Part shown: positions 1 through 64,000 of the stretch, one piece after another
Position numbering within the stretch: the first letter of the stretch is position 1
Layout of the letters: each line of letters begins with the position of its first letter
From: a virus
Length of the DNA: 64,000 bases
IMG/VR virus record: IMGVR_UViG_3300034072_002191
Span: 1-64,000 of that record
Strand: one strand, 5' to 3'
Position numbers and translations under genes: made by a program
Notes under the pieces: generated by a model
The model's database searches: none
Told to the model about the DNA's origin: nothing
The model's input: the letters and a program-made list of their open reading frames with translations, nothing else

Positions 1-345
1 TCAGCGCAATTTCGCCGACAGCAGCGCGTCGAGCATGGCGGTCCAGTCTCCTTCCACCTCGGCAAGCACGCCTCGCAGGACATCGGCAGTCTCGCCGTCG
101 GCCTCACGACCGATACCATTGAACCTTGCCATCAAGGCTGAATTCTCGAGCTCGTCGATCCGCTTTCTAAGCGTGGGGATGCCAGAGGCTGCCACCATTT
201 CCTCACTCGGCTGCCGGATGGCCTCGACCACCGCCCGCACCTCGGGCAGGTAATCCATCCACAGCGGCTTGCCGTCCATGGTCGCGCCCGGCGGGTTGTT
301 GTCGAGCTCGCAGAGCGCGCGGGCAGCGCGTTCGAGGGGGCTCAT
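1..345 (-). CDS. Small phage-type protein with ARALC...GKP-W domain
   Basis: A 114-residue protein of unknown function. Its first 45 residues (ARALCELDNNPPG, then GKPLWMDYLPEV) match the pattern of the 54-residue protein at 53340-53504 inside the Mu-like element, so this is a short recurrent phage domain. The rest is helical and polar. Its start codon overlaps the stop of the upstream regulator gene (ATGA), so the two are probably translated together. The stop lies at the very edge of the window. Confidence 0.6.
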   Translation of the reverse strand: MSPLERAARALCELDNNPPGATMDGKPLWMDYLPEVRAVVEAIRQPSEEMVAASGIPTLRKRIDELENSALMARFNGIGREADGETADVLRGVLAEVEGDWTAMLDALLSAKLR

Positions 346-803
346 AGCTGGCGGCCCACTGCAAAGCCGCCCGCGCGGATCAGCGCGGCGAGCGCCTCGA
401 CGGCCGGCTTGCCTTGGGCGACGATCACGTTCGGTACGCGCGCCGTCTGCGCCGCGATGCGATCGCTGTGGAAACGCTTCACCTCGATGAACACGTCCGA
501 GTCGGGCAGGTAGAAGTCGAGCGCGTGCTGGTGCCCAGGCTGCCCCTCGCGTGTGAAGGAGACCCCCGCGTCGAGGAGCGCATCCTCGATCAGCCGCTCC
601 ATTGGATCACGTGCGGTCGCCGTCGGCCGGTCGTCGGACGCGGCGCGCAGCGCGCGAACAGCCGCAGCCGTCCGGACGCCGATAGGGGCTATGCCGCGCT
701 CCATCTGCCCGATGAAGTCTCGGCTTAGGTCTACTGCCTCCGCTAGTTGCGCCTGTGTCATACCGAGAGCCTTCCGCCTCAGTTTCAGTTCTTCGCCGTT
801 CAT
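342..803 (-). CDS. XRE regulator with PD-(D/E)XK nuclease-like C-terminus
   Basis: 153 residues. Residues about 5-50 form a clear XRE helix-turn-helix (LRRKALGMTQAQLAEAVDLS, then a recognition helix). The C-terminal half (about 70-150) contains LDFYLPDSDVFIEVKRF, an acidic residue on a beta strand followed by E-V-K on the next, which is the active-site signature of restriction-endonuclease-like folds. The XRE part is secure; the nuclease-fold reading rests on this motif. It may bind its own promoter, and the nuclease-like part could be catalytic or only structural. It is translationally coupled to the small gene downstream. Confidence 0.75.
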   Translation of the reverse strand: MNGEELKLRRKALGMTQAQLAEAVDLSRDFIGQMERGIAPIGVRTAAAVRALRAASDDRPTATARDPMERLIEDALLDAGVSFTREGQPGHQHALDFYLPDSDVFIEVKRFHSDRIAAQTARVPNVIVAQGKPAVEALAALIRAGGFAVGRQL

Positions 804-1242
804 TGGATGACCCGGTGGGGAGAAGGTTTGGACCCTTCCCCCCGATAGTTCATCCGATCTTGATGTCGATCTTAAGTGAGAGGTGGAACTTCACTTTTAC
901 CGACTTCAGTTTTTGGATGAACCAGCCTAAGATTTCCATCCTAGTCTCCGGTTCAACCGGGCCGAGCCATTTCGGCCCGGTGATTTTGTTTTAGCATATT
1001 TCCGGATCGCTGCAAGTGAAATACGCAGTAAGTGCGTAAAATAATCACGCACCAGCCGATTTTGGCTCAACGTGGATGGCGTGCGTCTGGATCGGTTCGC
1101 CTGTGTGCGTGGCCGGTGACCATTCTTCGGTCACCCAATGGGCGATCTCGCGCACAAGGAATCTCGTCGCACTAAAGTCCTCCGGATTTGGCCTGACGGA
1201 TCCGCGAGCCAAAGGGATTCGCTGACTGCCAAGAGGTTTGGC
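804..1242. other. Intergenic stretch with hairpins, no confident gene
   Basis: This 439-base stretch separates the leftward regulator gene from the rightward small-protein operon. It contains an imperfect dyad (AAGTGA at 874-879, TCACTT at 891-896) that could be an operator for the adjacent XRE protein, and a strong rho-independent terminator at 956-992. A 43-codon frame (863-994) runs through the terminator and a TTG-started frame lies opposite (1045-1257); neither is convincing. A short RNA ending at the terminator is possible. Confidence 0.4.
956..992 (+). terminator. Rho-independent terminator
   Basis: A perfect 10-bp stem (ACCGGGCCGA / TCGGCCCGGT, 956-965 and 972-981) with a 6-base loop is followed by GATTTTGTTTT. 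The T-tract lies on the plus strand, so it ends a rightward transcript although no convincing rightward gene precedes it. That suggests either a small RNA or a guard terminator isolating the operon that begins at 1243. Confidence 0.75.
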
Positions 1243-1452
1243 ATGGCGACCGAACAACGTTCGGCAGTGGCAGTCCTGTTAGGCCTTTATGGGTTCACCT
1301 CGCTGGCCAGGACCCTGCTCGAGCAGCGCATCGAACCCTACCAAGCCTGCGGGCATGAAGGCAGTGATTGCGAGAATTGTATTTTTTGCACGAAAGAGAT
1401 AACTTGCAATAAACTGGAAAGTACCCTATTGCTCATTCGATTGCCGGGGTGA
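1243..1452 (+). CDS. Small cysteine-rich protein
   Basis: A 69-residue protein of unknown function. The ATG is preceded by AAGAGG at a good distance. The N-terminal half is a hydrophobic/amphipathic helix; the C-terminal half has four cysteines in CGHEGSDCENCIFC and a fifth nearby, suggesting metal binding or disulfides. Its TGA overlaps the GTG of the next gene (GTGA), which supports the frame being real. Confidence 0.4.
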   Translation: MATEQRSAVAVLLGLYGFTSLARTLLEQRIEPYQACGHEGSDCENCIFCTKEITCNKLESTLLLIRLPG

Positions 1453-1664
1453 TTCAGGAGGGGGATATTCATAGCGAAACGGCGGAGCGTATAGCACGCA
1501 TCATCGAACCCATTGCTTGGCCAGCATTTCAGGAGGAAGCGATGGCCCAGACCACTGACAATCCGAAGACTGTGCTCTATATCGCCCTGATGCTGGGAGC
1601 TATTCCCGTGTTAGTGGCGCTCGTCTTCGTAATTGTTGCGATCGTGCCGGGCCTTGCTTTCTGA
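1449..1664 (+). CDS. Small single-span membrane protein
   Basis: 71 residues from a GTG start coupled to the gene before it; an ATG at 1542 behind AGGAGGAAGCG would give a 40-residue form. The N-terminal part contains ERIARIIEPIAWPAF, a kind of segment common at the start of small alphaproteobacterial phage proteins. The C-terminus is one strong transmembrane helix. Function unknown. The very good internal ribosome-binding site means both forms may be made. Confidence 0.55.
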   Translation: MIQEGDIHSETAERIARIIEPIAWPAFQEEAMAQTTDNPKTVLYIALMLGAIPVLVALVFVIVAIVPGLAF

Positions 1665-1774
1665 TGCCGGGCGCTGACCAGACCACCTTGTTCGCGTTAG
1701 GCGTGAGCTTGGCAGGAGTGGCCGTTACCGTGATGGGCGTGATCCGCCACATCTGCACTAAGGGAGGGCTGTGA
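1664..1774 (+). CDS. Tiny membrane protein (36 aa)
   Basis: The ATG overlaps the preceding stop (TGATG). The product is one hydrophobic helix (LFALGVSLAGVAVTVMGVI) ending in a short basic tail with one Cys and one His. No family recognised. Support comes from the stop-start overlap and from its place in a run of tiny membrane proteins on the same strand. Confidence 0.45.
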   Translation: MPGADQTTLFALGVSLAGVAVTVMGVIRHICTKGGL

Positions 1775-1776
1775 CC

Positions 1777-1884
1777 ATGGGCGCGATGACGTTGCTTGTC
1801 ATAGAGTTGATCGGAGCCATCGTGGTCATGACGATCATAGTGTTGGGTGTCGCAGTGACATCGAGGCCCGACCGCGAGCCATAA
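1777..1884 (+). CDS. Tiny membrane protein (35 aa)
   Basis: It starts two bases after the previous stop, with GGAGGG upstream of that stop as a plausible ribosome-binding site. The product is a single transmembrane helix (LLVIELIGAIVVMTIIVLGV) with a short charged C-terminus. No family recognised. It is the last gene of the run. Confidence 0.45.
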   Translation: MGAMTLLVIELIGAIVVMTIIVLGVAVTSRPDREP

Positions 1885-2204
1885 TTGCAATTATTTGCAT
1901 AGCCAGGATATCTGCCTGCCGAGCACAAAGCTCGCCTCATAGACAAACCCCATCGACATTTCCCCCACAGCCGTCGGCCACCCGCCCTTTTTGCCGACAG
2001 CATCAGTTCATAGCGCCTTAATCATGATCTGAAAATTACAGTCGCTGGGCAAATATGACGCGCCGGCGCAGACTTTGTCTCATTTGTGCACAGCCTCGCC
2101 GGGCCACTCGACACGCGCCAGCCGGCAGTCATGCGCCCTTTGACATCTCCTCCCCCGTGCCGCATCCATCCGCGCCATTCGCCCGGTGAGTTCGTCGTTG
2201 GCGC
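1885..2204. other. Non-coding stretch, possible attachment-site region
   Basis: These 320 bases lie between the small membrane-protein run and the integrase stop codon. I see no tRNA fold, no convincing gene and no clear terminator. As the prophage integrase lies immediately to the right, this is the most likely place for the left attachment site. The partner site would be beyond the right edge, so no direct repeat can be checked here. Confidence 0.3.
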
Positions 2205-3473
2205 TCAATCCTCGTCTCCTGGCTTGCTGCTGCCCACGACGCGCGCGATGTGTTCGCGGCGCGCGCGCGCGATCCGGAGAGCCTTCTCCCGGTTGGCCTT
2301 GTCGTAGATCTTCGTCGTCTTGATCTCGGAGTGGCCGGAGACGGCGCGGATATCGACCTCGCCAGAATCGCCCAGCTCGGTCAGGCCGCCGTGCCGGAAG
2401 CTGGTGAACCGCAGGTCCTTCGGAAGCCCGGCCTTGATGCGGATCCGCTTGTGCAGCTTCTGCATGTAGTCGATGCCGTATGCCTTGCCGGTTCGCTCAT
2501 CCAGGACGATCATCCCGCCGGCGGCGCCCTCGACGCGCGGCGTGCGCGCCAGCTCCGCCTCTAGCTCTGGGTACAGCGCGACGGCATCCTCGCCGGTGCC
2601 GTCGACCAGCGGCAGCGTGATCCGCTTATTCGTCTTCGACTGGATGACGGCGATCTGCTCACCCGGGCGGTAGTCGTCCCAGAAGAAGCCCCGCACGACC
2701 TTCTTATCCGGGTCCTCGAACCCGAACACGTCCGTCACGCGCTGGCAGGTCTCGAAACACAGCGCCGCGGCAGTCGCCATCGACTGGCGACCCATGGCGC
2801 GCGCGGTCTCGCGATAGAGGTCGTATTCCTCGCGCGTCGCCGCCCGGTTGCCCTTGCCGACGCCGGTGCTGATCTTGATGCCCATGCCCTTGAAGGGGTT
2901 CACCTTCACCCCGGTGTGCTTCGAATAGCCCGGCCGGCTCGCGTGGCTCCATACCAGTCGACAGACCTGCATCATGTAGGAGCCCTGGCGCTCCCCGTGC
3001 TTGGCCATGGCGCGCTGATAGAGCTTGTCGGCGGCCGGCCCGTCGACCGCGCCCGCCTGGCGCTGGCCGAACGTGCCGGTCTTCATCGACATTTCCTCGA
3101 CGTACCGCATGGCGCGCTCGTAGCCGATGCGCGTCTGGTGGCGCTTCTCGGTGAACCGCTCCTGTTTACGGTACCAGGCGAACAGCCACGCGATCGTGCC
3201 GTGCGGGATTTCCGCCTTGTCGCCCAGGCGCCATGACGCGAACGCCTCGTTCAGCACGCGGGCGCGGACGATCACCTCGGCGAGATCGGTGCCGAGCGGC
3301 GTGCTTGCGACCGGGCACGTCTTGCCCTCGCGCAGCGCCTTGCGCCGCACCTTTTCGTCGGGAGAGGTGGCGAGCTTCGGATCGGCCCAGGCGGGCCGGC
3401 ACCAGAAATAGGCCTTCTGGCCGCCGGCGAGCCGCCGCACGTTCACATATGCCGGCAGGCGCTCACTCGCCAT
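2205..3473 (-). CDS. int: Phage tyrosine-recombinase integrase
   Basis: 422 residues, the usual size. It has an N-terminal arm/core-binding region (to about residue 200) and a C-terminal catalytic domain. Catalytic residues are visible: Arg245 (CQRVTDVF), Lys280 (QSKTNKR), box II TSFRH with Arg360-His361, His381 (SGHSEI) and nucleophile Tyr390 (TTKIYDKAN). The first histidine of the usual HxxRH box is Thr357, a tolerated variation in this family. It catalyses site-specific integration and excision of the outer prophage. It overlaps the excisionase-like gene upstream by 11 bases and ends the leftward early operon. Confidence 0.93.
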   Translation of the reverse strand: MASERLPAYVNVRRLAGGQKAYFWCRPAWADPKLATSPDEKVRRKALREGKTCPVASTPLGTDLAEVIVRARVLNEAFASWRLGDKAEIPHGTIAWLFAWYRKQERFTEKRHQTRIGYERAMRYVEEMSMKTGTFGQRQAGAVDGPAADKLYQRAMAKHGERQGSYMMQVCRLVWSHASRPGYSKHTGVKVNPFKGMGIKISTGVGKGNRAATREEYDLYRETARAMGRQSMATAAALCFETCQRVTDVFGFEDPDKKVVRGFFWDDYRPGEQIAVIQSKTNKRITLPLVDGTGEDAVALYPELEAELARTPRVEGAAGGMIVLDERTGKAYGIDYMQKLHKRIRIKAGLPKDLRFTSFRHGGLTELGDSGEVDIRAVSGHSEIKTTKIYDKANREKALRIARARREHIARVVGSSKPGDED

Positions 3474-3723
3474 CGCCGAAGTCCATGTCGTCGGTGACGT
3501 CGCCGAACAGCCGTCGGATCGCCTCGTCCAGCTGCGCGCGCTCGGTGATCTTCGAGCCGTTGCGGCCGCGCGCGCGGAAGCGCACCGTGCCCTCGGTCTC
3601 CCACTGGCGCATCTGCGCCTCCGACACGCTGGTATAGGCGAGCGCCATCTCGCGCGTCATCGCGGCCGGCCAGAAGGGGATCGTGCCGTCGAGTTTCTCA
3701 GCGGCGCCCATTGTCGGCTCCAT
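3463..3723 (-). CDS. Excisionase-like small DNA-binding protein
   Basis: 86 residues. The segment MALAYTSVSEAQMRQWETEG resembles the winged-helix/MerR-like recognition region of phage excisionases and AlpA-type regulators. The tail is acidic. It lies directly upstream of and overlapping int, the normal position for xis. An internal ATG at about residue 22 is an alternative start. The Xis role is inferred from position and fold. Confidence 0.6.
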   Translation of the reverse strand: MEPTMGAAEKLDGTIPFWPAAMTREMALAYTSVSEAQMRQWETEGTVRFRARGRNGSKITERAQLDEAIRRLFGDVTDDMDFGDGE

Positions 3724-3797
3724 CGTTCGGGATTGGCGCCGGGCATTTGCTCGCGGGCGCGCCTGTGGTCGCGCTGGCCCGCGTTTCTGCCGACGTG

Positions 3798-4472
3798 TTA
3801 TACGGGGCGGGGGGACAAGGCATGAAAGACCTCGACTGGGATCAGGAAGCGGGTTTGTCGCGAAAGGTGATCAGCGATGGCTGGCCGTTCCCGATGGGCG
3901 AGGATGTAGTCCAAGGGACGCTCGAGGAGATGGTGCGCCGCTACCTCGAATTTTCCGACGACGAGCGATCCGCGATGAGCATCACGATCGACGGCGGTTT
4001 CCATCTGGACGGCCTTGAGGTCGAGTTTCTCGCCAAGCGCTGGCGCCGAGAGCGGCCAGCTGCCGGCAACTGAGCCGCAGGCAGGCATGCGGTACCGCCG
4101 CCAGTACCGGTCCCACCGCGTGGCGGCGCCGGCGGCCAGCACCGCGCATGAAAGGTCTCGGCCGTCCGGCAGGTGGCAGCGCGCGACGATGCGGCTGTAG
4201 CTGGGCTCCAGGGCGATGCAAGTCAGCCGCTTGCCCAGCACCAGCGCGGAAACCGTCCGCTGGCTGGCCCGGGCGGCGCGATCGTCGCAGATGTACCCGG
4301 CGCGGCCGTCGCGGCATGGCGTGGCGGATTCGAAGTCGGGCGCCTGGATGCCGGCAATGCGGACCTTCGGCCCCTCGGCGCACCAGAGCGGCCCGTCGCC
4401 GTCGTGGACGCGGGTGACGGTGCAGGTGAAGGCGGAGCCGGACAGGGCGGCGGCGAGGATGAAGCTGATCAT
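3798..4472 (-). CDS. Staphylococcal-nuclease-like secreted nuclease
   Basis: 224 residues. Residues 1-14 look like a signal peptide, followed by an SNase fold: VTRVHDGDGPL, then KVRIAGIQAPDFES (the conserved arginine and acidic calcium-site segment). Cysteine pairs suggest a periplasmic or extracellular protein. It would hydrolyse DNA or RNA. The ATG overlaps the upstream stop (ATGA). The last 85 or so codons run opposite the plus-strand gene at 3822-4073, and the SNase domain itself ends before that overlap, so the C-terminal extension may be dispensable. Confidence 0.7.
   Translation of the reverse strand: MISFILAAALSGSAFTCTVTRVHDGDGPLWCAEGPKVRIAGIQAPDFESATPCRDGRAGYICDDRAARASQRTVSALVLGKRLTCIALEPSYSRIVARCHLPDGRDLSCAVLAAGAATRWDRYWRRYRMPACGSVAGSWPLSAPALGEKLDLKAVQMETAVDRDAHRGSLVVGKFEVAAHHLLERPLDYILAHRERPAIADHLSRQTRFLIPVEVFHALSPRPV
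3822..4073 (+). CDS. Small acidic hypothetical protein on the opposite strand
   Basis: 83 residues with balanced composition (WDQEAGLSRKVISDGWPFPM, then helical acidic segments). GGGGGGACA before the ATG is a usable ribosome-binding site and a TTATAC-like -10 element lies upstream. No family recognised. It reads against the leftward operon and overlaps the end of the nuclease gene, so one of the two frames may be over-extended. Confidence 0.45.
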   Translation: MKDLDWDQEAGLSRKVISDGWPFPMGEDVVQGTLEEMVRRYLEFSDDERSAMSITIDGGFHLDGLEVEFLAKRWRRERPAAGN

Positions 4473-4726
4473 GCTTTGTTCCCTACCATGCCGCGCGACG
4501 CCTTCCACTCTTCGAAGGCCCGCGCGTGCTTGGCGCAGAGATCTTTGCCCGGCTGGGGCGATGTGGAGCAGCGCTCGCAGATCGGCGCGTCGCAGGTGCC
4601 GCTGCGTTTGTTCGGGACCTTCCAGTCGCAGAGCAGCGGAGCGCGGCGGCCGCATTTGCACCGGCGCGTCTGAGTGCAGACGATCGCCGAGCCGCCGCCA
4701 GGCATCGTGACGTGCTGGCAGGTCAT
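4469..4726 (-). CDS. Cysteine-rich zinc-binding protein
   Basis: 85 residues with about ten cysteines in CxC and CxxC pairs (CKCGRRAPLLCDW, CDAPICERC, then a C...KHA motif), consistent with one or two structural zinc sites. This kind of small zinc protein is frequent in early operons of alphaproteobacterial phages; no specific function is known. I chose the ATG at 4726 because everything upstream is low-quality frame. The stop overlaps the nuclease start. Confidence 0.6.
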   Translation of the reverse strand: MTCQHVTMPGGGSAIVCTQTRRCKCGRRAPLLCDWKVPNKRSGTCDAPICERCSTSPQPGKDLCAKHARAFEEWKASRGMVGNKA

Positions 4727-4864
4727 GTCAGCATCCTCAGCATTGAAATCGCCGCAGAAGGTCGGGGTGCGGGTGTAGCGGTGGTGCATCGGACGGCCCT
4801 TTCGATGAGGGCCTCCCATTTACACCAGCCGCGAACGCTCTGGGATTTGCGGGTTTCAGCTGCC

Positions 4865-7495
4865 TCATGCCGCCACCTGCTCGGGCTCGACCGTCGCTGC
4901 TTCGGCCGGGAACTGCGCTCGCACCAGCGCCGCGGCGATCGGCGGGCAGACGCTGTTGCCGCACTTGGCGACCTGGGCCGTCTTGGTGATCGGCCGCCCA
5001 TCGGCGTCGCGGTCGATGATGTACTCGTGCCGAACTTCAAGCTCGACGGATAAACTGCCCGTCGACGTTCGCGAGAGAGTGGACGAAGCGATGGCATCGA
5101 CCACAAAGCAGGACAAGGTTTGCAAGGTCGAGACGCAGTTCTGGGAACGCGGTCCATCCTGCGATGTGGTGGACTTCGAAACCCCGATCTCGGTAACGGT
5201 GACGCTCTCCGCAACGACGGCAGGTTGCGTCGTCTCGCCGCCAAATAGCGAGACAGGCCTGCCCCCACTCGGCGCTGGAGTGAAAGCGCTGGCGCTCGGT
5301 CGTGCGAAACGGATCGGTTCGATTGCGCTGGCGAAGAAGTCTGGCGCAAGCGTTTGAGCAGCAGACGCGATCCCGGTAGGCAGGGGAACGGAGACGATCG
5401 GTTCCACAGACTGGACATCGCTGGACGATCTTCCGGGACTGCGAAGCTGAAGAACCTGAAGCCCTAAGTCGATCAGCGCATGCACGGCTGCACGTTCGCT
5501 TTGGCCGTCGGGTTGCGACCCGCTCGAATTTGACCCCGCAGACGTCGCACGGGTGGTGCTCTCGGGCGCAGGTTCTTGGTCGTCCACCGCTCGGATTGTG
5601 GGGCCGTGCCATGTCTCCACCTTAAAGGAACGTTTCCAGAACGGGAAGCCCTGGGCGGAGAACAGCTCGCGCGGGGTAAGCATCCGCATGCCAATGTCGA
5701 CGATGGCGTATTCCTCACCGCCGATCGTCACCGTCACCACGCCATAGCGATCCTTGGTGGTGACCGTATGGAGGGGCTCGCCGAGCTGCGGATCCTGGTC
5801 GGTGCCGTAGTACTTCAGCAGGAAGGCCCGCACCTCCGCCATGTGCGTGCCGCTGGCGCAGATCGTATGCAGCGGCTCGTCCGCGCCAACGCCGCACGAT
5901 TCGAAGTGGCTGTCCTCTCCGCCGCGCAGCTTCACCAGGTTGGAGGTGACGATGCGCTGCTGGCTACCGGAGGCGGTGGCTGTCGAAAGCGGCTGGTCGG
6001 CCGCCCGCCCGGCGAGGCGATCGTTGTTCGGCCCGCCGTTCGCCTGCTCCAGGTGCGCCACAACCACAGAATGTTTCGCGTTACCCTCGATCGTCTGGAT
6101 CGGCTCGCTGGGTTCGGTCGGCGCGTTGCCGGTGGCGAACTTCTGCAGCAGTGCGGCCACGGCGTGATGCTTGATCCCGCCAGCGACGACGGTCCCCAGC
6201 GGCTTCTCGACGTCCATCGCGCGCGGCGCCTGACCCTCGCGCTCGCCGTTCCCAACGTGCACCAGATGAGCGGCGACGGCGGCAAACTCGTTGCTCGCTG
6301 GCTGGGTGCCCAGCGGCTCGTTGGCTGAGTGCGTGCGGTCCCTACCATCATCGCCGTGGGCAACGCGGACCAGATGCGCCGCGCAGATCGTGTTGTGGTC
6401 CCCATCGGAAGCGGTGACGGTGTGGAGCGGATCCTCCATCGATCGGCTCCCGCCGCCTTGCTGGGCATAGCTGGCGAACGGCGCGAGCGCTGCTTCAACC
6501 ACCCCCAGCGGCGCGGCACCCCCCGGGCGCTTCACGAAGCTGTTCGCCGTCACCGTGTGCAGCGGCTCGCCGACATCGTGCCCGACCTGCCCGGTGCGGA
6601 ACTTGGTGATGTGCGGCACGACGACGGCATGCTCGCCGCGGTTCGCGCCGGTGACGGTTGCCATGGGCTGATCGACCCCCGCGCCGCGCGCGCCGGGCTG
6701 GCGATGGGTCAGCGGGACGATGAACGGCGCCGGGTTGTTGACGACGAACTTCATGATCCCGTGCGCGATGCGCCGCAGGGTCTTCTCAGCCAGCGGCTTC
6801 TTCCGATCGAAGATAGACGGGCAGGGGATCGACCAGTCGATGATGTCCGCTGCGGTACGCCAGGGCTGCCGCTTGCCGCTCAGCACCTCGGGCGAGCCGG
6901 GCTTGCCGTGCGTCGGCTCCGGCCAGGCGATCGGCAGCCCGTCGCGGCGCGCGATCATGAAGAATCGCTTCCGGATCGTCGGCGCGCCATAGTCGCAGGC
7001 GCGCAGCTCGCGGAACTGCAGCTTGTATCCCGCCCGGCGTAGCGATCTGCACCACTTCTCGAACGTCTCGCCAGCGCGCTCCTTGATCGGCTTCCCCTCG
7101 TCGTCGAGCGGCCCCCAGGTCCGGAACTCTTCGACGTTCTCCAGCAGGATCACGTCCGGCGCGACACGCTCCGCCCACAGCACCACCACCCAGGCGAGAT
7201 CCCGGATCGACTTCTCCCGCGGCTTGCCGCCCTTCGCCTTGCTGAAATGCTTACAGTCGGGCGAGAACCACGCGAGCTGGACATGCCGCCCGTGCACGAC
7301 GTCGCGCGGGTCGACCTGCCAGATATTGTTGCGAATGTGGTGCGTGCCCGGGTGGTTCACCTCGTGCATGCGGATCGCTTCCTCGTCGTGATTGATGGCG
7401 ATGTCGACGGCCCGGCCGAGCGCGGCCTCGATGCCGGTCGAGGCGCCGCCGCCGCCGGCGAAGTTGTCAACGATAAGGGGGAGGTGGGTACCCAC
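4865..7495 (-). CDS. DNA cytosine-5 methyltransferase with internal repeats and HNH insertion
   Basis: An open frame of 876 codons from a GTG start behind AGGAG. Cytosine methyltransferase motifs: motif I FAGGGGAS (12-19), motif IV SPDCKHFS (79-85), motif VI ENVEEF (119-124), motif VIII-like RKRFFMIAR (175-183), the LTPRELFSAQGFP segment (606-618), and the late motif KTAQVAKCGNSVCPPIAAAL near residue 840. Nine copies of a [DE]xP-(L/M/I)-x-T repeat (EPLHTVTA type) lie between 275 and 580. Codons 619 to about 823 are not methyltransferase sequence: they coincide with an HNH gene in another frame. If made as read, the protein carries a 205-residue nonsense-like insert just before its C-terminal motif. 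Phage methyltransferases usually protect against host restriction; activity here is doubtful. Confidence 0.85.
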   Translation of the reverse strand: MGTHLPLIVDNFAGGGGASTGIEAALGRAVDIAINHDEEAIRMHEVNHPGTHHIRNNIWQVDPRDVVHGRHVQLAWFSPDCKHFSKAKGGKPREKSIRDLAWVVVLWAERVAPDVILLENVEEFRTWGPLDDEGKPIKERAGETFEKWCRSLRRAGYKLQFRELRACDYGAPTIRKRFFMIARRDGLPIAWPEPTHGKPGSPEVLSGKRQPWRTAADIIDWSIPCPSIFDRKKPLAEKTLRRIAHGIMKFVVNNPAPFIVPLTHRQPGARGAGVDQPMATVTGANRGEHAVVVPHITKFRTGQVGHDVGEPLHTVTANSFVKRPGGAAPLGVVEAALAPFASYAQQGGGSRSMEDPLHTVTASDGDHNTICAAHLVRVAHGDDGRDRTHSANEPLGTQPASNEFAAVAAHLVHVGNGEREGQAPRAMDVEKPLGTVVAGGIKHHAVAALLQKFATGNAPTEPSEPIQTIEGNAKHSVVVAHLEQANGGPNNDRLAGRAADQPLSTATASGSQQRIVTSNLVKLRGGEDSHFESCGVGADEPLHTICASGTHMAEVRAFLLKYYGTDQDPQLGEPLHTVTTKDRYGVVTVTIGGEEYAIVDIGMRMLTPRELFSAQGFPFWKRSFKVETWHGPTIRAVDDQEPAPESTTRATSAGSNSSGSQPDGQSERAAVHALIDLGLQVLQLRSPGRSSSDVQSVEPIVSVPLPTGIASAAQTLAPDFFASAIEPIRFARPSASAFTPAPSGGRPVSLFGGETTQPAVVAESVTVTEIGVSKSTTSQDGPRSQNCVSTLQTLSCFVVDAIASSTLSRTSTGSLSVELEVRHEYIIDRDADGRPITKTAQVAKCGNSVCPPIAAALVRAQFPAEAATVEPEQVAA
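5037..5612 (-). CDS. HNH endonuclease nested within the methyltransferase gene
   Basis: 191 residues. N-terminal zinc-finger pairs (CDVCGVKF, CSRAC, CPVCGTD, CSNAC) precede a C-terminal HNH domain: CRRCGERH, then FEVHHIAGW, an Asn in DLANLV and CGRCHRFVH. A strong ribosome-binding site (AAGGTGGAG) lies just before the ATG. The gene fills almost exactly the stretch that splits the methyltransferase between QGFP and YIIDRD, in a different frame. It looks like a mobile HNH gene with very little flanking sequence. Its cleavage site may be the uninterrupted methyltransferase gene (inference). Confidence 0.88.
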   Translation of the reverse strand: MARPHNPSGGRPRTCAREHHPCDVCGVKFERVATRRPKRTCSRACADRLRASGSSASQSRKIVQRCPVCGTDRLRSPAYRDRVCCSNACARLLRQRNRTDPFRTTERQRFHSSAEWGQACLAIWRRDDATCRRCGERHRYRDRGFEVHHIAGWTAFPELRLDLANLVLLCGRCHRFVHSLANVDGQFIRRA

Positions 7496-7523
7496 GCGGG
7501 TCTCCTACGAATGGGGTGGTGGG

Positions 7524-7703
7524 TTAGCGCGGACGGCCATCACGGCAGGGCGCGCACCAGCCGCGCACGAGGCGCGGACTGTCGTCGCCGCAATTCTCGC
7601 ACTCGCCCGGCACGCCAACCGGAATCGGCTGCCGTGCCGCGCGCAGGCTGCGCTCAAGGTGCTACTCGTTAAGCTCGTTCGCCTGGTCGATCGTATCGGC
7701 CAT
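7524..7703 (-). pseudogene. TraR/DksA-type C4 zinc-finger gene with internal amber codon
   Basis: Read through, the 60-codon frame gives a TraR-like protein: MADTIDQANELNE, stop, HLERSLRAARQPIPVGVPG, then CENC and CAPC pairs. This matches the small TraR/DksA family that acts in the RNA polymerase secondary channel. Codon 14 is TAG (7662-7664), one C-to-T change from CAG (Gln). All four zinc cysteines lie after the stop. The start overlaps the preceding stop (ATGA), as for intact neighbours. Probably a recent nonsense mutation. Confidence 0.75.
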
Positions 7704-7915
7704 CAGCGGTTCTCCGGGAATGGTAGGGTGCTCCGGCCGGCCTCCGCGGCCGGAGCGAGGGTGCGCGCTTGTGCGCTGCTTGCGACCTCGAGGGGGTGTG
7801 CGGAGGCCACCTCGGGGGAATGGGGCTGGTACGCCGCGAGGACGCACCGAAAAAGCATGCTGGCGAGCAGCAGAGCGCCTAGCCCTAAGACGCTGCCGGA
7901 AAACGAAATCCGCAT
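7703..7915 (-). CDS. Small membrane or secreted protein
   Basis: 70 residues. The N-terminal segment SGSVLGLGALLLASMLFRCV is a signal anchor or signal peptide, followed by a short Ala/Pro-rich tail. Both ends overlap neighbouring genes by ATGA, so it is part of the translationally coupled leftward operon. No family recognised. Confidence 0.6.
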   Translation of the reverse strand: MRISFSGSVLGLGALLLASMLFRCVLAAYQPHSPEVASAHPLEVASSAQARTLAPAAEAGRSTLPFPENR

Positions 7916-8550
7916 CAGTCTTCCTTTCGGTCGAGCAGGTGGCGGTTGAGGTAGTGCGGCTCGTGCGCCCAGCCGTTGCGCAGGACGATCTTCACGTCGC
8001 CGTTCGGCGCGATCACGCGCAGGCGATTGTCCTTGGTGACGGACAGCACCGGGCAATCGAACTGAAACACCGGTGGTGCGTCGCCGCGGGACCACACCAT
8101 CTCGCGGTGCGTCGCCTCGCGGAAGACCGTCACGAAGAAGCCGTGGGTGTCGGGGTCGATGCCCTTCCGCTTCATCTCCGCGACCTGGGCGCGCGTGAAC
8201 CGGTCGTCGGGGGTGTTGCCCCAGCCGATCCACGGGCTCCAGCCCGATGGCGAGATCACGACATGATCGGGCTGCCGAGGAAATCGGGCAGCCTCAGTCG
8301 CCCGATCTTCTGCATCCAAGCGAACAAGAGCCGCTTGCAGGGCGGCCATCATTTCAGCTTTGACGCCCTCAACTTCTGCGAGGCGATCACCATAGACCGA
8401 GGGCTGAAAGGTCCATGTTTCGAGATGCCGGTAGCGCTCTCGAACCATGCTTGCGGTGTCCAGGCTGTCGACGCGGCCGTGCGCCTTCATGCTGGCGATG
8501 ACCTTGTCGACGGTCTCGGCGAGATATTGCTCGGTGACCTCGATCGTCAC
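7915..8550 (-). CDS. Hypothetical early phage protein (211 aa)
   Basis: No known family. The first 110 residues are helical and charged; the second half contains a Trp/Gly-rich segment (SGWSPWIGWG) and beta-rich stretches (FFVTVFREATHREMVW). I take the GTG at 8550 as start because its GTGA overlaps the stop of the 49-residue gene upstream; the longer frame reads nonsense opposite that gene. Confidence 0.6.
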   Translation of the reverse strand: MTIEVTEQYLAETVDKVIASMKAHGRVDSLDTASMVRERYRHLETWTFQPSVYGDRLAEVEGVKAEMMAALQAALVRLDAEDRATEAARFPRQPDHVVISPSGWSPWIGWGNTPDDRFTRAQVAEMKRKGIDPDTHGFFVTVFREATHREMVWSRGDAPPVFQFDCPVLSVTKDNRLRVIAPNGDVKIVLRNGWAHEPHYLNRHLLDRKED

Positions 8551-8696
8551 AGCTGCCACCAGCGGCGCCGGGGGCGCTCCTGCGAGTGCTCGACCTTGAA
8601 CGGCTCGCGCCGATCTGCGGCGATCCAGACGGCGCCCCAGTGCTTGGTGGCGTCCGGGCGCTCGCTGGCGCGGAGGCGGGCGGGGGTGGGCCTCAC
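8547..8696 (-). CDS. Small basic protein (49 aa)
   Basis: GTG start. The product has RPDATKHWGAVWIAADRR and a basic aromatic C-terminus ending in RRRWWQL. GTGA overlaps at both ends with its neighbours are the main evidence that it is translated. It could bind nucleic acid, judging by charge only. No family recognised. Confidence 0.5.
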   Translation of the reverse strand: MRPTPARLRASERPDATKHWGAVWIAADRREPFKVEHSQERPRRRWWQL

Positions 8697-8935
8697 TGCG
8701 CACCGCCTTCCGTGCTTGAACCGATGGCACGGGCGTTGCCGGCGAGCAGCTTGGCTCCATTCAGGTAGATCCGAACGCCGTTGAAGATCTGCTTCGCCAG
8801 CATCGAGCGCGCAATCGCATCGTTGGTGCTGATCTTGCCCTCGCGGAGCGCCTGAAGGTCGCCGATCAGTCCGTCGATGACTTGCGGCAAGCCAAGCTGC
8901 TCCGACACGGGAGCGCTTTCGTAATCACGCTGCAT
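8693..8935 (-). CDS. Hypothetical helical protein (80 aa)
   Basis: Predominantly alpha-helical with no catalytic motif. The ATG at 8935 lies 11 bases inside the end of the upstream zinc-protein gene, and the stop overlaps the GTG of the next gene. No family recognised; a conserved-looking phage early protein. Confidence 0.55.
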   Translation of the reverse strand: MQRDYESAPVSEQLGLPQVIDGLIGDLQALREGKISTNDAIARSMLAKQIFNGVRIYLNGAKLLAGNARAIGSSTEGGAQ

Positions 8936-9179
8936 GCTTGGTCTCCCACTGCATGCGCGCGGCGGCGCAGTGCAGATATTCGGCGACAGCAAACCCGCGC
9001 ATTACCTCGCGCCGGTCGCGGAAAGAGCCGCCAGTCGGGGTGCCGTGGCCCTCGCGATAATTGCGCTCGCAGCTGAAGCAGATAGGCGCCAGCGGGGTAT
9101 CGCGACCTCGGCCGTACCACCGCATGTCGACCACGCGCTCGCAGAGCTTGCACTGGAAGTCGGGGAGGTGGCCGATCAT
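8925..9179 (-). CDS. C4 zinc-binding protein
   Basis: 84 residues. CKLCERVVDM and ICFSCERNY form a likely four-cysteine zinc site, followed by a helical C-terminus. ATGA overlap with the upstream gene. Such proteins are common in phage early operons and may act in DNA or RNA binding; no specific role can be assigned. Confidence 0.6.
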   Translation of the reverse strand: MIGHLPDFQCKLCERVVDMRWYGRGRDTPLAPICFSCERNYREGHGTPTGGSFRDRREVMRGFAVAEYLHCAAARMQWETKHAA

Positions 9180-9442
9180 GCCGCCACCGCCATGAGCTCG
9201 GCGTCGAGCGCCATGTTGATCAGCTCGAACAGCACCGGGCCGGTCATGCCCAGCCGCGAGGCGCGGAGGTAGATGCCGTCGAGGAGGGGCTCGACCTGGG
9301 CGCCGACCTGCGCGCGGCGCTGATCCGACAGCTGCATCCGCACGAGCGGGGCGGTGATCTCGCGGATCTCCAGCACGACCGGGCGGAAGTCGTCGACCGC
9401 CTGCAGGACGTCTGGATCGTTGAGTGAGGGATGCTGTTGCAT
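9176..9442 (-). CDS. First gene of the leftward early operon (hypothetical, 88 aa)
   Basis: Helical and acidic, no family recognised. I chose the ATG at 9442 because GGAG lies at the right distance upstream and the longer start would fall almost on the predicted transcription start. It sits about 30 bases downstream of the early promoter at 9479-9507. Confidence 0.6.
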   Translation of the reverse strand: MQQHPSLNDPDVLQAVDDFRPVVLEIREITAPLVRMQLSDQRRAQVGAQVEPLLDGIYLRASRLGMTGPVLFELINMALDAELMAVAA

Positions 9443-9478
9443 CAGTAACTCCAAGCGGCACGCCGCCGCCATGGAGCT

Positions 9479-9526
9479 ACTATCCGCTATGTTTTGTAGC
9501 GAGTCAACATAAAATGTAGCGCTACA
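9479..9526 (-). promoter_or_regulatory. Leftward early promoter with repressor operators
   Basis: On the minus strand a -35 TTGACT (9502-9507) and a -10 GATAGT (9479-9484) are separated by exactly 17 bases. The spacer contains GCTACAAAACATAGC, a dyad. Just upstream is a perfect 12-base palindrome, TGTAGCGCTACA (9515-9526). The same units recur beside the repressor gene (11963-12005). A repressor bound in the spacer would block RNA polymerase, like lambda PL (inference from arrangement). Confidence 0.75.
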
Positions 9527-9533
9527 CGTTCAG

Positions 9534-9923
9534 CTAATCGTCGTAATATACGGAATCAACGCCATCCCAGTCGATCCCCTGCCTGAACTCGGGCTTGCGT
9601 GACGGCGGAAGTTCCGGTCGCTCACCGTCGAAAGCAAGTCGCACGAGAGCGCCATAGGGTGTGGCGGCTTGGAAGATCACCGCCATCTCGCGACCGTTGC
9701 GGATCATGCCGCCAACCAAGGGCGCGCGCTCAGCGGTGAGGTAGCCGATCTGGATGCCCCTCACGCTATAGACCGCGACTGCATGGGGATCGGCTGGATT
9801 GTTGGGCTCCGAGCGCAGCTCGGCCGGCTCGCCAGGCACACACATAGCGATTTCGAAGCGGCGCGTGGGGCCCCGCTTGTTGGGATGGTCGGCGCCGACT
9901 ACGGCGAGGGAGAGCGAATGCAC
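9534..9923 (-). CDS. HIRAN-domain protein
   Basis: 129 residues with a HIRAN-like core: EIAMCVPGEPAELRSEPNNP, then the hallmark DPHAVAVYSVRGIQIGYL. HIRAN domains bind single-stranded or damaged DNA 3' ends in SWI2/SNF2 helicases and also occur alone in bacteria and phages. It lies between the early promoter and the toxin-antitoxin-like genes, reading left. A role in recognising DNA ends is inference from the family. Confidence 0.7.
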   Translation of the reverse strand: MHSLSLAVVGADHPNKRGPTRRFEIAMCVPGEPAELRSEPNNPADPHAVAVYSVRGIQIGYLTAERAPLVGGMIRNGREMAVIFQAATPYGALVRLAFDGERPELPPSRKPEFRQGIDWDGVDSVYYDD

Positions 9924-9934
9924 AAGAGCGGCAA

Positions 9935-10357
9935 CTACTGAAATAGTCTAGCTTGTAAAGACCCAGTTAGGTAGTCATTGCCTTCAACAATAAGATGGGC
10001 CTCAAGTCGTCCCGGCTCACTAAAAGGTATGTTCCGCATTTCGATCTTGACATTTACTGTCGCCATAAGGTTGCCCTCGGACTTAGCCTCAGCAATCGCC
10101 TCGGCCAACATCGAGCTGTCAATTTCATTATCTGCTAGGCGAGTGCCATTCTGAGTCAATATGTACGTTGCCAATTTTGGGGGGGGCTCGTTCACATCCA
10201 GTGTGATCCGAGTTAAGATGACTATCTTATCAATTCCTCCCGGGAATATAGGTACTCCTATGTTGTCGGGAAGAAGCCCCACGATTGTCTGACTTCCTGA
10301 AATTTCTTCACGAACGTCGTTGCAAAACATTGTTATGGCTGCAAATCGTTGTATCAT
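9935..10357 (-). CDS. DUF6941-like protein linked to toxin-antitoxin genes
   Basis: 140 residues. The opening FAAITMFCNDVREEISGSQ-T-VGLLPDNI resembles DUF6941 proteins, which start with an FCDD-R-E pattern and a beta-sandwich; function unknown. Its start overlaps the stop of the antitoxin-like gene (ATGA), placing it as third gene of that operon. Base composition is clearly more A/T-rich than the flanks, suggesting separate acquisition. Confidence 0.5.
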   Translation of the reverse strand: MIQRFAAITMFCNDVREEISGSQTIVGLLPDNIGVPIFPGGIDKIVILTRITLDVNEPPPKLATYILTQNGTRLADNEIDSSMLAEAIAEAKSEGNLMATVNVKIEMRNIPFSEPGRLEAHLIVEGNDYLTGSLQARLFQ

Positions 10358-10725
10358 CTTGCTAGATCCACAACAATGTTCCTTTGTGAATAATCCGCAG
10401 TTCGAGCTGAAGTCGACGTGGAAACGCTCACACCAACGTGCTCGACGGGGAAATTCTGTCCTTCCTCTCTGCTCGGCCGCACAAGCTCAAACGATGGCTC
10501 ATATCCGAGAGCCCAAGCCAGTTCAGCTATACGGCCAAGAGTTAGGTCTTTGTTGCCACGAAGCTCGCGACTTATGACAGAACGGTGCACGCCTAATGCT
10601 GAGGCGATTTTAGACTGAGAGCAGTCCGGGTTGTCCGCCAGACCCTTCTGGAGCCGCCTGCGCACCTGCCCGATGAACCGGGCCGCTGCTCGCCGGCTAG
10701 GGGTAAGAGTAAGCTGAAACGACAT
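10354..10725 (-). CDS. XRE-type antitoxin-like regulator
   Basis: 123 residues with a helix-turn-helix (CSQSKIASALGVHRSVISRE, then ELAWALGYEPSFEL), as in HigA/XRE antitoxins. It follows and overlaps the toxin-like gene, the reverse order typical of HigBA. ATGs at 10737 and 10764 are alternative starts. It would neutralise the toxin and repress the operon promoter (family inference). Confidence 0.65.
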   Translation of the reverse strand: MSFQLTLTPSRRAAARFIGQVRRRLQKGLADNPDCSQSKIASALGVHRSVISRELRGNKDLTLGRIAELAWALGYEPSFELVRPSREEGQNFPVEHVGVSVSTSTSARTADYSQRNIVVDLAR

Positions 10726-11191
10726 TTTGCGGGTCATCCCCTGGGATAAACGTGGGTGAGTCATGTTTGAGTTGCGACCGCTCCCGCACCGCTTGATCCC
10801 GGTAGCCGTTATAAAGTTTGAACTCCTTCACGCGGCTAGCGAGATCGGCATCCGTGCAGATAAAGCAATCTTTTCTATGGAAGTAGCCAAACAGTCTAAC
10901 ATCGGCAGTTTTGAGCTCCCAGATGCCGGCAGAGATGTGCCGTATGGGATTCAACTGTCGTTGGTAAAAGAGGTGCTCGCCAGAGCAAAATGCTTGCAGC
11001 AAATCATAGAGCTGCTCCTCGGGAGATGCCTCGATATTCCAACTTGATGAGCAATCTGGCAATTCATTCTGCAGCCATTTGACAGCCCTCGGCACAAAAA
11101 AAATACGTCTCTCTTCGAAGCGCCCGCGAGGCAGGGCGGGGTCGTATTTTTCGATTCGACCGGCCCGGGACAGATCTAAGAGTGTTGCCAT
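10697..11191 (-). CDS. RelE/HigB-like toxin candidate
   Basis: 164 residues. The central part ISAGIWELKTADVRLFGYFH followed by a basic segment resembles RelE/HigB-type mRNA interferases, which carry an ELR/K...VR-F core. It precedes an XRE gene with a short overlap. The family match is by pattern only and the N-terminal 60 residues are unassigned. If correct, the cluster is a stabilising or superinfection-related module carried by the outer prophage. Confidence 0.5.
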   Translation of the reverse strand: MATLLDLSRAGRIEKYDPALPRGRFEERRIFFVPRAVKWLQNELPDCSSSWNIEASPEEQLYDLLQAFCSGEHLFYQRQLNPIRHISAGIWELKTADVRLFGYFHRKDCFICTDADLASRVKEFKLYNGYRDQAVRERSQLKHDSPTFIPGDDPQNVVSAYSYP

Positions 11192-11253
11192 TTAAGTCAA
11201 CACCTCTCCCAAATCGTTAACGCTCGCCAGCGGATTCGGCTGCACCCTGCGGA

Positions 11254-11940
11254 TCAAAGCCCCCTCGCAAACCAGACAGCGCGCCCTTCAATGCGCAGGT
11301 CCTCTGCATCGACTTCCTGGTCTGGCACCGCCGGATTGTCCGACACCACGAGCACTCGTCCCTTCCCGATTGCCCGAAGCCGCTTGAGCCCCGAAGCTCC
11401 GTAGACCGAGATCCAGTAGATCGCGTCCTGCTTGGCGAGCGCCCTATCGGTCGTGTCGATCATAATCGTGTCGCCCCAATTCAGGGTCGGGTACATGCTG
11501 TCACCGATGCCAGTCACCAGCTTCAGGCGGTGATAGGGTGCACGGGTGATCAGGCGCACGAATGACGGGTCGAAGCGCACCGGCTCAGCTTCGACATAAT
11601 CGTCGATCAGTGTTCCAGGACCCATCGAGAGCGACAGGTCCAGCCGCTGCAGCTCGACCGTGCCGTCGTCGGCTGTCGCCGGCACAGCTGGAGGCACGTC
11701 CGCGACTTCAACGGTGGAAGTGGGAAGGGGGCCGCCCTCTAAGAGCCACTCCGCGCTTACACCGAGCCTCTTGGCGAACTGGGCAGCAAGCCTTGCGAAG
11801 CCGTTCTGCCCATTCTCATAGGCGCGATAGGTGGTGGCATTCACACCTACAGCTCGCGCAAAATCCGCCTTATCTGGGAATCCCGCGCGCTGACGCGCCC
11901 ATGCAAGCCGCTCGTGCGGGAAATCTAATCCATCGGGCAT
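11254..11940 (-). CDS. S24-family prophage repressor (CI/LexA-like)
   Basis: 228 residues. The N-terminal helix-turn-helix covers residues 8-65 (FARAVGVNATTYRAYENGQN). The C-terminal S24 peptidase domain has the self-cleavage dyad Ser148 (GDSMYPT) and Lys186 (SGLKRLRA). It would bind the operators beside its own gene and those at 9.5 kb, keep the lysogenic state, and self-cleave on RecA activation. I used the ATG at 11940 because the longer frame runs over the operators. Confidence 0.9.
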   Translation of the reverse strand: MPDGLDFPHERLAWARQRAGFPDKADFARAVGVNATTYRAYENGQNGFARLAAQFAKRLGVSAEWLLEGGPLPTSTVEVADVPPAVPATADDGTVELQRLDLSLSMGPGTLIDDYVEAEPVRFDPSFVRLITRAPYHRLKLVTGIGDSMYPTLNWGDTIMIDTTDRALAKQDAIYWISVYGASGLKRLRAIGKGRVLVVSDNPAVPDQEVDAEDLRIEGRAVWFARGL

Positions 11941-11962
11941 GAGGCATCCGTCGCACGCAACG

Positions 11963-12005
11963 GCGCTACAAATCATGTTGCTATGTAGCGCTATGTTTGG
12001 TAGCG
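11963..12005. promoter_or_regulatory. Repressor/Cro operator cluster
   Basis: Between the divergent repressor and Cro-like genes: GCGCTACA (11963-11970) and TGTAGCGC (11984-11991) form an inverted repeat, and GCTATGTTTGGTAGCG (11990-12005) differs at one position from GCTATGTTTTGTAGCG at 9486-9501. The shared unit suggests one repressor controls both early operons. I do not see a clear -35/-10 pair here. Confidence 0.65.
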
Positions 12006-12015
12006 CGGTGAGGCT

Positions 12016-12255
12016 ATGGATCATATCGCCACAATCAAAGCGCTTGGCGGAGCCAAGGCTCTTGCGGATGCGCTCCGGTCCCGCGGCGTAACGGTCGCTG
12101 ATGTGACTGTCCGGTCTTGGTCGCTCAGCGGCCGGGTCATTCCAGCCAAGTACTGGGCGCACATCGCCGCTATTGGCACCGAGCGCGGACACAAAGTGTC
12201 CTTTGAGGCGCTAGCTGCCGCGGCGGCCGTGCGTGACGAAGCCGAGGCCGCATGA
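12016..12255 (+). CDS. Cro/YdaS-like helix-turn-helix protein
   Basis: 79 residues. ALGGAKALADALRSRGVTV followed by VRSWSLSGRVIPAKYWAHIA is the usual YdaS/Cro-like pattern. It is divergent from the S24 repressor and heads the rightward operon, as cro does in lambda. It likely binds the same operators and represses the repressor gene during lytic growth (inference). Confidence 0.7.
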   Translation: MDHIATIKALGGAKALADALRSRGVTVADVTVRSWSLSGRVIPAKYWAHIAAIGTERGHKVSFEALAAAAAVRDEAEAA

Positions 12256-12506
12256 TCACGCTCGACCATGACAGCGCCGCGCGCGCCCGGCTCGCCGCTT
12301 CCTGCGCCCGCTGCGGCGTGGGCGGCTGGCACCCGGAAGTCGCTCAATGTGCTGAACCCGATTGCGGCCTGAGCGCCGCCGACGAAATCACCCCGCTTGG
12401 CGCAGTGTGCGCGCCGGGAGCGGGCGCGGAGCTTTCCTGCACCCCCCTGGGCTCCGCACCCGCTGTTTCCGATTCCCCAGTTCATGCTCCGGAGATTGCA
12501 CGTTGA
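12252..12506 (+). CDS. Small cysteine-rich protein
   Basis: 84 residues with cysteine pairs CARCG and CAEPDCG in the first half. It overlaps the Cro-like stop (ATGA), and its own stop overlaps the TTG of the next gene. The C-terminal third is low-complexity. No family recognised. Confidence 0.45.
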   Translation: MITLDHDSAARARLAASCARCGVGGWHPEVAQCAEPDCGLSAADEITPLGAVCAPGAGAELSCTPLGSAPAVSDSPVHAPEIAR

Positions 12507-12979
12507 GCCCCCCGCAGATCCACGGCCGATATCAGACCGTAACGGCATCTTTGCTCCTCAAGACGATCGGCGACAGCCTCGACGATATCCGTCGGCAGGA
12601 TGGTGCAACCGATCAGGATCTTGGCCGCGTGCTCGGGCGGTCGAAGGATTCGGCGGAGCGCTACCGCAAGGGTGAAGGCGAGATGGGGGCGCTGTCCTTT
12701 CTCCACGCCTGCAAGGCTTGGGATGGCCGCTTCGCCAATCCCGTCTTCAACCTGCTCGGCTTCAAACTGGTCGAGATCCAAAGCGGCGCCGGTACCGATC
12801 GCGCGGGCTTCACGGCCCTGGCGAACCTGCTCGCCGCGATTGCCGAGGCGCTGGAAGACGACAACATCGTCGACGACATCGAACTGGCGGCCATGGCTGC
12901 CGAGGTCGAGAACGCCGGCAAGCATATCGACCGCCTGCGCGAGCGGCTGCGCCCGCGCCTGATTTCGAACCGAGGATAA
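12503..12979 (+). CDS. Phage regulatory protein with HTH-like segment
   Basis: 158 residues from a TTG overlapping the previous stop. The segment TDQDLGRVLGRSKDSAERYR resembles a helix-turn-helix, followed by helical regions. It sits in the position of lambda cII/early regulators. No family name can be given. An ATG downstream (12683) would remove the HTH-like part, so the TTG start is preferred. Confidence 0.55.
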   Translation: MSPPQIHGRYQTVTASLLLKTIGDSLDDIRRQDGATDQDLGRVLGRSKDSAERYRKGEGEMGALSFLHACKAWDGRFANPVFNLLGFKLVEIQSGAGTDRAGFTALANLLAAIAEALEDDNIVDDIELAAMAAEVENAGKHIDRLRERLRPRLISNRG

Positions 12980-13012
12980 CGCGCCGGCGCGGCCCGGCTG
13001 AAGGAGTGCACC

Positions 13013-13279
13013 ATGATCGCCACGAATGGCGCGGCGGCTGCGCAGGCAGCTTCCGCGAGCGCATCTCTGCGCGCTGAAGCCGGGGCAGGGGAGCGATACC
13101 CGTTCCTGTCCCACCGCACCGTCGCCGAGGTCTGGGCAGACTGCGGCCCGCTGCCGTGCGTCGATGGCGTCTGGCGGATGGAGCCGGAGCAAATCTCGTC
13201 CGTGCGCCACGAGATCGACGGGTTCGTGTTCATCCCCATCGCCGCGCGCGTCGGCGCCGCCGAGGTGGCCGATGCCTGA
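13013..13279 (+). CDS. Hypothetical protein with YPFLSHRTVAEVW motif
   Basis: 88 residues, preceded by AAGGAG at good spacing. The core ERYPFLSHRTVAEVWADCGP resembles a short segment of the unrelated-looking gene at 48671-48943 in the Mu-like element (SYPFLDHRSVAQL). Function unknown. The stop lies eight bases inside the next gene. Confidence 0.55.
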   Translation: MIATNGAAAAQAASASASLRAEAGAGERYPFLSHRTVAEVWADCGPLPCVDGVWRMEPEQISSVRHEIDGFVFIPIAARVGAAEVADA

Positions 13280-13808
13280 GCTGATCTGCCGCGACTGCCC
13301 GGCCCCGATCTCCCGCCAGTCGAAGACCGGCCGCTGCAAGGTATGTTCCGCCCGGCACCTCAATGCCTCGCCCGAGCTGACGGCGAAGCGGCTGGCGGGG
13401 ATCGAGCGCTATTATGCCCAGCCTGGTGTGCGCGAGCGCCACGCGGCCCGGTTCGCCGACTACAATCGCAACATCCCCGCCGAGCACCGCGAAATGCGGC
13501 GCCAGCACGGTCTGCGCCAGGCGCGCGAGGTGCTCGCGCGGCCGGATGTGCTCGCACGCTCGAACAGCCCGGAGGCGAAGCGCAAGGCCGGTGCGGCCCG
13601 CACCGAGCGCCTTCTCGGCTGGTGCCCGCCGGAGCTGCGCGATCAGTACCGCCAGTTGTGCGCAAGCCAGCGACTGAGCGCGGCCGAGGCGCGCCGCATC
13701 ATTGAGGCGGAAATCCCGGGCGCCGCCGAGCACGGCAAGCGGGTCGTCGCCAACCACATCCTGCAGGGCCAGCTCCGCCACGAGCGCCAGCAGCGGGACG
13801 CTTACTGA
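13272..13808 (+). CDS. Phage protein with N-terminal zinc ribbon
   Basis: 178 residues. CRDCPAPISRQSKTGRCKVC is a four-cysteine zinc ribbon. The remainder is Arg/Ala/Glu-rich and helical, with a repeated AKR/ARR pattern, suggesting nucleic-acid contact. No family recognised. It overlaps the genes on both sides. Confidence 0.6.
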   Translation: MPELICRDCPAPISRQSKTGRCKVCSARHLNASPELTAKRLAGIERYYAQPGVRERHAARFADYNRNIPAEHREMRRQHGLRQAREVLARPDVLARSNSPEAKRKAGAARTERLLGWCPPELRDQYRQLCASQRLSAAEARRIIEAEIPGAAEHGKRVVANHILQGQLRHERQQRDAY

Positions 13809-14023
13809 TGCCCCGTGCCGCGATCTTCGAAGCAGCTCGCCGCCTGTCGGCCTGGCTGCGCCGCGCCCGGCTCTCCCGCGACCTCGACCGCGCGCTCGCC
13901 GAGCGCCGCCGCGACCGTGCCGCGCGCCAGGCCGCAGCCCGCAAGGGCGAGGCCACCAAGCTCCGCAACCGCTTCCAAGCTCTCAAGCCCGTGAAAGGAG
14001 ACCACCGTGAAAACCATGCCTGA
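13808..14023 (+). CDS. Small basic helical protein
   Basis: 71 residues, about one quarter Arg, almost entirely helical. TGATG overlap with the upstream gene. Likely nucleic-acid binding by charge, otherwise unknown. Its end overlaps the start of the next gene by 17 bases. Confidence 0.45.
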   Translation: MPRAAIFEAARRLSAWLRRARLSRDLDRALAERRRDRAARQAAARKGEATKLRNRFQALKPVKGDHRENHA

Positions 14024-14420
14024 ACGAGGAACGGCACTCCCGCCGATCCCGCCTGCCGATGGCGGCCGCATGCCGCCCGCCGCCAACACCTTCGGGGAGT
14101 TCGTCCGCTTCCTCGAAGACGGTCACTTCGATGCGGAGATGACCGAGGTGCTGAAGAGCCTCGCCGGGGAGATGGCGAATGCCGCCATCGACAGTGGCGG
14201 CAAGTCCAAGGGCAAGCTGACGCTGACCTTCGACTTCGGTCTCGAAGGGCGCGTTTTCAGCATCGCCGCGAAGCACAAGGTCGACCTGCCGGTCGCCAAG
14301 CGTCCGAAGTCGGTCATGTGGACCACCGAGGACATGCGCTTCACCCCCAGCAATCCCGCCCAGGGCCACCTGTTCGGCGTCCGCGAAGTCGGCGGCGCCG
14401 GCGGCTTCCGCGACGCCTGA
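14007..14420 (+). CDS. Hypothetical protein (137 aa)
   Basis: GTG start behind AAAGGAGACCACC, the best ribosome-binding site in this operon. The middle segment KGKLTLTFDFGLEGRVFSIA is beta-rich and followed by RPKSVMWTTEDMRF. It lies immediately upstream of the DUF2303 gene, an association often seen in alphaproteobacterial prophages. No function known. Confidence 0.6.
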   Translation: MKTMPERGTALPPIPPADGGRMPPAANTFGEFVRFLEDGHFDAEMTEVLKSLAGEMANAAIDSGGKSKGKLTLTFDFGLEGRVFSIAAKHKVDLPVAKRPKSVMWTTEDMRFTPSNPAQGHLFGVREVGGAGGFRDA

Positions 14421-14440
14421 TCTCCAGAGAGGAAACACCA

Positions 14441-15372
14441 ATGGATTATCCCACCACCTCGGGCGGCGAGCTCGTTCAGCAGGTCCGCAGCCTCGTCGAG
14501 GACTATGTCCAGGCGGAAGTCGTGCCGGTCACCGATCCCGCGACCGGCGTAGAAGCGCTGTTCGTCCGGTCCGGCAACGGCGTCCGACCGATCGATCCCA
14601 AGGACTTCGAGCCGTACCGCGACGCGCCGCGCTTCCGGCACGGTATTGCAACCATGCTGTCGCTCGACAGCCTGATCGAGCACGTCAACCGGTTCAAGGA
14701 TGGGGATTCGGTCGTCTTTGCGAACGACGATCGCAAGAACCCGTCGCTCACCGCGTGCTCGACTATCACCGCACCGGCGCGGACGGCGATCCCCGCTTCG
14801 GCAAACATCGTTCGACCTTTGCCTTCCCGCTCTCCGATGAGTGGCAGGCGTGGGCCGAGGCGAACGACGAGAAGATGACCATGGCCGAGTTCGCGGCCTT
14901 CCTCGAGAACCGCATCATCGACGTGCTGTACCTGATCCCCGGCGAGGATACGCTTCCCGAAGATCTGCAGCGGCTGGTCGACACGCTCGGCGGTCCGGAG
15001 ACGATCGCCACGCCGAACAAGCTGATGGAGCTCGCCCGCGGCCTTCAGGTGCACGACGAGGCGATCGTGCAGGAGGCGGTGAACCTGTCGACCGGCGAAG
15101 GCGTGGTGCGCTTCCAGGCACGCCACACCGACGAGAATGGCGCTCCGCTCCGGGTCCCGTCGCTGTTCCTGATCGCCATCCCGGTGTTCCGCAATGGTCC
15201 GCTGTACCGGCTCGCTGCCCGGCTCCGCTATCGCGCGGCCGGCGGGCGCCTGACCTTCTGGTTCGAGCTGTGGCGCACCGATCGCACCTTCGATCACGCT
15301 TTCAGCGAGTCGATCGAGCGCGTCCGGGCTGAGACGGAGCTGCCCGTTCTGGTCGGCAAGCCGGAAGCCTGA
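14441..15372 (+). pseudogene. DUF2303 (YfdQ-like) gene with single-base frameshift
   Basis: The first frame (from 14441, RBS GAGAGGAAAC) gives the DUF2303 N-terminus up to FANDDRKNPSLTA. The continuation VLDYHRTGADGDPRFGKHRS and the full C-terminal half (FPLSDEWQAW to 15372) are in the frame one base back. The break is at about 14751-14757, where GCGTGCTC replaces the expected GCGGTGCTC: one G is missing. With the G restored the protein would be about 310 residues, the usual size. The gene is either truly broken or this is a sequencing error. YfdQ function is unknown. Confidence 0.8.
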
Positions 15373-15434
15373 ACACGATAGCACCGCCGGGTTCGCTCGG
15401 CGGCGCACCGCCACGCGCACGAGTATCCAGATTG

Positions 15435-15785
15435 ATGATCGTAGAGCTTCCCTGGCCGCCCCGCATCCTCAGCCCCAACGGGCGCGGGCACCACATGTCC
15501 GTTCACAAGGCGAAGAAGAAGGCGAAGCGCGTTGGCGGGGAAGCTGTCATTGCGGCTGGCCGCCCGCGCTTCCCGAAGGACGCGCCGCTCGCCGTAACGC
15601 TGACCTTCCACCCGCCGCGCGGCGCCCCCGACGAGGATAACGCAATCGCCAGCCTCAAGGCGTACCTCGACGGCATCGCCGGGGCGCTGGGCGTCGATGA
15701 TAAGCTGTTCCGCCTGCAGCGGCCGATCATGGCCGAGCGGGTGAAGGGCGGCCGCGTGCTCGTCTCGATCGAGATCGCCCAATGA
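15435..15785 (+). CDS. rusA: RusA-family Holliday junction resolvase
   Basis: 116 residues. The catalytic acidic residues are present in GAPDEDNAIASLKAYLDGIA followed by DDKLF, and the lysine-rich loop KAKKKAKR matches the DNA-binding part. RusA resolves Holliday junctions during phage recombination and replication. The ATG at 15435 is preferred to the TTG one codon earlier. The stop overlaps the next gene (ATGA). Confidence 0.85.
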   Translation: MIVELPWPPRILSPNGRGHHMSVHKAKKKAKRVGGEAVIAAGRPRFPKDAPLAVTLTFHPPRGAPDEDNAIASLKAYLDGIAGALGVDDKLFRLQRPIMAERVKGGRVLVSIEIAQ

Positions 15786-16444
15786 GCGCAGGCCTGCTCG
15801 CCCGGCTGATCGCCGCCGGCACGCCCGCCGACTTGGTCGGTGAGGTGGCGATGGCGCTCGCTACCGCGCGGGCTGAGGCTGACGCTCTGGCTGCCCGGCG
15901 GGAGCGCGATGCCGCCCGCCAGCAGAACCGCCGGGACCGGCTGCGCGGGGAGAGCGCGTCACGTGACGTCACGCCATGTCACGTGATGTCGCGTGACATC
16001 GCGGACGAAAACCCCTCCCCCGATAAAAGCCCCCCAGACCCCCAAAAATTAACCCCCACCCCGCACACACACGAGGGACCCGCGCCCGATGCGCCCGCGA
16101 CGCCCCGAGCCTGGGCTTGCCCGGCCGGCGTGGACCCGGACCACTGGCGGGACTTCCGTGCCAACCGCCGCAAGAAGCGGCTCACCGACACCGAGACGGC
16201 CTACGCAGCCCAGCTGCGGCTGCTGGCCCGCTTCGCCACCGCCGAGTGGCCGCCCGGGCGGCTCGTCGAGAAGGCAGCCGAAAAGGGCTGGGGCACGATC
16301 GTCGATCCATCCGAATACGAGGACCAAAGCAATGGGCACCGACCAGGAAGCCACCGCCAACACCGCGCTCGCACCGGCAGCAACGGGTTTCTCGATGCCG
16401 TCCTTGACGCCGAGCGCAAGGACCGTTTTGGCCCGCGCCACTGA
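15782..16444 (+). CDS. Replisome-organizer-like replication protein
   Basis: 220 residues. The C-terminal region DHWRDFRANRRKKRLTDTE, then a leucine-rich helix and AAEKGWGTIVDP, matches the C-terminal pattern of phage O/DnaD-type replisome organizers that load the helicase loader. The N-terminal half is Arg/Ala-rich without a recognisable winged helix. As in lambda O, the middle of the gene carries repeated palindromes and an A/T-containing patch that could be the origin. Expected to start phage replication (inference). Confidence 0.6.
   Translation: MSAGLLARLIAAGTPADLVGEVAMALATARAEADALAARRERDAARQQNRRDRLRGESASRDVTPCHVMSRDIADENPSPDKSPPDPQKLTPTPHTHEGPAPDAPATPRAWACPAGVDPDHWRDFRANRRKKRLTDTETAYAAQLRLLARFATAEWPPGRLVEKAAEKGWGTIVDPSEYEDQSNGHRPGSHRQHRARTGSNGFLDAVLDAERKDRFGPRH
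15957..16063. other. Candidate replication origin inside the replication gene
   Basis: Two perfect palindromes TCACGTGA (15959-15966 and 15979-15986) lie 20 bases, two helical turns, apart within a GTCAC/GTGAC-rich stretch to about 16003. They are followed by a strand-asymmetric C-rich patch containing GATAAAAG and CAAAAATTAA, the most A/T-rich spot nearby. Iterons followed by a melting region inside the initiator gene is the lambda ori layout. Not proven. Confidence 0.4.
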
Positions 16445-16964
16445 GGCCGATGCGGTGTTCAGCACCGCCGACCTCGCGCTGATCGAGCCTATCGCCAAGG
16501 CGGTCGCTCCGCACCGGGCAGCCGACGAGCGCACGATCCGCCAGTCGGTGGGCGCGCTATCTGCCGCCATGCCCGCACAGGCGACGAACGAGATCGCCGG
16601 GCGCCTCAAGCTGAACGCCTATGTGTCCGCGTTGGGTGGCTGCGACGAGGCCGCGCTTGCCTATGCCTGCCGCCGCTGCCTGAAGGAACTCGATTGGTTC
16701 CCGACGGTGCGCCAGATCGAGGAGCGGCTGAAGGCCTACGTCAGCCCCGAGCAGCATGCGATCAATGTCGCCCGGTACATCCTCCGGAACGGGAAGCGCG
16801 AGACGGTGGAGGAGGCATGTGGGCCGGTCACTGACGAGCAGGTCCGGCGGATGAGCGCCGAGCTGCGCCGGATGGGGCTGGGGCTAGGGTACATCACTCA
16901 GGAGCAGCTGGATCGCGTCACGGCGGCCGAAAGGGCGGTGGCGCCGGAGCAGCACGCGGCGTGA
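16332..16964 (+). CDS. Phage replication-associated protein (210 aa)
   Basis: The core, from about residue 50, is helical with ELDWFPTVRQIEERLKAYVS, typical of proteins encoded next to replisome organizers in alphaproteobacterial phages. Function is unknown; a helicase-loader role (lambda P position) is a guess from order. The ATG at 16332 makes a 113-base overlap with the preceding gene; an in-frame ATG at 16395 would shorten it. Confidence 0.5.
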   Translation: MGTDQEATANTALAPAATGFSMPSLTPSARTVLARATEADAVFSTADLALIEPIAKAVAPHRAADERTIRQSVGALSAAMPAQATNEIAGRLKLNAYVSALGGCDEAALAYACRRCLKELDWFPTVRQIEERLKAYVSPEQHAINVARYILRNGKRETVEEACGPVTDEQVRRMSAELRRMGLGLGYITQEQLDRVTAAERAVAPEQHAA

Positions 16965-17701
16965 AGGCAGAACAAAGCGTGATTCGAGCGCGGGTTGGGA
17001 GTATCGGGGTGGTTGAGATGAGCGGGAACATGGGCACGGCTGGCACCTGGTGCATTCTGCGGACTAGCGGCGGACGCACGGTGCCGTTGGCGCGATCGCT
17101 GGCCGCTGCCGGGTTCGATGTCTGGACGCCGGTCCGCACGATCCGCCGCCCGGCGCCGGGGCAGGGGCGTCGCCTGGTGATGGGCCAGCGGCGCAAGCTG
17201 ATCGACGTGGATCTGGCTATCTTGCCGGGCTTCGTGTTTGCTCGGGCAGATCAGCTCCATGATCTGGTGCGGGCAGCAGGCGCAGAGCCGAGCCCGCACC
17301 CCAGCTTCTCGGTGTTCCATCAAGCTGGCCGTGTTCCGCTCGTGCGGGATACCAGCATCATCGGCCTACGAGCAGCGGAGGAAGACGCGCGCGAGCTGCG
17401 ACGCGCCGAGATGGAGGCCGAGACGCGGGAGGAGGCGCGCCGTGCGCGTGCCGATCGCATGCGCACCGAGAGCAATCGGCGCAAGATGCTGCGTCGTGTG
17501 ACGAAGGAGCTGCCCAGCGCAACCGAGGTGATGGTCGAGGGGATGCCAGCCTTCGATGGCCTGATCGGCGTTGTGGTGGAAGGCCGCGGCGCCACTGCTG
17601 TCGTCGAGTTCGGCGGTTCGTTGCGCATCGAAATCGAGGCTTGGCAGCTGACGCCCACGCTGCTACAAAACGGGAACACTCAGCAGGGTGTTGCCGCTTG
17701 A
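16961..17701 (+). CDS. NusG-like transcription antiterminator
   Basis: 246 residues from GTG (GTGA overlap); an ATG at 17020 would start at the domain edge. It has an NGN-like N-terminal domain (TWCILRTSGG, AAAGFDVWTPVRT, LPGFVFARADQL) and a C-terminal KOW-like segment (IGVVVEGRGATAVVEFGG), joined by a long charged linker. NusG paralogues act as operon-specific antiterminators. It is the last gene before the late genes of the reconstructed outer prophage, the place of lambda Q, so late-gene antitermination is the likely job (inference). The Mu-like element inserted seven bases after its stop. Confidence 0.75.
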   Translation: MKAEQSVIRARVGSIGVVEMSGNMGTAGTWCILRTSGGRTVPLARSLAAAGFDVWTPVRTIRRPAPGQGRRLVMGQRRKLIDVDLAILPGFVFARADQLHDLVRAAGAEPSPHPSFSVFHQAGRVPLVRDTSIIGLRAAEEDARELRRAEMEAETREEARRARADRMRTESNRRKMLRRVTKELPSATEVMVEGMPAFDGLIGVVVEGRGATAVVEFGGSLRIEIEAWQLTPTLLQNGNTQQGVAA

Positions 17702-17707
17702 GCGGCC

Positions 17708-17712
17708 TCGGG
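17708..17712. repeat. Target-site duplication, left copy (TCGGG)
   Basis: Five bases TCGGG directly before the TG that starts the Mu-like element. The identical five bases follow the CA that ends it at 54034. Mu-type transposition makes 5-bp duplications. Confidence 0.85.
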
Positions 17713-17738
17713 TGAAGCGTGACACGTGAAGCCGGAGT
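17713..17738 (+). repeat. Right-end terminal inverted repeat of Mu-like element
   Basis: Starts TGAAGCGTGACACGTGAAGC. Aligned without gaps to the reverse complement of 54009-54034 it matches at 18 of 26 positions, including TGACAC and GGAGT. A further TTTGACACAA lies at 17741-17750. These are probably transposase binding sites (inference). Confidence 0.8.
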
Positions 17739-17817
17739 CTTTGACACAACTCCCCGGAGCATTCCAACGTCCGCTTAGAAGCGCCCGAGCCGCCGTTGAG
17801 CAGCTCCATAGCCGCCC

Positions 17818-18612
17818 CTAGAACGCCGCCGCTTCGTCCGCGCCCCAATCCTCGATCCGCAGTTCCCAACGGGTGCGCCCTTTGCTGGCGCGCTCATATT
17901 CTCGGGCCTGGCGAAAGATGCCGTAGTGAACCCGGCGCCGAAGGCCGGCAGTCCTGTCGGGGTCCTCCACCACCAGTAGCGGCCTGCTCTCGCCACGATC
18001 CAGCGAGATCTCGAATAGCGTGTCGACCTCGTCGTCGGTCAGGTCGCCAAGCGTCCAGGCCCACGAGCTTTTCCGCACGCCCTCGACAACCGCGAACCCG
18101 CCATCGGGAAGCGAGGTGACGGAGCCGGTGTCGATCGCGCGCCGTCCGCTGCCCCATTCGTGCCCCCAGCTCGGGGTGAAGGAGCGACCGACCATGAGGA
18201 CGCCTGCAGATAGCGCGGGCGAGCCGGCAGGCTGCGCCACGGTGAGCCTGACATACCGAACGCTCGCCGTGGTCGCGTCGCCGAACCAGAGGGCGTGGCT
18301 TAGCGCTGGGAAGCGGCCGGCGACGTCAGGCACCCGAAGCGCGGTCGAGCTGGCGATGGAGACGCTGGTATAGTCGGTCGTGCCCCCTGTGATCGTCCAG
18401 GTCGCGGCAGCGGCCGCCGGTTGAAGGTAGCCAAGGAAGATCGTGTTGATCGTCCGAACCTGGCCGAGATCGAGATCGAGCGTCACGGCGCCAGTCGCTG
18501 TGTCCATCCACACTTCTCGTGGATCTGGCGTCAGGAGGTTCGCCACGCCCGACCCTCGCGAGGTTGCGACGGCAGCGATCGGCATCGGCTGCAGGATCAA
18601 AAGGTTCTTCAT
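17818..18612 (-). CDS. Tail tip/baseplate protein with galactose-binding-like fold
   Basis: 264 residues. MDTATGAVTLDLDLGQVRTI and SVRYVRLTVAQPAGSPALSA resemble F5/8-type C (discoidin-like) sandwich strands: D-L-G followed by R-Y-V-R-L. It is the most distal structural gene of the Mu-like element, downstream of the tip protein, so it likely sits at the tail end and may contact the cell surface (inference). The start overlaps the stop of the next gene upstream (ATGA). Confidence 0.6.
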   Translation of the reverse strand: MKNLLILQPMPIAAVATSRGSGVANLLTPDPREVWMDTATGAVTLDLDLGQVRTINTIFLGYLQPAAAAATWTITGGTTDYTSVSIASSTALRVPDVAGRFPALSHALWFGDATTASVRYVRLTVAQPAGSPALSAGVLMVGRSFTPSWGHEWGSGRRAIDTGSVTSLPDGGFAVVEGVRKSSWAWTLGDLTDDEVDTLFEISLDRGESRPLLVVEDPDRTAGLRRRVHYGIFRQAREYERASKGRTRWELRIEDWGADEAAAF

Positions 18613-18977
18613 GCCGCCAGCTTCCTTAGAACGGTGACCGTGGAAAGGCCGGTCGCCAAGTTGTCGGCCGCACCGAGCACGAACACGTCGACGCCATTGT
18701 CGTAGCCCAGGCGGCCGATCTGGAGCGTGATCACCTGGCCGCGATAAGCCTGCCAGCGGCCTTTCAGGATATGCTCATCCATCACTAAGGGACCGCTCAA
18801 GAACGCGAGCTGGCGGGCAGCTTCGGTTGCAGCGGCGGACTTGAAGGCGATGCTCGATGCGCGCTCCACCGTGAGTGCGTCTGCGCCCCAAAGCGCGGCG
18901 CGGGTGGTGTCCTCTGCCACCACCCACAGCTCCTCCGATTGAAGCCATTGCGCAAACAGGGGATCGACCGAAGCCAT
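18609..18977 (-). CDS. Tail-associated hypothetical protein
   Basis: 122 residues, mixed alpha/beta, no family recognised. It sits between two tail genes with a coupled stop-start. The C-terminal region GYDNGVDVFVLGAADNLATG is beta-rich. Structural role inferred from position. Confidence 0.5.
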   Translation of the reverse strand: MASVDPLFAQWLQSEELWVVAEDTTRAALWGADALTVERASSIAFKSAAATEAARQLAFLSGPLVMDEHILKGRWQAYRGQVITLQIGRLGYDNGVDVFVLGAADNLATGLSTVTVLRKLAA

Positions 18978-18980
18978 CGG

Positions 18981-19235
18981 TTAGCGGTTCGCTTCGGTTT
19001 CGAGGTTGTACATCACGCTGAGGACGGAGCTAAGCTGAACAAGCAGCGGGCTCATCGGCGCCTCGGTGGCGACGCCCGACATGGCCCGCCCGAGCGCGGT
19101 CTTGGTGGCCGCATATGCGTCGCTGCCGATAGCATCGAGCACCGCCTGCTTCCAGGCCGGCACCGGCGTCGGCGCGGGTTGGGGAATCGGAAACGGATCG
19201 ATGGAGCCGTTCGGCACCTCATTCTCTTCGGCCAT
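18981..19235 (-). CDS. Small tail-region protein with Pro-rich linker
   Basis: 84 residues: an acidic start, a Pro-rich stretch (PFPIPQPAPTPVPAW), then a helical domain. Three bases separate it from the downstream gene. No family recognised; likely a tail accessory protein by position. Confidence 0.5.
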   Translation of the reverse strand: MAEENEVPNGSIDPFPIPQPAPTPVPAWKQAVLDAIGSDAYAATKTALGRAMSGVATEAPMSPLLVQLSSVLSVMYNLETEANR

Positions 19236-19274
19236 TCTACTCTATCCTTTCAGACGTTGATCATCGGTACGCAG

Positions 19275-19970
19275 TTACATGCCAGTCAGGTCGACCAGCC
19301 AAAATCGCCATTGCTTGTAGACCTGCTGCCCCGGTTCACCCGTGGTCGGGCCGCTCATGACATCGCGGTTCACCGACTTGACGCCGGCATTCGCAGCGTC
19401 GGTGTATCCGCCGAAAATATATGTCCGATAGCGTCCGTTGCCGAGATCGGAGACGAAGAAGCCACGGTCTGCCAGAAGCACGCCGTACTTCTTACCGCCT
19501 GGGACCGGCTGCAGGTTGTCGATCGAAGCCAAGTTCGAATAGCCGGGCGGCAAGATGGCGAGCGGGCGGCGGATATCGTCGAAGATCAGTTTCCCGGCCG
19601 CGTCGAAGCACTCGAACGTCGCCTCGCTAGATCTGTCCCCCGGGTGCCTCCCGAAGAGGTACAGATCGCAGCTACCAGCCTTGAGCCCGACAAACCGCAG
19701 GGTGTTGGCGCTCGACGCGATCGCCGTGGCGCACTTGTCCCCGGTGATGACGACGATCGGCGCCTCGGCCAAGCCCAGGCCGCCAACCTCCACCCATTCA
19801 ATCGGCTGCTGCGTCGTCGTGTTCAGGAAGGGCGGCGAAGTTGAGGACGTGGTGGAAATCGTCGTGCCGGCGTTCGGGCCGACCGAGACCTTCTTCAGGA
19901 AGACATAGGGGGATTGGTCGACGCTGAACATCAGCCGCCCCGCGCCGTCCCACACATCAAGGTAGCTCAT
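19275..19970 (-). CDS. Tail protein (231 aa)
   Basis: Beta-rich with repeated Gly/Tyr turns (YRTYIFGGYTDAANAG) and WRFWLVDLTGM at the C-terminus. It starts at the ATG overlapping the previous gene (ATGA). Probably a receptor-binding or tip-decorating subunit downstream of the large tip protein; no family recognised. Confidence 0.5.
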   Translation of the reverse strand: MSYLDVWDGAGRLMFSVDQSPYVFLKKVSVGPNAGTTISTTSSTSPPFLNTTTQQPIEWVEVGGLGLAEAPIVVITGDKCATAIASSANTLRFVGLKAGSCDLYLFGRHPGDRSSEATFECFDAAGKLIFDDIRRPLAILPPGYSNLASIDNLQPVPGGKKYGVLLADRGFFVSDLGNGRYRTYIFGGYTDAANAGVKSVNRDVMSGPTTGEPGQQVYKQWRFWLVDLTGM

Positions 19971-20263
19971 ATGTACCCGTACTCCAGGATCACCGGCTGA
20001 CGGCTGTCGATGTATGGAGACGGATCGGGCACCCACGACAGGGTGTTGCCCGACAGCGTAAACTTCGGCTGATAGCTGGTCGCCACGGCATTCGAATTGT
20101 TCACGAAGTAGACGGGCGAATAGGTCGCCCACTCCGCGACGGTGATGCTGCCGGCGTCATTCGGGCCGATATTCACCCGCCCGATGAACTTCATGTTGAA
20201 GACGGAAGCGTCGATCACCAACGCCCCGTCCTTGTTCCACACCTGAAAGCCGCCATCGGTCAT
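19967..20263 (-). CDS. Small tail protein (98 aa)
   Basis: Opens with MTDGGFQVWNKDGALVIDAS, a pattern shared by small tail proteins that follow large tip proteins in siphophages. Mostly beta strand. Coupled at both ends. Function beyond being tail-associated is unknown. Confidence 0.5.
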   Translation of the reverse strand: MTDGGFQVWNKDGALVIDASVFNMKFIGRVNIGPNDAGSITVAEWATYSPVYFVNNSNAVATSYQPKFTLSGNTLSWVPDPSPYIDSRQPVILEYGYI

Positions 20264-23200
20264 GATGGCGGCCCCATCCGGACGCGCATGACGTTGTTCG
20301 CATCATAAACCCGCCAGTTGCCGCCGCTGTATTCGGTGCGGTAGCCCCCGGAGGGAGACTCGAAGGTCACCTGGTCGGCACGGAAGCGCAGGCTGCTGAA
20401 ACTGCCGTTGTTCGCCAGCTTGATCCCGGCGATCCGGCCATTCGCGTCGATATTCAGCACCCACTGGCCGAAGACCTGCGCGACATTGTTGTTCAGGGTG
20501 GTGATCGCCGTCTGTTGCGAGCTGATCGTCACGCCCTGCGTCGAAACCGTGCTACTGAGCGATGCGTATTGCTGGCTCACCGTCGAAAGCGCCTGATACG
20601 TTTGGTAGATGCTGGCTTCAGACGAATAGGGCGTGACCGAGGTCCCGCGCTCCAATTTGATCTGACGAACTGCAGCCCCACTTGTGCCGAGGTTAGGCGC
20701 GCTCGTCATATTTGCAGCGACGAACCGCACGCGGCACCAAGCGGTGCCGGCCGGGGATGTCGCATACATGGCGAGATTCTGCCGGTTCACTCCTGGAGTG
20801 TTCCAAAAGGAAGGCTGCGTCACATTCGGCCCCCAGCTGTGGCCCAGCTCGTTGATCTGGTCGGATGCCGAATAGAAGATCAGTTCGAACCGGCAGTAAG
20901 CATTCGCCGATGCGTTCCAGACGTTCGCGTCCCCCGAGAGAACAAGTACCGCGTTCTGCTCCATTGGGATCAAGCCGCTGTCGAGGATAACGATACGCTC
21001 CCCGTCAGCGGTGGCGTTCCCCGAGCCCCAGAAGAAGTAGGAGCCCCAGGAGTCGCGAGCCGTACCCCATCCGCCGACCACATCGTGCCAGCCTTGTGTG
21101 TAACCGGCCTCCCCGCTTCCGTTTGGCGCGAGGTTAGGGTTACCCGCGACCAAGCGCTGCGTGATCTGGGCGACATTGCCCTGGAGCGTGCTGGTTGCCG
21201 ACTGCAGGGAAGAGATGCTCGACCCTTGCGTGGTCATCTGAGATTGCATGGTCACGCGCTGGCCATCCAGCGTGGAGATCGCCTGATACGATTGCGTTAG
21301 CGAAACCTCATTGGAATAGACGGTGGGTACTGGACTGCGTTCGAACTTCGCCTGGCGGACCGCGGCGCCGCTCTGCCCGTCGTTGGTCATGTTGCCGAAG
21401 ATGATCCGGCAGCGCGCCCACATTGCTTGGGTGTGGTTCGGCGACACGCCCGACACCGCCAGGTTCTTGCGATTCTGCCCCGGCGAATTGCCGAACCACA
21501 GGCCCTGCACCGCAGGCCCGCCGTACACAGGGCCGATCTGCTGCGTCATGCCGGCGTCGGCAAAGAAATACACCTCAAGCCGCGCATAGGAGTTGCCCGC
21601 CGCGTTGTAGGCGCTCGCGTCGATCGTGAAGGTAAACGGCAAGCCGGGATCGAACAGAACCGGGTTGTGGTACAGCACCACCGCCCGCTCACCGGAAGTC
21701 TGGGCTCCCGAGCCGTTCCACTGCGCATAGCTTCCCCAGACGTTGCCGGAGATGATCGACCAGGCGCCGATCTCCTGCGACCAAGCCCGCAGGCCGTCCT
21801 CAAAGCCGCCGTTGCCCAGCAGGTTGGGGCTCCCCGCCACCAAGCGGGTCTGCACCGTCGCCATGTCGCCCTGTAGGTTGGACGTGGCCGTCTGAAGCGA
21901 GGAGATCGAGGTCGATTGCGTGCCCAGGGTGGTGCTGAGCTGCGCCACCTGTTCGTTCGCCGTCGTGATCGCGGTGAAGGCTTGCGCGACGGACGCCTCG
22001 TTCGTGTAGGGCGTAGCTGCGGCGCCAAGCTCCAGCTTCACCAGTTGGACGGCCACCTGCCCCGAACTGGGCAGGTTCTGGCCAATGATCCGCACGCGAG
22101 CATTGACGGCACCCGCCGGCGCGGTCCCGGTCACCACGGAGCCGAGGCGATTGCCTGCATCCGCAAAGCCGAGCGGGGCGTTGCGAACCGGCCCGGTCGA
22201 GCCGGAGAGGACATTGCCCGAGGCATCGTACCAGAGAATATCGGCATACATCGACGCCCCGGCTCCGGTAACGCGCCCGCGATAGGAGAGCGTATATTGC
22301 CGGCCGACTGAAACCGGCACGAAGTCGCTGACGATGAACGCCGTGGCAGGCGGATTATTACAAAAGGCGGAGCGGCCCTCGGCGTCGGCCGTAGCTACGC
22401 CCCAGGTCCCTGCGCCGGCGCCCCAGTTGGCGAGGCCGTTTTCGAACCCGCCGTTCTTCACCAGGTTCATGTTTCCGGCTTGGACGGTCTGTGTGAACGT
22501 CGCGAGGTTACCCGCCGTCGTAGAGGCCTGGCTGGTGACGTTCGAGATCTGCGTCCCGTAGGTGGTCAGCAGCTGCCCCTGAGACGTGTTGATGCCCTCG
22601 GCCGAGGTGATCCGCTGCGTCAGATCCGGAATGCTGGTCGTAACCAGGCCGCTCACGCTCCCCTGGAGCTGAGATATGAGGCCCTGGGCTGTAGCAATGT
22701 CCCGCTGCGCCTGGGAGATCGAGGCTTCAAGGGCAGCCCTGGCGGCGGCGACCTGGTCGCGCACCGGTACCACGTTCCCCGATGTGTCCTTCAGCGCATT
22801 GAGGGCCGTGTTGGCCGAGCCCTGCGCGGTGTCGGCGGTGCCCTTCGCGGTATCCGCAGTGGACTGGGCCTGCACCACCGCCGCTTGCAAGTTCACGACG
22901 GTCGAGCCGTCGCCGAACACAACGTCGGTCGCCAGCACGATCCCGGCCAAGGCATCGCGGGTCATGACATGCTGGTTGCGCCGATAGCCAAGCCGACGGC
23001 GCGAGACGGGACGGAAGGTCGCCTTGCGGGTCACATCTACGCTGCGCGCCCGCACCACGGGCGTCCCCCATGCCCATTCGCGCAGAATGATCCCGCCGGC
23101 ATCTAGCACCCACATCAGCGACACATCGCTCAGCAGCGCGTCGAGAGCGGCGGCAGCCGTCCCATTCTCATCCGCCGCGACCCAGCCCACTTCGGCCGGC

Positions 23201-24090
23201 CGGGCCGCGACCGCCGCCGCCACTGTGCCGGCGGCGAAGGGAATGGCGGACACGGTCGCGGCGATGCGTTCGGCAATTGCCGGCGCCGTCTCGACATAGG
23301 TCGCGCCAATCTCGCCCTTGATGTCAGCGCAGAGCGAGCCGGCCGGCTGGGTCCACCACTTCACACAGGCGATCGAGGGGCACACGACGCCGCCGCCCTG
23401 CGGCGCCACTGCCGCCTGAAGCGCCGCCCAGGTGGCCGCGATCGACCCTTGCCAGGCCAGCAGCGTCAGGGTGGCGGCATTGGCCCCCTTGTCTCGCACG
23501 GCCGAAAACTCGGCCCACTGGCGCGAGGGGTCACCAAAGCAATAGATCTGCCGCGCTGCATCGATGCACTCGCCTTCCAAGTTCCACACCCGGCCCCATG
23601 CGCGCCGCTTGATCTTCCCCTGCCACTCCACCGGTCCCTCGATGCCGCCGGTGCCCGCGAACCGCGAGGTAAGGATCGGCTTCTTCAGGTCTGCCGCCGG
23701 GTCGGAAAGGCTCAGTGTCAGCACGCCGTCGTCTGTGCTGACGTCGATCACCTTGCCCGAGGTGATCTCCGCTGGGCTTGGCGCTTCGCCGAAGCGAACG
23801 GTCATCGCCGCGTCCAGCCAGTGTAGGCCGGCGAGCTCCGCCAGCGCGGCCGAGCTGCTTGGCGCCCAGCGTACGGTCATCGCCTGGGGCACGCTGCCGC
23901 CGCCCAGATCCTTGCCGTCGAACTCGGTGGAGCTGACGATCGTCGGCAGGCCGGCCAGGCCGCGCCGCCAATGCTGCCCCAGATAGAAAGAGGGCTCGGA
24001 GCCGCCGGCGCCGGAGAGCCGCGTCGTCACCACCGCACCCGTCGTGGCCGATCGCGGGCTGGCTTCGATCAGGATAAGGGGGGCGGCCAT
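20260..24090 (-). CDS. Large tail-tip/host-specificity protein with repeated modules
   Basis: 1276 residues. The first 400 form a globular domain typical of tail hub proteins (GSEPSFYLGQHWRRGLAGLP). Residues about 400-530 are coiled coil (TADTAKGTADTAQGSANTA). Three modules then follow, each opening with an N-L-x-x-N-G-(G/S)-x-E signature (NLVKNGGFENGLANWG, NLLGNGGFEDGLRAWS, NLAPNGSGEAGYTQGW) and ending before a coiled-coil linker; they look like carbohydrate-binding sandwiches. It probably carries the receptor-binding function. Translational overlap with the tape-measure gene. Confidence 0.8.
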   Translation of the reverse strand: MAAPLILIEASPRSATTGAVVTTRLSGAGGSEPSFYLGQHWRRGLAGLPTIVSSTEFDGKDLGGGSVPQAMTVRWAPSSSAALAELAGLHWLDAAMTVRFGEAPSPAEITSGKVIDVSTDDGVLTLSLSDPAADLKKPILTSRFAGTGGIEGPVEWQGKIKRRAWGRVWNLEGECIDAARQIYCFGDPSRQWAEFSAVRDKGANAATLTLLAWQGSIAATWAALQAAVAPQGGGVVCPSIACVKWWTQPAGSLCADIKGEIGATYVETAPAIAERIAATVSAIPFAAGTVAAAVAARPAEVGWVAADENGTAAAALDALLSDVSLMWVLDAGGIILREWAWGTPVVRARSVDVTRKATFRPVSRRRLGYRRNQHVMTRDALAGIVLATDVVFGDGSTVVNLQAAVVQAQSTADTAKGTADTAQGSANTALNALKDTSGNVVPVRDQVAAARAALEASISQAQRDIATAQGLISQLQGSVSGLVTTSIPDLTQRITSAEGINTSQGQLLTTYGTQISNVTSQASTTAGNLATFTQTVQAGNMNLVKNGGFENGLANWGAGAGTWGVATADAEGRSAFCNNPPATAFIVSDFVPVSVGRQYTLSYRGRVTGAGASMYADILWYDASGNVLSGSTGPVRNAPLGFADAGNRLGSVVTGTAPAGAVNARVRIIGQNLPSSGQVAVQLVKLELGAAATPYTNEASVAQAFTAITTANEQVAQLSTTLGTQSTSISSLQTATSNLQGDMATVQTRLVAGSPNLLGNGGFEDGLRAWSQEIGAWSIISGNVWGSYAQWNGSGAQTSGERAVVLYHNPVLFDPGLPFTFTIDASAYNAAGNSYARLEVYFFADAGMTQQIGPVYGGPAVQGLWFGNSPGQNRKNLAVSGVSPNHTQAMWARCRIIFGNMTNDGQSGAAVRQAKFERSPVPTVYSNEVSLTQSYQAISTLDGQRVTMQSQMTTQGSSISSLQSATSTLQGNVAQITQRLVAGNPNLAPNGSGEAGYTQGWHDVVGGWGTARDSWGSYFFWGSGNATADGERIVILDSGLIPMEQNAVLVLSGDANVWNASANAYCRFELIFYSASDQINELGHSWGPNVTQPSFWNTPGVNRQNLAMYATSPAGTAWCRVRFVAANMTSAPNLGTSGAAVRQIKLERGTSVTPYSSEASIYQTYQALSTVSQQYASLSSTVSTQGVTISSQQTAITTLNNNVAQVFGQWVLNIDANGRIAGIKLANNGSFSSLRFRADQVTFESPSGGYRTEYSGGNWRVYDANNVMRVRMGPPS

Positions 24091-27000
24091 CAGCTCGTCC
24101 TCGCCAGTTGGAGCAACCGCGCCACGTCACTGTCGGACACGCTCTTCCCCAGCAAATCGACGGCCTTCTTCAGCGTCGCCAGGATCTGCTCGTTCTGGGC
24201 GATGACCTTCGCGTTCTGGTCGTTGTTCTCGTCCAGGGCGGCATTGGTGGCGGTAAGCGCGGGATCGCTCGCACGCTGTTGCGCGGCGCTGACATCGGCA
24301 TTGACCTTGGCGATCGCGGCACGGGCCTGGTCGACGATCGCCGCGCGGTCGACCGCAAACCCGCCGGTCGTGCCATAGACTTCCTTCGATACCGAATTGA
24401 GCTGCTCGTACAGCGACGCGAGCTTGTCGCCTGCGCCATCGACGCCCGCCTGGACGTCGGCCTGTGCCTTTGTGATCGAATCGAGCAGGGCCGTGCGTCG
24501 ATCGACGGCCGAGCCCTCGAACATCGATCCGGAGGTCAGTTCGTCGACCAGGCGTTTCAGGGAACCGACCTGCTGATCCATCAACTTGTCGGTAAGCGCT
24601 ACCCGCTCCTTGGCATTCGCCGCCTCCACCTGGACGATGTCGAAGCCATATTCCCGCGCGATGCGCAGCCGATCCGCGGCTTCCTTCTCGAAGGCCTTGA
24701 ACGACTTGGTCAACTGGCCCGAAACGCCGCCCAGCAGATCCTCGACATTGCTGACCTTCAGCGCCTCCTGCATTGCCTTGTCGATGTCGCTGGACGATCC
24801 CAGCGCCTTCTGGACCGCGCCTGACAGCCCCTTGATCGCACCATCGGAAATCGCGTTTGCGATGGCCGCTCGAACTGCGCCATCGGCATCGTTGTTGTCG
24901 AACTTCAGGACGCCGTCGCGGTCGCCATATTTCCCGCCGACGCTGGTGCCGCCCGAGGGATCGACCCGGTAGCTGTCCTTGTACTTGTTGATGCTGACCG
25001 CAAAGCTGCCGACGTCGGCGCCGAGCGTGCTGGCGATCTTGCTGAGCGCGCCCTGGACGCTACCGGCGAGGTTGCCGAGATCCGTCTTCACCTCGGCCGA
25101 GTTGCCGCTGACGTTGGCCTTCTGATCGACGCTGGTGATCTGCGCCGACCCGCGCGGCGTCGACTTGAAGAGGTTGCCGACCAGGCCGCCAAGCACGGAA
25201 CCGATGATGTCGCCGCCGGGGATCGGGATGAAGCTGCCGATGGCGCCGCCGATCTGGGCACCGGTGCCGCTCATCTTGATGCCGAGGGCGTTCCCGAGGC
25301 CGGCCACCATCGAGCCCGTCGCGGCGCCGGACAGACCCTTGCCGATGTTCTCGCCGGCGAACTTGCCGATCGAGCCGCCGATATTCTTGGCCGTTTCCTT
25401 GTTCGTGAAGATGCTGGCGATCGACGTGGCGATGCCCCCGGTCGCCTTCGCGATCAGGGAGTCCGGGGTCATGGCCTCCTTGCGCTTGCCGGTGACGACG
25501 ATCTCGGGATTGAGGTTGGCAGCAATAGCGTCGCCGATCTTGGTCCCGATCTGGACCGTCCCGGCGCCGCCGGCACTGGAACTGACTGCGCCGGCGGCCG
25601 ACGATGCGGACCGCGCCAGGCTGTCCAGCGCCTGCGTCGTGCGACCGGTGGACGCGGTGACCTGGTCGACGGATGCCGCCATCCGAGCCGATGCGTCCTT
25701 GATGACGCTGGTCCCGTTCGCCTGATCCTTCAGGTCGCGGAACATGTCGCCGAATAGATCCTCGAAGAGCTTCTGGCCCTTCAGCGTGGCGAAGGCATCG
25801 AGCAGCTTGCCGGGTGTCTTGATGAACTGCCCGAGGTCGCCCCGTACCCACGCCTGGGTGGCCTCCCGGACCGCGCCCTCGACCGAGGAAACAGCGTCGA
25901 CATAGATCTGGGTTTTCTGGCGAAGAACGTCCACCTCGCGCTGTTCCGCGCGGAGAGCTTGGACCGACGCTAGGATTGCTTCTTTCTGATCCTCACGCAG
26001 GGGGCGCAGGTTCTTCTCCAGCGAATAGACCGTCCGGAGCGCCTCGGCCTGGTCGGTCTGGCCCCGTGCCTGGAGCTGGAGGATTGCGAGGGACTGCTGC
26101 TGCCCGATGATGAAGTCATTGTATGGCCGAACCAGGCCGGCTTCGATTTTGCCCTTCGCCTCGTCGAGCCGCTTTCCGAATGCGTCGAAGTCGGCCTGAT
26201 CGATCAAGCCGGCGGAGAGCATCCCTTTCTTCTTGCCGAGGATGCCATCCAGCGCCCCAATCGCCTTGGCAGCCTTGTCGGCGAGAGTCTCCGGTGCTGC
26301 GAAAGCCTCCTCGATCGAACGCAGCAGGCCCGTCTCCACGGTCTGCTTTGCATCCTTGGCACTGACAATCAGGGCCTCGAAGTTCGGCGGCTTTTTCCGG
26401 CTGAGATCGTCGATCAGGTCATCGAGCTGGCGGACGGCCTTGTCTGCTTGCTGCACCGCCGGCGGCGTCTGGCTGAACGCTTCCGTGATCGAGGCGATGC
26501 GATCGGCGGTATCGCGGCCGAACTCGTCGAGCGATGCCGTGGACTTCGGCTTCTTCGGCTTCGTCGTTTTGTACGGCTTCAGCGGATCGGCAACCCCTTT
26601 GCCGTCGACAGCGTCCCGCGCCATCCGCGCCGCAGCCTGGTCGTTCAGCGCTTGGGGAAGCGTGAACAATTCTTGCTTCAACGCGATGATCTGCTCGGTC
26701 GTGTAGCCGGCCAGCTTGCCCGCCTGAGCCATGCTGTCGACACGCTGACGGATTGCCGTGGCATCCATCTTGCCGGTGAGAACTTCATCCCGAAGCGCAC
26801 GAAGCGGCGCGGTCTCCTGCGAGATCGCGGCCTGCTGGCGCGTGCTGCCGGAGCCGCCGCCATAGCTGGCGCCGGGATTATCGGCGAGGTAGCCGCCGAT
26901 CGTGGTAAGCAGGCCAGGCTTGCCGAGGCCGCCGATCCTATCCCTGGCTGCCTTCTCATCCTGCTGCCCCTTCAGCAGCATAGCCTCGGCCTGCAGGCGG

Positions 27001-27902
27001 ATCGTCTCCCGCAGCTCGGCATTGTGGCTTTTGAACTTGCCGGTGTTGAGATCGATGACCTTGCCGAGCAGGGACTGGGCGTTGCCGAAGGCATCCGCCG
27101 CCTTCGCAGCCTTCTCCAGGTTGTCCTGTAGCTCAGCAGCCTCGTTCTTCGTGTCGAGCAGCTTGGTGACGAACGGCCCGAGGATCATCGTAGCGCTGAG
27201 GATTACGGCACCCCAGGGCGAGCCGAGGAACTGCGCCGTCTTACCGATAGCGCCACCGACACCCATCTGTTCGACGGCGAGCGCAGTCTGCCCTGCCTGC
27301 ACGGAAAAGGCGCGCAGCACGCTTTCGGCCGTGAAACCGGACATCGAGATCATCAAGCCCATGTCCTGGAACTGCTGGCCCAGCATGCGCGCGCCCAGCG
27401 CCTGTTCGCCCATGCTGCGGACATTGGTGCCGCCGGCGCGCTCGACCCGCTGCTGCGCCTCGACGACGCCAAGCTTGGCGGCTGCCAGACTCCCTTCGGC
27501 CGATGCGAGCGCGCGCGCGGCCGCCTGCTGTTCGCTGGCGCTGGCGGTCGTGGCCTGGGCGGCGCGTTCCTGCGCCTGCGCCCAGGCGATCGCCGCGGCT
27601 TCCAGCTTCTTCTCTGCGATCGTGAGCTGTTGCGACTCGCGGCTCAGGCCCGAGACCGTCCCGGTGAGCTGCTGGACGGTGAGGCCTGCGCGCTCCAGCT
27701 CCGCAGCCACGGTATCGGCTGCGGAGCTGGTCTTGCGCAGTTCGTTGCCGAGAGCCTCGGTCGCGGTTTCGGCGACAGCCTCAGCCGCGCCGAGATCCTT
27801 CGCCGCGCCCGAGGTCTTGTTGAGGTCGCTTGTAAGGTCGCTCAGCGCCTTCTGAGCGCCCTCGGTGTCACCGGTGATGATCAGGCCGGTCCGCAATGTC
27901 AT
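24090..27902 (-). CDS. Tape-measure protein
   Basis: 1270 residues: long N-terminal coiled coil (to about residue 170), hydrophobic helices (WGAVILSATMILGPFVTKLL near 240, Gly-rich hydrophobic stretches near 880-930) and a long helical C-terminal part. Size, composition and position after the tail chaperones identify it. At about 1.5 angstrom per residue it predicts a tail of roughly 190 nm, so the Mu-like phage should be a siphovirus with a long flexible tail. Confidence 0.88.
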   Translation of the reverse strand: MTLRTGLIITGDTEGAQKALSDLTSDLNKTSGAAKDLGAAEAVAETATEALGNELRKTSSAADTVAAELERAGLTVQQLTGTVSGLSRESQQLTIAEKKLEAAAIAWAQAQERAAQATTASASEQQAAARALASAEGSLAAAKLGVVEAQQRVERAGGTNVRSMGEQALGARMLGQQFQDMGLMISMSGFTAESVLRAFSVQAGQTALAVEQMGVGGAIGKTAQFLGSPWGAVILSATMILGPFVTKLLDTKNEAAELQDNLEKAAKAADAFGNAQSLLGKVIDLNTGKFKSHNAELRETIRLQAEAMLLKGQQDEKAARDRIGGLGKPGLLTTIGGYLADNPGASYGGGSGSTRQQAAISQETAPLRALRDEVLTGKMDATAIRQRVDSMAQAGKLAGYTTEQIIALKQELFTLPQALNDQAAARMARDAVDGKGVADPLKPYKTTKPKKPKSTASLDEFGRDTADRIASITEAFSQTPPAVQQADKAVRQLDDLIDDLSRKKPPNFEALIVSAKDAKQTVETGLLRSIEEAFAAPETLADKAAKAIGALDGILGKKKGMLSAGLIDQADFDAFGKRLDEAKGKIEAGLVRPYNDFIIGQQQSLAILQLQARGQTDQAEALRTVYSLEKNLRPLREDQKEAILASVQALRAEQREVDVLRQKTQIYVDAVSSVEGAVREATQAWVRGDLGQFIKTPGKLLDAFATLKGQKLFEDLFGDMFRDLKDQANGTSVIKDASARMAASVDQVTASTGRTTQALDSLARSASSAAGAVSSSAGGAGTVQIGTKIGDAIAANLNPEIVVTGKRKEAMTPDSLIAKATGGIATSIASIFTNKETAKNIGGSIGKFAGENIGKGLSGAATGSMVAGLGNALGIKMSGTGAQIGGAIGSFIPIPGGDIIGSVLGGLVGNLFKSTPRGSAQITSVDQKANVSGNSAEVKTDLGNLAGSVQGALSKIASTLGADVGSFAVSINKYKDSYRVDPSGGTSVGGKYGDRDGVLKFDNNDADGAVRAAIANAISDGAIKGLSGAVQKALGSSSDIDKAMQEALKVSNVEDLLGGVSGQLTKSFKAFEKEAADRLRIAREYGFDIVQVEAANAKERVALTDKLMDQQVGSLKRLVDELTSGSMFEGSAVDRRTALLDSITKAQADVQAGVDGAGDKLASLYEQLNSVSKEVYGTTGGFAVDRAAIVDQARAAIAKVNADVSAAQQRASDPALTATNAALDENNDQNAKVIAQNEQILATLKKAVDLLGKSVSDSDVARLLQLARTS

Positions 27903-27909
27903 GGCCTGG

Positions 27910-28601
27910 TTACCCCTTCACGCCGTTCAGCGCGTCACGAGCAGCGCGCTCCATGATCTGAATGCCCGCCCAAAGGCGGGGTGTGACCGTGATCCCCGAT
28001 CCATCGAGACCTGCGCGCGCGGCCGAATAGTCGAGCCCCATCCAGTAGATCGTGCCGTCAAGGCCGCGTGCGATCGCGCGCCATTGGGTGGAGACGGAGA
28101 AGAACGCCAAGGCGATGTCCCAATTCCGCCGCCACACCTCGAACTTGCCTCCCGCCTGCGCGGCGCCCTCGATGCGCAACGCCAGTTCTTCGAGGCCGTC
28201 TCGCCGCGCGTCGGCGGCAGCCTCGCTATAGTCCGCCGCGCCACCCGTCGCCCAGGTCCGCGCGGCTTCCTTCAGTTTCCCTCCGCCGCCATGTTGACGG
28301 CGTCGAAATAACCGCGCGTAATTGCTCGCCGCGCCCAGGGCAGGCGGATTACCTGGTCCCGGACCTTGTCCGAATAGAGCACCGGCTGCTGCTTATCGTC
28401 GACCAGGTCGTCGAGGCTGGCGACGATGCGGCGCAGGAAGTCTGTCGAGCCTGTCACCGTATCGAGATCGAAGGTCTCGAACTCCTCGCCATCGACGATG
28501 CGATAGGTGACCTTGAAGGACTGCTTCTCGTGCCCGCCGTCGATCGGCGTCATCGCGGTGACGGTGTGGGTGAAGGTGGGTTCGTTGGTGACGACGAACA
28601 T
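27910..28601 (-). CDS. GT fusion: tail assembly chaperone made by -1 frameshift
   Basis: The G frame (28601 to 28272) has a canonical slippery heptamer, GGGAAAC, immediately before its TGA. Slipping back one base continues through CTG AAG GAA into a 121-codon extension that ends at 27910, giving a product of about 230 residues. That extension has no ATG or GTG in the expected place and contains YWMGLDYSAARAGL and LWAGIQIMERAARDAL. A G/GT pair upstream of the tape measure is the rule in long-tailed phages. GT would recruit the tape measure and tail tube. Confidence 0.75.
28272..28601 (-). CDS. Tail assembly chaperone G
   Basis: 109 residues ending at the TGA right after the slippery site. Beta-rich N-terminus (TFTHTVTAMTPIDGGHEKQS) and acidic helices. 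It starts at the ATG at 28601 behind AGAAAGG. It lies between the tail-tube and tape-measure genes, the standard chaperone position. Zero-frame product of the G/GT pair. Confidence 0.7.
   Translation of the reverse strand: MFVVTNEPTFTHTVTAMTPIDGGHEKQSFKVTYRIVDGEEFETFDLDTVTGSTDFLRRIVASLDDLVDDKQQPVLYSDKVRDQVIRLPWARRAITRGYFDAVNMAAEGN
28275..28281 (-). other. -1 ribosomal frameshift site GGGAAAC
   Basis: On the minus strand the heptamer reads G GGA AAC in the G frame (X XXY YYZ form) and the next codon is the TGA stop. After slippage the -1 frame is open for 121 codons. The position matches lambda G/GT-type programmed frameshifting. Confidence 0.75.
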
Positions 28602-28627
28602 GCTGCTGAACCTTTCTCTGCGAAACT

Positions 28628-29563
28628 TTAGGTGAGGGAGATCGACCACTGGTCGTTGCCCGCCGCGCTGGGCAGCGGCACGAAGGTCAGCGGCCATTCG
28701 ACCACGCCCTGCTGATTATCGAGCCCGCTGGGTCGCTGCTGGACGGCACGCGGCAGCGAGATCGCCACGCGGCGGCCGGCGACGGTTCCATGCGAAAGCG
28801 CGATCGCCTGGCGGGGCTTCGGCGAGATCGACATCTGATAGGGGTTGTACGTCGCCATCGGCACGGCCTCGACCGTCACCGACGCGGTCTCGCTACGGTC
28901 GACGATGGCGATTTCCTCGCGACCGACCAGCATGCGCGGCTGCACATCATTGCCCAGGTTCAGGCCGAACTGCCGCAGCACGAACGAGACGCCTCCGATC
29001 GTGAACGTAGGCGTGTTCGTCTTGCTCGCAACCTGCGGCTCCTGGAAGCTGCTCAGGTCAATGGCTGGGGCGGCCTGATCGCTCGGGATGGTGAAAAGAC
29101 CCGTCAGGGTCACCCGCACGCCGGGGACGCCCTGCGCCGTCACGGTCAGTTCGCCGGTGCCCCGGCAGCCCGTCATCACGTAGCGCGTGGGGCCGACGAA
29201 GAAATAGATCGAGCCGGACTCGTGGTTGGCGCTGACCGGCGAATAGGTGACGCTCGTGGTGGCCACGATCACCTCGGCGACGCCAAGCATTCGCATCAGC
29301 ATCGACCAGCCTGGCGCCGTGCCAGCCGTGCCCGAACCGACCAGCTCGAAGGTCCCGGTCAGCACGGCGCGCAGGCCGGCCGCAATCGTGTCCTGGGCGC
29401 CCATGTACGGCAGCTCGATGTTGCGGGAGACGTCGTCGCCCTCCATCGGCTGGAACGACACGTCGGTCAGCAGCACCGCGTTCGCGGCGACCGGCGCCGC
29501 ATCGGTGCCGTAGGTCGTTTCCTTTTTGACCAGGATCGTCTTCGACTTCCAGAAGATCGGCAT
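28628..29563 (-). CDS. Major tail tube protein
   Basis: 311 residues, beta-rich. It starts with FWKSKTILVKKETTYGTDAA, typical of tail tube proteins of this phage group (long T-Y-G-T-D opening), and contains GTFELVGSGTAGTAPGW. It lies between the head-tail connector genes and the tail chaperone, as expected. Confidence 0.8.
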   Translation of the reverse strand: MPIFWKSKTILVKKETTYGTDAAPVAANAVLLTDVSFQPMEGDDVSRNIELPYMGAQDTIAAGLRAVLTGTFELVGSGTAGTAPGWSMLMRMLGVAEVIVATTSVTYSPVSANHESGSIYFFVGPTRYVMTGCRGTGELTVTAQGVPGVRVTLTGLFTIPSDQAAPAIDLSSFQEPQVASKTNTPTFTIGGVSFVLRQFGLNLGNDVQPRMLVGREEIAIVDRSETASVTVEAVPMATYNPYQMSISPKPRQAIALSHGTVAGRRVAISLPRAVQQRPSGLDNQQGVVEWPLTFVPLPSAAGNDQWSISLT

Positions 29564-29565
29564 GG

Positions 29566-29766
29566 TCAGTCCTCCACTTTGGTGAGTTCACCCGTCGCGG
29601 GATCGCGCAGGTATCGGCCGCCCTCACTCGGGGTGGTCGCGGCCGGTGCCGGTGTGTCGGGCTCGGCCTGGGGCTCCGCTGCCGCCGGCGGCGTATCGTC
29701 CACCGGCCGCTCAGCCGGGGTGGACGCCTCAGCAACGCCTTCGGCGGTGCTCACAACCTTCTTCAT
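29566..29766 (-). CDS. Small acidic Pro/Ala-rich protein
   Basis: 66 residues, about half Ala, Pro, Glu and Asp, ending GGRYLRDPATGELTKVED. Probably disordered. Its counterpart is often found just before the tail tube gene in Mu-like phages. Function unknown. ATGA overlap with the upstream gene. Confidence 0.5.
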   Translation of the reverse strand: MKKVVSTAEGVAEASTPAERPVDDTPPAAAEPQAEPDTPAPAATTPSEGGRYLRDPATGELTKVED

Positions 29767-30197
29767 CGTGCGATCCTCAATTGGTCATCCAGGACAAAAT
29801 CGAGCTGATAGGTCGCGGCACCGCCGGCCAGGCTCACCAGCTCGCCCCGCGCGAGCCGATAGACACCGGGCACGTCGGCCGGCCCCCAGCCTGCGACCGC
29901 GCCGATCACGCCCTCGATCAGCCGCTCCAGTTCATCCTCGACGGCTTCGCCCAGCGGGTCGGCGGCCGAGCGAACGACCAGGACGACGCCGAGGAACCGG
30001 TCGACGCTCTGGCGATACAGGCCCGTTGCCGCGTCGGCCGCGCCGCCGCGCAGCCCGAGCGTCAGCAGGAACGCCGCCGGCGTGAACTGCGGCAGCGCAT
30101 TGCGCGCCATCGCGTCGGAGAGTTGCGTGGTGGTGCCGATGCGGCCCGCCAGCGCAGGGCACGCGGCAGCAATCCGCGCTTTCACAGCCTCGCTCAA
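29763..30197 (-). CDS. Gp37-like tail completion/terminator protein
   Basis: 144 residues. RFLGVVLVVRSAADPLGEAV followed by helices and a beta C-terminus matches the Gp37/DUF1834 family of Mu-like phages that caps the tail at the head-facing end. It is encoded between the gp36-like connector and the tail tube. ATGA overlaps on both sides. Confidence 0.7.
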   Translation of the reverse strand: MSEAVKARIAAACPALAGRIGTTTQLSDAMARNALPQFTPAAFLLTLGLRGGAADAATGLYRQSVDRFLGVVLVVRSAADPLGEAVEDELERLIEGVIGAVAGWGPADVPGVYRLARGELVSLAGGAATYQLDFVLDDQLRIAR

Positions 30198-30622
30198 ATG
30201 AACCCCCGTAGATTGTCCGGCGTCAGCTCGCGCGCGCGGTCGACGAACTGGACGCCGCTCGTGCCGGCGCTGCCGGGCTCGATGCCCACGACGCTCAACC
30301 GCAGCTTGCCGTCCGCGATGTCGCGCAGTGCCCGCTGCGCACCGTCAAAATCCTTCTCGATCTTCGGATCGGGCGCGAACGGGTGCAGCTTGTAGATCGC
30401 GATCGCCAGCGCCAGGTCGCGGACCAGGTCCGGCACATCGGAGAGCGGCAACTGGTACCGGCCGGCCAGGTACCCATCGATTACGGCGCCGGCATCGCGG
30501 ATAGCACCCGCGATGATCGTCGCATCGATCTGACCGGTCGGCGGTGTGGCGCGGTCGGTCAGCTGCAGCAGCAGCCGTGCGCCGAACCGATCCACCAGTT
30601 GCTGCTGGGTGATGTACGGCAT
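30194..30622 (-). CDS. DUF1320 (Mu gp36-like) head-tail connector
   Basis: 142 residues starting MPYITQQQLVDRFG, with DGYLAGRYQLPLSDVPDLVR, the characteristic DUF1320 pattern. The family forms an adaptor ring under the portal. Size and position agree. Confidence 0.85.
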   Translation of the reverse strand: MPYITQQQLVDRFGARLLLQLTDRATPPTGQIDATIIAGAIRDAGAVIDGYLAGRYQLPLSDVPDLVRDLALAIAIYKLHPFAPDPKIEKDFDGAQRALRDIADGKLRLSVVGIEPGSAGTSGVQFVDRARELTPDNLRGFI

Positions 30623-30624
30623 GG

Positions 30625-30876
30625 TCAGGCGTCGCCTTCCTCGCGATGGCAGGCGAGTTCTGGATCGGCCTCGATCGCCAGGATCTCGTCTTCGCTGAGG
30701 TCGGCGATTGCGATCCGCTCGGGAGTAGGACCGAACGGTCGACCCGCCCGGCGGCGACCCTTTGCGGGACCGACGACCACCAGGAAGCCGGTTTCGGCGC
30801 GCGCGTCGTCGCTCGCCGAAGGATCGGTCGCGGGAGTCTCACCCGCGACCTGCGTTGCCCTTCTCGATGCGGCCAT
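30625..30876 (-). CDS. Mu gp35-like small protein
   Basis: 83 residues from the ATG at 30876 behind GGAGG. The C-terminal half KGRRRAGRPFGPTPERIAIA then DLSEDEILAIEADPEL resembles the HI1506/gp35-type proteins that lie between capsid and DUF1320 genes in Mu-like phages. Role unclear. Confidence 0.6.
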   Translation of the reverse strand: MAASRRATQVAGETPATDPSASDDARAETGFLVVVGPAKGRRRAGRPFGPTPERIAIADLSEDEILAIEADPELACHREEGDA

Positions 30877-30890
30877 CGTCCGATCCTCCG

Positions 30891-31787
30891 TCAGGCCAGC
30901 CACGGAGTGACGAGCAGCTCCGCCGAACCCGCCCAGGGGTTGGACTCGCCACCGTTCACCAGCGCGGACGCGAGGATCTTCTTGCCGGCGCTTTCCAGGG
31001 TCGGCGGAACGACCAGCAGGTTCGGCACGATGCCGAGCGGCTTGCCATGATCGCCCTTCATGCCCATCAGTGCGGCGCGAGCGATTTCATAGTTGGCCGG
31101 GGTCAGCGGCTGCTTCGAGCCCCAGGCGAACTGCCAGAAGCCGAACCCGACATTGGCCCGCGCATCGGCACCGTAGATGAACTCGTTATTGTCGAAGACG
31201 TTGTCGTCCTTCTCGTCATCCTTCGTGACGAATTTGAAGTCCTTGCGCTTCTGCAGGATGATCGGCTTCAGCGCGCGGCTCGCGTCGATCAGGAACCAGG
31301 GCGTGCCGGTGCCGCCGTCCGTATTGGCGATCGACAGGACCGTGCTGCCATCGGCATCGATCACGGGATGGTCGATGTCGAAATAGAACTGCCCGTCATA
31401 GCAGTTCGTCGTGAAGCCCTGCTTGAGCAGGCCGAACGCCAGCTCGTCCCAGGTGCCGCCGGCGGAGAGCCCCATTTCCTCGAACATCGGCGCGTAGACG
31501 CCGATATTGTCGGTCTCGATGTCGTCGCGATCGACGGCGATGGTGAGTTCCCAGCGCTTTTCCTTGATCGCATAGTCGCCCTGCGAAAGGTTCTGGATCG
31601 CGCGCGGACCGAGCCACTCGCGGACCTTCGGGATCTTGCCGAGCCAGCCGTACTTCTGCTCCTTGGTGGAACTCGGCACGGTGGTGGTGATCGCGCCGTA
31701 CTGGCTTTTCGCCTGCGTCAGGCCCTGCTTGTAGGCGGTCGAGAAACCGGTGCGGACGGCCGCCAGGTTCGCTGCATTGATGATCAT
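30891..31787 (-). CDS. Major capsid protein (Mu gpT-like)
   Basis: 298 residues. FSTAYKQGLTQAKSQYGAIT, then YGWLGKIPKVREWLGPR and ELTIAVDRDDIETDNIGVY match the gpT major head family strongly. It forms the icosahedral shell. It follows the protease/scaffold and decoration genes, the conserved Mu head-gene order. Confidence 0.92.
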   Translation of the reverse strand: MIINAANLAAVRTGFSTAYKQGLTQAKSQYGAITTTVPSSTKEQKYGWLGKIPKVREWLGPRAIQNLSQGDYAIKEKRWELTIAVDRDDIETDNIGVYAPMFEEMGLSAGGTWDELAFGLLKQGFTTNCYDGQFYFDIDHPVIDADGSTVLSIANTDGGTGTPWFLIDASRALKPIILQKRKDFKFVTKDDEKDDNVFDNNEFIYGADARANVGFGFWQFAWGSKQPLTPANYEIARAALMGMKGDHGKPLGIVPNLLVVPPTLESAGKKILASALVNGGESNPWAGSAELLVTPWLA

Positions 31788-31799
31788 TGAACTGTCCCC

Positions 31800-32201
31800 T
31801 TAGAACTCGACCCAGACGCCCTGGGCGTCCACGCCCCGGCAGATGCCGGCAACGCTGCGGGTGTTGGTGCCGTTGGTCTTGGCGACCGTCTGATCGTCCA
31901 CGACGAAGACCTGCTTGCCGTAGTCGGCCCAGCTGATCGCATCGGCCGAGGCGCTGTTCGCGTAGCGGAACACGCCGCGACGGACCCGGACCGTGACCGC
32001 GCCATCGGCGCCGGTGTTGATCTTCTGCTCCTCGGCGCGGCCGAGCGCGATAAGGGTCGTCGAAACCGCGCCGGGCACCGCCACGGTGCCGTTGAGGCAC
32101 ACCAGCGCGCCGGCGAAGATCGTGGTTGCGCCCTTCACCGGAACCTCCAGCAGGGTGCCCTGCTGGCGCGGCGTGTTGCGATCGGAGATCAGGGCTACCA
32201 T
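31800..32201 (-). CDS. Capsid decoration-like protein
   Basis: 133 residues, beta-rich, Gly/Ala/Val-rich (TIFAGALVCLNGTVAVPG). It resembles DUF2190-type capsid accessory proteins found between gpI and gpT homologues. TGATG overlap with the protease gene. Likely decorates or stabilises the shell. Confidence 0.65.
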   Translation of the reverse strand: MVALISDRNTPRQQGTLLEVPVKGATTIFAGALVCLNGTVAVPGAVSTTLIALGRAEEQKINTGADGAVTVRVRRGVFRYANSASADAISWADYGKQVFVVDDQTVAKTNGTNTRSVAGICRGVDAQGVWVEF

Positions 32202-33256
32202 CAGAGCACCTCCGTCCGGCCCGCCTGAGCAGCGAGCGTCTTTTTGTAGGCTTCGGGATCGAGGCCCATCAGCGCGATGACGGCCTGGTCGGCTTCGCCG
32301 AGGGCGCCGTCTTCACGCGGCTTCGGCGCATCGCTCAGGCGCGTGCCGTGCAGCACGGGGAGTGCGCCGATCAGCGCCTCTGTTCCGGCCGGGTCCGCCA
32401 TGTGCAGCGACACATAGCGATCCCGCATCGGCTTCACGCCGACATGACCGGCGCGGATGGCGCCGTCGACAAAGCTCTCCGCCGCCGCACGGGTTCCGGC
32501 CTCGCGCAGCTCGTTGAGCTGGCTCGCAACGGTCGCCAGTTCGCCCTGGAGAGCGAGGATCGTGGAGCTTTCGTCACGGCCGGCGCGCGCCTTGACGCCA
32601 GCGAGCACCGCCGCCGGCGTTGCCGTCTCGGCGAGGCCGACCGCCAGCGCGATCGGCGCAAGCGCCGACTGCAAGGCGGTTTCGGTATTGCCATCGCCCA
32701 TGCGGGCCTTCAGCGCTGCGGCGATGTCCGCATCGCTGGCATTGCCGTCGAGCCCCAAAAGCTCGATCAGCATTACCTTCCAGTCCATGTCCGTCTGTCC
32801 TTCCGAGTGAAGTGAAGCCATCCCGACGAGGTTCGGGGTGTTGATGAGGCTGGCGCGCAGGATGCGGTCGACCACGCCGTTGCGGGCGTGGAGGATCGCC
32901 GGCGAAACACCGCGATAGGCCTTGTCCTCGATCAGCTTGCGGCCCTCGCCGGTCCATTCGACCCGGCCCCAGATCCCGCCCTCGCGCGCCTGCAGCTCGA
33001 CGATCCAGCCCCGTGCCGGGGCAGACCCACCCTTCGGGGCCAGCAGATCGGTCGCATGGTTTTCGTCCAGGACCAGCTTCTCGCCAGCCGGGAGCGATGC
33101 CGACATCAGGGCAGCGGGATCGGTAACCCGATACGGACCGCGCCCGTCATGGGTGCGGATCTCGCCGGCCGGCAGCAACTGAATCCATTCGGGCGCCCCA
33201 TCGGCTTCGAGCGCGATGGGCGACGCGGAACAGAGGGCGAGGCGGGGCTTGTTCAT
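32201..33256 (-). CDS. Mu gpI-like head protease and scaffold
   Basis: 351 residues from the ATG at 33256. The N-terminal 160 residues match Mu gpI proteases (WIQLLPAGEIRTHDGRG, LDENHATDLLAPKGGSAPAR, RGVSPAILHARNG). The C-terminal half is helical and acidic, as expected for the internal scaffold that is removed during head maturation. The frame is open upstream without a better start. Confidence 0.85.
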   Translation of the reverse strand: MNKPRLALCSASPIALEADGAPEWIQLLPAGEIRTHDGRGPYRVTDPAALMSASLPAGEKLVLDENHATDLLAPKGGSAPARGWIVELQAREGGIWGRVEWTGEGRKLIEDKAYRGVSPAILHARNGVVDRILRASLINTPNLVGMASLHSEGQTDMDWKVMLIELLGLDGNASDADIAAALKARMGDGNTETALQSALAPIALAVGLAETATPAAVLAGVKARAGRDESSTILALQGELATVASQLNELREAGTRAAAESFVDGAIRAGHVGVKPMRDRYVSLHMADPAGTEALIGALPVLHGTRLSDAPKPREDGALGEADQAVIALMGLDPEAYKKTLAAQAGRTEVL

Positions 33257-33292
33257 GCCGACCGTGATGCCCGCTGCACACGTGCGCAAACA

Positions 33293-33310
33293 TGCCCGCG
33301 AAGGCGGGCA
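33293..33310. other. Short hairpin before the head protease gene
   Basis: TGCCCGC / GCGGGCA with a GAAG loop, in the 153-base gap between the gpG-like and protease genes, the largest gap within the head operon. No T-tract follows, so a simple terminator is unlikely; an mRNA processing or stability element is possible. Confidence 0.35.
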
Positions 33311-33409
33311 ATGGAGGTCGGAAGATGTCGGGGGCGCGCGGATGTTGCCATTGCCAGCGCGGGAAATCAAACGTGCCGAGATCGGAAGTCGATCCCAGAA
33401 GGACCGGCG

Positions 33410-33901
33410 TTATCCCTTTACGATCGTCTCCAGGTGTTCGTCGACGATGTCGAGGATGTTGCGCTCGTCCACGTCGGAGATCCCCAGCCAGACACGTGCA
33501 GGGATGTTGCCCCAAGGGATAGGCCGACCATGACGGTCTGCGCCGAACTGCCCCTTCGCCGCACCTTCCTGCATGACGCCGGAATATTCGAGATTGGAGC
33601 CGATCTCGACGGCGGCCCGATCGGCGGACATGACAATCTCGTTGGAGAGGCGCCGCGACGGACCGGTCAACGGCTTCGTCAGGTTCCCTTCACCCAGGCG
33701 GCGATACCGCTCGATCGTGGACGGGCGCTTCGCCGCCCAGGCGGTGCCGTCCGGTGCAATACCAGCGCGAAAGCGCCCCTTGGTCGCCTCGATCATGTAC
33801 TCGCCCACGTCCCGGTGAAGGGGGGTAAGGTCAGCAAGCCCCTCCTGAGCGGATCGCAGTGCCTCGACGATGGGGGTTCCGTTGAAGATGATCCGAAGCA
33901 C
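33410..33901 (-). CDS. Mu gpG-like virion morphogenesis protein
   Basis: 163 residues from GTG at 33901 behind AAGGAAAG. The pattern YMIEATKGRFRAGIAPDGTAW, then RYRRLGEGNLTKPLTGPSRR is that of the phage virion morphogenesis (gpG) family, thought to act in tail or head completion. The ATG nine codons earlier is an alternative. Position after MuF is conserved. Confidence 0.85.
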   Translation of the reverse strand: MLRIIFNGTPIVEALRSAQEGLADLTPLHRDVGEYMIEATKGRFRAGIAPDGTAWAAKRPSTIERYRRLGEGNLTKPLTGPSRRLSNEIVMSADRAAVEIGSNLEYSGVMQEGAAKGQFGADRHGRPIPWGNIPARVWLGISDVDERNILDIVDEHLETIVKG

Positions 33902-33977
33902 TGCTATCTTTCCTTGTACTGGCCGCATCCACCCGCCGGCAGATACCCGGTGTCGTTCTGGACGTTTGGGGAGGCGG

Positions 33978-35225
33978 TCAGCCCCTCTTCCCCGTGCGGA
34001 TCGAGAAGCTCAGCAGCGTCAGCGTCCGGCGCCGGCGCCAGAACTCCCACCGGGTTACGAACTCCTCGCCATCGATCGACGTCGCCAGCTCGAACACCGG
34101 CACCTTGTGCCGATCGGATTGGCCCACATAGCGCGGCGTCGCGTCGGCCACGCGCGGCAGCATGGCGAAGTCGGCCGGCGTCACCGCGCGCTGCCCGCGC
34201 CGGGTCTCGACGGCAGCGTCGCCGTGCTGCGCGCGAATATGCTCCAGCTCCGAGGGCGACAGGGATAGATCGAAGCCGGCGGCGTCGAGCTTCTCCCGCG
34301 CGATCGCGTCGACCTGGTCGCTGGTAAGCAACCCCAGCGTCCGGCCTGGTTCGATGGGCTTGCCCGCCCAGCTCCGCTGCGCATATCGGCGCAGATCATC
34401 CGCCACGCTCGGTAGCGATCGATAGGAGTCCGCCAAGGCGTCGCGCTGCGCCTCCGGTACCGCGTCCATGAACCCCTTCGCGATGCGATAGTCCCAGCTG
34501 CCGATCTTGGAGGCCATGGCTTGCACAGTCGGCGAGGCGGTTGCGCCTGGGGCGTACCCCCAGCCCTTGGAGACGCCGACTTGCGCGCCCGTCTTTGGAT
34601 CGGTGCGGTCCCAGCCCGCCGGCAGCCTCTTGGCGGGATCGCCGCCGAGGCGGACCGCTGCGCGCTCGCTACGCGCGCCGGTGACGTAGCAGGTGCATCC
34701 CCAGCCCGAGGGCGGGTAATGCTGGATCCAGAACGCATGGGAAGGCGGCAGGACCAGGCCGTCCCACGAGAGGTGGATGATCCGCGGTTCCTTGGCGTTG
34801 CCGTGCCGGTACACCCAGAAGGCAAAGTCGCCCTCGGTCAGCTGGGCGTGCCGGCCGGCCGCATAGCTGGTTGCCGCATTGGTGCGGTAGATCGTCCGCG
34901 TACGCCAGGCGCGGCCGGCGGCTGTGTCTTCACCCGTCCAGCCATGCCAGCCGTTCCGCTCGACGATCGACCGGAAGTCGTCGCGAAATGCGCCCAGGCT
35001 CTTTCCCTCGGCGATCGCGCGGTCGACTGCCGCCGCCAGGTCGGAAAGGAGGTCGGCCTTCATGGCACCCGCGACCATGAAGGCATGGTCATGCGCCTCG
35101 TGCTTCAGGTCATCCCAGCGCCGTGTCGGGACCTGGTTGCCCAGCTTGCGCCGGAAGAACGCGATCTGTTGGCTGAAGGGCTTCCGAAAGGCACCTGAGA
35201 GGCTGCTTGGATGCCCCTCAGGCAC
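33978..35225 (-). CDS. MuF minor head protein with C-terminal nuclease-like domain
   Basis: 415 residues. Residues about 1-220 are the MuF/SPP1 gp7 head-morphogenesis domain (YRTNAATSYAAGRHAQLTEG and the conserved PPSHAFWIQHYPPSGWGC). The C-terminal part, after about residue 320, with RYVGQSDRHKVPVFELATSI and a Trp/Arg-rich beta hairpin, resembles the PBECR-type nuclease domains found on MuF proteins. The MuF assignment is firm; the nuclease reading is tentative. A toxin domain packed with the head could be injected into the host (inference). Confidence 0.8.
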   Translation of the reverse strand: MPEGHPSSLSGAFRKPFSQQIAFFRRKLGNQVPTRRWDDLKHEAHDHAFMVAGAMKADLLSDLAAAVDRAIAEGKSLGAFRDDFRSIVERNGWHGWTGEDTAAGRAWRTRTIYRTNAATSYAAGRHAQLTEGDFAFWVYRHGNAKEPRIIHLSWDGLVLPPSHAFWIQHYPPSGWGCTCYVTGARSERAAVRLGGDPAKRLPAGWDRTDPKTGAQVGVSKGWGYAPGATASPTVQAMASKIGSWDYRIAKGFMDAVPEAQRDALADSYRSLPSVADDLRRYAQRSWAGKPIEPGRTLGLLTSDQVDAIAREKLDAAGFDLSLSPSELEHIRAQHGDAAVETRRGQRAVTPADFAMLPRVADATPRYVGQSDRHKVPVFELATSIDGEEFVTRWEFWRRRRTLTLLSFSIRTGKRG

Positions 35226-36789
35226 TTTCCGCCTCCAGGTCCGACCGCCCGGCCGCGTGGGCGGCCATCATGCCCTGAGCGAGGGTCACAGCGATCTTCG
35301 ACGTGTCGAGGTCGGGAAACGCGGCCAGCAGCATCGCCTTCAGCTCGTCTAGCGTACTGGCCGCTTCCAGCATCGCCTCGATCGTGCCTAGCAGGCCACC
35401 CATGTCGGCCGAAGTATCCTCGACCAGCTTATCCCCGATCGCATCACCGGGGAACGGCACCTGATCGGCACGCGCCCGCACGCCCTGCAACGCGAGCTGC
35501 GGCGGCAGCGCGGGCGCCGGTGCCATGGCAGTCGCCGCGCTGGTGAGGATGCGGGCGCCCTCCGCCGGCTCGGCGAAACCCAGCTTGTCGCGGACCTGGG
35601 CTTCCTCGATCCGAACGCCCAGTGGCACCACATCCTTCAGCACGCGCGCCAGGCGCTCCAGGTCCTCAGGCTCCGCGCGCTCAATCTTGACCTTGGGATA
35701 GCGGGGCTGCCGGCCATGTTCGAGATCGACCCAAGGTCGGATGAGGCAGCGATTGAGCGCGCTGGCCGTCGCCTTCGCGTCGGCTTTCTCGATATCCTCC
35801 GCAACCGACTTGTGGACCTTCGCCTGGCCCGAACCCAGACCGCCAGCCTGCGCGTCGGTGGTGTTGGTCTGCCCGAGGACCGCCTTCGAGATCTGCCGAT
35901 CGAGCCAGTCGGCGCGACGCTCGTACAAGTCGGAACCCGCGCCGACGTTCGCGCTCTCGATGAACTCGATCATCATCCCCTCGGGAATGATGGCAGCGCA
36001 ATCGCCGGCGATGTTGGCGACGGCACGGAAGAGCGTGGCCTTGTCCTCTCGCGTGGCGCCCGGGTGGAACTTGCCCACGCGGACAGGCTGGCCGAACGTC
36101 TGCGCGAAGATCGCCCAGTCGCGCTGGGTGAAGGCCTTGAACATCCATGCCCACGCCGCGACACGCGCGATCCCGGACCGCGCGGGAAGACCGCTCTTTG
36201 CTTTGATCGAAAGGTGGATGAACTTGAACGGATCCAACGGTTCATCGGGGCCGTTGCCATCGATCCCGCCCCGAAGCATCGGCGTGCGGCCGTCCGCCTG
36301 GGCGAACGTGAAGAACCGGGGATCACGCCACTCCAGGCGATCCGGTCGCCACTGGCCTTCGCTCGTGTCCCAAATGATCTCTGTGAAGCTCATGCCCTTG
36401 CCGATCGCGTCGAGCATGTCGAACAGTTCGTCCGCCAGCTCGTCCCGCGTCAGCCAGTCGCGCACCATATCGGCGATCTGGACGTCGTGCGCGTCGTCGC
36501 TCGCCGCCTCAACGGTGATGTCGAGCTGAGCCACGGATCGCTTGCGCGTTCCGAGCACACCCAGATAGTGCAGGTCGCGTTCCTCGATCTGCTCGGCCAG
36601 TTCGAAGTAGCGCATCGGATCGCCCTGGTCCGCTTCCCGCAGGATATTCGCCAGACGAACGGGTGTCAGGCCGTCGCCCGGATAGCCGCCATAGGGTGAA
36701 CGGACGCCAGCAAGCGTCGGCCCGGCAACCTCGCGCGTCAGCACCTCGCGGCGAAGCGGCCGGCCGTGCAGATCCACCAAACCCGTCAT
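35218..36789 (-). CDS. Portal protein (DUF935, Mu gp29-like)
   Basis: 523 residues from the ATG at 36789. EQIEERDLHYLGVLGTRKRS, MSFTEIIWDTSEGQWRPDRL and FQ-like GQPVRVGKFHPGATREDK are signature segments of DUF935 portals. It forms the dodecameric DNA entry ring and binds the terminase. The stop overlaps the MuF start by eight bases. Confidence 0.92.
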   Translation of the reverse strand: MTGLVDLHGRPLRREVLTREVAGPTLAGVRSPYGGYPGDGLTPVRLANILREADQGDPMRYFELAEQIEERDLHYLGVLGTRKRSVAQLDITVEAASDDAHDVQIADMVRDWLTRDELADELFDMLDAIGKGMSFTEIIWDTSEGQWRPDRLEWRDPRFFTFAQADGRTPMLRGGIDGNGPDEPLDPFKFIHLSIKAKSGLPARSGIARVAAWAWMFKAFTQRDWAIFAQTFGQPVRVGKFHPGATREDKATLFRAVANIAGDCAAIIPEGMMIEFIESANVGAGSDLYERRADWLDRQISKAVLGQTNTTDAQAGGLGSGQAKVHKSVAEDIEKADAKATASALNRCLIRPWVDLEHGRQPRYPKVKIERAEPEDLERLARVLKDVVPLGVRIEEAQVRDKLGFAEPAEGARILTSAATAMAPAPALPPQLALQGVRARADQVPFPGDAIGDKLVEDTSADMGGLLGTIEAMLEAASTLDELKAMLLAAFPDLDTSKIAVTLAQGMMAAHAAGRSDLEAESA

Positions 36790-36944
36790 GCCGTCCGATC
36801 CCTCACGATGAAATTGTCGATTAAGAGGCCTGAGAGGCCACTGAGAGGGGCGCCGACCCCATTCTGCGCATCGAGGTGCGTCAAGCGCCCCCACGGGCCT
36901 CCTAGGGCCTCAAATTCGAAGACGCGTTTGGAGGCTCCTGCCAT
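36786..36944 (-). CDS. Small protein between terminase and portal genes (52 aa)
   Basis: TGATG overlap with the terminase stop and ATGA overlap with the portal start argue that it is translated. The product contains FEFEALGGPWGRLTHLDAQN and a hydrophobic C-terminus (LSGLLIDNFIV). No family recognised. Confidence 0.5.
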   Translation of the reverse strand: MAGASKRVFEFEALGGPWGRLTHLDAQNGVGAPLSGLSGLLIDNFIVRDRTA

Positions 36945-38704
36945 CAGATCGCCCCGCGCAGCCGCATGCCCATCGGCGAGCGCCACCAGTTGGAGTTCTG
37001 CTCGTCGTCATCGCCGTCATCGCGGCCAGGGGCCGGCACGGCCTCGTAGCCGTAGGCGACCGCTGCCTGGCGCGAGGCGTACCAGGCCAGCATGCCGCCG
37101 ATCGCCGTGTCGCCGTGACGGGGGAACCCGTCGCCACCCTTGAAGCGGAAGTCGTCAGGCACCTTGATGATGCCACCGACATATTGAAGCGCCTGGTGAT
37201 CGAGCACCACGTCCGCATCGGCCGCGACGACGATCGTCTTTTCGCCGAACGCGTTGACATAGGGCACCGCGTTCTGCCGGTACCATTCCTGGCTTAGCTT
37301 CACCTGGCTGACGCGAGCTCCGAAACCGGAGACGAAGCCCGAAGGGGACGCGTAGCCGATCGCGCATACCTCGGCGAGATAGGCGCCGTTGCCCGTGGCA
37401 TCGAACGCCGCGTGGCCCAGCCGGGGCAACCGCCGGAGGATGTAGAAGGCAACGTCCCGCTGGGTCTCGAACGGCACGTTGCGCAGCTCCACGATCAGCT
37501 TCTGCCGCCGGACCAGGTCCTGCCCATATTCGGTGATGATCGGCCCGGAGGTGTCACCCGACCGCGCGAAGTCCCAGCCGAGATCATGCCGCCGATCCTG
37601 GTCAAGCCGATCCAGGACCGGCTTCACCTGCTCGACCAGGAAGCGATCGGTTACCGCCTTGCGCGCCTCAGGCCCCAGCTCGGCGAAGTCGCTGCCCAGC
37701 GTCCAGCGGATCACCGGCACGTCGCGGCTGGTGACGGACTCGATCACGACCTGGCTCAGCGCCGACCCTTCAGCGTCGGCCGGGATCGCATCCAGTTCCT
37801 GCGCCATCTGCGCCCTGCGCAGGCCATAGGCGCCCCGGATCTTGGCTTCCCATTCCCGCTCAGCCTCGGTCGAATATTCCATGCCGCGCAGCAGGCACAC
37901 CCGGCGGAACAGGCCGTTCTTCACCGCCGCATCGAACGGGATGAAGTGGAGGCTGAAGGGCACCTTGCCCGCCTTGGCCTCGTTGATCAGCTCATTGAAC
38001 GGGTTGAGCTTGCCATTGTGGGTGGAGATCACCCGGATGCGCCCGCCCCAGATCAGCAGCGCGTTCACCGCGTCGAGCACCGCGCGGACGTTCGCGTGGA
38101 ACGCCGCTTCGTCGATCACGACGACGCCCTGGAGGCCGCGGATATTCTCCGGCCGTGACGAAAGCGCCTCGACGCGGAAGCCGCTGGCGAACCGGACGCG
38201 ATAGGCGGAGATCTGGCGCGAGCTTCCGTCTTCGAGCTGGTCTTCGAACAGGAACTCCTCGACCTGGCCGAGCTGGCCCGCGACCACCTTCGCGAAGTGG
38301 GCGACATAGCCGATGAACTCGCGGCCCTTGTCCTTCGTGTCGCCGATATAGAAGACGTTGTCGCCGCCGGCCGACCGCGACGCCGCTGCGATCAGCGTAT
38401 CGTCCAGCGCCTCGGCATAGGTGATCCCGGTACGGCGGCCCTTCTCGCCCAGCTTCAGCGGGGACTGGTCTTCCAGCCACGCCTTCTGGTGATCCATCAG
38501 GATGCCGTCGGCGAGCGGATCGTGGTCGGCGGGGATCTCGGCGCCGCGCGGCAGCTCGACCGGCAGCTCCGCCGGATTGCGGGCGAGGACCGGCGGCCGT
38601 TCGACGGTCCCGCCGGCGAGCGCGACGCCGGCGGCGGCTGTGGTGACGACATTCGCGACGCGCTTCAGCAGAGACGGCGCGTCCCGGCCTGCGTCCGACG
38701 TCAT
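36944..38704 (-). CDS. Terminase large subunit (Mu gp28-like)
   Basis: 586 residues. The ATPase domain has a Walker A-like GEKGRRTG (86-93) and Walker B VVVIDEAAF (194-202); the C-terminal nuclease domain contains LGWDFARSGDTSG, with metal-binding Asp. It packages DNA headful-style into the prohead. It lies between the gp27-like gene and the portal, as in Mu. The first 65 residues are a less conserved extension. Confidence 0.9.
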   Translation of the reverse strand: MTSDAGRDAPSLLKRVANVVTTAAAGVALAGGTVERPPVLARNPAELPVELPRGAEIPADHDPLADGILMDHQKAWLEDQSPLKLGEKGRRTGITYAEALDDTLIAAASRSAGGDNVFYIGDTKDKGREFIGYVAHFAKVVAGQLGQVEEFLFEDQLEDGSSRQISAYRVRFASGFRVEALSSRPENIRGLQGVVVIDEAAFHANVRAVLDAVNALLIWGGRIRVISTHNGKLNPFNELINEAKAGKVPFSLHFIPFDAAVKNGLFRRVCLLRGMEYSTEAEREWEAKIRGAYGLRRAQMAQELDAIPADAEGSALSQVVIESVTSRDVPVIRWTLGSDFAELGPEARKAVTDRFLVEQVKPVLDRLDQDRRHDLGWDFARSGDTSGPIITEYGQDLVRRQKLIVELRNVPFETQRDVAFYILRRLPRLGHAAFDATGNGAYLAEVCAIGYASPSGFVSGFGARVSQVKLSQEWYRQNAVPYVNAFGEKTIVVAADADVVLDHQALQYVGGIIKVPDDFRFKGGDGFPRHGDTAIGGMLAWYASRQAAVAYGYEAVPAPGRDDGDDDEQNSNWWRSPMGMRLRGAI

Positions 38705-39294
38705 GTCCGCAACCCCAGCACGTCGCGCCGGATCTGCGCGATCGAGTCGGCGCTAAGGCCTGCCTCGCGCATCTGCTTCTCGGCCTTGCCGACTTCCTCG
38801 GCCGCCGCCTCCAGCTGGCTGTTGACGCGTTCTTCCAGCTCGCGGCGATGGCCGGCCGACGTCTTCTGTGCCGCGACGATCGAATTGAGCGAGCGCGACA
38901 GCTCCAGGATTTCTTTCGACTTCAGCTCGCCGCCTTCGACCCGCTCATAGATGCTGGCCTTCAGGATCTCGGCGATCGCGACGGTCACGTCGTCAGCGTC
39001 CCCGGTGCCGAGGCTCGCGACCAGGTCGTTCGTGACGGTGCGCAGCTCGTCCAGCCGGCGAAACTGGATCGTCTTGCGAATTGACCAGCGGTTGAACGCC
39101 GAACGGCTGACCGGCTCGATTCCACGCGACGCCAGGCGCGCGTTGAACTGATCGAGGATCAGGTTCTGGGGCAGGCTCCGCTGGCGCAGCGCCTCCAGCG
39201 CCCAGACGATGTCTTCCTCGGCCGCCTCCGGCAGCATGTCCAAGGTAGAGAGCCTACCACGACCCTCGCGCCGATCGGCGCCGGCGCCAGGCAC
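38701..39294 (-). CDS. DUF3486 (Mu gp27-like) small terminase
   Basis: 197 residues. GRGRLSTLDMLPEAAEEDIV, then LILDQFNARLASRGIEPVSR and SAFNRW match DUF3486, the small terminase/packaging-recognition protein of Mu-like phages. The C-terminal half is coiled coil. Overlaps the large subunit gene by ATGA. Confidence 0.85.
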   Translation of the reverse strand: MPGAGADRREGRGRLSTLDMLPEAAEEDIVWALEALRQRSLPQNLILDQFNARLASRGIEPVSRSAFNRWSIRKTIQFRRLDELRTVTNDLVASLGTGDADDVTVAIAEILKASIYERVEGGELKSKEILELSRSLNSIVAAQKTSAGHRRELEERVNSQLEAAAEEVGKAEKQMREAGLSADSIAQIRRDVLGLRT

Positions 39295-39297
39295 CGC

Positions 39298-39594
39298 TCA
39301 GTCCTCGTCCGAGGGACGCGTCACGCCCTCGATCACCGCGCGGCGATCGACATGGTCGCGGCCCAGCTTGGTCAACGCTGCCACCATCACGGTCCCGGCC
39401 TCGGTGATCCGCACAGCGCCCAGCTCGTCGAGCAGGCGCAGCTGCGTGCGGACCCAGTCGCGCGTGCGGCGGAAACCGAACGCATCGAGCACGTGCATCA
39501 ACACGGCTTCATTGAGGCGGCCGTCGATCTGGCTCGCCAGTTCCTTCAGCATGCACAGCCGGGCATCGGCCGCATAGCTATCGGCGTAGTTCAC
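39298..39594 (-). CDS. Mu gp26-like winged-helix protein
   Basis: 98 residues: ADARLCMLKELASQIDGRLN, then GFRRTRDWVRTQLRLLDELG and a beta wing, the pattern of small winged-helix proteins at the gp26 position of Mu-like phages. Possibly DNA binding in packaging. ATGA overlap with the upstream gene. Confidence 0.7.
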   Translation of the reverse strand: MNYADSYAADARLCMLKELASQIDGRLNEAVLMHVLDAFGFRRTRDWVRTQLRLLDELGAVRITEAGTVMVAALTKLGRDHVDRRAVIEGVTRPSDED

Positions 39595-39917
39595 GCTTTC
39601 GCTCCCAACAGATGATCCTCGATGCGACGCATGGTCCTGGTCACGCTGCTCAGCTCCGATTCGAGCGTCTTGAGTTTCCCGTTCATGTCGCTGAGTTGCA
39701 GGCGCAGGCCGTTGACGTCCTCCTTGCTGGGCAGGTGCTTCAGCTCGGCCTCGATCGAGAGGATGCGACGATCATGCTCGTCGATTGCCTCGTCCTGCGC
39801 CTGCTGTTTGGCGGCCAGCGCGGCGCCGCCCTTGCTCATCCAGACCCACACCGTGTTCGCGATCGACAACAGCAACGACAGGGCGGTCAGCCCTGTGATC
39901 AACCATTCAAACTTCAC
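39591..39917 (-). CDS. DUF2730 (Mu gp25-like) membrane protein
   Basis: 108 residues. One N-terminal transmembrane helix (WLITGLTALSLLLSIANTVW) then a long coiled coil, exactly the DUF2730 layout. Function unknown; often grouped with lysis genes. Coupled on both sides by ATGA overlaps. Confidence 0.8.
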   Translation of the reverse strand: MKFEWLITGLTALSLLLSIANTVWVWMSKGGAALAAKQQAQDEAIDEHDRRILSIEAELKHLPSKEDVNGLRLQLSDMNGKLKTLESELSSVTRTMRRIEDHLLGAKA

Positions 39918-40132
39918 CGGCTCCCCCTCCGCTCAATCGCTTCCTGGCAACGGATGCAGCGCGTCGCGGACGGCAGTGCCGCGCGCCGTGCCGCCCCAAT
40001 CTCTCCGCCACATCCGTGGCATGTGACATCGCCCGGTTCGTCCAGGCCTGCCCGGATGCGGGCGATTGTGCTGTCCGTCTGACGGGCGAAGGTCGCCTCG
40101 GCCGCCGCGACGATCGCGTCGTCATCTTCCAT
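39914..40132 (-). CDS. TraR/DksA-type C4 zinc-finger protein
   Basis: 72 residues. MEDDDAIVAAAEATFARQTD, then cysteine pairs CHGCGGEIG and CIRCQEAIE in the TraR/DksA arrangement. The acidic N-terminal tip (DDD) would enter the RNA polymerase secondary channel. It is intact, unlike the homologous gene at 7524-7703 in the outer prophage. It lies among lysis and packaging genes as in other Mu-like phages. Confidence 0.85.
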   Translation of the reverse strand: MEDDDAIVAAAEATFARQTDSTIARIRAGLDEPGDVTCHGCGGEIGAARRAALPSATRCIRCQEAIERRGSR

Positions 40133-40460
40133 CGGGCGGTCCTCCGTCGCGCACTAGGACGGACCAGTCACCGACATATTCGACGGCCGACCGGCACTCG
40201 TGCCAGGCACCGCGCGCCTGGACGATGTAGCGGGCGACCATGGTCTCGCGCGCGATCACCGTGTCGAGCAACACCACCAGGCGCCCGTCCGGAAGCGCGA
40301 ACGGCGCCAGCGGCGAGAGGGCGGGCGCAGCTGGGAAGCGATCTGGGCACGGCGCGAGCCGCGCAGCGTCCGGCGTGACTGCGGCCAGGCGTGGCGCCTG
40401 CCTAGTGCAACTCGGCGAACAGAACATCGAGAGGGCTAGCACCATTGTCCGCAGCCGCAT
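40122..40460 (-). CDS. Outer-membrane spanin-like lipoprotein (Rz1 position)
   Basis: 112 residues. The signal peptide MVLALSMFCSPSC ends with a lipobox-like Ser-Pro-Ser-Cys, followed by a Pro/Ala-rich stretch. Its start lies within the end of the Rz-like gene in a different frame (59-base overlap), the known nested Rz/Rz1 arrangement. Longer than lambda Rz1. The o-spanin role is inferred from signal and position. Confidence 0.6.
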   Translation of the reverse strand: MRLRTMVLALSMFCSPSCTRQAPRLAAVTPDAARLAPCPDRFPAAPALSPLAPFALPDGRLVVLLDTVIARETMVARYIVQARGAWHECRSAVEYVGDWSVLVRDGGPPDGR

Positions 40461-40746
40461 CGGCTTTCTCCTGAAGGTCCCGTTGGTCATTGCCGAAGTC
40501 ACGATCGCGCCGATCCTTGGCGGCGCCGGCCGCACGATCGGCGGCTAGGGTGGTGTTGAGCACCGCAACGTCCCCGGCCGAGCGATCGGCAGCGACGACG
40601 CGCCGGTCATGGCGCGACAGCCAAACACCGAGCACGATCCACAGCACCACGACGATCACGCCGGTCAGCACGATCTCCGCGATGATGCGGCGGCAGTTCT
40701 CCGGGACACCGATCGTGCCCAGCAGGCGAACGATGGGGCCGATCAT
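40402..40746 (-). CDS. Inner-membrane spanin-like protein (Rz)
   Basis: 114 residues: an N-terminal transmembrane helix (IVLTGVIVVVLWIVLGVWL) then a periplasmic Asp/Arg/Ala-rich helical domain. Directly downstream of holin with a nested Rz1-like gene at its end. It would link to the o-spanin to fuse the membranes at the last lysis step. Confidence 0.65.
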   Translation of the reverse strand: MIGPIVRLLGTIGVPENCRRIIAEIVLTGVIVVVLWIVLGVWLSRHDRRVVAADRSAGDVAVLNTTLAADRAAGAAKDRRDRDFGNDQRDLQEKADAAADNGASPLDVLFAELH

Positions 40747-41000
40747 ACCGGCGCACTCCCGGTGTCACCCGCTTCGCGCTGCTTTCGATCGCTCCGGTTG
40801 CGCGCATAGATCGCGCCGGTGGTGGCGGTCAGCATGGTCGCCCAGGCGCCGGCAAAGGCCATCTCGCGAAAGGCGCCGCTACGCACATAGTCGGCGATCG
40901 ACAGACCGAGGAACGTCAGTCCGCCCAGCAGCGCGAGCACCCGCACGATGTCGAGATACTCGTTGCGACCTCCGTACAGCAGATCCTTCAGCGCCTTCAC
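40743..41000 (-). CDS. Holin
   Basis: 85 residues with two transmembrane helices (VRVLALLGGLTFLGLSIADY and MAFAGAWATMLTATTGAIYA) and a charged C-terminus, between the endolysin and spanin genes. Size and topology fit a class II holin, timing pore formation for endolysin release. Confidence 0.7.
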   Translation of the reverse strand: MKALKDLLYGGRNEYLDIVRVLALLGGLTFLGLSIADYVRSGAFREMAFAGAWATMLTATTGAIYARNRSDRKQREAGDTGSAPV

Positions 41001-41614
41001 AGGATCAGCGCCCGCATCGCCGCATAGCGGGTCTGGCGATCGTCCCAGCCGTTTGGCGGCCGGCTGGCGCGCGGATTGCCCCGGTTCACGCCGTTCGAGA
41101 CCGCGAGCAGATCATCCTTGTCCGCCCAGACCGCTAGGCTCTGCTCGTCCCAATAGGAACAGAAGGCCAGCAGGCCGAGGGACCAGTATTCGAGCAACTC
41201 CGGATGCGCTTCCAGGTCGATGCCGAGCTTTCGGCCGAAGTGGCGGTAATTGCCCCGCCCGGTGACGCCGCCGACGCCGCGCCCCAGATACCGGAAGCCG
41301 TCGCCCTTCTGGTCGTTGCCTAGATCAGCGCGCCCCTCATAGCCGATCTGGGCGGGCGTCGGCCCCCAGATCTCGCGGGCATATCGGAAGCCGCCGCATT
41401 CGTGCGCGCACTGGGCCATGAAGTGCGCCAGGCGGAGACCGGAATCGAGGATGCCATAGGTGCGGAAGTGGATATTGGCGGCGAGCCCCAGTTCGGCCGC
41501 GACCGCCGGCGCGGCGCCCGCGCGTGCGAATAGCGCGGTCAGCGTGTCGCGCCCGATAATACCGTCCTGGCCGACGCCAAGGCGCTTCTGCAGCTGTTGT
41601 GCGTTTAGATCCAC
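40997..41614 (-). CDS. Endolysin (peptidoglycan-binding plus GH19-like domain)
   Basis: 205 residues from GTG at 41614. The N-terminal 45 residues resemble a peptidoglycan-binding fold (LQKRLGVGQDGIIGRDTLTA). The rest is a GH19 chitinase/lysozyme-like domain with AHECGGFRYAREIWG (catalytic Glu) and the GRGVGGVTGRGNYRHFG loop. It cuts the cell wall glycan at lysis. First gene of the late operon, just downstream of the Mor-site region. Confidence 0.88.
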   Translation of the reverse strand: MDLNAQQLQKRLGVGQDGIIGRDTLTALFARAGAAPAVAAELGLAANIHFRTYGILDSGLRLAHFMAQCAHECGGFRYAREIWGPTPAQIGYEGRADLGNDQKGDGFRYLGRGVGGVTGRGNYRHFGRKLGIDLEAHPELLEYWSLGLLAFCSYWDEQSLAVWADKDDLLAVSNGVNRGNPRASRPPNGWDDRQTRYAAMRALIL

Positions 41615-41710
41615 GAGCCTGCCCTGAAGTGAGTGAAGGCGGGGTAAACTCGACTGGAACGCGTCCCCCGCCCGAGGCCTGAAACTGCGCGGAAGTGGCG
41701 GTAGATTGCA

Positions 41711-41744
41711 TGCCATCGGACGATGGCAAGAAGTCAATGCCATC
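41711..41744. promoter_or_regulatory. Dyad upstream of the late operon, likely Mor target
   Basis: A perfect 7-base-arm dyad TGCCATC-GGAC-GATGGCA (41711-41728) followed by a third half-site TGCCATC (41738-41744), in the only gap between mor and the lysis/structural operon. On the minus strand TTGACT and a weak CAATCT flank it at non-standard spacing, as expected of an activator-dependent promoter. Confidence 0.5.
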
Positions 41745-41761
41745 AGGGGCGGGAAGGAAAA

Positions 41762-42118
41762 TTAGAAGAGCGAAAGCTGCGCTGAACCCTTTGCAGGCGG
41801 GTCAGCCATGCGTGCGAAAAGCTTGTCGATACCTGTCTCAACCATCCCGAGTTTCCGCGCGATCTGCGCGTTGCTCAGGCCGAGAGCCCGATAATGACGA
41901 GCCCGCTCGTTTCGAGCAAGAGGAACGCGGATCGTGGCGGGCGAATAGCGCCGCGACAGGAGGTCGGCGGCTTCTCGACCGATCGCCTGGACGATCTCAT
42001 GGTCGGCGGGGATGGTGGTCGGTACGTAGAGCCGGGTACCCCCGAACGCCTGCGCCAGCGCGACGAAGCCATCTTCGCCGAGCAGTGCCTTCAGGTCGTT
42101 CGAGAGTTCTCCGATCAT
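41762..42118 (-). CDS. mor: Mor-family transcription activator
   Basis: 118 residues. The family pattern is clear: IGREAADLLSRRYSPATIRV near the middle and the C-terminal helix-turn-helix RARHYRALGLSNAQIARKLG. Mor activates the middle promoter in Mu. Here no separate C gene is seen and the next genes are lysis and head genes, so Mor may switch on the late operon directly. Confidence 0.88.
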   Translation of the reverse strand: MIGELSNDLKALLGEDGFVALAQAFGGTRLYVPTTIPADHEIVQAIGREAADLLSRRYSPATIRVPLARNERARHYRALGLSNAQIARKLGMVETGIDKLFARMADPPAKGSAQLSLF

Positions 42119-42384
42119 CCGTTGCTCCGCGCCAGCGGGGCAAGGGCATGGAACCGGGCGGTGACGGTCAACCGGTCATCGGGGATCACCGTCGTGACCG
42201 TCTGGCGACGCACGATGAACGCGTTGCCCTCCGATCGGATTGCATAGTCCGTGACGCCCAATGTCATCGCTGCACCATGGGCGCGCGCGAATGATGCCTG
42301 CAGCTCGTCGCGCAGTTGCTCGACGTCGAGCCCGGCCGCGTGCTCCAGGAAGCGCAGAAGCGCATTGTCAGAAACGCGGATCAT
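42115..42384 (-). CDS. Hypothetical early/middle phage protein (89 aa)
   Basis: MIRVSDNALLRFLEHAAGLD followed by helices and a beta C-terminus. Proteins opening this way occur upstream of mor in Mu-like prophages; function unknown. Overlaps both neighbours by ATGA. Confidence 0.6.
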   Translation of the reverse strand: MIRVSDNALLRFLEHAAGLDVEQLRDELQASFARAHGAAMTLGVTDYAIRSEGNAFIVRRQTVTTVIPDDRLTVTARFHALAPLARSNG

Positions 42385-43055
42385 TTCCCCTCCAGTTCCA
42401 GCGGACGCAGCGACGCGCCGACGCCGCCATGAAGCTGAGCGGCGCGCCCGCTGCTGACGCCGTTCCAGTAATCATTGCCCGCGCGCAGGCCGCTGGCCTT
42501 GGCTTCGCGCACGTCCACGGCGATCAGGTCAGAGTGATGGGTCACCATGTACTGCTCGATCAGCGGATCTTTCTCGCGATCGGGGACGAGAGCCTTCATC
42601 TTGGTCAGGACAGCTGCCGCGTAGCCTTCGCAGAACACGTCCGCGCGGGCGCGCTTGCGCCCCGGCCGGCAACGACGAAGCGCCGTGGAGATATACTCTG
42701 CCCGCGCCTTGCGTAGCTGCCGAAACAGCACGGCGAAGGCATAGCTGGCGACCTCGGGAGCCGCGCCCCGGCCGACATATCGGCGATCGAGCTGGTCGTC
42801 GATGAACACCTCGACGCCGAAGGCGCGACGCACAGCCGCGCAGAGAAAGCTTTCCCACTTGCTCGGCCGCTGGGTCCGCGAGCCACGCGCGGCAGCCTCC
42901 TCGATCTCCGCCAGTTCCACGTCGGCCGAGGTGACGCCGTATTCATCCATGATCTTCCGCGCCGCATCCAGCGCGGCCGCAGCCTCGTGCTCATTGGCGC
43001 TCTTCGCGAGCGCCAGGCACTTCCGGAGCCGGGCCATCATCGCCTTGGGGATCAT
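42381..43055 (-). CDS. DUF2786 protein
   Basis: 224 residues from the ATG at 43055. The N-terminal part LRKCLALAKSANEHEAAAAL is the DUF2786 hallmark (lysine-rich helix, N-E-x-E-A-A). The remaining region (SKWESFLCAAVRRAFGVEVF, then ARAEYISTALRR) matches companions of this family in Mu-like phages. Function unknown. Coupled to the zinc-protein gene upstream. Confidence 0.8.
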   Translation of the reverse strand: MIPKAMMARLRKCLALAKSANEHEAAAALDAARKIMDEYGVTSADVELAEIEEAAARGSRTQRPSKWESFLCAAVRRAFGVEVFIDDQLDRRYVGRGAAPEVASYAFAVLFRQLRKARAEYISTALRRCRPGRKRARADVFCEGYAAAVLTKMKALVPDREKDPLIEQYMVTHHSDLIAVDVREAKASGLRAGNDYWNGVSSGRAAQLHGGVGASLRPLELEGK

Positions 43056-43255
43056 GGCCGCGTCGCCCAGGCGGGGGGATTGGCGGCCGGTGCCGGCACG
43101 CCGGGCGCGGGCGCAAGCGGCAGCGCCGTCGTGCAGCCCGCGCATTCGGCGGAGCTGCGGCCGACGATCCAGTTCGTGCCGCCACAGCCGGGGCAGTGGT
43201 CGCCGGAATGATAGAGGGGCCGGTAGCCCCGTAATGTCGGAAGCATGTGATACAT
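43052..43255 (-). CDS. Small zinc-ribbon protein
   Basis: 67 residues with CPGCGG and CAGC pairs about 17 residues apart and a Pro/Ala-rich tail. The start overlaps the GemA stop, the stop overlaps the DUF2786 start. Likely a structural zinc ribbon; role unknown. Confidence 0.6.
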   Translation of the reverse strand: MYHMLPTLRGYRPLYHSGDHCPGCGGTNWIVGRSSAECAGCTTALPLAPAPGVPAPAANPPAWATRP

Positions 43256-44010
43256 CACCGTTTCCCTTCCTTGGTGGCGCGGAGCACGCGGCCGAACTCG
43301 CGCGCGACGATGTCCAGCTCGCTCGCCGTGGCGAACAGAAGCTCGATCTCCATGCCGGTGAACTCGTGGGCCGCGCGGTTCACGTCCCATTCGGGCGGAC
43401 ATGCGCCGCAGTCCCAGAGCTTACCCATCAGCGCCTCGATCAGGCGGCGCTTCAACACGATCACGCGGGCCTCGGGCTTCACGCCGTCGAGCGTCTGGCT
43501 CCAGCCGTTACGCTCGGCCATCGCCTTCAGCGCCTCGATCAGGCGATAAGCGAGGCCCTGGTTGGCCCACTGCAATCGCTGGCAGCCCAGCTGGCGGCGG
43601 GCGAACGCCTCAAGCGCCGGCTCGGACGGATCGTCAATGGCGCCGAGGGCGTGCAGCGACAGCCACAGCGCACGCGCCTTCACCGCCGTCTTATGGTCCG
43701 CCGGCTTCGGCTTGCTGCGCCCCGCCGGTTGGGCTGGCTTCCAGCCGCGCGCCTTGAACCGCTCGATCACCTTGACCAGGTCGCCCTCGGTGCAGTCGGT
43801 GCAACTGGCGACGCCGGCGACGTCGAGCAGGATGGCGCGATAGTCGTCGTCGCTCAGCGCCAGATCCTTTTTGGCGATGTGAACCATCGCGATCATCCGA
43901 CGCTTCGCCGGGCTGGCCGACCGGACTTGGGCCGCAGCCGGCTTGCGGCCGGGCATCGAGCCCACGCCGGAGAACCGCCCACTGCCGAAAATGCGCGCCG
44001 CCGACTTCAC
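43255..44010 (-). CDS. gemA: GemA/gp16-family protein (DUF1018)
   Basis: 251 residues from GTG at 44010 (GTGA overlap). IHIAKKDLALSDDDYRAILL-like core (MVHIAKKDLALSDDDYRAIL) and LTDC-type segment followed by WSQTLDGVKPEARVIVLKR match Mu gp16/GemA, a protein reported to modulate host gene expression. It sits in the early operon downstream of B. Confidence 0.85.
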   Translation of the reverse strand: MKSAARIFGSGRFSGVGSMPGRKPAAAQVRSASPAKRRMIAMVHIAKKDLALSDDDYRAILLDVAGVASCTDCTEGDLVKVIERFKARGWKPAQPAGRSKPKPADHKTAVKARALWLSLHALGAIDDPSEPALEAFARRQLGCQRLQWANQGLAYRLIEALKAMAERNGWSQTLDGVKPEARVIVLKRRLIEALMGKLWDCGACPPEWDVNRAAHEFTGMEIELLFATASELDIVAREFGRVLRATKEGKR

Positions 44011-44417
44011 AGGACGCTCCCCGTGAAGTGCGCGACGACCATGTCGCACAAGGCGAGAAAGGAGGGATCGCGCTGCCGCATGGCCTGCGCCTTAGCGACG
44101 GCATATCCGATGGTGGCGTGATCGCGGTCATCGAACGCCGGCGTGATCTGGCCAGTCGTTTTGCCTGCCCAGCGGTAGGCGAGCCAAATGGCGGCGAAGC
44201 GGGCGCGCACTGCACCTTTGGAGTGCGTCCGGCCGATCATCGCCTCGCGGCTGACGCCGGTCTCGTATGACACGCGGTCGATGATCTGGGACACGGTCGG
44301 AACCGCGTGGATCACCGTCGTATCCGGCTCGGAGATCGCCGCGCGGATGCGCGCGGCCGTCACTTCGTCTAGCTCGCCCTGGAGCACGACGAAGCGGACC
44401 TTCACCGGCGCGTTCAT
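44007..44417 (-). CDS. DnaA domain IV-like DNA-binding protein
   Basis: 136 residues. Residues about 48-110 (SYETGVSREAMIGRTHSKGA, then WLAYRWAG and DDRDHATIGYAVAKA) follow the domain IV of DnaA, including the D-H-A-T-(V/I) signature that contacts DnaA boxes. There is no ATPase domain. It could bind DnaA-box-like sites in phage or host DNA to steer replication, or act as a regulator. Encoded right after MuB. Confidence 0.75.
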   Translation of the reverse strand: MNAPVKVRFVVLQGELDEVTAARIRAAISEPDTTVIHAVPTVSQIIDRVSYETGVSREAMIGRTHSKGAVRARFAAIWLAYRWAGKTTGQITPAFDDRDHATIGYAVAKAQAMRQRDPSFLALCDMVVAHFTGSVL

Positions 44418-45385
44418 GCTGCCCTCCGGCGTGCATCGCTCGTGCGGCTGTCGATCGCTTGGCGAACATGCCGTTCGTCGAGCACGGATTCGGTCGCGAT
44501 CGCCGCCATGTTCGCGCTTTCGAGCACCTGGCGGATTTCGCGGAGGCCGCCATGGGCGGGCGAGAGCCCGATGCCCAACAGCGTGCGGATCATGTCCGGA
44601 TCGTCGATGTTGTTCGCATCGAGGAACGCACGGATGTCCTCTTCGAGCGGCACGTTCTGGATATGGAAATGGGCGATCCGGCTGTTGAGACGCGCATAGG
44701 CGTGGCGTTTCACGCCGCCCCGGATGCGCTCGACCAGCTCCTCATTGCCCAGCCAGCACACGCCGAGGCCGGTGCTGTCGTGCCAACCGCGGATCGTCTC
44801 CATGGAGTCGAGATCGAGGTGATTGGCCTCATCGACGATCAGCAGCACGCGCCGATGGCGAACGAACTCCTCGACCTGGGCGGACCGCTGGGCGACCCAG
44901 CCATTTGGGCTGGCCAGGCCCATGGCGCGCATCACGCGGGCGATCATGGCGCTGGGCGTGCGGTCGGTCTTGTTCAGCTCGACATAATAGACGCTGTCGC
45001 CCATCGCGGCCTTGTAATGGAGCGCGGCCTTCGTCTTGCCGGTGCCCGGCCCGAGCGCCGCAGCCGTCATGCGGCCCCCGTGCGCCCATTCCATCAAGAA
45101 CAGCAGCCGGTCGGCCGTCTTCGTCTCGATGAAGGAAACTTCGTTGAGGGCCAGTTCGGCGCGCGCCTCCTGGCTCTCGACCAGCTGCTTGAACGCGAAG
45201 ATCGCCTTGGCGACATTCTCGCGGTTGCCCTGGAAGCTCGGCGTTGCCCAGGACGAGACGCTGCCCGACGGCTTGTTCATGCGCTTCGCGAGCGCTGTCC
45301 AGCTCAGCGCGTTCTTCTCACGGTAGGCGCGCAGCCATTCGAGCATGTCCTCGAAACTGAGCTTGATGTTTGCAGGGTCGTTCAT
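44414..45385 (-). CDS. Mu B-like transposition ATPase
   Basis: 323 residues. N-terminal helix-turn-helix region (WTALAKRMNKPSGSVSSW), then an AAA+ ATPase: Walker A GPGTGKTK (112-119), Walker B LLIVDEAN (181-188), and a C-terminal helical domain. It would bind DNA cooperatively, choose targets, provide immunity to self-insertion and stimulate MuA. Coupled to the 30-codon gene upstream and the DnaA-like gene downstream. Confidence 0.9.
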   Translation of the reverse strand: MNDPANIKLSFEDMLEWLRAYREKNALSWTALAKRMNKPSGSVSSWATPSFQGNRENVAKAIFAFKQLVESQEARAELALNEVSFIETKTADRLLFLMEWAHGGRMTAAALGPGTGKTKAALHYKAAMGDSVYYVELNKTDRTPSAMIARVMRAMGLASPNGWVAQRSAQVEEFVRHRRVLLIVDEANHLDLDSMETIRGWHDSTGLGVCWLGNEELVERIRGGVKRHAYARLNSRIAHFHIQNVPLEEDIRAFLDANNIDDPDMIRTLLGIGLSPAHGGLREIRQVLESANMAAIATESVLDERHVRQAIDSRTSDARRRAA

Positions 45386-45474
45386 GGTAGGTGCGTTCCT
45401 TGGGTGTTGTGGGGCTTCTGCCCCCGTGCCGGCCGCGTGCGAGGTTCCAGCTCGCGCGCGGCCAATTCCTTCAT
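45382..45474 (-). CDS. Thirty-residue gene between A and B
   Basis: The ATG overlaps the MuA stop (ATGA, 45471-45474) and its TGA overlaps the MuB start (ATGA, 45382-45385). The product starts MKELAARELEPRTRPARGQK and is basic. Exact stop-start overlaps on both sides suggest it is translated, at least to couple B translation to A. No homologue is known to me. Confidence 0.45.
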   Translation of the reverse strand: MKELAARELEPRTRPARGQKPHNTQGTHLP

Positions 45475-47450
45475 CCCTTCACGACGCGGAGACGGCGGGC
45501 GCCGGCTACCATCTGGTCGAGCGCTGCCCCGCGAGAGGCCTCTGAGACGTTGCTGGGAACCGCCTGAGCGGTGTGCTTGAGAGCTGCCGCCGTCTGGCCG
45601 CGCGAACGGACAGGGCGGATGGCGCCGGGCGATGGCAGCACCTCGACGGGCGTTGTCGCCGCTTGCAGCGCGGCCACCTGGTCGGCTTCGAGCAGGTCCA
45701 GCGCACGCTCCTGGTCCTTGACGGCGCGGCGGTGATCCTTCTCCAGCTTGGCGCGGCGCTTGGCCGCTGCCACGTCGAGAAAGCCGGTCGCTTCGATCAC
45801 GGGCGCCGAGCAAAGATAGCGGCCAGTGCGATCGTAGACGTGAAGCGGCGCCAGCAGATCGTCCGGATCGAACCGCACGGTCACCTTGTCACCTGCGATG
45901 CGGCCGAGCGCCTCGGTCCAGTAGCGGTTGCCGAACAGGTTGATCGCACCGGTCTTGCGATCGGTCGGCCGATCGTCGGCGGTCAGCAGCGCGAGCCGGC
46001 GCTGTTCCTCGGTCGCCTTGCGCACCGGGGACAGCGCATAGCTCTCGGCGAAGACATCGTCGAAGCTCCGGCCCGTATCGCGCGCCATCTCGGTCCGCCG
46101 ACCTGGTCGCGAGTTGTGCGCAGCGAACGCGGCCTCAACAACTTCCTTGAAGCGTTCGAGCGGGATAGCCCGCGACCCATAATTCTCCGGCTTCGCGTCG
46201 GGGCGGTTGCCCGTGTAGGCGCCTTCGAAGGCCGGATGCTTGGCGATCGCGTCGCAGAAGTCGCGGAACATGCGCTCGATCGGCTTCGACTGGCCGCGAT
46301 AGGGCTTGGCCCAATGCGTCTGCACGCCCAGCTGGGTGAGAATGCCCAGCGGCTCCTCGTCCCGGATCTTGAAGCGGAAGCGGGAGGTGGCGCCGCCAGT
46401 GATCCATTTGCTCGCGAAAGCACGGCCGTTGTCCAGCAGGATGCCGTCTGGAATTCCGTACCGCTCCAGCAGATGGGCGAGCGCCAGGCGCGTCTCGATT
46501 GCGCTCTCGGTCCGCCCGATCGACCATGCCAGGAACTTGCGGCTGAAAATGTCCTGGATGGCCACCATCATCGGGCGCGCGATCGTGCCGTCTGGCCACT
46601 CGACGAACACGTCCCAGCGATGGCCGTCGATGTTCACCAGTTCCATGGCGCGGAGGCCGGCGACGCTGCGCTGCTGCGCCGGTAGCATCCGCCGCAGCGC
46701 TTCATCCCCCTCGCGCCGCGCCACAACGACGCGCGGGTCGACCTCGCGGTCGAACTTCCGGCGCAGCGTCCGCTCGATCGGGAGCGCGATTCCGCGCGGT
46801 TGGCAAAAGTCCCGAAGCACGCGCTGATAGCAGCTTGAAAAGCTCGGCTTGGACGGGCGCAGATAGTCCGAGAGCAGCAACTGCCAGGCGCCTTCGTCGA
46901 CCTCCACTTCCTTGCCGCCGCCGCCGCGCCGCCGCGCCAGGTGGGGCAGCCGATCGGCCGCCGGAACACCGGCGACCAGCTCGCGCCACTGCCACAGCGT
47001 GGAGGGCGACTTGCCTTCGCGCTTGCCGATCGCGGCGATCGCGGCCGATGCGGTCATCCCGGCCTGTTCGAGCAGCGAAACCGCGTCCAGGATGCGCAGC
47101 CGCTCGGCCGCCTCCGCGCGGACATCGTCCGTCTGTCCCTCGAACCAGCGCCATAGCGAGGCGGCGGCCGATTCCGGCTGGGGGCTGGTATGCGCTACCG
47201 CCGAAACGCCCATGGCGATGATCGCCGACCGAGCCGCGATCGGGAGGACCGAGACGTGGTATTCTAGGCCACCGCCACGGGCGCCCACGCGCGGCCTGGC
47301 GAGCGGCGTGCCGTCGTCAGCCTGGCGCAGCGCCCAGCACTCTTCGACGGCACGCTCGTGGACCTTGCGCTTGGCGCGCGACAGCCCAGGCAGCGCCAGC
47401 TCCGCCAGCTCTGCCGCCGTGAACCACTCTTTTCCCCCACCCAATTTCAC
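45471..47450 (-). CDS. Mu A-like DDE transposase
   Basis: 659 residues. N-terminal DNA-binding domains: residues 1-75 (KEWFTAAELAELALPGLSRA) and 120-235 (helix-turn-helix plus RRRGGGGKEVEVDEGAW). The catalytic core has Asp275 (VNIDGHRWD), Asp340 (LLDNGRAF) and Glu392 (SKPIERMFRDF). A C-terminal beta-barrel and basic tail (from about 480) would bind B/ClpX. It cuts and joins the ends at 17713 and 54034 during transposition. Confidence 0.95.
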   Translation of the reverse strand: MKLGGGKEWFTAAELAELALPGLSRAKRKVHERAVEECWALRQADDGTPLARPRVGARGGGLEYHVSVLPIAARSAIIAMGVSAVAHTSPQPESAAASLWRWFEGQTDDVRAEAAERLRILDAVSLLEQAGMTASAAIAAIGKREGKSPSTLWQWRELVAGVPAADRLPHLARRRGGGGKEVEVDEGAWQLLLSDYLRPSKPSFSSCYQRVLRDFCQPRGIALPIERTLRRKFDREVDPRVVVARREGDEALRRMLPAQQRSVAGLRAMELVNIDGHRWDVFVEWPDGTIARPMMVAIQDIFSRKFLAWSIGRTESAIETRLALAHLLERYGIPDGILLDNGRAFASKWITGGATSRFRFKIRDEEPLGILTQLGVQTHWAKPYRGQSKPIERMFRDFCDAIAKHPAFEGAYTGNRPDAKPENYGSRAIPLERFKEVVEAAFAAHNSRPGRRTEMARDTGRSFDDVFAESYALSPVRKATEEQRRLALLTADDRPTDRKTGAINLFGNRYWTEALGRIAGDKVTVRFDPDDLLAPLHVYDRTGRYLCSAPVIEATGFLDVAAAKRRAKLEKDHRRAVKDQERALDLLEADQVAALQAATTPVEVLPSPGAIRPVRSRGQTAAALKHTAQAVPSNVSEASRGAALDQMVAGARRLRVVKG

Positions 47451-47452
47451 GT

Positions 47453-47914
47453 TCAGTTCCTCCCGGTGGAGATCACGGGCGCGGCGCCAGCGAGGGCACG
47501 GCGTCGCCGCTTCAGCTCTTCCATTTGTCGGTCGATCTGGCCGAGTTCGGCCGTCAGGATTTCTTCCCCGACCAGCAGTGCGGCGCCGATGCGCCGGGTC
47601 AGCCGGTCGAGCAGGTCATGGCGTTCGGTGACGGCGGTCAGCGCCAGCAGCCGCGCGAACGAAATGGCGTGGTTCTCCCGCGCCTCGGACGCATAGGCAT
47701 CCAGCATTGCCTTCGAGACGTCGTCGTCGAGCAGCTCCGAAACCGCGCCGGCGAGCGCGAACCGCGAGCGGGTGTCTTCCTTGAGCATCACCGCGACGGT
47801 GGCCGCGATCTCGCGGTCCAGACCCGCCAGCGCGGACGCGGTCTTCGCCGGCTGCGGCACCTCGAAGGTGAACGCGAACTGGCCAGGCGGTACGGAGGGG
47901 CGGCGCTTACCCAT
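47453..47914 (-). CDS. Hypothetical protein upstream of transposase
   Basis: 153 residues, helical, ending in a coiled coil (LGQIDRQMEELKRRRRALAG). No family recognised. It lies three bases before the transposase gene and overlaps the MuA-like paralogue gene upstream, so it may be a partner in transposition by context only. Confidence 0.5.
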   Translation of the reverse strand: MGKRRPSVPPGQFAFTFEVPQPAKTASALAGLDREIAATVAVMLKEDTRSRFALAGAVSELLDDDVSKAMLDAYASEARENHAISFARLLALTAVTERHDLLDRLTRRIGAALLVGEEILTAELGQIDRQMEELKRRRRALAGAAPVISTGRN

Positions 47915-48674
47915 TGTCACCCTTCAGCCGGCGCCGAAGCGTCTTTTCAGATGGGAGGTTTGGGTAGCGTTCCAGCAGCCACTGATAGGCACGGCGGAAG
48001 GACGGGTTGCCTGCGCCGCGCAGATAGCCTTGCAGCGCCTCTAGCGCTTCGCTTTCAACATGCGCTCGTTTGCCTCCACCCTTGTATCGCGGACACAGTT
48101 GCTGGGCACGGTCATTGACCCCCAAACCGGCAACACGGCTGAACCAACTGGAGATGCTGCGGCCGGAAACCTTATGGTTGCTCGCGACCAAACCGATAGC
48201 CGCTCCCTTCGGGATGCCCGTGCTGACCAGTTGTTCGACCTCCGCGAGGATGCCTGCGCGGCGGCGTGCGATGAACTCGAAGGGAGTCGGCGTCTGCCAA
48301 GGGCTGGATCCGCGAACGGCATCCGCGTTGTGCTCGTGCATAATGGCGCGTAGGCACGCATCCCGGTATTTCCGGCTCGCCCAGGGCGGGCAGCGCGGCA
48401 CGAGCCCAGCAGCGTAGACTTGGTCGGCGAACGACGGATCGTAGACTTTCAGCAGGTATGAGGTCCGACCGAGCCGAACTGCCTCTACCCATTCATGTGC
48501 GGGGATCTTCCAAAGAAAGCGCTGGGCGAACTGCTTGCGCTTCTCAGACTCACCAATTCGTTGGTCGAAGTGAGACATTGCGACAGAGCGACACCAGCGC
48601 AAAGATGCGATCTCGCGCGTCTCTCGCTCGATCATCGCATTTGCGAGGACGATGCTAGATTGGCGACCGCTCAT
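47907..48674 (-). CDS. MuA DNA-binding-domain paralogue without catalytic domain
   Basis: 255 residues. Residues about 141-251 align with MuA residues 122-233 of this element: V-AG-x-x-DR at the centre, KGGGKRAHVESEALEALQGY against GGGGKEVEVDEGAWQLLLSD, then PSF...Y and SEKTLRRRL against IERTLRRKF. The first 130 residues are unrelated. There is no DDE core. It could compete for transposase sites, help assemble the ends, or bind elsewhere. It starts at an ATG overlapping the previous stop. Confidence 0.75.
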   Translation of the reverse strand: MSGRQSSIVLANAMIERETREIASLRWCRSVAMSHFDQRIGESEKRKQFAQRFLWKIPAHEWVEAVRLGRTSYLLKVYDPSFADQVYAAGLVPRCPPWASRKYRDACLRAIMHEHNADAVRGSSPWQTPTPFEFIARRRAGILAEVEQLVSTGIPKGAAIGLVASNHKVSGRSISSWFSRVAGLGVNDRAQQLCPRYKGGGKRAHVESEALEALQGYLRGAGNPSFRRAYQWLLERYPNLPSEKTLRRRLKGDNG

Positions 48675-48943
48675 GCCATTGCTCCTGCGTTGGCGTCGCG
48701 GCCGGCCTCCTCGGCCGCGACTGGGGGCAGTTGGACGTCGCCGGTGGTGCGACCCGAGGCGGCGACAGAGGCGTCCAGGGGGATCGGGTGCGTGGCAGCG
48801 AGCTGCGCCACGGAACGGTGATCAAGAAACGGATAGGAGCCGTCCCGCGCGCGGGCAGGCCGGCCGGCACCTTCCAGGAAGGCGACCAGGCGCTCGACGC
48901 GCGCGGGGGTCAGATCGGTTGGGGCGCCGCGAAGATTGCTCAT
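48671..48943 (-). CDS. Hypothetical early protein (90 aa)
   Basis: First half helical and basic (LTPARVERLVAFLEGAGRPA), then SYPFLDHRSVAQLAATHPIP, a motif resembling one in the outer-prophage gene at 13013-13279. No family recognised. ATGA overlaps at both ends. Confidence 0.5.
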   Translation of the reverse strand: MSNLRGAPTDLTPARVERLVAFLEGAGRPARARDGSYPFLDHRSVAQLAATHPIPLDASVAASGRTTGDVQLPPVAAEEAGRDANAGAMA

Positions 48944-49236
48944 GCGTCGGTCCCTTCGTCACGCTCGCCCAGCAGCGCGCAGGTGCGCGCATAGGCTTCG
49001 GTTGCAGACCGCTCAGCGCGCCGGCCGGCGGCGATGCGGTCGAGAAACTCGGTCTCCGGCGCCGTGACGGCGACCACCCGCCCGCGCAGCGCTTCGATGC
49101 GCTGCTGGCGATCGCGGATGCGGTCCAACGACAGGTTCGTCCGGGCACGTTCCATCGACGTGCGGTCCTGGACGGCACGCTGGAACACGAGGCGGCACTG
49201 CCGCAGGCGCTCGGCCTCGGACACCTGGCGGGCCAT
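48940..49236 (-). CDS. Helical early protein (98 aa)
   Basis: Almost wholly helical and Arg-rich (ERLRQCRLVFQRAVQDRTSM), suggesting a coiled coil. No family recognised. Coupled by ATGA on both sides within the early operon. Confidence 0.5.
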   Translation of the reverse strand: MARQVSEAERLRQCRLVFQRAVQDRTSMERARTNLSLDRIRDRQQRIEALRGRVVAVTAPETEFLDRIAAGRRAERSATEAYARTCALLGERDEGTDA

Positions 49237-49688
49237 CACTGCGCACCACCCAGCGGCTGCTGGTGGCTGCAGCCTACGTCGCCGCGAACGCCGCAACGGG
49301 GGCAGGGCTCGCGGGACGCCGCGTAGCGCGGGCCGCCGAGATCGACGACCAGGCCGAGCGCCCCGGCATCGGCGAACCGCCGGCCGCCAAGCGCTTTCAC
49401 ATAGGCGTCGGACGCGCTCGCGGCGGCCTTTTCCCAAGCATCGGGGAAATAGTCGTGGTTCGCCACGCGCGCGCCGCCAGCGCGGGCGCGGGCATCGCGG
49501 CGCTGGCGATCCTTCTTCCAGGCGTCGATCGCGCCGCGCAGCCGCGCCAGCGTCGTCGGCTTCGGCGAATCGGCCAGCCGCATGCTTTGAATGGTCGACA
49601 TCGGGAAGCCGGTGACGCGGCAGAACTCCGCCAGCTTCGCTTGGTCACGCGCCAGCAGCGCGTCGAGGTGCGACAGCAGCGCGCTCAC
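49236..49688 (-). CDS. HTH protein with C-terminal cysteine pairs
   Basis: 150 residues. The N-terminal part AEFCRVTGFPMSTIQSMRLA looks like a helix-turn-helix; the C-terminus has CPRCGVRGDVGC and a terminal His. A possible sequence-specific DNA-binding protein of the early operon; function unknown. Confidence 0.55.
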   Translation of the reverse strand: MSALLSHLDALLARDQAKLAEFCRVTGFPMSTIQSMRLADSPKPTTLARLRGAIDAWKKDRQRRDARARAGGARVANHDYFPDAWEKAAASASDAYVKALGGRRFADAGALGLVVDLGGPRYAASREPCPRCGVRGDVGCSHQQPLGGAQ

Positions 49689-50206
49689 CGCCGCGTCTCC
49701 GCTTCGTCCTTGGCCTGCCCGAATGCTTCCTGGTACCGGAGCGCATCGTCATGATCTTCGGTCATGCAGGCGATGCGATGGGTCTGCTGCAGGAGCTGCT
49801 GGGTTGCGGGACTGATCTTCGTCCAGTGGTTCCAGCAGAAGGCGTGCCCTCGCCGAACGGGAACATCGCATCCGACCGCCGCGCATGGCGTCGACCCGCC
49901 GCCGCGCGGACGGTGCGCGGGCCTGAGAAGTGCGCCGGGCGTCACGCCGCGCCGGGCCAGTTCGGCGCGCAGCAGCTCGGTATCGACGGTCAGCAGGTCG
50001 ACCGTGTCGCCCGCCAGCTCGATCCCGCGATCGCGGTTGGGCAACCGCCGGACCTTGCCGGCGCGTTCGAGCTGATCGACGTAGCGGTGCGCGTTGGCCT
50101 TCGTCGTCTCGAACCGCGCGCCGATCTCCTGATAGGTCGGCGCGAAGCCAGCGCACGTGATGCGGTCGCGGATGAAGTCGAGCACTTCCACCTGGCGCGG
50201 GGTCAT
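49685..50206 (-). CDS. LexA DNA-binding-domain-like regulator with zinc motif
   Basis: 173 residues. Residues 1-60 (MTPRQVEVLDFIRDRITCAG, then APTYQEIGARFETTKANAHR and RAGKVRR) match the winged helix of LexA closely. No S24 peptidase follows; instead there is a helical part and CAAVGCDVPVRRGHAFCWNH, a likely zinc site. It may bind SOS-box-like sites without self-cleavage. Confidence 0.75.
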   Translation of the reverse strand: MTPRQVEVLDFIRDRITCAGFAPTYQEIGARFETTKANAHRYVDQLERAGKVRRLPNRDRGIELAGDTVDLLTVDTELLRAELARRGVTPGALLRPAHRPRGGGSTPCAAVGCDVPVRRGHAFCWNHWTKISPATQQLLQQTHRIACMTEDHDDALRYQEAFGQAKDEAETRR

Positions 50207-50418
50207 TGCAGCATCCCCCAGACGAGGACGCTCCAGGGCACGACGTTGGCCGCGATCAGCATCGCCAGGAACAGCCAGTCGCCACACCGCATAGTGGGCA
50301 AGCCGGCGGGGAGAATGTACGCGCCGGTGCATTCGAACGCGCTGCAGTTCGGGCAGCCTCCAAAGTCCGCTTCCAGGGTGAACTGGCGGCAGCGCGGGCA
50401 GATCTCAGCGTTGCTCAT
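50203..50418 (-). CDS. Zinc-ribbon membrane protein
   Basis: 71 residues: CPRC and CPNC pairs in the first 25 residues, then a transmembrane helix (WLFLAMLIAANVVPWSVLVW). A membrane-anchored zinc ribbon. Unknown function. Coupled at both ends. Confidence 0.6.
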   Translation of the reverse strand: MSNAEICPRCRQFTLEADFGGCPNCSAFECTGAYILPAGLPTMRCGDWLFLAMLIAANVVPWSVLVWGMLQ

Positions 50419-51404
50419 TGGTCGATTGCTCCTGATCCACGGCGCATCGGCGCCAGCAGCTTCTGGGCTTCGGTCGGCAGTAGGGCGTGGAAGTCCGGGG
50501 ACTGGAGCAGGCCCAGCCGCTCGCGAGCATCCATGCGGGAGAGGGTGCCGATGATCGTCGCGAACCGCTTCGCGCGCGGATCGCCAACCGGTCGGTTGGT
50601 GCCGCGCACCAGCTGGAGCGCGTCGGAGACGGACTTCGCGGCGTTGCCATAGCCGTGATCGATCATCCGACTGGCAACACGCTCTTGCTCGTCCCGTGGC
50701 AACTTGGTGAGCTGGCGCAGCTGAGCCGCATTTCTCAGCACCGGATGCCGGGCCTCGCGGAACAGGGCGATCACCGATGGGGCGAGCCCGCGATAGAGAG
50801 CCAGATCATTCCGGATCGTGCGGTCCGAGAAGCCCAGTTCCGCGCCCACTTCACGCGACCAGCCATAGACGTTGGAAATTGTTTCCAACGTCCGCTCTGC
50901 TTCCGCTTTCACGGCGCGCGGGACCGAAAGCTCGCGGTGCTCCACGTCCTTGATGCCGGCCTGAGATCGCTTGAGCATCACCAGCTCGGCGATGAACGCG
51001 GCGCGGTCGATGGGGTCGAGATCTCGACGCCACAGATTTTCGGTGACCTCGCGCATGCGGCGATGGGCACGGGACCCTGAAACTTCACGAGCCTCGATTA
51101 GCTCGATCCCGGCCAGCTCGGCGCCGGCATGCCGATGCGCGCCTGCTACCAGGAGCCACCCAGGCTGGCCTTTCTCGCGGCAGATCTCGATCGGCGTCTG
51201 CTGGCCTTCGCGCGCCATGATGTTGCCGAGTGCCTCAGCCCACACGGGGTCGATTGGCCGCAGTCGCTCACCTCGGCGGATTTCCGAGACGGGAACCAGA
51301 AGGATCTCGCCGGCAATAGCAGGGAGTATTTCAGCGTCGGCAGCTGGGACGATGTCGTTCTGGACAGTCTGGACCGAAAGATCGGTGGCGGATGCAGTGT
51401 TCAT
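50415..51404 (-). CDS. ParB-like protein
   Basis: 329 residues from ATG at 51404. The N-terminal ParB/Srx-type domain runs about 30-110 (ILLVPVSEIRRGERLRPIDP, then GWLLVAGAHRHAGAELAGIE); the middle has a helix-turn-helix (GWSREVGAELGFSDRTIRND). No ParA partner is present. It could act as a DNA-binding or CTPase-type protein in early regulation. Found in early regions of several transposable phages. Confidence 0.78.
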   Translation of the reverse strand: MNTASATDLSVQTVQNDIVPAADAEILPAIAGEILLVPVSEIRRGERLRPIDPVWAEALGNIMAREGQQTPIEICREKGQPGWLLVAGAHRHAGAELAGIELIEAREVSGSRAHRRMREVTENLWRRDLDPIDRAAFIAELVMLKRSQAGIKDVEHRELSVPRAVKAEAERTLETISNVYGWSREVGAELGFSDRTIRNDLALYRGLAPSVIALFREARHPVLRNAAQLRQLTKLPRDEQERVASRMIDHGYGNAAKSVSDALQLVRGTNRPVGDPRAKRFATIIGTLSRMDARERLGLLQSPDFHALLPTEAQKLLAPMRRGSGAIDQ

Positions 51405-51769
51405 GCTCCGACACCCCGCGTCTGATCCAGGTGCTTCCAGATTCGGCCAAGCGCGCTGCGCGAAGGGGCACGTTCCGGCCCGAACTCGGCCGAAATGACC
51501 CCTACCGCTTGCTCCAAAGGCATCTGCCGATGGAGGCGAATGACCATCTCCCGGACAGGTAAGTCCGACCAAACCTTCGGATAGCGTTGAGACCGGAGTT
51601 CGCCGTCCTGGCGGCAGAGTCGGAAGACCGGCGGCGAGTAGGTAACCGCGATCGCATAGCCACGGCTTTCCACGACAGTTTGCGTGGCAAGGAGGCGCTC
51701 AAGCTGAGCGATGCGGCGATCCAGCGCTTCCCAGCGCGCGGCGTCTGAGCTGTTCGAGGCCATGTTCAA
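51401..51769 (-). CDS. Hypothetical early protein (122 aa)
   Basis: A predicted coiled coil at the start (ALDRRIAQLERLLATQ), a beta region and a helical C-terminus with VREMVIRLHRQMPLEQAVGV. No family recognised. Lies between Ner-like and ParB-like genes in the early operon. Confidence 0.5.
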   Translation of the reverse strand: MNMASNSSDAARWEALDRRIAQLERLLATQTVVESRGYAIAVTYSPPVFRLCRQDGELRSQRYPKVWSDLPVREMVIRLHRQMPLEQAVGVISAEFGPERAPSRSALGRIWKHLDQTRGVGA

Positions 51770-52014
51770 CGCCCGCCAGCATTTAGACGATGCGGGCGAC
51801 GACGCTTTTCGCTACCGTCCAACTTCATGGAATCGGCCTCATCCTGGAGAACCTCTTCGATCGCTTCGCGCACGCGGCGGCTCGTTCGCCCGCGAAAGAG
51901 ATCGCTCACGCCCGTCTTCGGCAGGCCCTTCGCTTCGATGAAGGCAGCGACAGTCCGGTACCGTTTCCTCAGCACCGCCTTCACGTCCTCCGGATGGGTC
52001 CGGTCCAACATCAT
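51766..52014 (-). CDS. Ner-like regulator
   Basis: 82 residues. HPEDVKAVLRKRYRTVAAFI, then AKGLPKTGVSDLFRGRTSRR matches the Ner/Nlp helix-turn-helix family. It is the first gene of the early operon, divergent from the repressor, as in Mu, and should dampen early and repressor transcription. An ATG one codon later is an alternative. Confidence 0.82.
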   Translation of the reverse strand: MMLDRTHPEDVKAVLRKRYRTVAAFIEAKGLPKTGVSDLFRGRTSRRVREAIEEVLQDEADSMKLDGSEKRRRPHRLNAGGR

Positions 52015-52046
52015 GGGTCAACCTTCCAACTCTTTGTCCCTATTTG

Positions 52047-52100
52047 TTGGACCATGCCCCATTATATTGGGCCTGCCAACCCATAATTGTGGACCTGCCG
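52047..52100. promoter_or_regulatory. Operator and early promoter of the Mu-like element
   Basis: Three direct repeats of a GG(A/G)CC(A)TGCC unit start at 52049, 52069 and 52091, 20 and 22 bases apart, so they lie on roughly the same face of the helix. A perfect -10 TATAAT for the leftward early operon is at 52061-52066 (minus strand), between the first two. Binding by c or Ner here would control early transcription. Confidence 0.65.
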
Positions 52101-52101
52101 C

Positions 52102-52806
52102 ATGATCGAGGGTGCGCCGCAGCGATTGCGCGAGGAGAGGGAGCGCCTTGGGCTGAACCAGCGAGATGCGGCAGCACTCGGATCAGTCAGCAAAAACACA
52201 CAGTTAGCTTATGAGAGTGGGTCCTCTCCGATTCCGCTTAGCTATCTGGGTCTGATCGGCCTGAAGGGATTCGACGTCAGCTACATCGTCCTTGGCGTGC
52301 CGGCGGCAGATAGCCCGCGCCGACAGCTGCACGACGAAATGAGGGCTTCATTGGCGCGGTCAACAGCGCCGGCTACGGCTGCGCCGCGTGCCGATGATCT
52401 TGATTTGGTTGAGGTCCACGAAATTGACCTCGCCTATGGTCTGGGCGGCACCTTTTCCGATTTGCCGGTAGAAACCCAGGTGCTTCATTTCCCCCGGACC
52501 TGGCTTGAGACAATTACGAAGACGCCGCCTTCGCAGCTGACCTTTGCGCATGGCCGGGGCGACTCCATGATGCCAACCATGATGGATGGCGACATTGTGC
52601 TCATCGACCGCTCACAGCGCACCGTACGAGAACAGGACGCAATATGGGCGTTCACAGTCGGAGACATCGCAATGATCAAGCGACTTCGTATCCGCAGCGA
52701 AACGGTTCACATTCTGTCCGACAATGATCGGGTTCCGCCCGACGAAGCGCATCCCGAAGAGGTTAACGTCGTCGGGCGTGTAGTTTTCATTGGCCGCCGG
52801 ATCTGA
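52102..52806 (+). CDS. S24-type c repressor of the Mu-like element
   Basis: 234 residues. N-terminal helix-turn-helix (LNQRDAAALGSVSKNTQLAY) and a C-terminal S24 domain with Ser155 (GDSMMPT) and Lys193 (MIKRLR). It is unlike Mu's own c, which is related to MuA, and so should be cleaved on SOS induction. It is only distantly related to the outer prophage repressor. The ATG at 52102 is preferred to a TTG five codons earlier. Confidence 0.88.
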   Translation: MIEGAPQRLREERERLGLNQRDAAALGSVSKNTQLAYESGSSPIPLSYLGLIGLKGFDVSYIVLGVPAADSPRRQLHDEMRASLARSTAPATAAPRADDLDLVEVHEIDLAYGLGGTFSDLPVETQVLHFPRTWLETITKTPPSQLTFAHGRGDSMMPTMMDGDIVLIDRSQRTVREQDAIWAFTVGDIAMIKRLRIRSETVHILSDNDRVPPDEAHPEEVNVVGRVVFIGRRI

Positions 52807-52816
52807 GGGAACGATA

Positions 52817-53320
52817 ATGCTGTTGCTTGGGCTCACCGCCATGGTCCTCGGCCAGACAGGACCGGTCGTCGTGCGACGTAAAGATCCGATAACCGACCAG
52901 GCAGCAGTTGTCGCCGCGTGGGAAGCCAATGGCTCGGCGATAGCTGTTGGCTGCACTCCAGCCACGAACACCATTAGGGTGATCTATATGGCTGAGCGGC
53001 ACTATTTCGGGCGCACTGGCCTTCTTACAAGCGCGTGGGGACTTACGTATCGCTTCGATGAAAGCGAGCCGGTTTCCCAAGATTGGTTGCATGATGACCA
53101 CACTGCCGAAATGTCCGGAAGTGGCCGGATCGCTCCATTCATCGACAAGCTAGCAACGTCGAAGCGTCTTGTGATCAGGGCAAAAGAGAACTTCGGGCGC
53201 GGCGACTCATTCGACGCCATATTCGATTTGGGAGATGCGCTTCCTGCGTTGAAGGAGGTTCTTCGTGAGTGCCGTACGAACAAGATCGTGGGGAAGCTAA
53301 CTGTTAAATTTGGGCTTTAG
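52817..53320 (+). CDS. Exported hypothetical protein downstream of repressor
   Basis: 167 residues starting with a short hydrophobic segment (MLLLGLTAMVLGQTG) that may be a signal peptide. The rest is mixed, with YFGRTGLLTSAWGLTYRFDE. No family recognised. It is co-directional with the repressor, so probably expressed in the lysogen: a candidate conversion or exclusion gene. Confidence 0.55.
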   Translation: MLLLGLTAMVLGQTGPVVVRRKDPITDQAAVVAAWEANGSAIAVGCTPATNTIRVIYMAERHYFGRTGLLTSAWGLTYRFDESEPVSQDWLHDDHTAEMSGSGRIAPFIDKLATSKRLVIRAKENFGRGDSFDAIFDLGDALPALKEVLRECRTNKIVGKLTVKFGL

Positions 53321-53339
53321 TTAGAAGGCAGTAATTCCG

Positions 53340-53504
53340 ATGGACGTCGACAAGGCCATAGAAGCCGCAGCTCGCGCGCTATGCCGATTAGCCGGCAACC
53401 CGGAGAACACCCGCTTCGAAGGTAAGCCGATGTGGCAGAGCTACATCCCGGAAGCGACCGCCGCGATCACGGCCGCTCTGCCCTTCATCCAGGGCCACAA
53501 CTAG
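53340..53504 (+). CDS. Small protein with ARALC...GKP-W domain
   Basis: 54 residues. ARALCRLAGNPENTRFEGKP-MWQSYIPEA parallels the first 45 residues of the protein at 1-345. GGCAGTAATTCCG precedes the ATG; the ribosome-binding site is weak. Belongs to the group behind the repressor. Unknown function. Confidence 0.6.
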   Translation: MDVDKAIEAAARALCRLAGNPENTRFEGKPMWQSYIPEATAAITAALPFIQGHN

Positions 53505-53505
53505 C

Positions 53506-53619
53506 GTGGCTCGCTCGGTCCTCGGTCGGCTTGAGGCCAGCATCATGGGCGCCCTGGTGATCGCCGCGATGATCGGCACGATCGTTGGGGCGGTTCGGAT
53601 GCTTAGCCTGGTGCGATAG
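53506..53619 (+). CDS. Tiny membrane protein (37 aa)
   Basis: A GTG start one base after the previous stop. One transmembrane helix (MGALVIAAMIGTIVGAVRML) with basic ends. No family recognised. Similar in size and style to the tiny membrane proteins near 1.7 kb, without clear sequence similarity. Confidence 0.4.
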   Translation: MARSVLGRLEASIMGALVIAAMIGTIVGAVRMLSLVR

Positions 53620-53710
53620 GGGTCCCACTTCAGCGAATCCGCATATGTTGGAAGGCATCACCGAAAGTGGCAGATTTCCGTGATTTCTGCGCCTCAGACA
53701 GCAAAGACGC

Positions 53711-53738
53711 AAAGTGGGACCCGTTGAGGTCCCACTTT
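53711..53738. other. Strong hairpin, with a third copy of one arm nearby
   Basis: AAAGTGGGACC and GGTCCCACTTT form a perfect 11-bp stem around a 6-base loop. A further GGGTCCCACTT lies at 53620-53630, just after the tiny gene, and could pair with the same arm. No T-tract on either strand, so alternative pairing or protein binding is more likely than plain termination. Confidence 0.55.
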
Positions 53739-54008
53739 CGCGCTCGCGTAAATTGTTGCGGCGTGAGAGAATTGCCCTCAGACACTCCTAAGAGGACGCA
53801 TTTCCGCGTCTTAGAGGCCCTTGAGAGGCTGTTCAGCCGCCGGTCGCCGACTCTGACACATCCTGTCAAAGGGCTGTCTATTTCACGCGTGCGTTTTGAC
53901 AACGTCGCTCCCACCGATGCGCGCTAGCCCCTGTTGCAAACCCACGGATTTCCGCCATTTGTCCGCGAAAGATCGGGTAAGCGGGGCTAATCCCGGAATT
54001 CAACCTTC

Positions 54009-54034
54009 ACTCCAGCAGCAAGTGTCAACTCTCA
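54009..54034 (-). repeat. Left-end terminal inverted repeat of Mu-like element
   Basis: On the minus strand it starts TGAGAGTTGACACTTGCTGC and matches the right end (17713-17738) at 18 of 26 positions. It ends the element with CA on the plus strand, followed at once by TCGGG. Confidence 0.8.
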
Positions 54035-54039
54035 TCGGG
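54035..54039. repeat. Target-site duplication, right copy (TCGGG)
   Basis: Five bases identical to 17708-17712. Joining the two sides here restores the intergenic spacer between the antiterminator and HNH genes of the outer prophage. Confidence 0.85.
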
Positions 54040-54119
54040 ACCTTCGATCTGGAGCACGGCTCTTGCGACTCCCGCCAGACTGACCGGCGCAGACCGCGCT
54101 CGGGCGGAAGTTTCAAGCT

Positions 54120-54476
54120 ATGAGCAAACGAAGATTGGCGGGCCTGCCTCCCAGGCTCGCCTCGCTGCCGTCCCGGCTCGCCACATTCGAGAGCGGCGAT
54201 CGCGGGCGGACGCAGGCCAGCCCTTGGCGGCAATGGTACAAGACGCCTCGCTGGCGTGCGACGCGCCTCCGGATCTTCGCTCGCGATGCCTATCGCTGCC
54301 AATGGCCAGGATGCGGGCGCATCGAACCCAACACCTCGCTCCTAGTTGCCGACCATCGTACGGCGCACCGCGGCGACGAACGTCTCTTCTGGGACGAGGG
54401 TAACATCCAGACGCTCTGCAAGCCCTGTCACGACGGCGCGAAGCAGCGCGCCGAGCAGCGCGGCCGCAGTCGCTGA
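54120..54476 (+). CDS. HNH endonuclease next to terminase
   Basis: 118 residues. WYKTPRWRATRLRIFARDAY, CQWPGCG, then ADHRTAHRGDERLFWDEGNI and CKPCHD: a complete HNH core with zinc cysteines. HNH proteins beside terminase help cut and package concatemers at cohesive ends in HK97-like phages. First late gene of the outer prophage; the Mu-like element ends 85 bases upstream. Confidence 0.88.
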   Translation: MSKRRLAGLPPRLASLPSRLATFESGDRGRTQASPWRQWYKTPRWRATRLRIFARDAYRCQWPGCGRIEPNTSLLVADHRTAHRGDERLFWDEGNIQTLCKPCHDGAKQRAEQRGRSR

Positions 54477-54597
54477 CCCCACCCCCCGGTCAAAAGTCTG
54501 GCCGGGCGCCGCCGCACTGGACCGCTCCCGTCCCACGCGGAGAAAAAATCCCGGTGGAGCGGCTGGGGGTGCGAACTTTCGCCGGAGGTAGCCGCCG

Positions 54598-55158
54598 ATG
54601 GCGCAACGAAAATCGACTATCGACTGGGCGCGGATCGAACTTGAATACTTGGCGGGTGAAGATTCCATCCGCGAAATAGCTGACCGACACGAGATTTCCG
54701 ACACGGCTATTCGGAAGCGTGCGAAAGAGCATGGGTGGGTTCGCGAGGTTCGCAGTGCGAACCGGTGCGAACCTGCCCGCCAGCCGCCTCCGCCGCCCCG
54801 CTCGGACCCGGAGACGCCCCGCGATCCCGGCCAAATCGCAGACGATGGCCGCTCGCTCGTTGGGCGCATGCTGGACGAGCTGGACACAGTCACCAGCCGC
54901 CGCGGTGAGCTTGAAGACCTGATCATCGCTGCCACGGATGGCGACGACGACGACAGCCGGCGCGACGCGATGATGAAGGCGCTGAGCCTGGGCAACCGTG
55001 CGAACACGATGAAGACGCTCGCGCTCGCGCTGAAGACGTTAAACGAGGCTGCGGCGCCGCAAGGGAAGAAGGCCGCGCAGCAGGAGCGGGCCGCCGCGGT
55101 CGGGAGCGGCAGCCGCTTCCAAGGCCTTGGACCGCCGACACTGAAAGCGGTGAAGTAG
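54598..55158 (+). CDS. Terminase small subunit
   Basis: 186 residues. The N-terminal helix-turn-helix [20 protein letters not shown] is typical of TerS DNA binding; a Pro-rich linker and a helical oligomerisation region follow. It recognises the packaging site and passes DNA to the large subunit encoded immediately downstream. Confidence 0.82.
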
Positions 55159-55159
55159 G

Positions 55160-56875
55160 GTGCTCACCTGGTCGACGGCGTGCCCGGACTGGAAGCGCCG
55201 GATCAAAGAGCGCCGGTCGTTGATCCCGTTTTCTCCGCTGTTTCCTGCCTCCGCAGAGGCGAAGATGGCGGTGTTCACGTCGCTCAAGATCGTCGACCTC
55301 GGGTACAACCCGGCAACCAACGATTATTGGACGATCGGCGAGAGCGCGGACGAGTGGCTGCTCGACTTCGTCGCCGCGATCTTCGGCGCATACGATCCCG
55401 AGACCGGGCAGCAGATGATCCGCGAGGGCTTCCTGCTGGTCTCGAAGAAGAACACGAAATCGACGATCGCCGCCGGCATCATGCTCACCGAGTTGATCTG
55501 CGGCTGGCGACCCTCGGACGAAAACCTGATCCTGGCGCCGACGATCGAGGTCGCCGGCAACAGCTTCAAGCCCGCGATGGATATGATCCGGGCAGACGAC
55601 GAGCTCGACGCGCTTCTGCATCCGCAGGAGCACATCCGGACCATCACGAACCGGAACAACAAATCGACGCTCAAGGTGGTTGCTGCCGACAGCGCGACGG
55701 TGTCGGGCAAGAAGGCAAGCCGGGTGCTGATCGACGAGCTTTGGCTGTTCGGGAAGAAGGCCACCGCCGACGCGATGTTCCGCGAGGCGACGGGCGGCCA
55801 GGTGGCGCGCCCGGAGGGGTACACGCTCTACCTGACGACACAGTCGGACGAGCCGCCGGCGGGGGTGTTCAAGGACAAGCTGGCCTATGCGCGCGATGTG
55901 CGCGACGGCCTGGTGCAGGACAACGAATTTCTCCCGGTGCTCTACGAGTTTCCGGAGGAGATGATCGAGGCGAAGGAGCACCTGCTCCCCGCCAATTTTT
56001 ACATCACCAACCCCAACCTGGGGCGTTCGGTCAGCCAGAAGTGGCTGGAGAGCCAGTTTCAGAAGGTCGAGAACGCCGAGGACGGCACCAAGCAGGTCTT
56101 CTATGCGAAGCACCTCAACGTCGAGATCGGAGTCGGCCTTCGGCATGATGCCTGGGCGGGGGCCCTCTATTGGGAGGCGGCGGCGGCGCCGCCGGAGATC
56201 TGGGACGGCTCGCTCGAGCATTTCGTCGCCATCTGCGAGGTGGCTGTGGCCGGCATAGACGGTGGAGGTCTCGACGACTTGCTCGGCCTGACGTTGCTCG
56301 GCCGCCACCGGCAGACCAAGGCCTGGCTTAGCTGGTCGCATGCCTGGGCCCAGCTCGACGTGTTCGAGCGCCGCAAGGATATCGTCAGCCGGCTGCAGGA
56401 CTTCATCGCCGAGGGATCGCTGACGAAGTGCGAGGACCCGACGCAGGATCTGGTCGAGCTAGCGAACATCCTGGAGCAGGTAAAGGATGCTGGGCTGTTC
56501 CCGGAGGAGTACGCGATCGGGCTCGACCCGGCTGGCGTGGCCGCGATCGTCGACGAGCTTATAGGGCGAGGCTTCACCGAAAAGCAGCTGCTCGCGATCT
56601 CGCAGGGCTTCCGCCTGTCGGCTGCGGTCTGGGGATCGGAGCGCAAGCTCAAGGACGGCACGCTGCTCCACGCCGTGCAGGAGCTGATGAACTGGTGTGT
56701 CGGCAACGCGAAGGCTGAGCAGCGCGGGAACGCGGTGCTGATCACCAAGCAGGTCGCCGGCAAGGCCAAGATCGACCCGCTGATCGCCCTGTTCAACGCC
56801 GTCATGCTGATGGCTCGCAATCCGGCGGCGGTGCCGCCGTCCGTCTACACGCGCCGCGGCATCATTCGGGTCTGA
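55160..56875 (+). CDS. Terminase large subunit (HK97-type)
   Basis: 571 residues from a GTG. ATPase domain with Walker A-like VSKKNTKST (94-102) and Walker B VLIDEL (189-194), threonine coupling motif in YLTTQS, and a C-terminal nuclease domain with GIDGGG and [13 protein letters not shown]. It drives DNA packaging of the outer prophage. Different family from the gp28-like terminase of the Mu-like element. Confidence 0.92.
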
Positions 56876-56885
56876 AGGAGGGCGT

Positions 56886-58199
56886 ATGGGAGGCATGTCG
56901 CCCGACGATTATCGCCGCGCGGCCGGCTATCGCCGGTCCGAGGCGCAACGGGCGCCGGTGATGGTTGCTCGCACGGGTCCGGTCAGCGCAGCCCAGGTCA
57001 TGACCTTCGAAAGCCCCGAGCTGGTCGACTTTCTTCGCGGCGGTGCACCGTCGGCCAGCGGCACGCACGTCGACGAGCTGATGTCGCTGCGGAACAGCAC
57101 ATTCTTCCGCGCGGTGAACCTGATCGCCGCCTCGATCGGCATGCTGCCCACCTTTCTCATGCGTCGCACGGTCGACGCGCAGGGGCAGGAGCACATCCAG
57201 AAGGCCAAGGATCACCCGCTCTATCGGGTGCTGCACAAGCGGCCCAACACCTATCAGACGGCTTTCGAGTTCAAGAGCCACATGCAGCAGCTCGCGCTGC
57301 GCCATGGCAACGCCTATGCACTCATCATCCGGGGCCTGCGGGGGAAGGTGGTGCAGCTGGTGCCGCTGCCGCGCGGCGCCGTAACCCCAAAGCTCTCCAG
57401 CGACTGGGTGCTGACCTTCGAATATCGCCGCCCGACTGGTGGAACGGTGACCCTTCCGGCGAGCGACGTCTTCCACTTTCGCCACCCAATCACGCGCGAC
57501 GGCCTGACCGGCGTCAGCCTCGTCGACATGGCTCGCAATTCCATCGGGATCGCGGCCGATGCCGAGAAGGCGGCCGGCAAGCTGCTGAACGGCGGCGTCA
57601 TGGCGGGCGGGGCGCTGGAAACCGACAAAGGCCTGGGGGACGAGGCGATCGATCGCCTGAAGGCGAGCATGGCCGAGGACTATACGGGCACCGACAACGC
57701 CGGAACCTGGATGATCCTCGAAGAGGGCATGAAGGCCAAGCCGTTCATCGCCAGCGCGCGGGATGCCCAATACGACGAGCTGCGGAAGCGACAGGCGGAG
57801 GAGGTATCACGCTTCACCGGCGTGCCGCGCCCGCTTCTTATGTTCGACGAGACCAGCTGGGGCAGTGGCATCGAGCAGCTGGGGCTGTTCTTCGTGACCT
57901 ACTGCCTCATGCCGTGGTTCATCGCCTGGGAGCAGGCAATCGAGCGCTCGTGCTTCACCGATGCCGAGCAAGATGCCGAAGAGCTCTACGTCAAGTTCAA
58001 CGAGGGCGCGCTGCTGCGCGGCTCGCTCAAGGATCAGGCCGAGTTCTTCAAGGCAGCCCTGGGCCCGAACCAAGCCTATCGCTCGGTCAATGAGGTGCGG
58101 AGCGCCTTCGATCTCAACCCAAAGACAGGCGACGAGACCGGGCCCGACGCAATTCCGCAGCCAATCGCCGCCCCGCAACCGCAAGGGACCACCAAATGA
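56886..58199 (+). CDS. Portal protein (HK97 family)
   Basis: 437 residues. SLRNSTFFRAVNLIAASIGM, then HPLYRVLHKRPNTYQTAFEF, GNAYALIIR and VSRFTGVPRPLLMFDETSWG are typical HK97-type portal segments. RBS AGGAGGGCG lies upstream. It forms the DNA portal; the C-terminal tail is Pro-rich. The stop overlaps the protease gene. Confidence 0.93.
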   Translation: MGGMSPDDYRRAAGYRRSEAQRAPVMVARTGPVSAAQVMTFESPELVDFLRGGAPSASGTHVDELMSLRNSTFFRAVNLIAASIGMLPTFLMRRTVDAQGQEHIQKAKDHPLYRVLHKRPNTYQTAFEFKSHMQQLALRHGNAYALIIRGLRGKVVQLVPLPRGAVTPKLSSDWVLTFEYRRPTGGTVTLPASDVFHFRHPITRDGLTGVSLVDMARNSIGIAADAEKAAGKLLNGGVMAGGALETDKGLGDEAIDRLKASMAEDYTGTDNAGTWMILEEGMKAKPFIASARDAQYDELRKRQAEEVSRFTGVPRPLLMFDETSWGSGIEQLGLFFVTYCLMPWFIAWEQAIERSCFTDAEQDAEELYVKFNEGALLRGSLKDQAEFFKAALGPNQAYRSVNEVRSAFDLNPKTGDETGPDAIPQPIAAPQPQGTTK

Positions 58200-59185
58200 G
58201 CGAGCAGCCTCGCCCGCCCGGGCGACCGGACGCCATCAAGACGTTGGGCGGCAAGCCCCTGCCGGGCGCGAAGCCCGCTGCCGCGGTGCCGGGCCGGCCG
58301 CGCGCGATCATCGGCAACGTGCAGGGCCGCGAACGCCCTGGCGCGCTGCCGCTCCCCGCCGATCGCAAGGTGTCCGCCTTCTCGCCGGCGTCTGTGCTCG
58401 ATCGCTGGGGCGAGGATGCGGCTGGTATCCGCCCGGCCGCGCTCGAGCAGGGCGATTCGACGATCACTATGTTCGACGTGATCGGCGAAGACTGGTGGAC
58501 CGGCGGCGGCGTGACCGCGAAGAAGGTCGGCGCCCAGCTCCGGGCGATCGGCAATCGCCCAATCGAAGTGCAGATCAACAGCGGCGGCGGCGACATGTTC
58601 GAGGGCCTCGCGATCTACAACGTGCTTCGCGAGCATCCCGCCGAGGTGACGGTCAAGGTCATGGGCATGGCGGCTTCGGCCGCCTCCATCATCGCCATGG
58701 CTGGGGACCGCGTCGAGATCGGCGCCGCCAGCTTCATCATGATTCATAATTGCTGGGTCGTGGCGTCGGGCAACCGCCACGACATGGCCGAAGTCGCCGC
58801 CTATCTGGCGCCGTTCGACCAGGCCATGGCCGATGTCTACGCCCAGCGGACCGGCAAGACGGCCGCCGACGTCGCGAAGTGGATGGATGCCGAGACCTAC
58901 ATGTCGGGCAGCACCGCGATCGAGCGCGGATTCGCCGATGCTCTCCTCTCGGCTGACCAGATGAAGGTCGACGAGAAGGCCAAAGCTTCCGACCGCGAGG
59001 TGAACGAGGTTCGTGCACTCGAGATGACGCTGCTTGCCAGCGGCATGTCGCGCGCGCAGGCCCGCGCCCGCATCAAAGCACTCAAGGGCACGCCGGACGC
59101 TGCCCGCGAGCCCGCCGACACGCCTGGCGCTGGCGGCAATGACCTGCTCGGCCCGCTGGCCGGGCTCCTCAACAGCCTGAAGTAG
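58196..59185 (+). CDS. ClpP-like prohead protease
   Basis: 329 residues. After a Pro/Ala-rich N-terminus comes a ClpP/S14 fold: VQINSGGGDMFEGLAIYNVL, catalytic Ser161 in GMAASAAS and His184 in MIHNC. The C-terminal 90 residues are helical and may be a scaffold-like tail. It matures the capsid by cutting scaffold or delta regions. Confidence 0.9.
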   Translation: MSEQPRPPGRPDAIKTLGGKPLPGAKPAAAVPGRPRAIIGNVQGRERPGALPLPADRKVSAFSPASVLDRWGEDAAGIRPAALEQGDSTITMFDVIGEDWWTGGGVTAKKVGAQLRAIGNRPIEVQINSGGGDMFEGLAIYNVLREHPAEVTVKVMGMAASAASIIAMAGDRVEIGAASFIMIHNCWVVASGNRHDMAEVAAYLAPFDQAMADVYAQRTGKTAADVAKWMDAETYMSGSTAIERGFADALLSADQMKVDEKAKASDREVNEVRALEMTLLASGMSRAQARARIKALKGTPDAAREPADTPGAGGNDLLGPLAGLLNSLK

Positions 59186-59201
59186 ACCAGGAGAAGCCCC
59201 C

Positions 59202-60596
59202 ATGAAGTTCAGCACCCGCACCGCCCTTGCGGCGGTGGCGACCGTCCTCGCGCATCCGTTCCGCGCGGCGGCAGCGCCCAAGCCCAGCCTGACCCTGAAG
59301 GCGCCGACGCTCGGCGACCTCGCCGCCGCCGGCAGCATCACGGTACCGCGCGCGATTGCGACCGCCCGCGTCCGCATGGATGCGAGCGACCCCAAGGCCT
59401 TGATCGAGCAGATCAACGCGGCGGTGAAGGAGATGCGCGACGTCAACGACCAGCGCCTGAGCAAGCTCGAAGCCAAGGTCGATCCGCTCGACGCGCAGCA
59501 GTTCGAGAAGATCAGCGCGACGGTCACGGACCTCGAAAGCGCGCTGAATGCCATCAACGCGAAGATTGCCTCTGCGGCGCTCGACGGCGCGGGGCGCAAT
59601 CAGCCGAAGGACCCGGAGTATTCCGACCGGTTCAACGCATGGTTCCGCGGCGGCAAGCACGAAGACGATCTGAAGGCGCTTCATCGTCCGGGCGGCGTCC
59701 GTGCCGCAATGACCGAAGGCTCGCAGGCCGATGGCGGCCTTACCACGCCGGTCGAGTGGGACCGCACCATCGAGGGGCGCCTGAAGCTGATCTCGCCGAT
59801 GCGCCAGAATGCCCAGGTGCAGGTGACGTCGCGCGCCGGCTTCACCAAGCTGTTCACCGACCGCCAGGTCGGCAGCGGCTGGGTCGGTGAGACCGCGGCG
59901 CGTCCGGCCACGTCCACGCCGCAGTTCACTGCGCTGACTTTCGGCAATGGCGAGATCTACGCCAACCCGGCCGCGTCCCAGACGCTGCTCGAGGACAGCG
60001 AGATCGATATCGAGGCTTGGCTCGCGGGCGAGGTCGAGACCGAGTTCGAGCGTCAGGAATCGATCGCCTTTCTCAGCGGCGACGGCGTGAACAAGCCCTA
60101 CGGCTTGCTCACCTATGTGACCGGCGGCGCCAATGCGGCGCGTCACCCCTGGGGCGACATCAAGCTCGCCGCCTCCGGCGCCGCGGCTGCGTTCACCTCG
60201 GACGCGATCATCGACCTGATCTACTCGCTGCCTGCGGCCTATTCGCAGGGCGCCAAGTTCTACACCAACCGCACGTCCCTTGCGGCCATGCGGAAGCTGA
60301 AGGACGGGCAGGGCAATTACCTGTGGCAGCCCACCTATGTCGCTGGCCAGCCGTCCACGCTCGCCGGCTACGGCGTGATCGACATGCCCGACATGCCGAA
60401 CGCCGCGGCGGGCAACGTCGCACTGCTGTTCGGTGACATGGCCCGGACCTACCTGATCATCGACCGGCGCGGCGTGATGATGCTGCGCGACCCGTACACC
60501 AACAAGCCGTTCGTCAGCTTCTACACCACGAAGCGCGTCGGCGGCGGCGTCCAGAACCCGGACGCGATGAAGGCGATGAAGATCGCCGCCAGCTGA
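59202..60596 (+). CDS. Major capsid protein (HK97 gp5-like)
   Basis: 464 residues. N-terminal part with a coiled coil (LIEQINAAVKEMRDVNDQRL), the likely delta/scaffold domain, then the HK97 fold: GGLTTPVEWDRTIEGRLKLI, AGFTKLFTDRQVGSGWVGET and EFERQESIAFLSGDGVNKPY. The first 25 residues are hydrophobic and look like an odd signal-like leader. The shell protein of the outer prophage. Confidence 0.93.
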   Translation: MKFSTRTALAAVATVLAHPFRAAAAPKPSLTLKAPTLGDLAAAGSITVPRAIATARVRMDASDPKALIEQINAAVKEMRDVNDQRLSKLEAKVDPLDAQQFEKISATVTDLESALNAINAKIASAALDGAGRNQPKDPEYSDRFNAWFRGGKHEDDLKALHRPGGVRAAMTEGSQADGGLTTPVEWDRTIEGRLKLISPMRQNAQVQVTSRAGFTKLFTDRQVGSGWVGETAARPATSTPQFTALTFGNGEIYANPAASQTLLEDSEIDIEAWLAGEVETEFERQESIAFLSGDGVNKPYGLLTYVTGGANAARHPWGDIKLAASGAAAAFTSDAIIDLIYSLPAAYSQGAKFYTNRTSLAAMRKLKDGQGNYLWQPTYVAGQPSTLAGYGVIDMPDMPNAAAGNVALLFGDMARTYLIIDRRGVMMLRDPYTNKPFVSFYTTKRVGGGVQNPDAMKAMKIAAS

Positions 60597-60609
60597 TCGC
60601 TGACGATCT

Positions 60610-60633
60610 CCGGGCCGGCTTCGGCTGGCCCGG
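60610..60633 (+). other. Strong hairpin after the capsid gene
   Basis: CCGGGCCGGC and GCTGGCCCGG around a TTCG tetraloop, with one G-T pair. No T-tract follows. A stable TTCG-loop hairpin just after the capsid stop probably protects the capsid mRNA or partially attenuates downstream transcription. Confidence 0.55.
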
Positions 60634-60685
60634 TTGATCGAAGCGGCGCCGCGTAGCGCCGTTTCGGTCAACCATGGAGGCCCCC

Positions 60686-60913
60686 ATGACCACGAAGAAC
60701 CCGACTGCTGCGGCGTCGACCGCGAAGACCACCGACACCGGCCGCTTCGGCGCCTCTGGCGCTCCTGGCGTCGACGTCGACCTCGATACCTCTCACCCGG
60801 CGCTCGATGCGGACCCGCGCGCGAACACCACCGCCGAGCAGAACCAGATCGACTTCAACGACCCGGCGAAAACCAGCCAGGAGGCTGTCGAGGATACGCT
60901 GAAGGCGAAGTGA
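60686..60913 (+). CDS. Small acidic protein after capsid
   Basis: 75 residues starting at the ATG behind ATGGAGG. Thr/Ala-rich and acidic, probably disordered (VDVDLDTSHPALDADPRANT). Unknown function; by position a head accessory protein. Confidence 0.5.
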   Translation: MTTKNPTAAASTAKTTDTGRFGASGAPGVDVDLDTSHPALDADPRANTTAEQNQIDFNDPAKTSQEAVEDTLKAK

Positions 60914-60969
60914 CCACGGGCCGCGCCTCACCGCGCGGCCCAACCCCTGCACGACCATAGGAGGGCCCC

Positions 60970-61758
60970 TTGGCCGACAATGTCACCACCCCCGTTGCCG
61001 ACGGCAAGGTTCTTGCCTTCAAGGATATCGGCGGCATCCTGTTCGCCCTGAACCTGCTCGTGGACGCTGCCGGGCAGGATGTGATGGGTCTGGTAGCCGC
61101 CAGTCCCGCCGCCAACACCATGCTTGGGCGGTTGAAGGCGATCGCCGATCTGCTGACGTCGCAGAACGGCTATGTCGACGGGCTGGAAGGATTGCAGACG
61201 GCCGGCAACGCCACCCTGACCCAGATCGCGGGCTATCTGGACGGCGTCGAGGGGCTGCTCGCAGCCGCGACCCCGCCGGGCGAGAGCTACATCGGCCGCC
61301 TTGGCGGCGATGTGCTGACTGCGCCCGGTAGCACGCCGACGGTCAGCACCACCGCTTATGCCAGCGGCAATGTAGTCGGTAGTCTGATCACCTTCACCGG
61401 CGCCGCGCGCCTGGCGGCCGGTTCGGGCCTCATCCAGGCGGCAAGCGTGATGTCCAAGAGCGCGCAGACCGCAGCGCTCGATCTCCTGATCTTCTCCGCG
61501 AATCCGTCAGCATCCACGTTCACGGACAAGGCGGCCGTCGCGATCAATGCCGCCGACCTCGACAAGCTGGTCGGCGTGATCCACCTGACCGATTGGTCGG
61601 CGCTCGGCACTGCCTCGATTGCCCAGGCGGTCGGTGGCGGGCTTCCCTTCAAGCTGGCATCCGGCACCTCGATCTACGGCGTGCTGGTCGCGCGCGCGGC
61701 GATAACGCTGGCCTCGACGTCCGATCTCACGCCGTCGCTCCGGATCATTCCGGGCTGA
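60970..61758 (+). CDS. Head or fibre structural protein (262 aa)
   Basis: TTG start behind AGGAGG. The N-terminal half is helical with DGLEGLQTAGNATLTQIAGYL, the C-terminal half beta-rich (GSLITFTGAARLAAGSGLIQ, ISTLD-type turns). Similar proteins lie between capsid and connector genes in alphaproteobacterial siphophages. A capsid fibre or decoration role is likely by position only. Confidence 0.55.
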   Translation: MADNVTTPVADGKVLAFKDIGGILFALNLLVDAAGQDVMGLVAASPAANTMLGRLKAIADLLTSQNGYVDGLEGLQTAGNATLTQIAGYLDGVEGLLAAATPPGESYIGRLGGDVLTAPGSTPTVSTTAYASGNVVGSLITFTGAARLAAGSGLIQAASVMSKSAQTAALDLLIFSANPSASTFTDKAAVAINAADLDKLVGVIHLTDWSALGTASIAQAVGGGLPFKLASGTSIYGVLVARAAITLASTSDLTPSLRIIPG

Positions 61759-61771
61759 TCGGAGGCTCGCC

Positions 61772-62272
61772 ATGCTGACACAGCTCATTGCCCTTGGCCT
61801 GTTCGCCGCGCCGAGCGGTGGCACGGCGGAGAAGGGCGCGGTGATTGCCACGCCGGATCGCACCGCCAGCATGACGGTGGTGCAACCGAGCGCCTCCCGC
61901 GGCACGGCGCTGCCCCTCGGCGCGGCTGCATGGGCGCAGCAGTTCGATCCCGGCGACCACGCACCATACGCGATCGACTTCACCGAGCTGCTCGACGAGG
62001 ATGAAGGCATCGCCAAGATCGAGGCGGTCAAGGTTTCCTCGACCGCCGCACTGCTCGGCATCGGTGTCGATGCGGCATCCGGCTACCGGCCCATCATCGA
62101 CGCGGCCGGCAAGAAGATCCAGCTCTGGTTTCTGGTCGACCAGGCTTTCTGGGAATCCTCCTCGTTCGCGGCAGACGGCGTGCTCCTGCCGGTGTCCGTT
62201 CGCATCGTGACCGATGCCACCTCGCCCAAGCGCTATGAGCGCACGGCGATCTTGACGGTCCGGCAGCTGTGA
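61772..62272 (+). CDS. Virion structural protein (166 aa)
   Basis: After a short hydrophobic N-terminus, a beta-rich body: WAQQFDPGDHAPYAIDFTEL, then EAVKVSSTAALLGIGVDAAS and LPVSVRIVTDATSPKRYERT, a pattern of phage fibre-type proteins with an Ig-like strand order. Likely a head fibre component. Function inferred from position. Confidence 0.55.
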   Translation: MLTQLIALGLFAAPSGGTAEKGAVIATPDRTASMTVVQPSASRGTALPLGAAAWAQQFDPGDHAPYAIDFTELLDEDEGIAKIEAVKVSSTAALLGIGVDAASGYRPIIDAAGKKIQLWFLVDQAFWESSSFAADGVLLPVSVRIVTDATSPKRYERTAILTVRQL

Positions 62273-62490
62273 AGATCGAGAATGGCGACCGGGTGCGGCT
62301 GGAGATCGCTGGCGTGTTCGACGGCTGGGCCGGCCGCCAGGGCAATCGCGTCTCCTTCCTGCCCAACCGAACCGCGGCGCGGCCGGAGAGCGTCAAGGGG
62401 GGCATGCTCGACGGCAAGCCTGTGCGCCTGGCGACCAGCGTGGAGGGGGCCGGCCCGTTCTACACCGCGCGATTCGAGGCGATCGAATGA
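62269..62490 (+). CDS. Small beta-rich structural protein
   Basis: 73 residues from GTG (GTGA overlap). ENGDRVRLEIAGVFDGWAGR, predominantly beta. ATGA overlap with the connector gene. Probably head-associated; no family recognised. Confidence 0.5.
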   Translation: MKIENGDRVRLEIAGVFDGWAGRQGNRVSFLPNRTAARPESVKGGMLDGKPVRLATSVEGAGPFYTARFEAIE

Positions 62491-63116
62491 CCATCTCTGA
62501 AATGCGCGCACTGGTTGGGCTACCCGACAACGCCACCGACGCAGAGGTGGTCGCCGCCTATGCGGCGCTCACCGACGATGCACCGCAGCCCAGCCTGCCG
62601 CTGGTCGAGCCGCTCACCGTCGAGCAGGCGCGCATGCAGTGCCGGATCGACGACGACGTTGAGGATGCGCTCATCGCGCAGAAGATCCGCGCCGCGCGCG
62701 AATGGGTCGAGCGGCATACGGGTCGCATCCTCGCGCAGCGGACGCTGACGGCCGGGTTTTCCGGTTGGGGCAAGGCATTAACGATCTACCGCCGCCCTGT
62801 GGTCTCGATCGACGCTATCGCGTTCAACGGCGTCGACGGCGACGCGACCTTCACCGATTTCGGCACCGCGCTCGGCGTCTATCCGACCCGCATCGTGCCC
62901 GCCGCGCGCACGTGCTGGCCGCGGCTGCGGCCCGGCGGCGGCGTCACCGTCGCCTATACCGCGGGCTACGACGCCGGGAAGGTGCCGCTTCTCTATGTCG
63001 AGGCGATGCAGGTTCTCGTTGCCGGCATGATGACCGATCGGACAGGGGGGTACGAGCAGGCGATCGCCGCCGCCAAGAACATGCTCGAGCATGCTGCGCG
63101 GGCGACGCGCGTCTGA
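62487..63116 (+). CDS. Head-tail connector (HK97 gp6-like)
   Basis: 209 residues. LTVEQARMQCRIDDDVEDAL, then AREWVERHTGRIL is the signature of the gp6-like adaptor. A 45-residue N-terminal helical extension precedes it. It forms a ring beneath the portal. TGATG overlap with the next gene. Confidence 0.88.
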   Translation: MTISEMRALVGLPDNATDAEVVAAYAALTDDAPQPSLPLVEPLTVEQARMQCRIDDDVEDALIAQKIRAAREWVERHTGRILAQRTLTAGFSGWGKALTIYRRPVVSIDAIAFNGVDGDATFTDFGTALGVYPTRIVPAARTCWPRLRPGGGVTVAYTAGYDAGKVPLLYVEAMQVLVAGMMTDRTGGYEQAIAAAKNMLEHAARATRV

Positions 63117-63496
63117 TGGCGATGATCCAGCCGGGGCGGCTGAACCGCCGGATCCAGATCGAGCGCCCAGTTGCCGACACCAGCCTCGACGGGGCGGGCT
63201 CCGGCACTTGGGCGGCGGTTGGCTTACCGGTGTGGGCCGAGGTGCAGGATGCGCTTCCGAGCCGCGGTGAGAAGGTCGCTGACGGCGTCAATATCTCCGC
63301 GCGTCCTGCGCGCATCCGCATGCGCTACCGCCGGGACATCACCAGCGACATGCGCTTCGTGCTGCTCCGGAAGGAAGGCGCCACCTACGTGGCGGATCGC
63401 ATCCTCCAGATCGTCTCCGGCCCGGCGGAGTTGGGCTTCCACGAAGGGCTGGAATTCATGGCCGAGGACTATCGCCCGGCCGGGAACCCTGCCTGA
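63116..63496 (+). CDS. Head closure / head-tail adaptor protein
   Basis: 126 residues. IQPGRLNRRIQIERPVADTS, WAEVQDALPSRGEK and the beta-rich C-terminus (MRFVLLRKEGATYVADRILQ) match the SPP1 gp16/HK97 gp7-type closure family that plugs the connector. Coupled to both neighbours by TGATG. Confidence 0.85.
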   Translation: MAMIQPGRLNRRIQIERPVADTSLDGAGSGTWAAVGLPVWAEVQDALPSRGEKVADGVNISARPARIRMRYRRDITSDMRFVLLRKEGATYVADRILQIVSGPAELGFHEGLEFMAEDYRPAGNPA

Positions 63497-64000
63497 TGGT
63501 GACGGTCCGCGGGCGTGACTACCTGCAGCGCTACATGGGCAAGCTGCCCCAGGAGATCGAGGCAAAACTGCTGCGAGGCGCTGGCCGAACTGGTGGGAAG
63601 GTCGTTGCGGACGACGCGCGCGACCGCGCGCTGTCGGAGGAGGTCCGCGATAACATCGTCGTGAAGGTATCCAACCGGGATGGCCGGATCGTTGTCAGGA
63701 TCACTGTTCGCCAGGGTTGGAGCTATTCGCTTGGCGTCTGGCAGGAATGGGGCACCGAACCGCACTTCATCAAGGTCGCCGAGGATCAGCGTCAGGGACG
63801 CAGCATCGGACGCATCAACAAGCTGGTGAAAGAGGAGTCGCTCGTGATCAACGGGCAGTTCGTCGGCGATACCGTGCACCACCCCGGCGCCCGCGAGGCG
63901 CCATTCCTCCGCCCAGCGCTGGACCTGCGCAGCGGCGACGCGATCGCCGCGGCACAGGCCTACATCAACAGCCGGATCGTCGGCGGAAAGATCGTGGGCG
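63496..64000 (+). CDS. HK97 gp10-like tail completion protein (cut by window end)
   Basis: At least 168 residues, open at the right edge. VRGRDYLQRYMGKLPQEIEA, YSLGVWQEWGTEPHFIKVAE and HHPGAREAPFLRPALD (the family's conserved H-P-G...P-F-L-R-P-A) identify the HK97 gp10 family, thought to cap the tail. The next genes, presumably tail tube and tape measure, lie outside. Confidence 0.88.
   Translation, partial: MVTVRGRDYLQRYMGKLPQEIEAKLLRGAGRTGGKVVADDARDRALSEEVRDNIVVKVSNRDGRIVVRITVRQGWSYSLGVWQEWGTEPHFIKVAEDQRQGRSIGRINKLVKEESLVINGQFVGDTVHHPGAREAPFLRPALDLRSGDAIAAAQAYINSRIVGGKIVG

Follow-up and report, generated by a model that had tools for sequence, protein, structure and literature searches.

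The 64,000-nt window analyzed here (positions 1 to 64,000 of IMG/VR virus record IMGVR_UViG_3300034072_002191) carries, judging from its sequence, a Mu-like phage inserted in a ∼125-nt structured leader between a NusG-family regulator and the packaging/head operon of another prophage. It is likely that the inner phage transposed into the outer prophage and thereby broke a late antitermination module made up of a NusG paralogue and an RNA, probably trapping the outer phage.

Boundaries and class of the inner element

The initial annotation had proposed a complete Mu-like prophage nested in a lambda-like prophage, with TG and CA termini and identical TCGGG flanks. All of these were confirmed in the letters (Table 1), the CA lying at 54033 to 54034. 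The two 26-bp ends were identical at 18 positions, as proposed, and in a scan of the whole window for TG...CA pairs with identical 5-bp flanks and a spacing of 30 to 44 kb (n = 2,561 candidate pairs), this was the only pair with at least 17 end matches (runner-up, 16). By itself an 18/26 match is modest sequence evidence; proof of the boundaries is carried by the ends of relatives and by the empty sites described below.

TABLE 1 Features of the nested prophages and of the split element
Feature	Position	Strand	Remarks
Outer tyrosine integrase	2205..3473	-	Profile match
Outer CI-like repressor (HTH + S24)	11254..12192	-	Profile match
NusG-family late regulator (NGN + long helix + KOW)	16961..17701	+	phrog_6386; predicted structure; position where lambda has Q
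Left part of split element	17669..17712	+	H0, 17676-17691; H1, 17693-17706 (holds stop codon)
Left copy of 5-bp target duplication, TCGGG	17708..17712	.	Single copy at empty site in L001
Mu-like prophage	17713..54034	-	36,322 bp; TG...CA ends; early and late genes on - strand
Mu right end	17713..17760	+	Tandem pair of end-type sites 22 bp apart; core motif matched 13/13 at 17720 and 11/13 at 17742
Tape measure protein (siphovirus-type tail)	24090..27902	-	Tail gene of the inner phage
Major head protein	30891..31787	-	68% to Rhodobacter phage RC1
Mu I-like protease/scaffold	32201..33370	-	Profile match
Mu F-like head protein	33978..35225	-	Profile match
Mu-type portal	35218..36894	-	1.7e-102
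Terminase large subunit of inner phage	36944..38704	-	Profile match
Mu gp27-like protein	38701..39294	-	Profile match
Endolysin	40997..41743	-	Profile match
Late transcriptional activator (C/Mor type)	41762..42118	-	phrog_836
GemA-like protein	43255..44049	-	Profile match
MuB ATPase	44414..45385	-	Profile match
MuA transposase	45471..47450	-	DDE_2 (2.5e-48), Mu I-gamma, Mu C-term
ParB-like nuclease-domain protein, early region	50415..51572	-	Domain assignment
Ner-like HTH protein	51766..52014	-	phrog_925
Inner repressor (HTH + peptidase S24)	52087..52806	+	Divergent from early genes
Mu left end, TGAGAGTTGACACTTGCTGCTGGAGT	54009..54034	-	Mu left terminus at 54034
Right copy of 5-bp target duplication, TCGGG	54035..54039	.	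Read directly in sequence
Right part of split element	54035..54119	+	P2-P3; H4, 54084-54103; tail, 54104-54119
Outer HNH endonuclease, first late gene	54120..54476	+	Profile match
Outer terminase small subunit	54598..55158	+	Profile match
Outer terminase large subunit	55160..56875	+	Profile match
Outer portal, ClpP-type protease, major head protein	56886..60596	+	Profile matches; head protein HK97-type

Four relatives (G005, G033, G349, and G370) carried ends of the same design at equivalent places, each with its own 5-bp duplication (CCGCT, CCCGC, TCCAC, and CTGCA, respectively); in every case the pair of ends outscored all other candidates, which numbered in the hundreds to thousands. The elements so delimited spanned 37,180 to 39,917 bp, in agreement with the earlier view that the length of the inner element fits Mu-class genomes. 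With the window included, five elements gave five different duplications, showing that insertion sites vary. The equivalent left end of a closer relative, G003, matched at 22 of 26 positions and was followed by unrelated DNA, and no convincing end pair was found within the stretch fetched from G264. An IMG/VR search returned 45 matches to a 14-mer of the left end and none to the exact 20-bp right end. One further genome, G169, held three MuA homologues (50 to 51% identity) at separate loci (L096, L101, and L102), of which two lie 60 kb from each other in opposite orientation.

The gene assignments placed all Mu-type functions within the proposed boundaries. MuA and MuB, the TG...CA ends with a 5-bp duplication, the varied insertion sites, and a Mu-type head module identify a Mu-like transposable phage. 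Its tail genes (tail tube, tape measure, and neck) were all siphovirus-type and indicate a long noncontractile tail; no sheath or tube genes of a myovirus, which the contractile tail of Mu itself would call for, were found in the inner phage. On sequence grounds the element is a new member of the siphovirus-type Mu-like phages such as Thiobacimonas phage vB_ThpS-P1, which is the ordinary part of this finding. Its MuA was 41 to 46% identical over 86 to 92% to those of Thiobacimonas phage vB_ThpS-P1, Rhodovulum phage vB_RhkS_P1, and Pelagibaca phage vB_PeaS-P1, and its major head protein was 68% identical to those of Rhodobacter phage RC1 and Rhodovulum phage RS1 and 52% to that of Thiobacimonas phage vB_ThpS-P1. 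Mu-type head genes and a size of 36 to 40 kb are shared with these alphaproteobacterial siphoviruses, whereas the inner element has a different host group and its own end sequences and sits inside another prophage. The annotation of Pelagibaca phage vB_PeaS-P1 likewise includes a ParB-like nuclease domain. With Escherichia phages Mu and D108 (∼35% transposase identity to D108), the element has in common a similar size, TG...CA ends, a 5-bp duplication, the A/B transposition genes, GemA, a C/Mor-type activator, a Mu-type portal, and the F and I proteins; unlike them, it encodes both S24- and LexA-type regulators and a ParB-like early gene, and contractile-tail genes were not found.

The outer prophage and its uninterrupted counterparts

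The outer phage carries an integrase, a CI-like repressor, and late genes in the order HNH, TerS, TerL, portal, protease, and HK97-type head protein, together with an O-like replication gene, and belongs with the HK97/lambda-type temperate siphoviruses. The host of both prophages is a Sphingomonas-type bacterium. Elsewhere in the window, on the minus strand, an 876-aa protein (4865 to 7495) has a C5-cytosine methylase domain that is confined to the N-terminal part, with ∼680 aa beyond the domain.

An uninterrupted outer prophage was sought in related genomes and found. The 20-mer expected after rejoining the flanks was present in Sphingomonas pituitosa NBRC 102491 and in one IMG/VR provirus; these were counted once, as the same prophage, because the coordinate offset between them is constant. 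The S. pituitosa sequence aligned to the left flank with 89% identity up to 17712 and to the right flank with 94% identity over 77 bp from 54035, and the two alignments overlapped by exactly 5 bp, the length of the duplication. Two further proviruses (L131 and L132) likewise aligned over the point at which the flanks are rejoined, and the downstream genes of L132 were those of the outer phage (HNH, 93%; TerS, 88%; TerL, 90%). Exact 20-mer matches in a Myxococcales metagenome-assembled genome and in Tritonibacter had flanks lacking homology and were dismissed as chance. The source record is a provirus of 80,691 bp, cut at gene ends, which without the insert would measure 44.4 kb, compared with 44.5 kb for the provirus in S. 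pituitosa. The empty sites in S. pituitosa, L131, and L132 establish that the nesting is real and that the outer phage also exists in uninterrupted form.

The initial annotation had also held that removal of the element restores a normal late-gene junction of the outer phage, and S. pituitosa and L132 bear this out; the site itself, however, is no neutral spacer, as it splits a conserved structured element. Similarly, the nesting and the ends stood as described, whereas the Mu and lambda labels needed amendment: the inner tail is siphovirus-type, and the late regulator of the outer phage is NusG-like rather than a lambda Q.

The NusG-like regulator and the structured element

The last outer gene before the insertion had a sole match, to phrog_6386 ("transcription antiterminator"). 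Pfam and PDB sequence searches with its product returned nothing useful and missed the NusG fold, and no INPHARED phage record matched by tblastn at 1e-5. The AlphaFold2 model (mean pLDDT, 80.7) gave NusG, RfaH, and Spt5 as the top Foldseek matches. According to this predicted structure, the protein has the NusG/RfaH fold, with the NGN and KOW domains of specialized NusG paralogues, and is not a member of the lambda Q family, although it occupies the Q position. The presence of rfaH-like genes on prophages has been mentioned in general terms (PMC7593976).

A structured element of ∼125 nt begins around the stop codon of the NusG-like gene and comprises hairpins H0 and H1, a P2-P3 stem, and hairpin H4. 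Leaders of diverse NusG-like homologues share these helices, with H1 around the stop codon. A covariance model built from 8 sequences (R1) recovered most other NusG-linked leaders at the predicted place; among held-out loci, four of four were strong matches (E values, 2e-15 to 3e-10) and a fifth, L150, matched weakly (E value, 0.11). A second model, from 20 sequences (R2), was used in a blind search with the RNA model alone; among 295 genomes of a single genus (that of G001), 33, or ∼1 in 9, were positive. Of 32 new copies, 29 lay directly behind a NusG-like frame or overlapped its end, a frame being counted at an E value of ≤1e-7 to the NusG-like profile (L173, a fragment, is included with 1.6e-8). 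The remaining three were L169, L179, and L186, the last of which may be a chance match. No NusG-like gene was present within the stretch fetched for L179, where an open reading frame just upstream of the RNA copy (538 to 1485) resembles, by eye, an IS6-type transposase. Elsewhere in the family and class, genomes with weak matches (E values, 0.001 to 0.01) lacked a NusG-like gene, and these matches were rejected as chance.

Across the 32 new copies, double changes were found in 20 of 24 pairs, with 118 double-change cells versus 31 ± 4.8 in shuffled alignments and a covariation score of 0.453 versus 0.158 when shuffled and ≤0.089 when partners were slid, although alignments fitted to a model lean towards that model's structure. 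The 20-sequence set agreed, and in an unfitted MAFFT alignment of the 8 sequences the signal was weaker but still present. RNAalifold alone, applied to the 32-copy alignment, recovered H0 and H1 and no other helices, and in most copies the folding energy did not improve on that of shuffled sequences (z, −2.1 to +0.6). Support for the structure thus comes from comparative sequence covariation only, not from minimum-free-energy z-scores. Enriched 9-mers in the leaders did not exceed shuffles; what is conserved in the leader is therefore its structure and not short sequence words. GGCGGAAGT was also considered as an ops-like site, a reading that lacked support and was dropped. No Rfam covariance model matched at the element with an E value of ≤1, and no description of this regulator and RNA pair was found in the literature searched; the RNA element, located between the NusG-like regulator and the virion genes, apparently has not been described so far.

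In the window, R2 matched both halves separately, one from 17669 (33.5 bits) and the other up to 54119 (64.6 bits). The split falls after H1, leaving H0 and H1 on the left and P2-P3 and H4 on the right, where the duplicated TCGGG resupplies the 5′ strand of P2 so that P2 is rebuilt.

Proposed effect of the insertion on the outer phage

As the sequence shows, a siphovirus-type Mu-like phage was transposed by MuA/MuB into the resident HK97/lambda-type prophage, generating the 5-bp duplication. The regulator and its leader most likely act together as a processive antitermination module for the late genes, comparable to LoaP with its leader hairpin or to lambda Q with qut, in which the NusG paralogue would be recruited by the folded nascent leader RNA and carry RNA polymerase through the late operon. 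The insertion keeps H0-H1 beside the regulator gene and P2-P3-H4 beside the late genes but sets them 36 kb apart, with opposing Mu genes between, and a loss of outer late expression is therefore to be expected. As a genome of ∼80.7 kb would also exceed what a ∼44-kb capsid can hold, the outer phage is probably trapped and, judging from the arrangement, its virion genes are probably disabled, while the inner phage could leave by replicative transposition.

It is possible, but doubtful, that this is a plain nested Mu-like prophage at a chance and harmless site, with the late operon promoter in the 85 bp to the right of the insertion. Late genes could still be expressed if a promoter lies there; transposable phages insert at many sites, as the five differing duplications illustrate, and the insertion is intergenic and breaks no reading frame. 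However, the target is a conserved, covarying element, and consensus scans, which are weak for this clade, found no promoter-like site in the 85 bp and no σ70 promoter or intrinsic terminator near the leader.

The element could also serve the NusG-like mRNA itself, as a 3′-end structure for autoregulation or termination without any action on the late operon, and most copies do have H0-H1 overlapping the reading-frame end. This seems improbable, as no U-run terminator was found and as, in L133, 903 nt separate the NusG-like stop codon from the complete element downstream, which stands near the terminase genes. The position of this copy, apart from the NusG-like gene, ties the element to the late side. 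The additional stretch of ∼900 nt in L133 spans 4700 to 5603.

Cos sites often lie beside terminase genes, as in lambda and HK97. The element adjoins HNH, TerS, and TerL, but that it is a DNA cos/packaging site of the outer phage, with packaging signals separated by the insertion, is very unlikely given that it covaries as base pairs, G-U included, is linked to a NusG-like gene in nearly all new copies, and stands before terminases of different, unrelated families where checked (phrog_9, 15, and 38), which is to be expected of an exchangeable control module rather than of a packaging site.

The proposed antitermination module resembles LoaP of Bacillus velezensis, a NusG paralogue beside its presumed target operon with a structured leader RNA, the dfn leader hairpin, that is needed for readthrough (PMC12691694). 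It differs in that the regulator is phage encoded and alphaproteobacterial, its presumed targets are virion genes, and the RNA is larger, has multiple helices, and overlaps the regulator's own stop codon. Like lambda Q and qut, regulator and element are positioned between early and late genes, but the protein has a predicted NusG fold, and the element is without an Rfam match. Antitermination is presumed to be RNA borne, as for HK022 put, which, in contrast, needs no protein partner.

The nested prophage provides a clean natural case in which one phage has probably disabled another and in which the ends, the target, and the empty sites are all resolved to single bases. Tracing the insertion target revealed the regulator and RNA pair, which has no Rfam family and occurs in roughly a ninth of the genomes examined from one genus. 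We lean, with some reserve, toward a broader picture in which late genes of sphingomonad temperate phages are run by a NusG paralogue recruited by its own dedicated multi-helix RNA of ∼125 nt, the module is swapped among phages whose packaging genes are unrelated, and a Mu-like phage silenced a competitor by inserting into it. If true, regulator and leader would constitute a compact antitermination pair, and RNA-guided NusG paralogues, so far represented by LoaP, would extend to the control of phage late genes.
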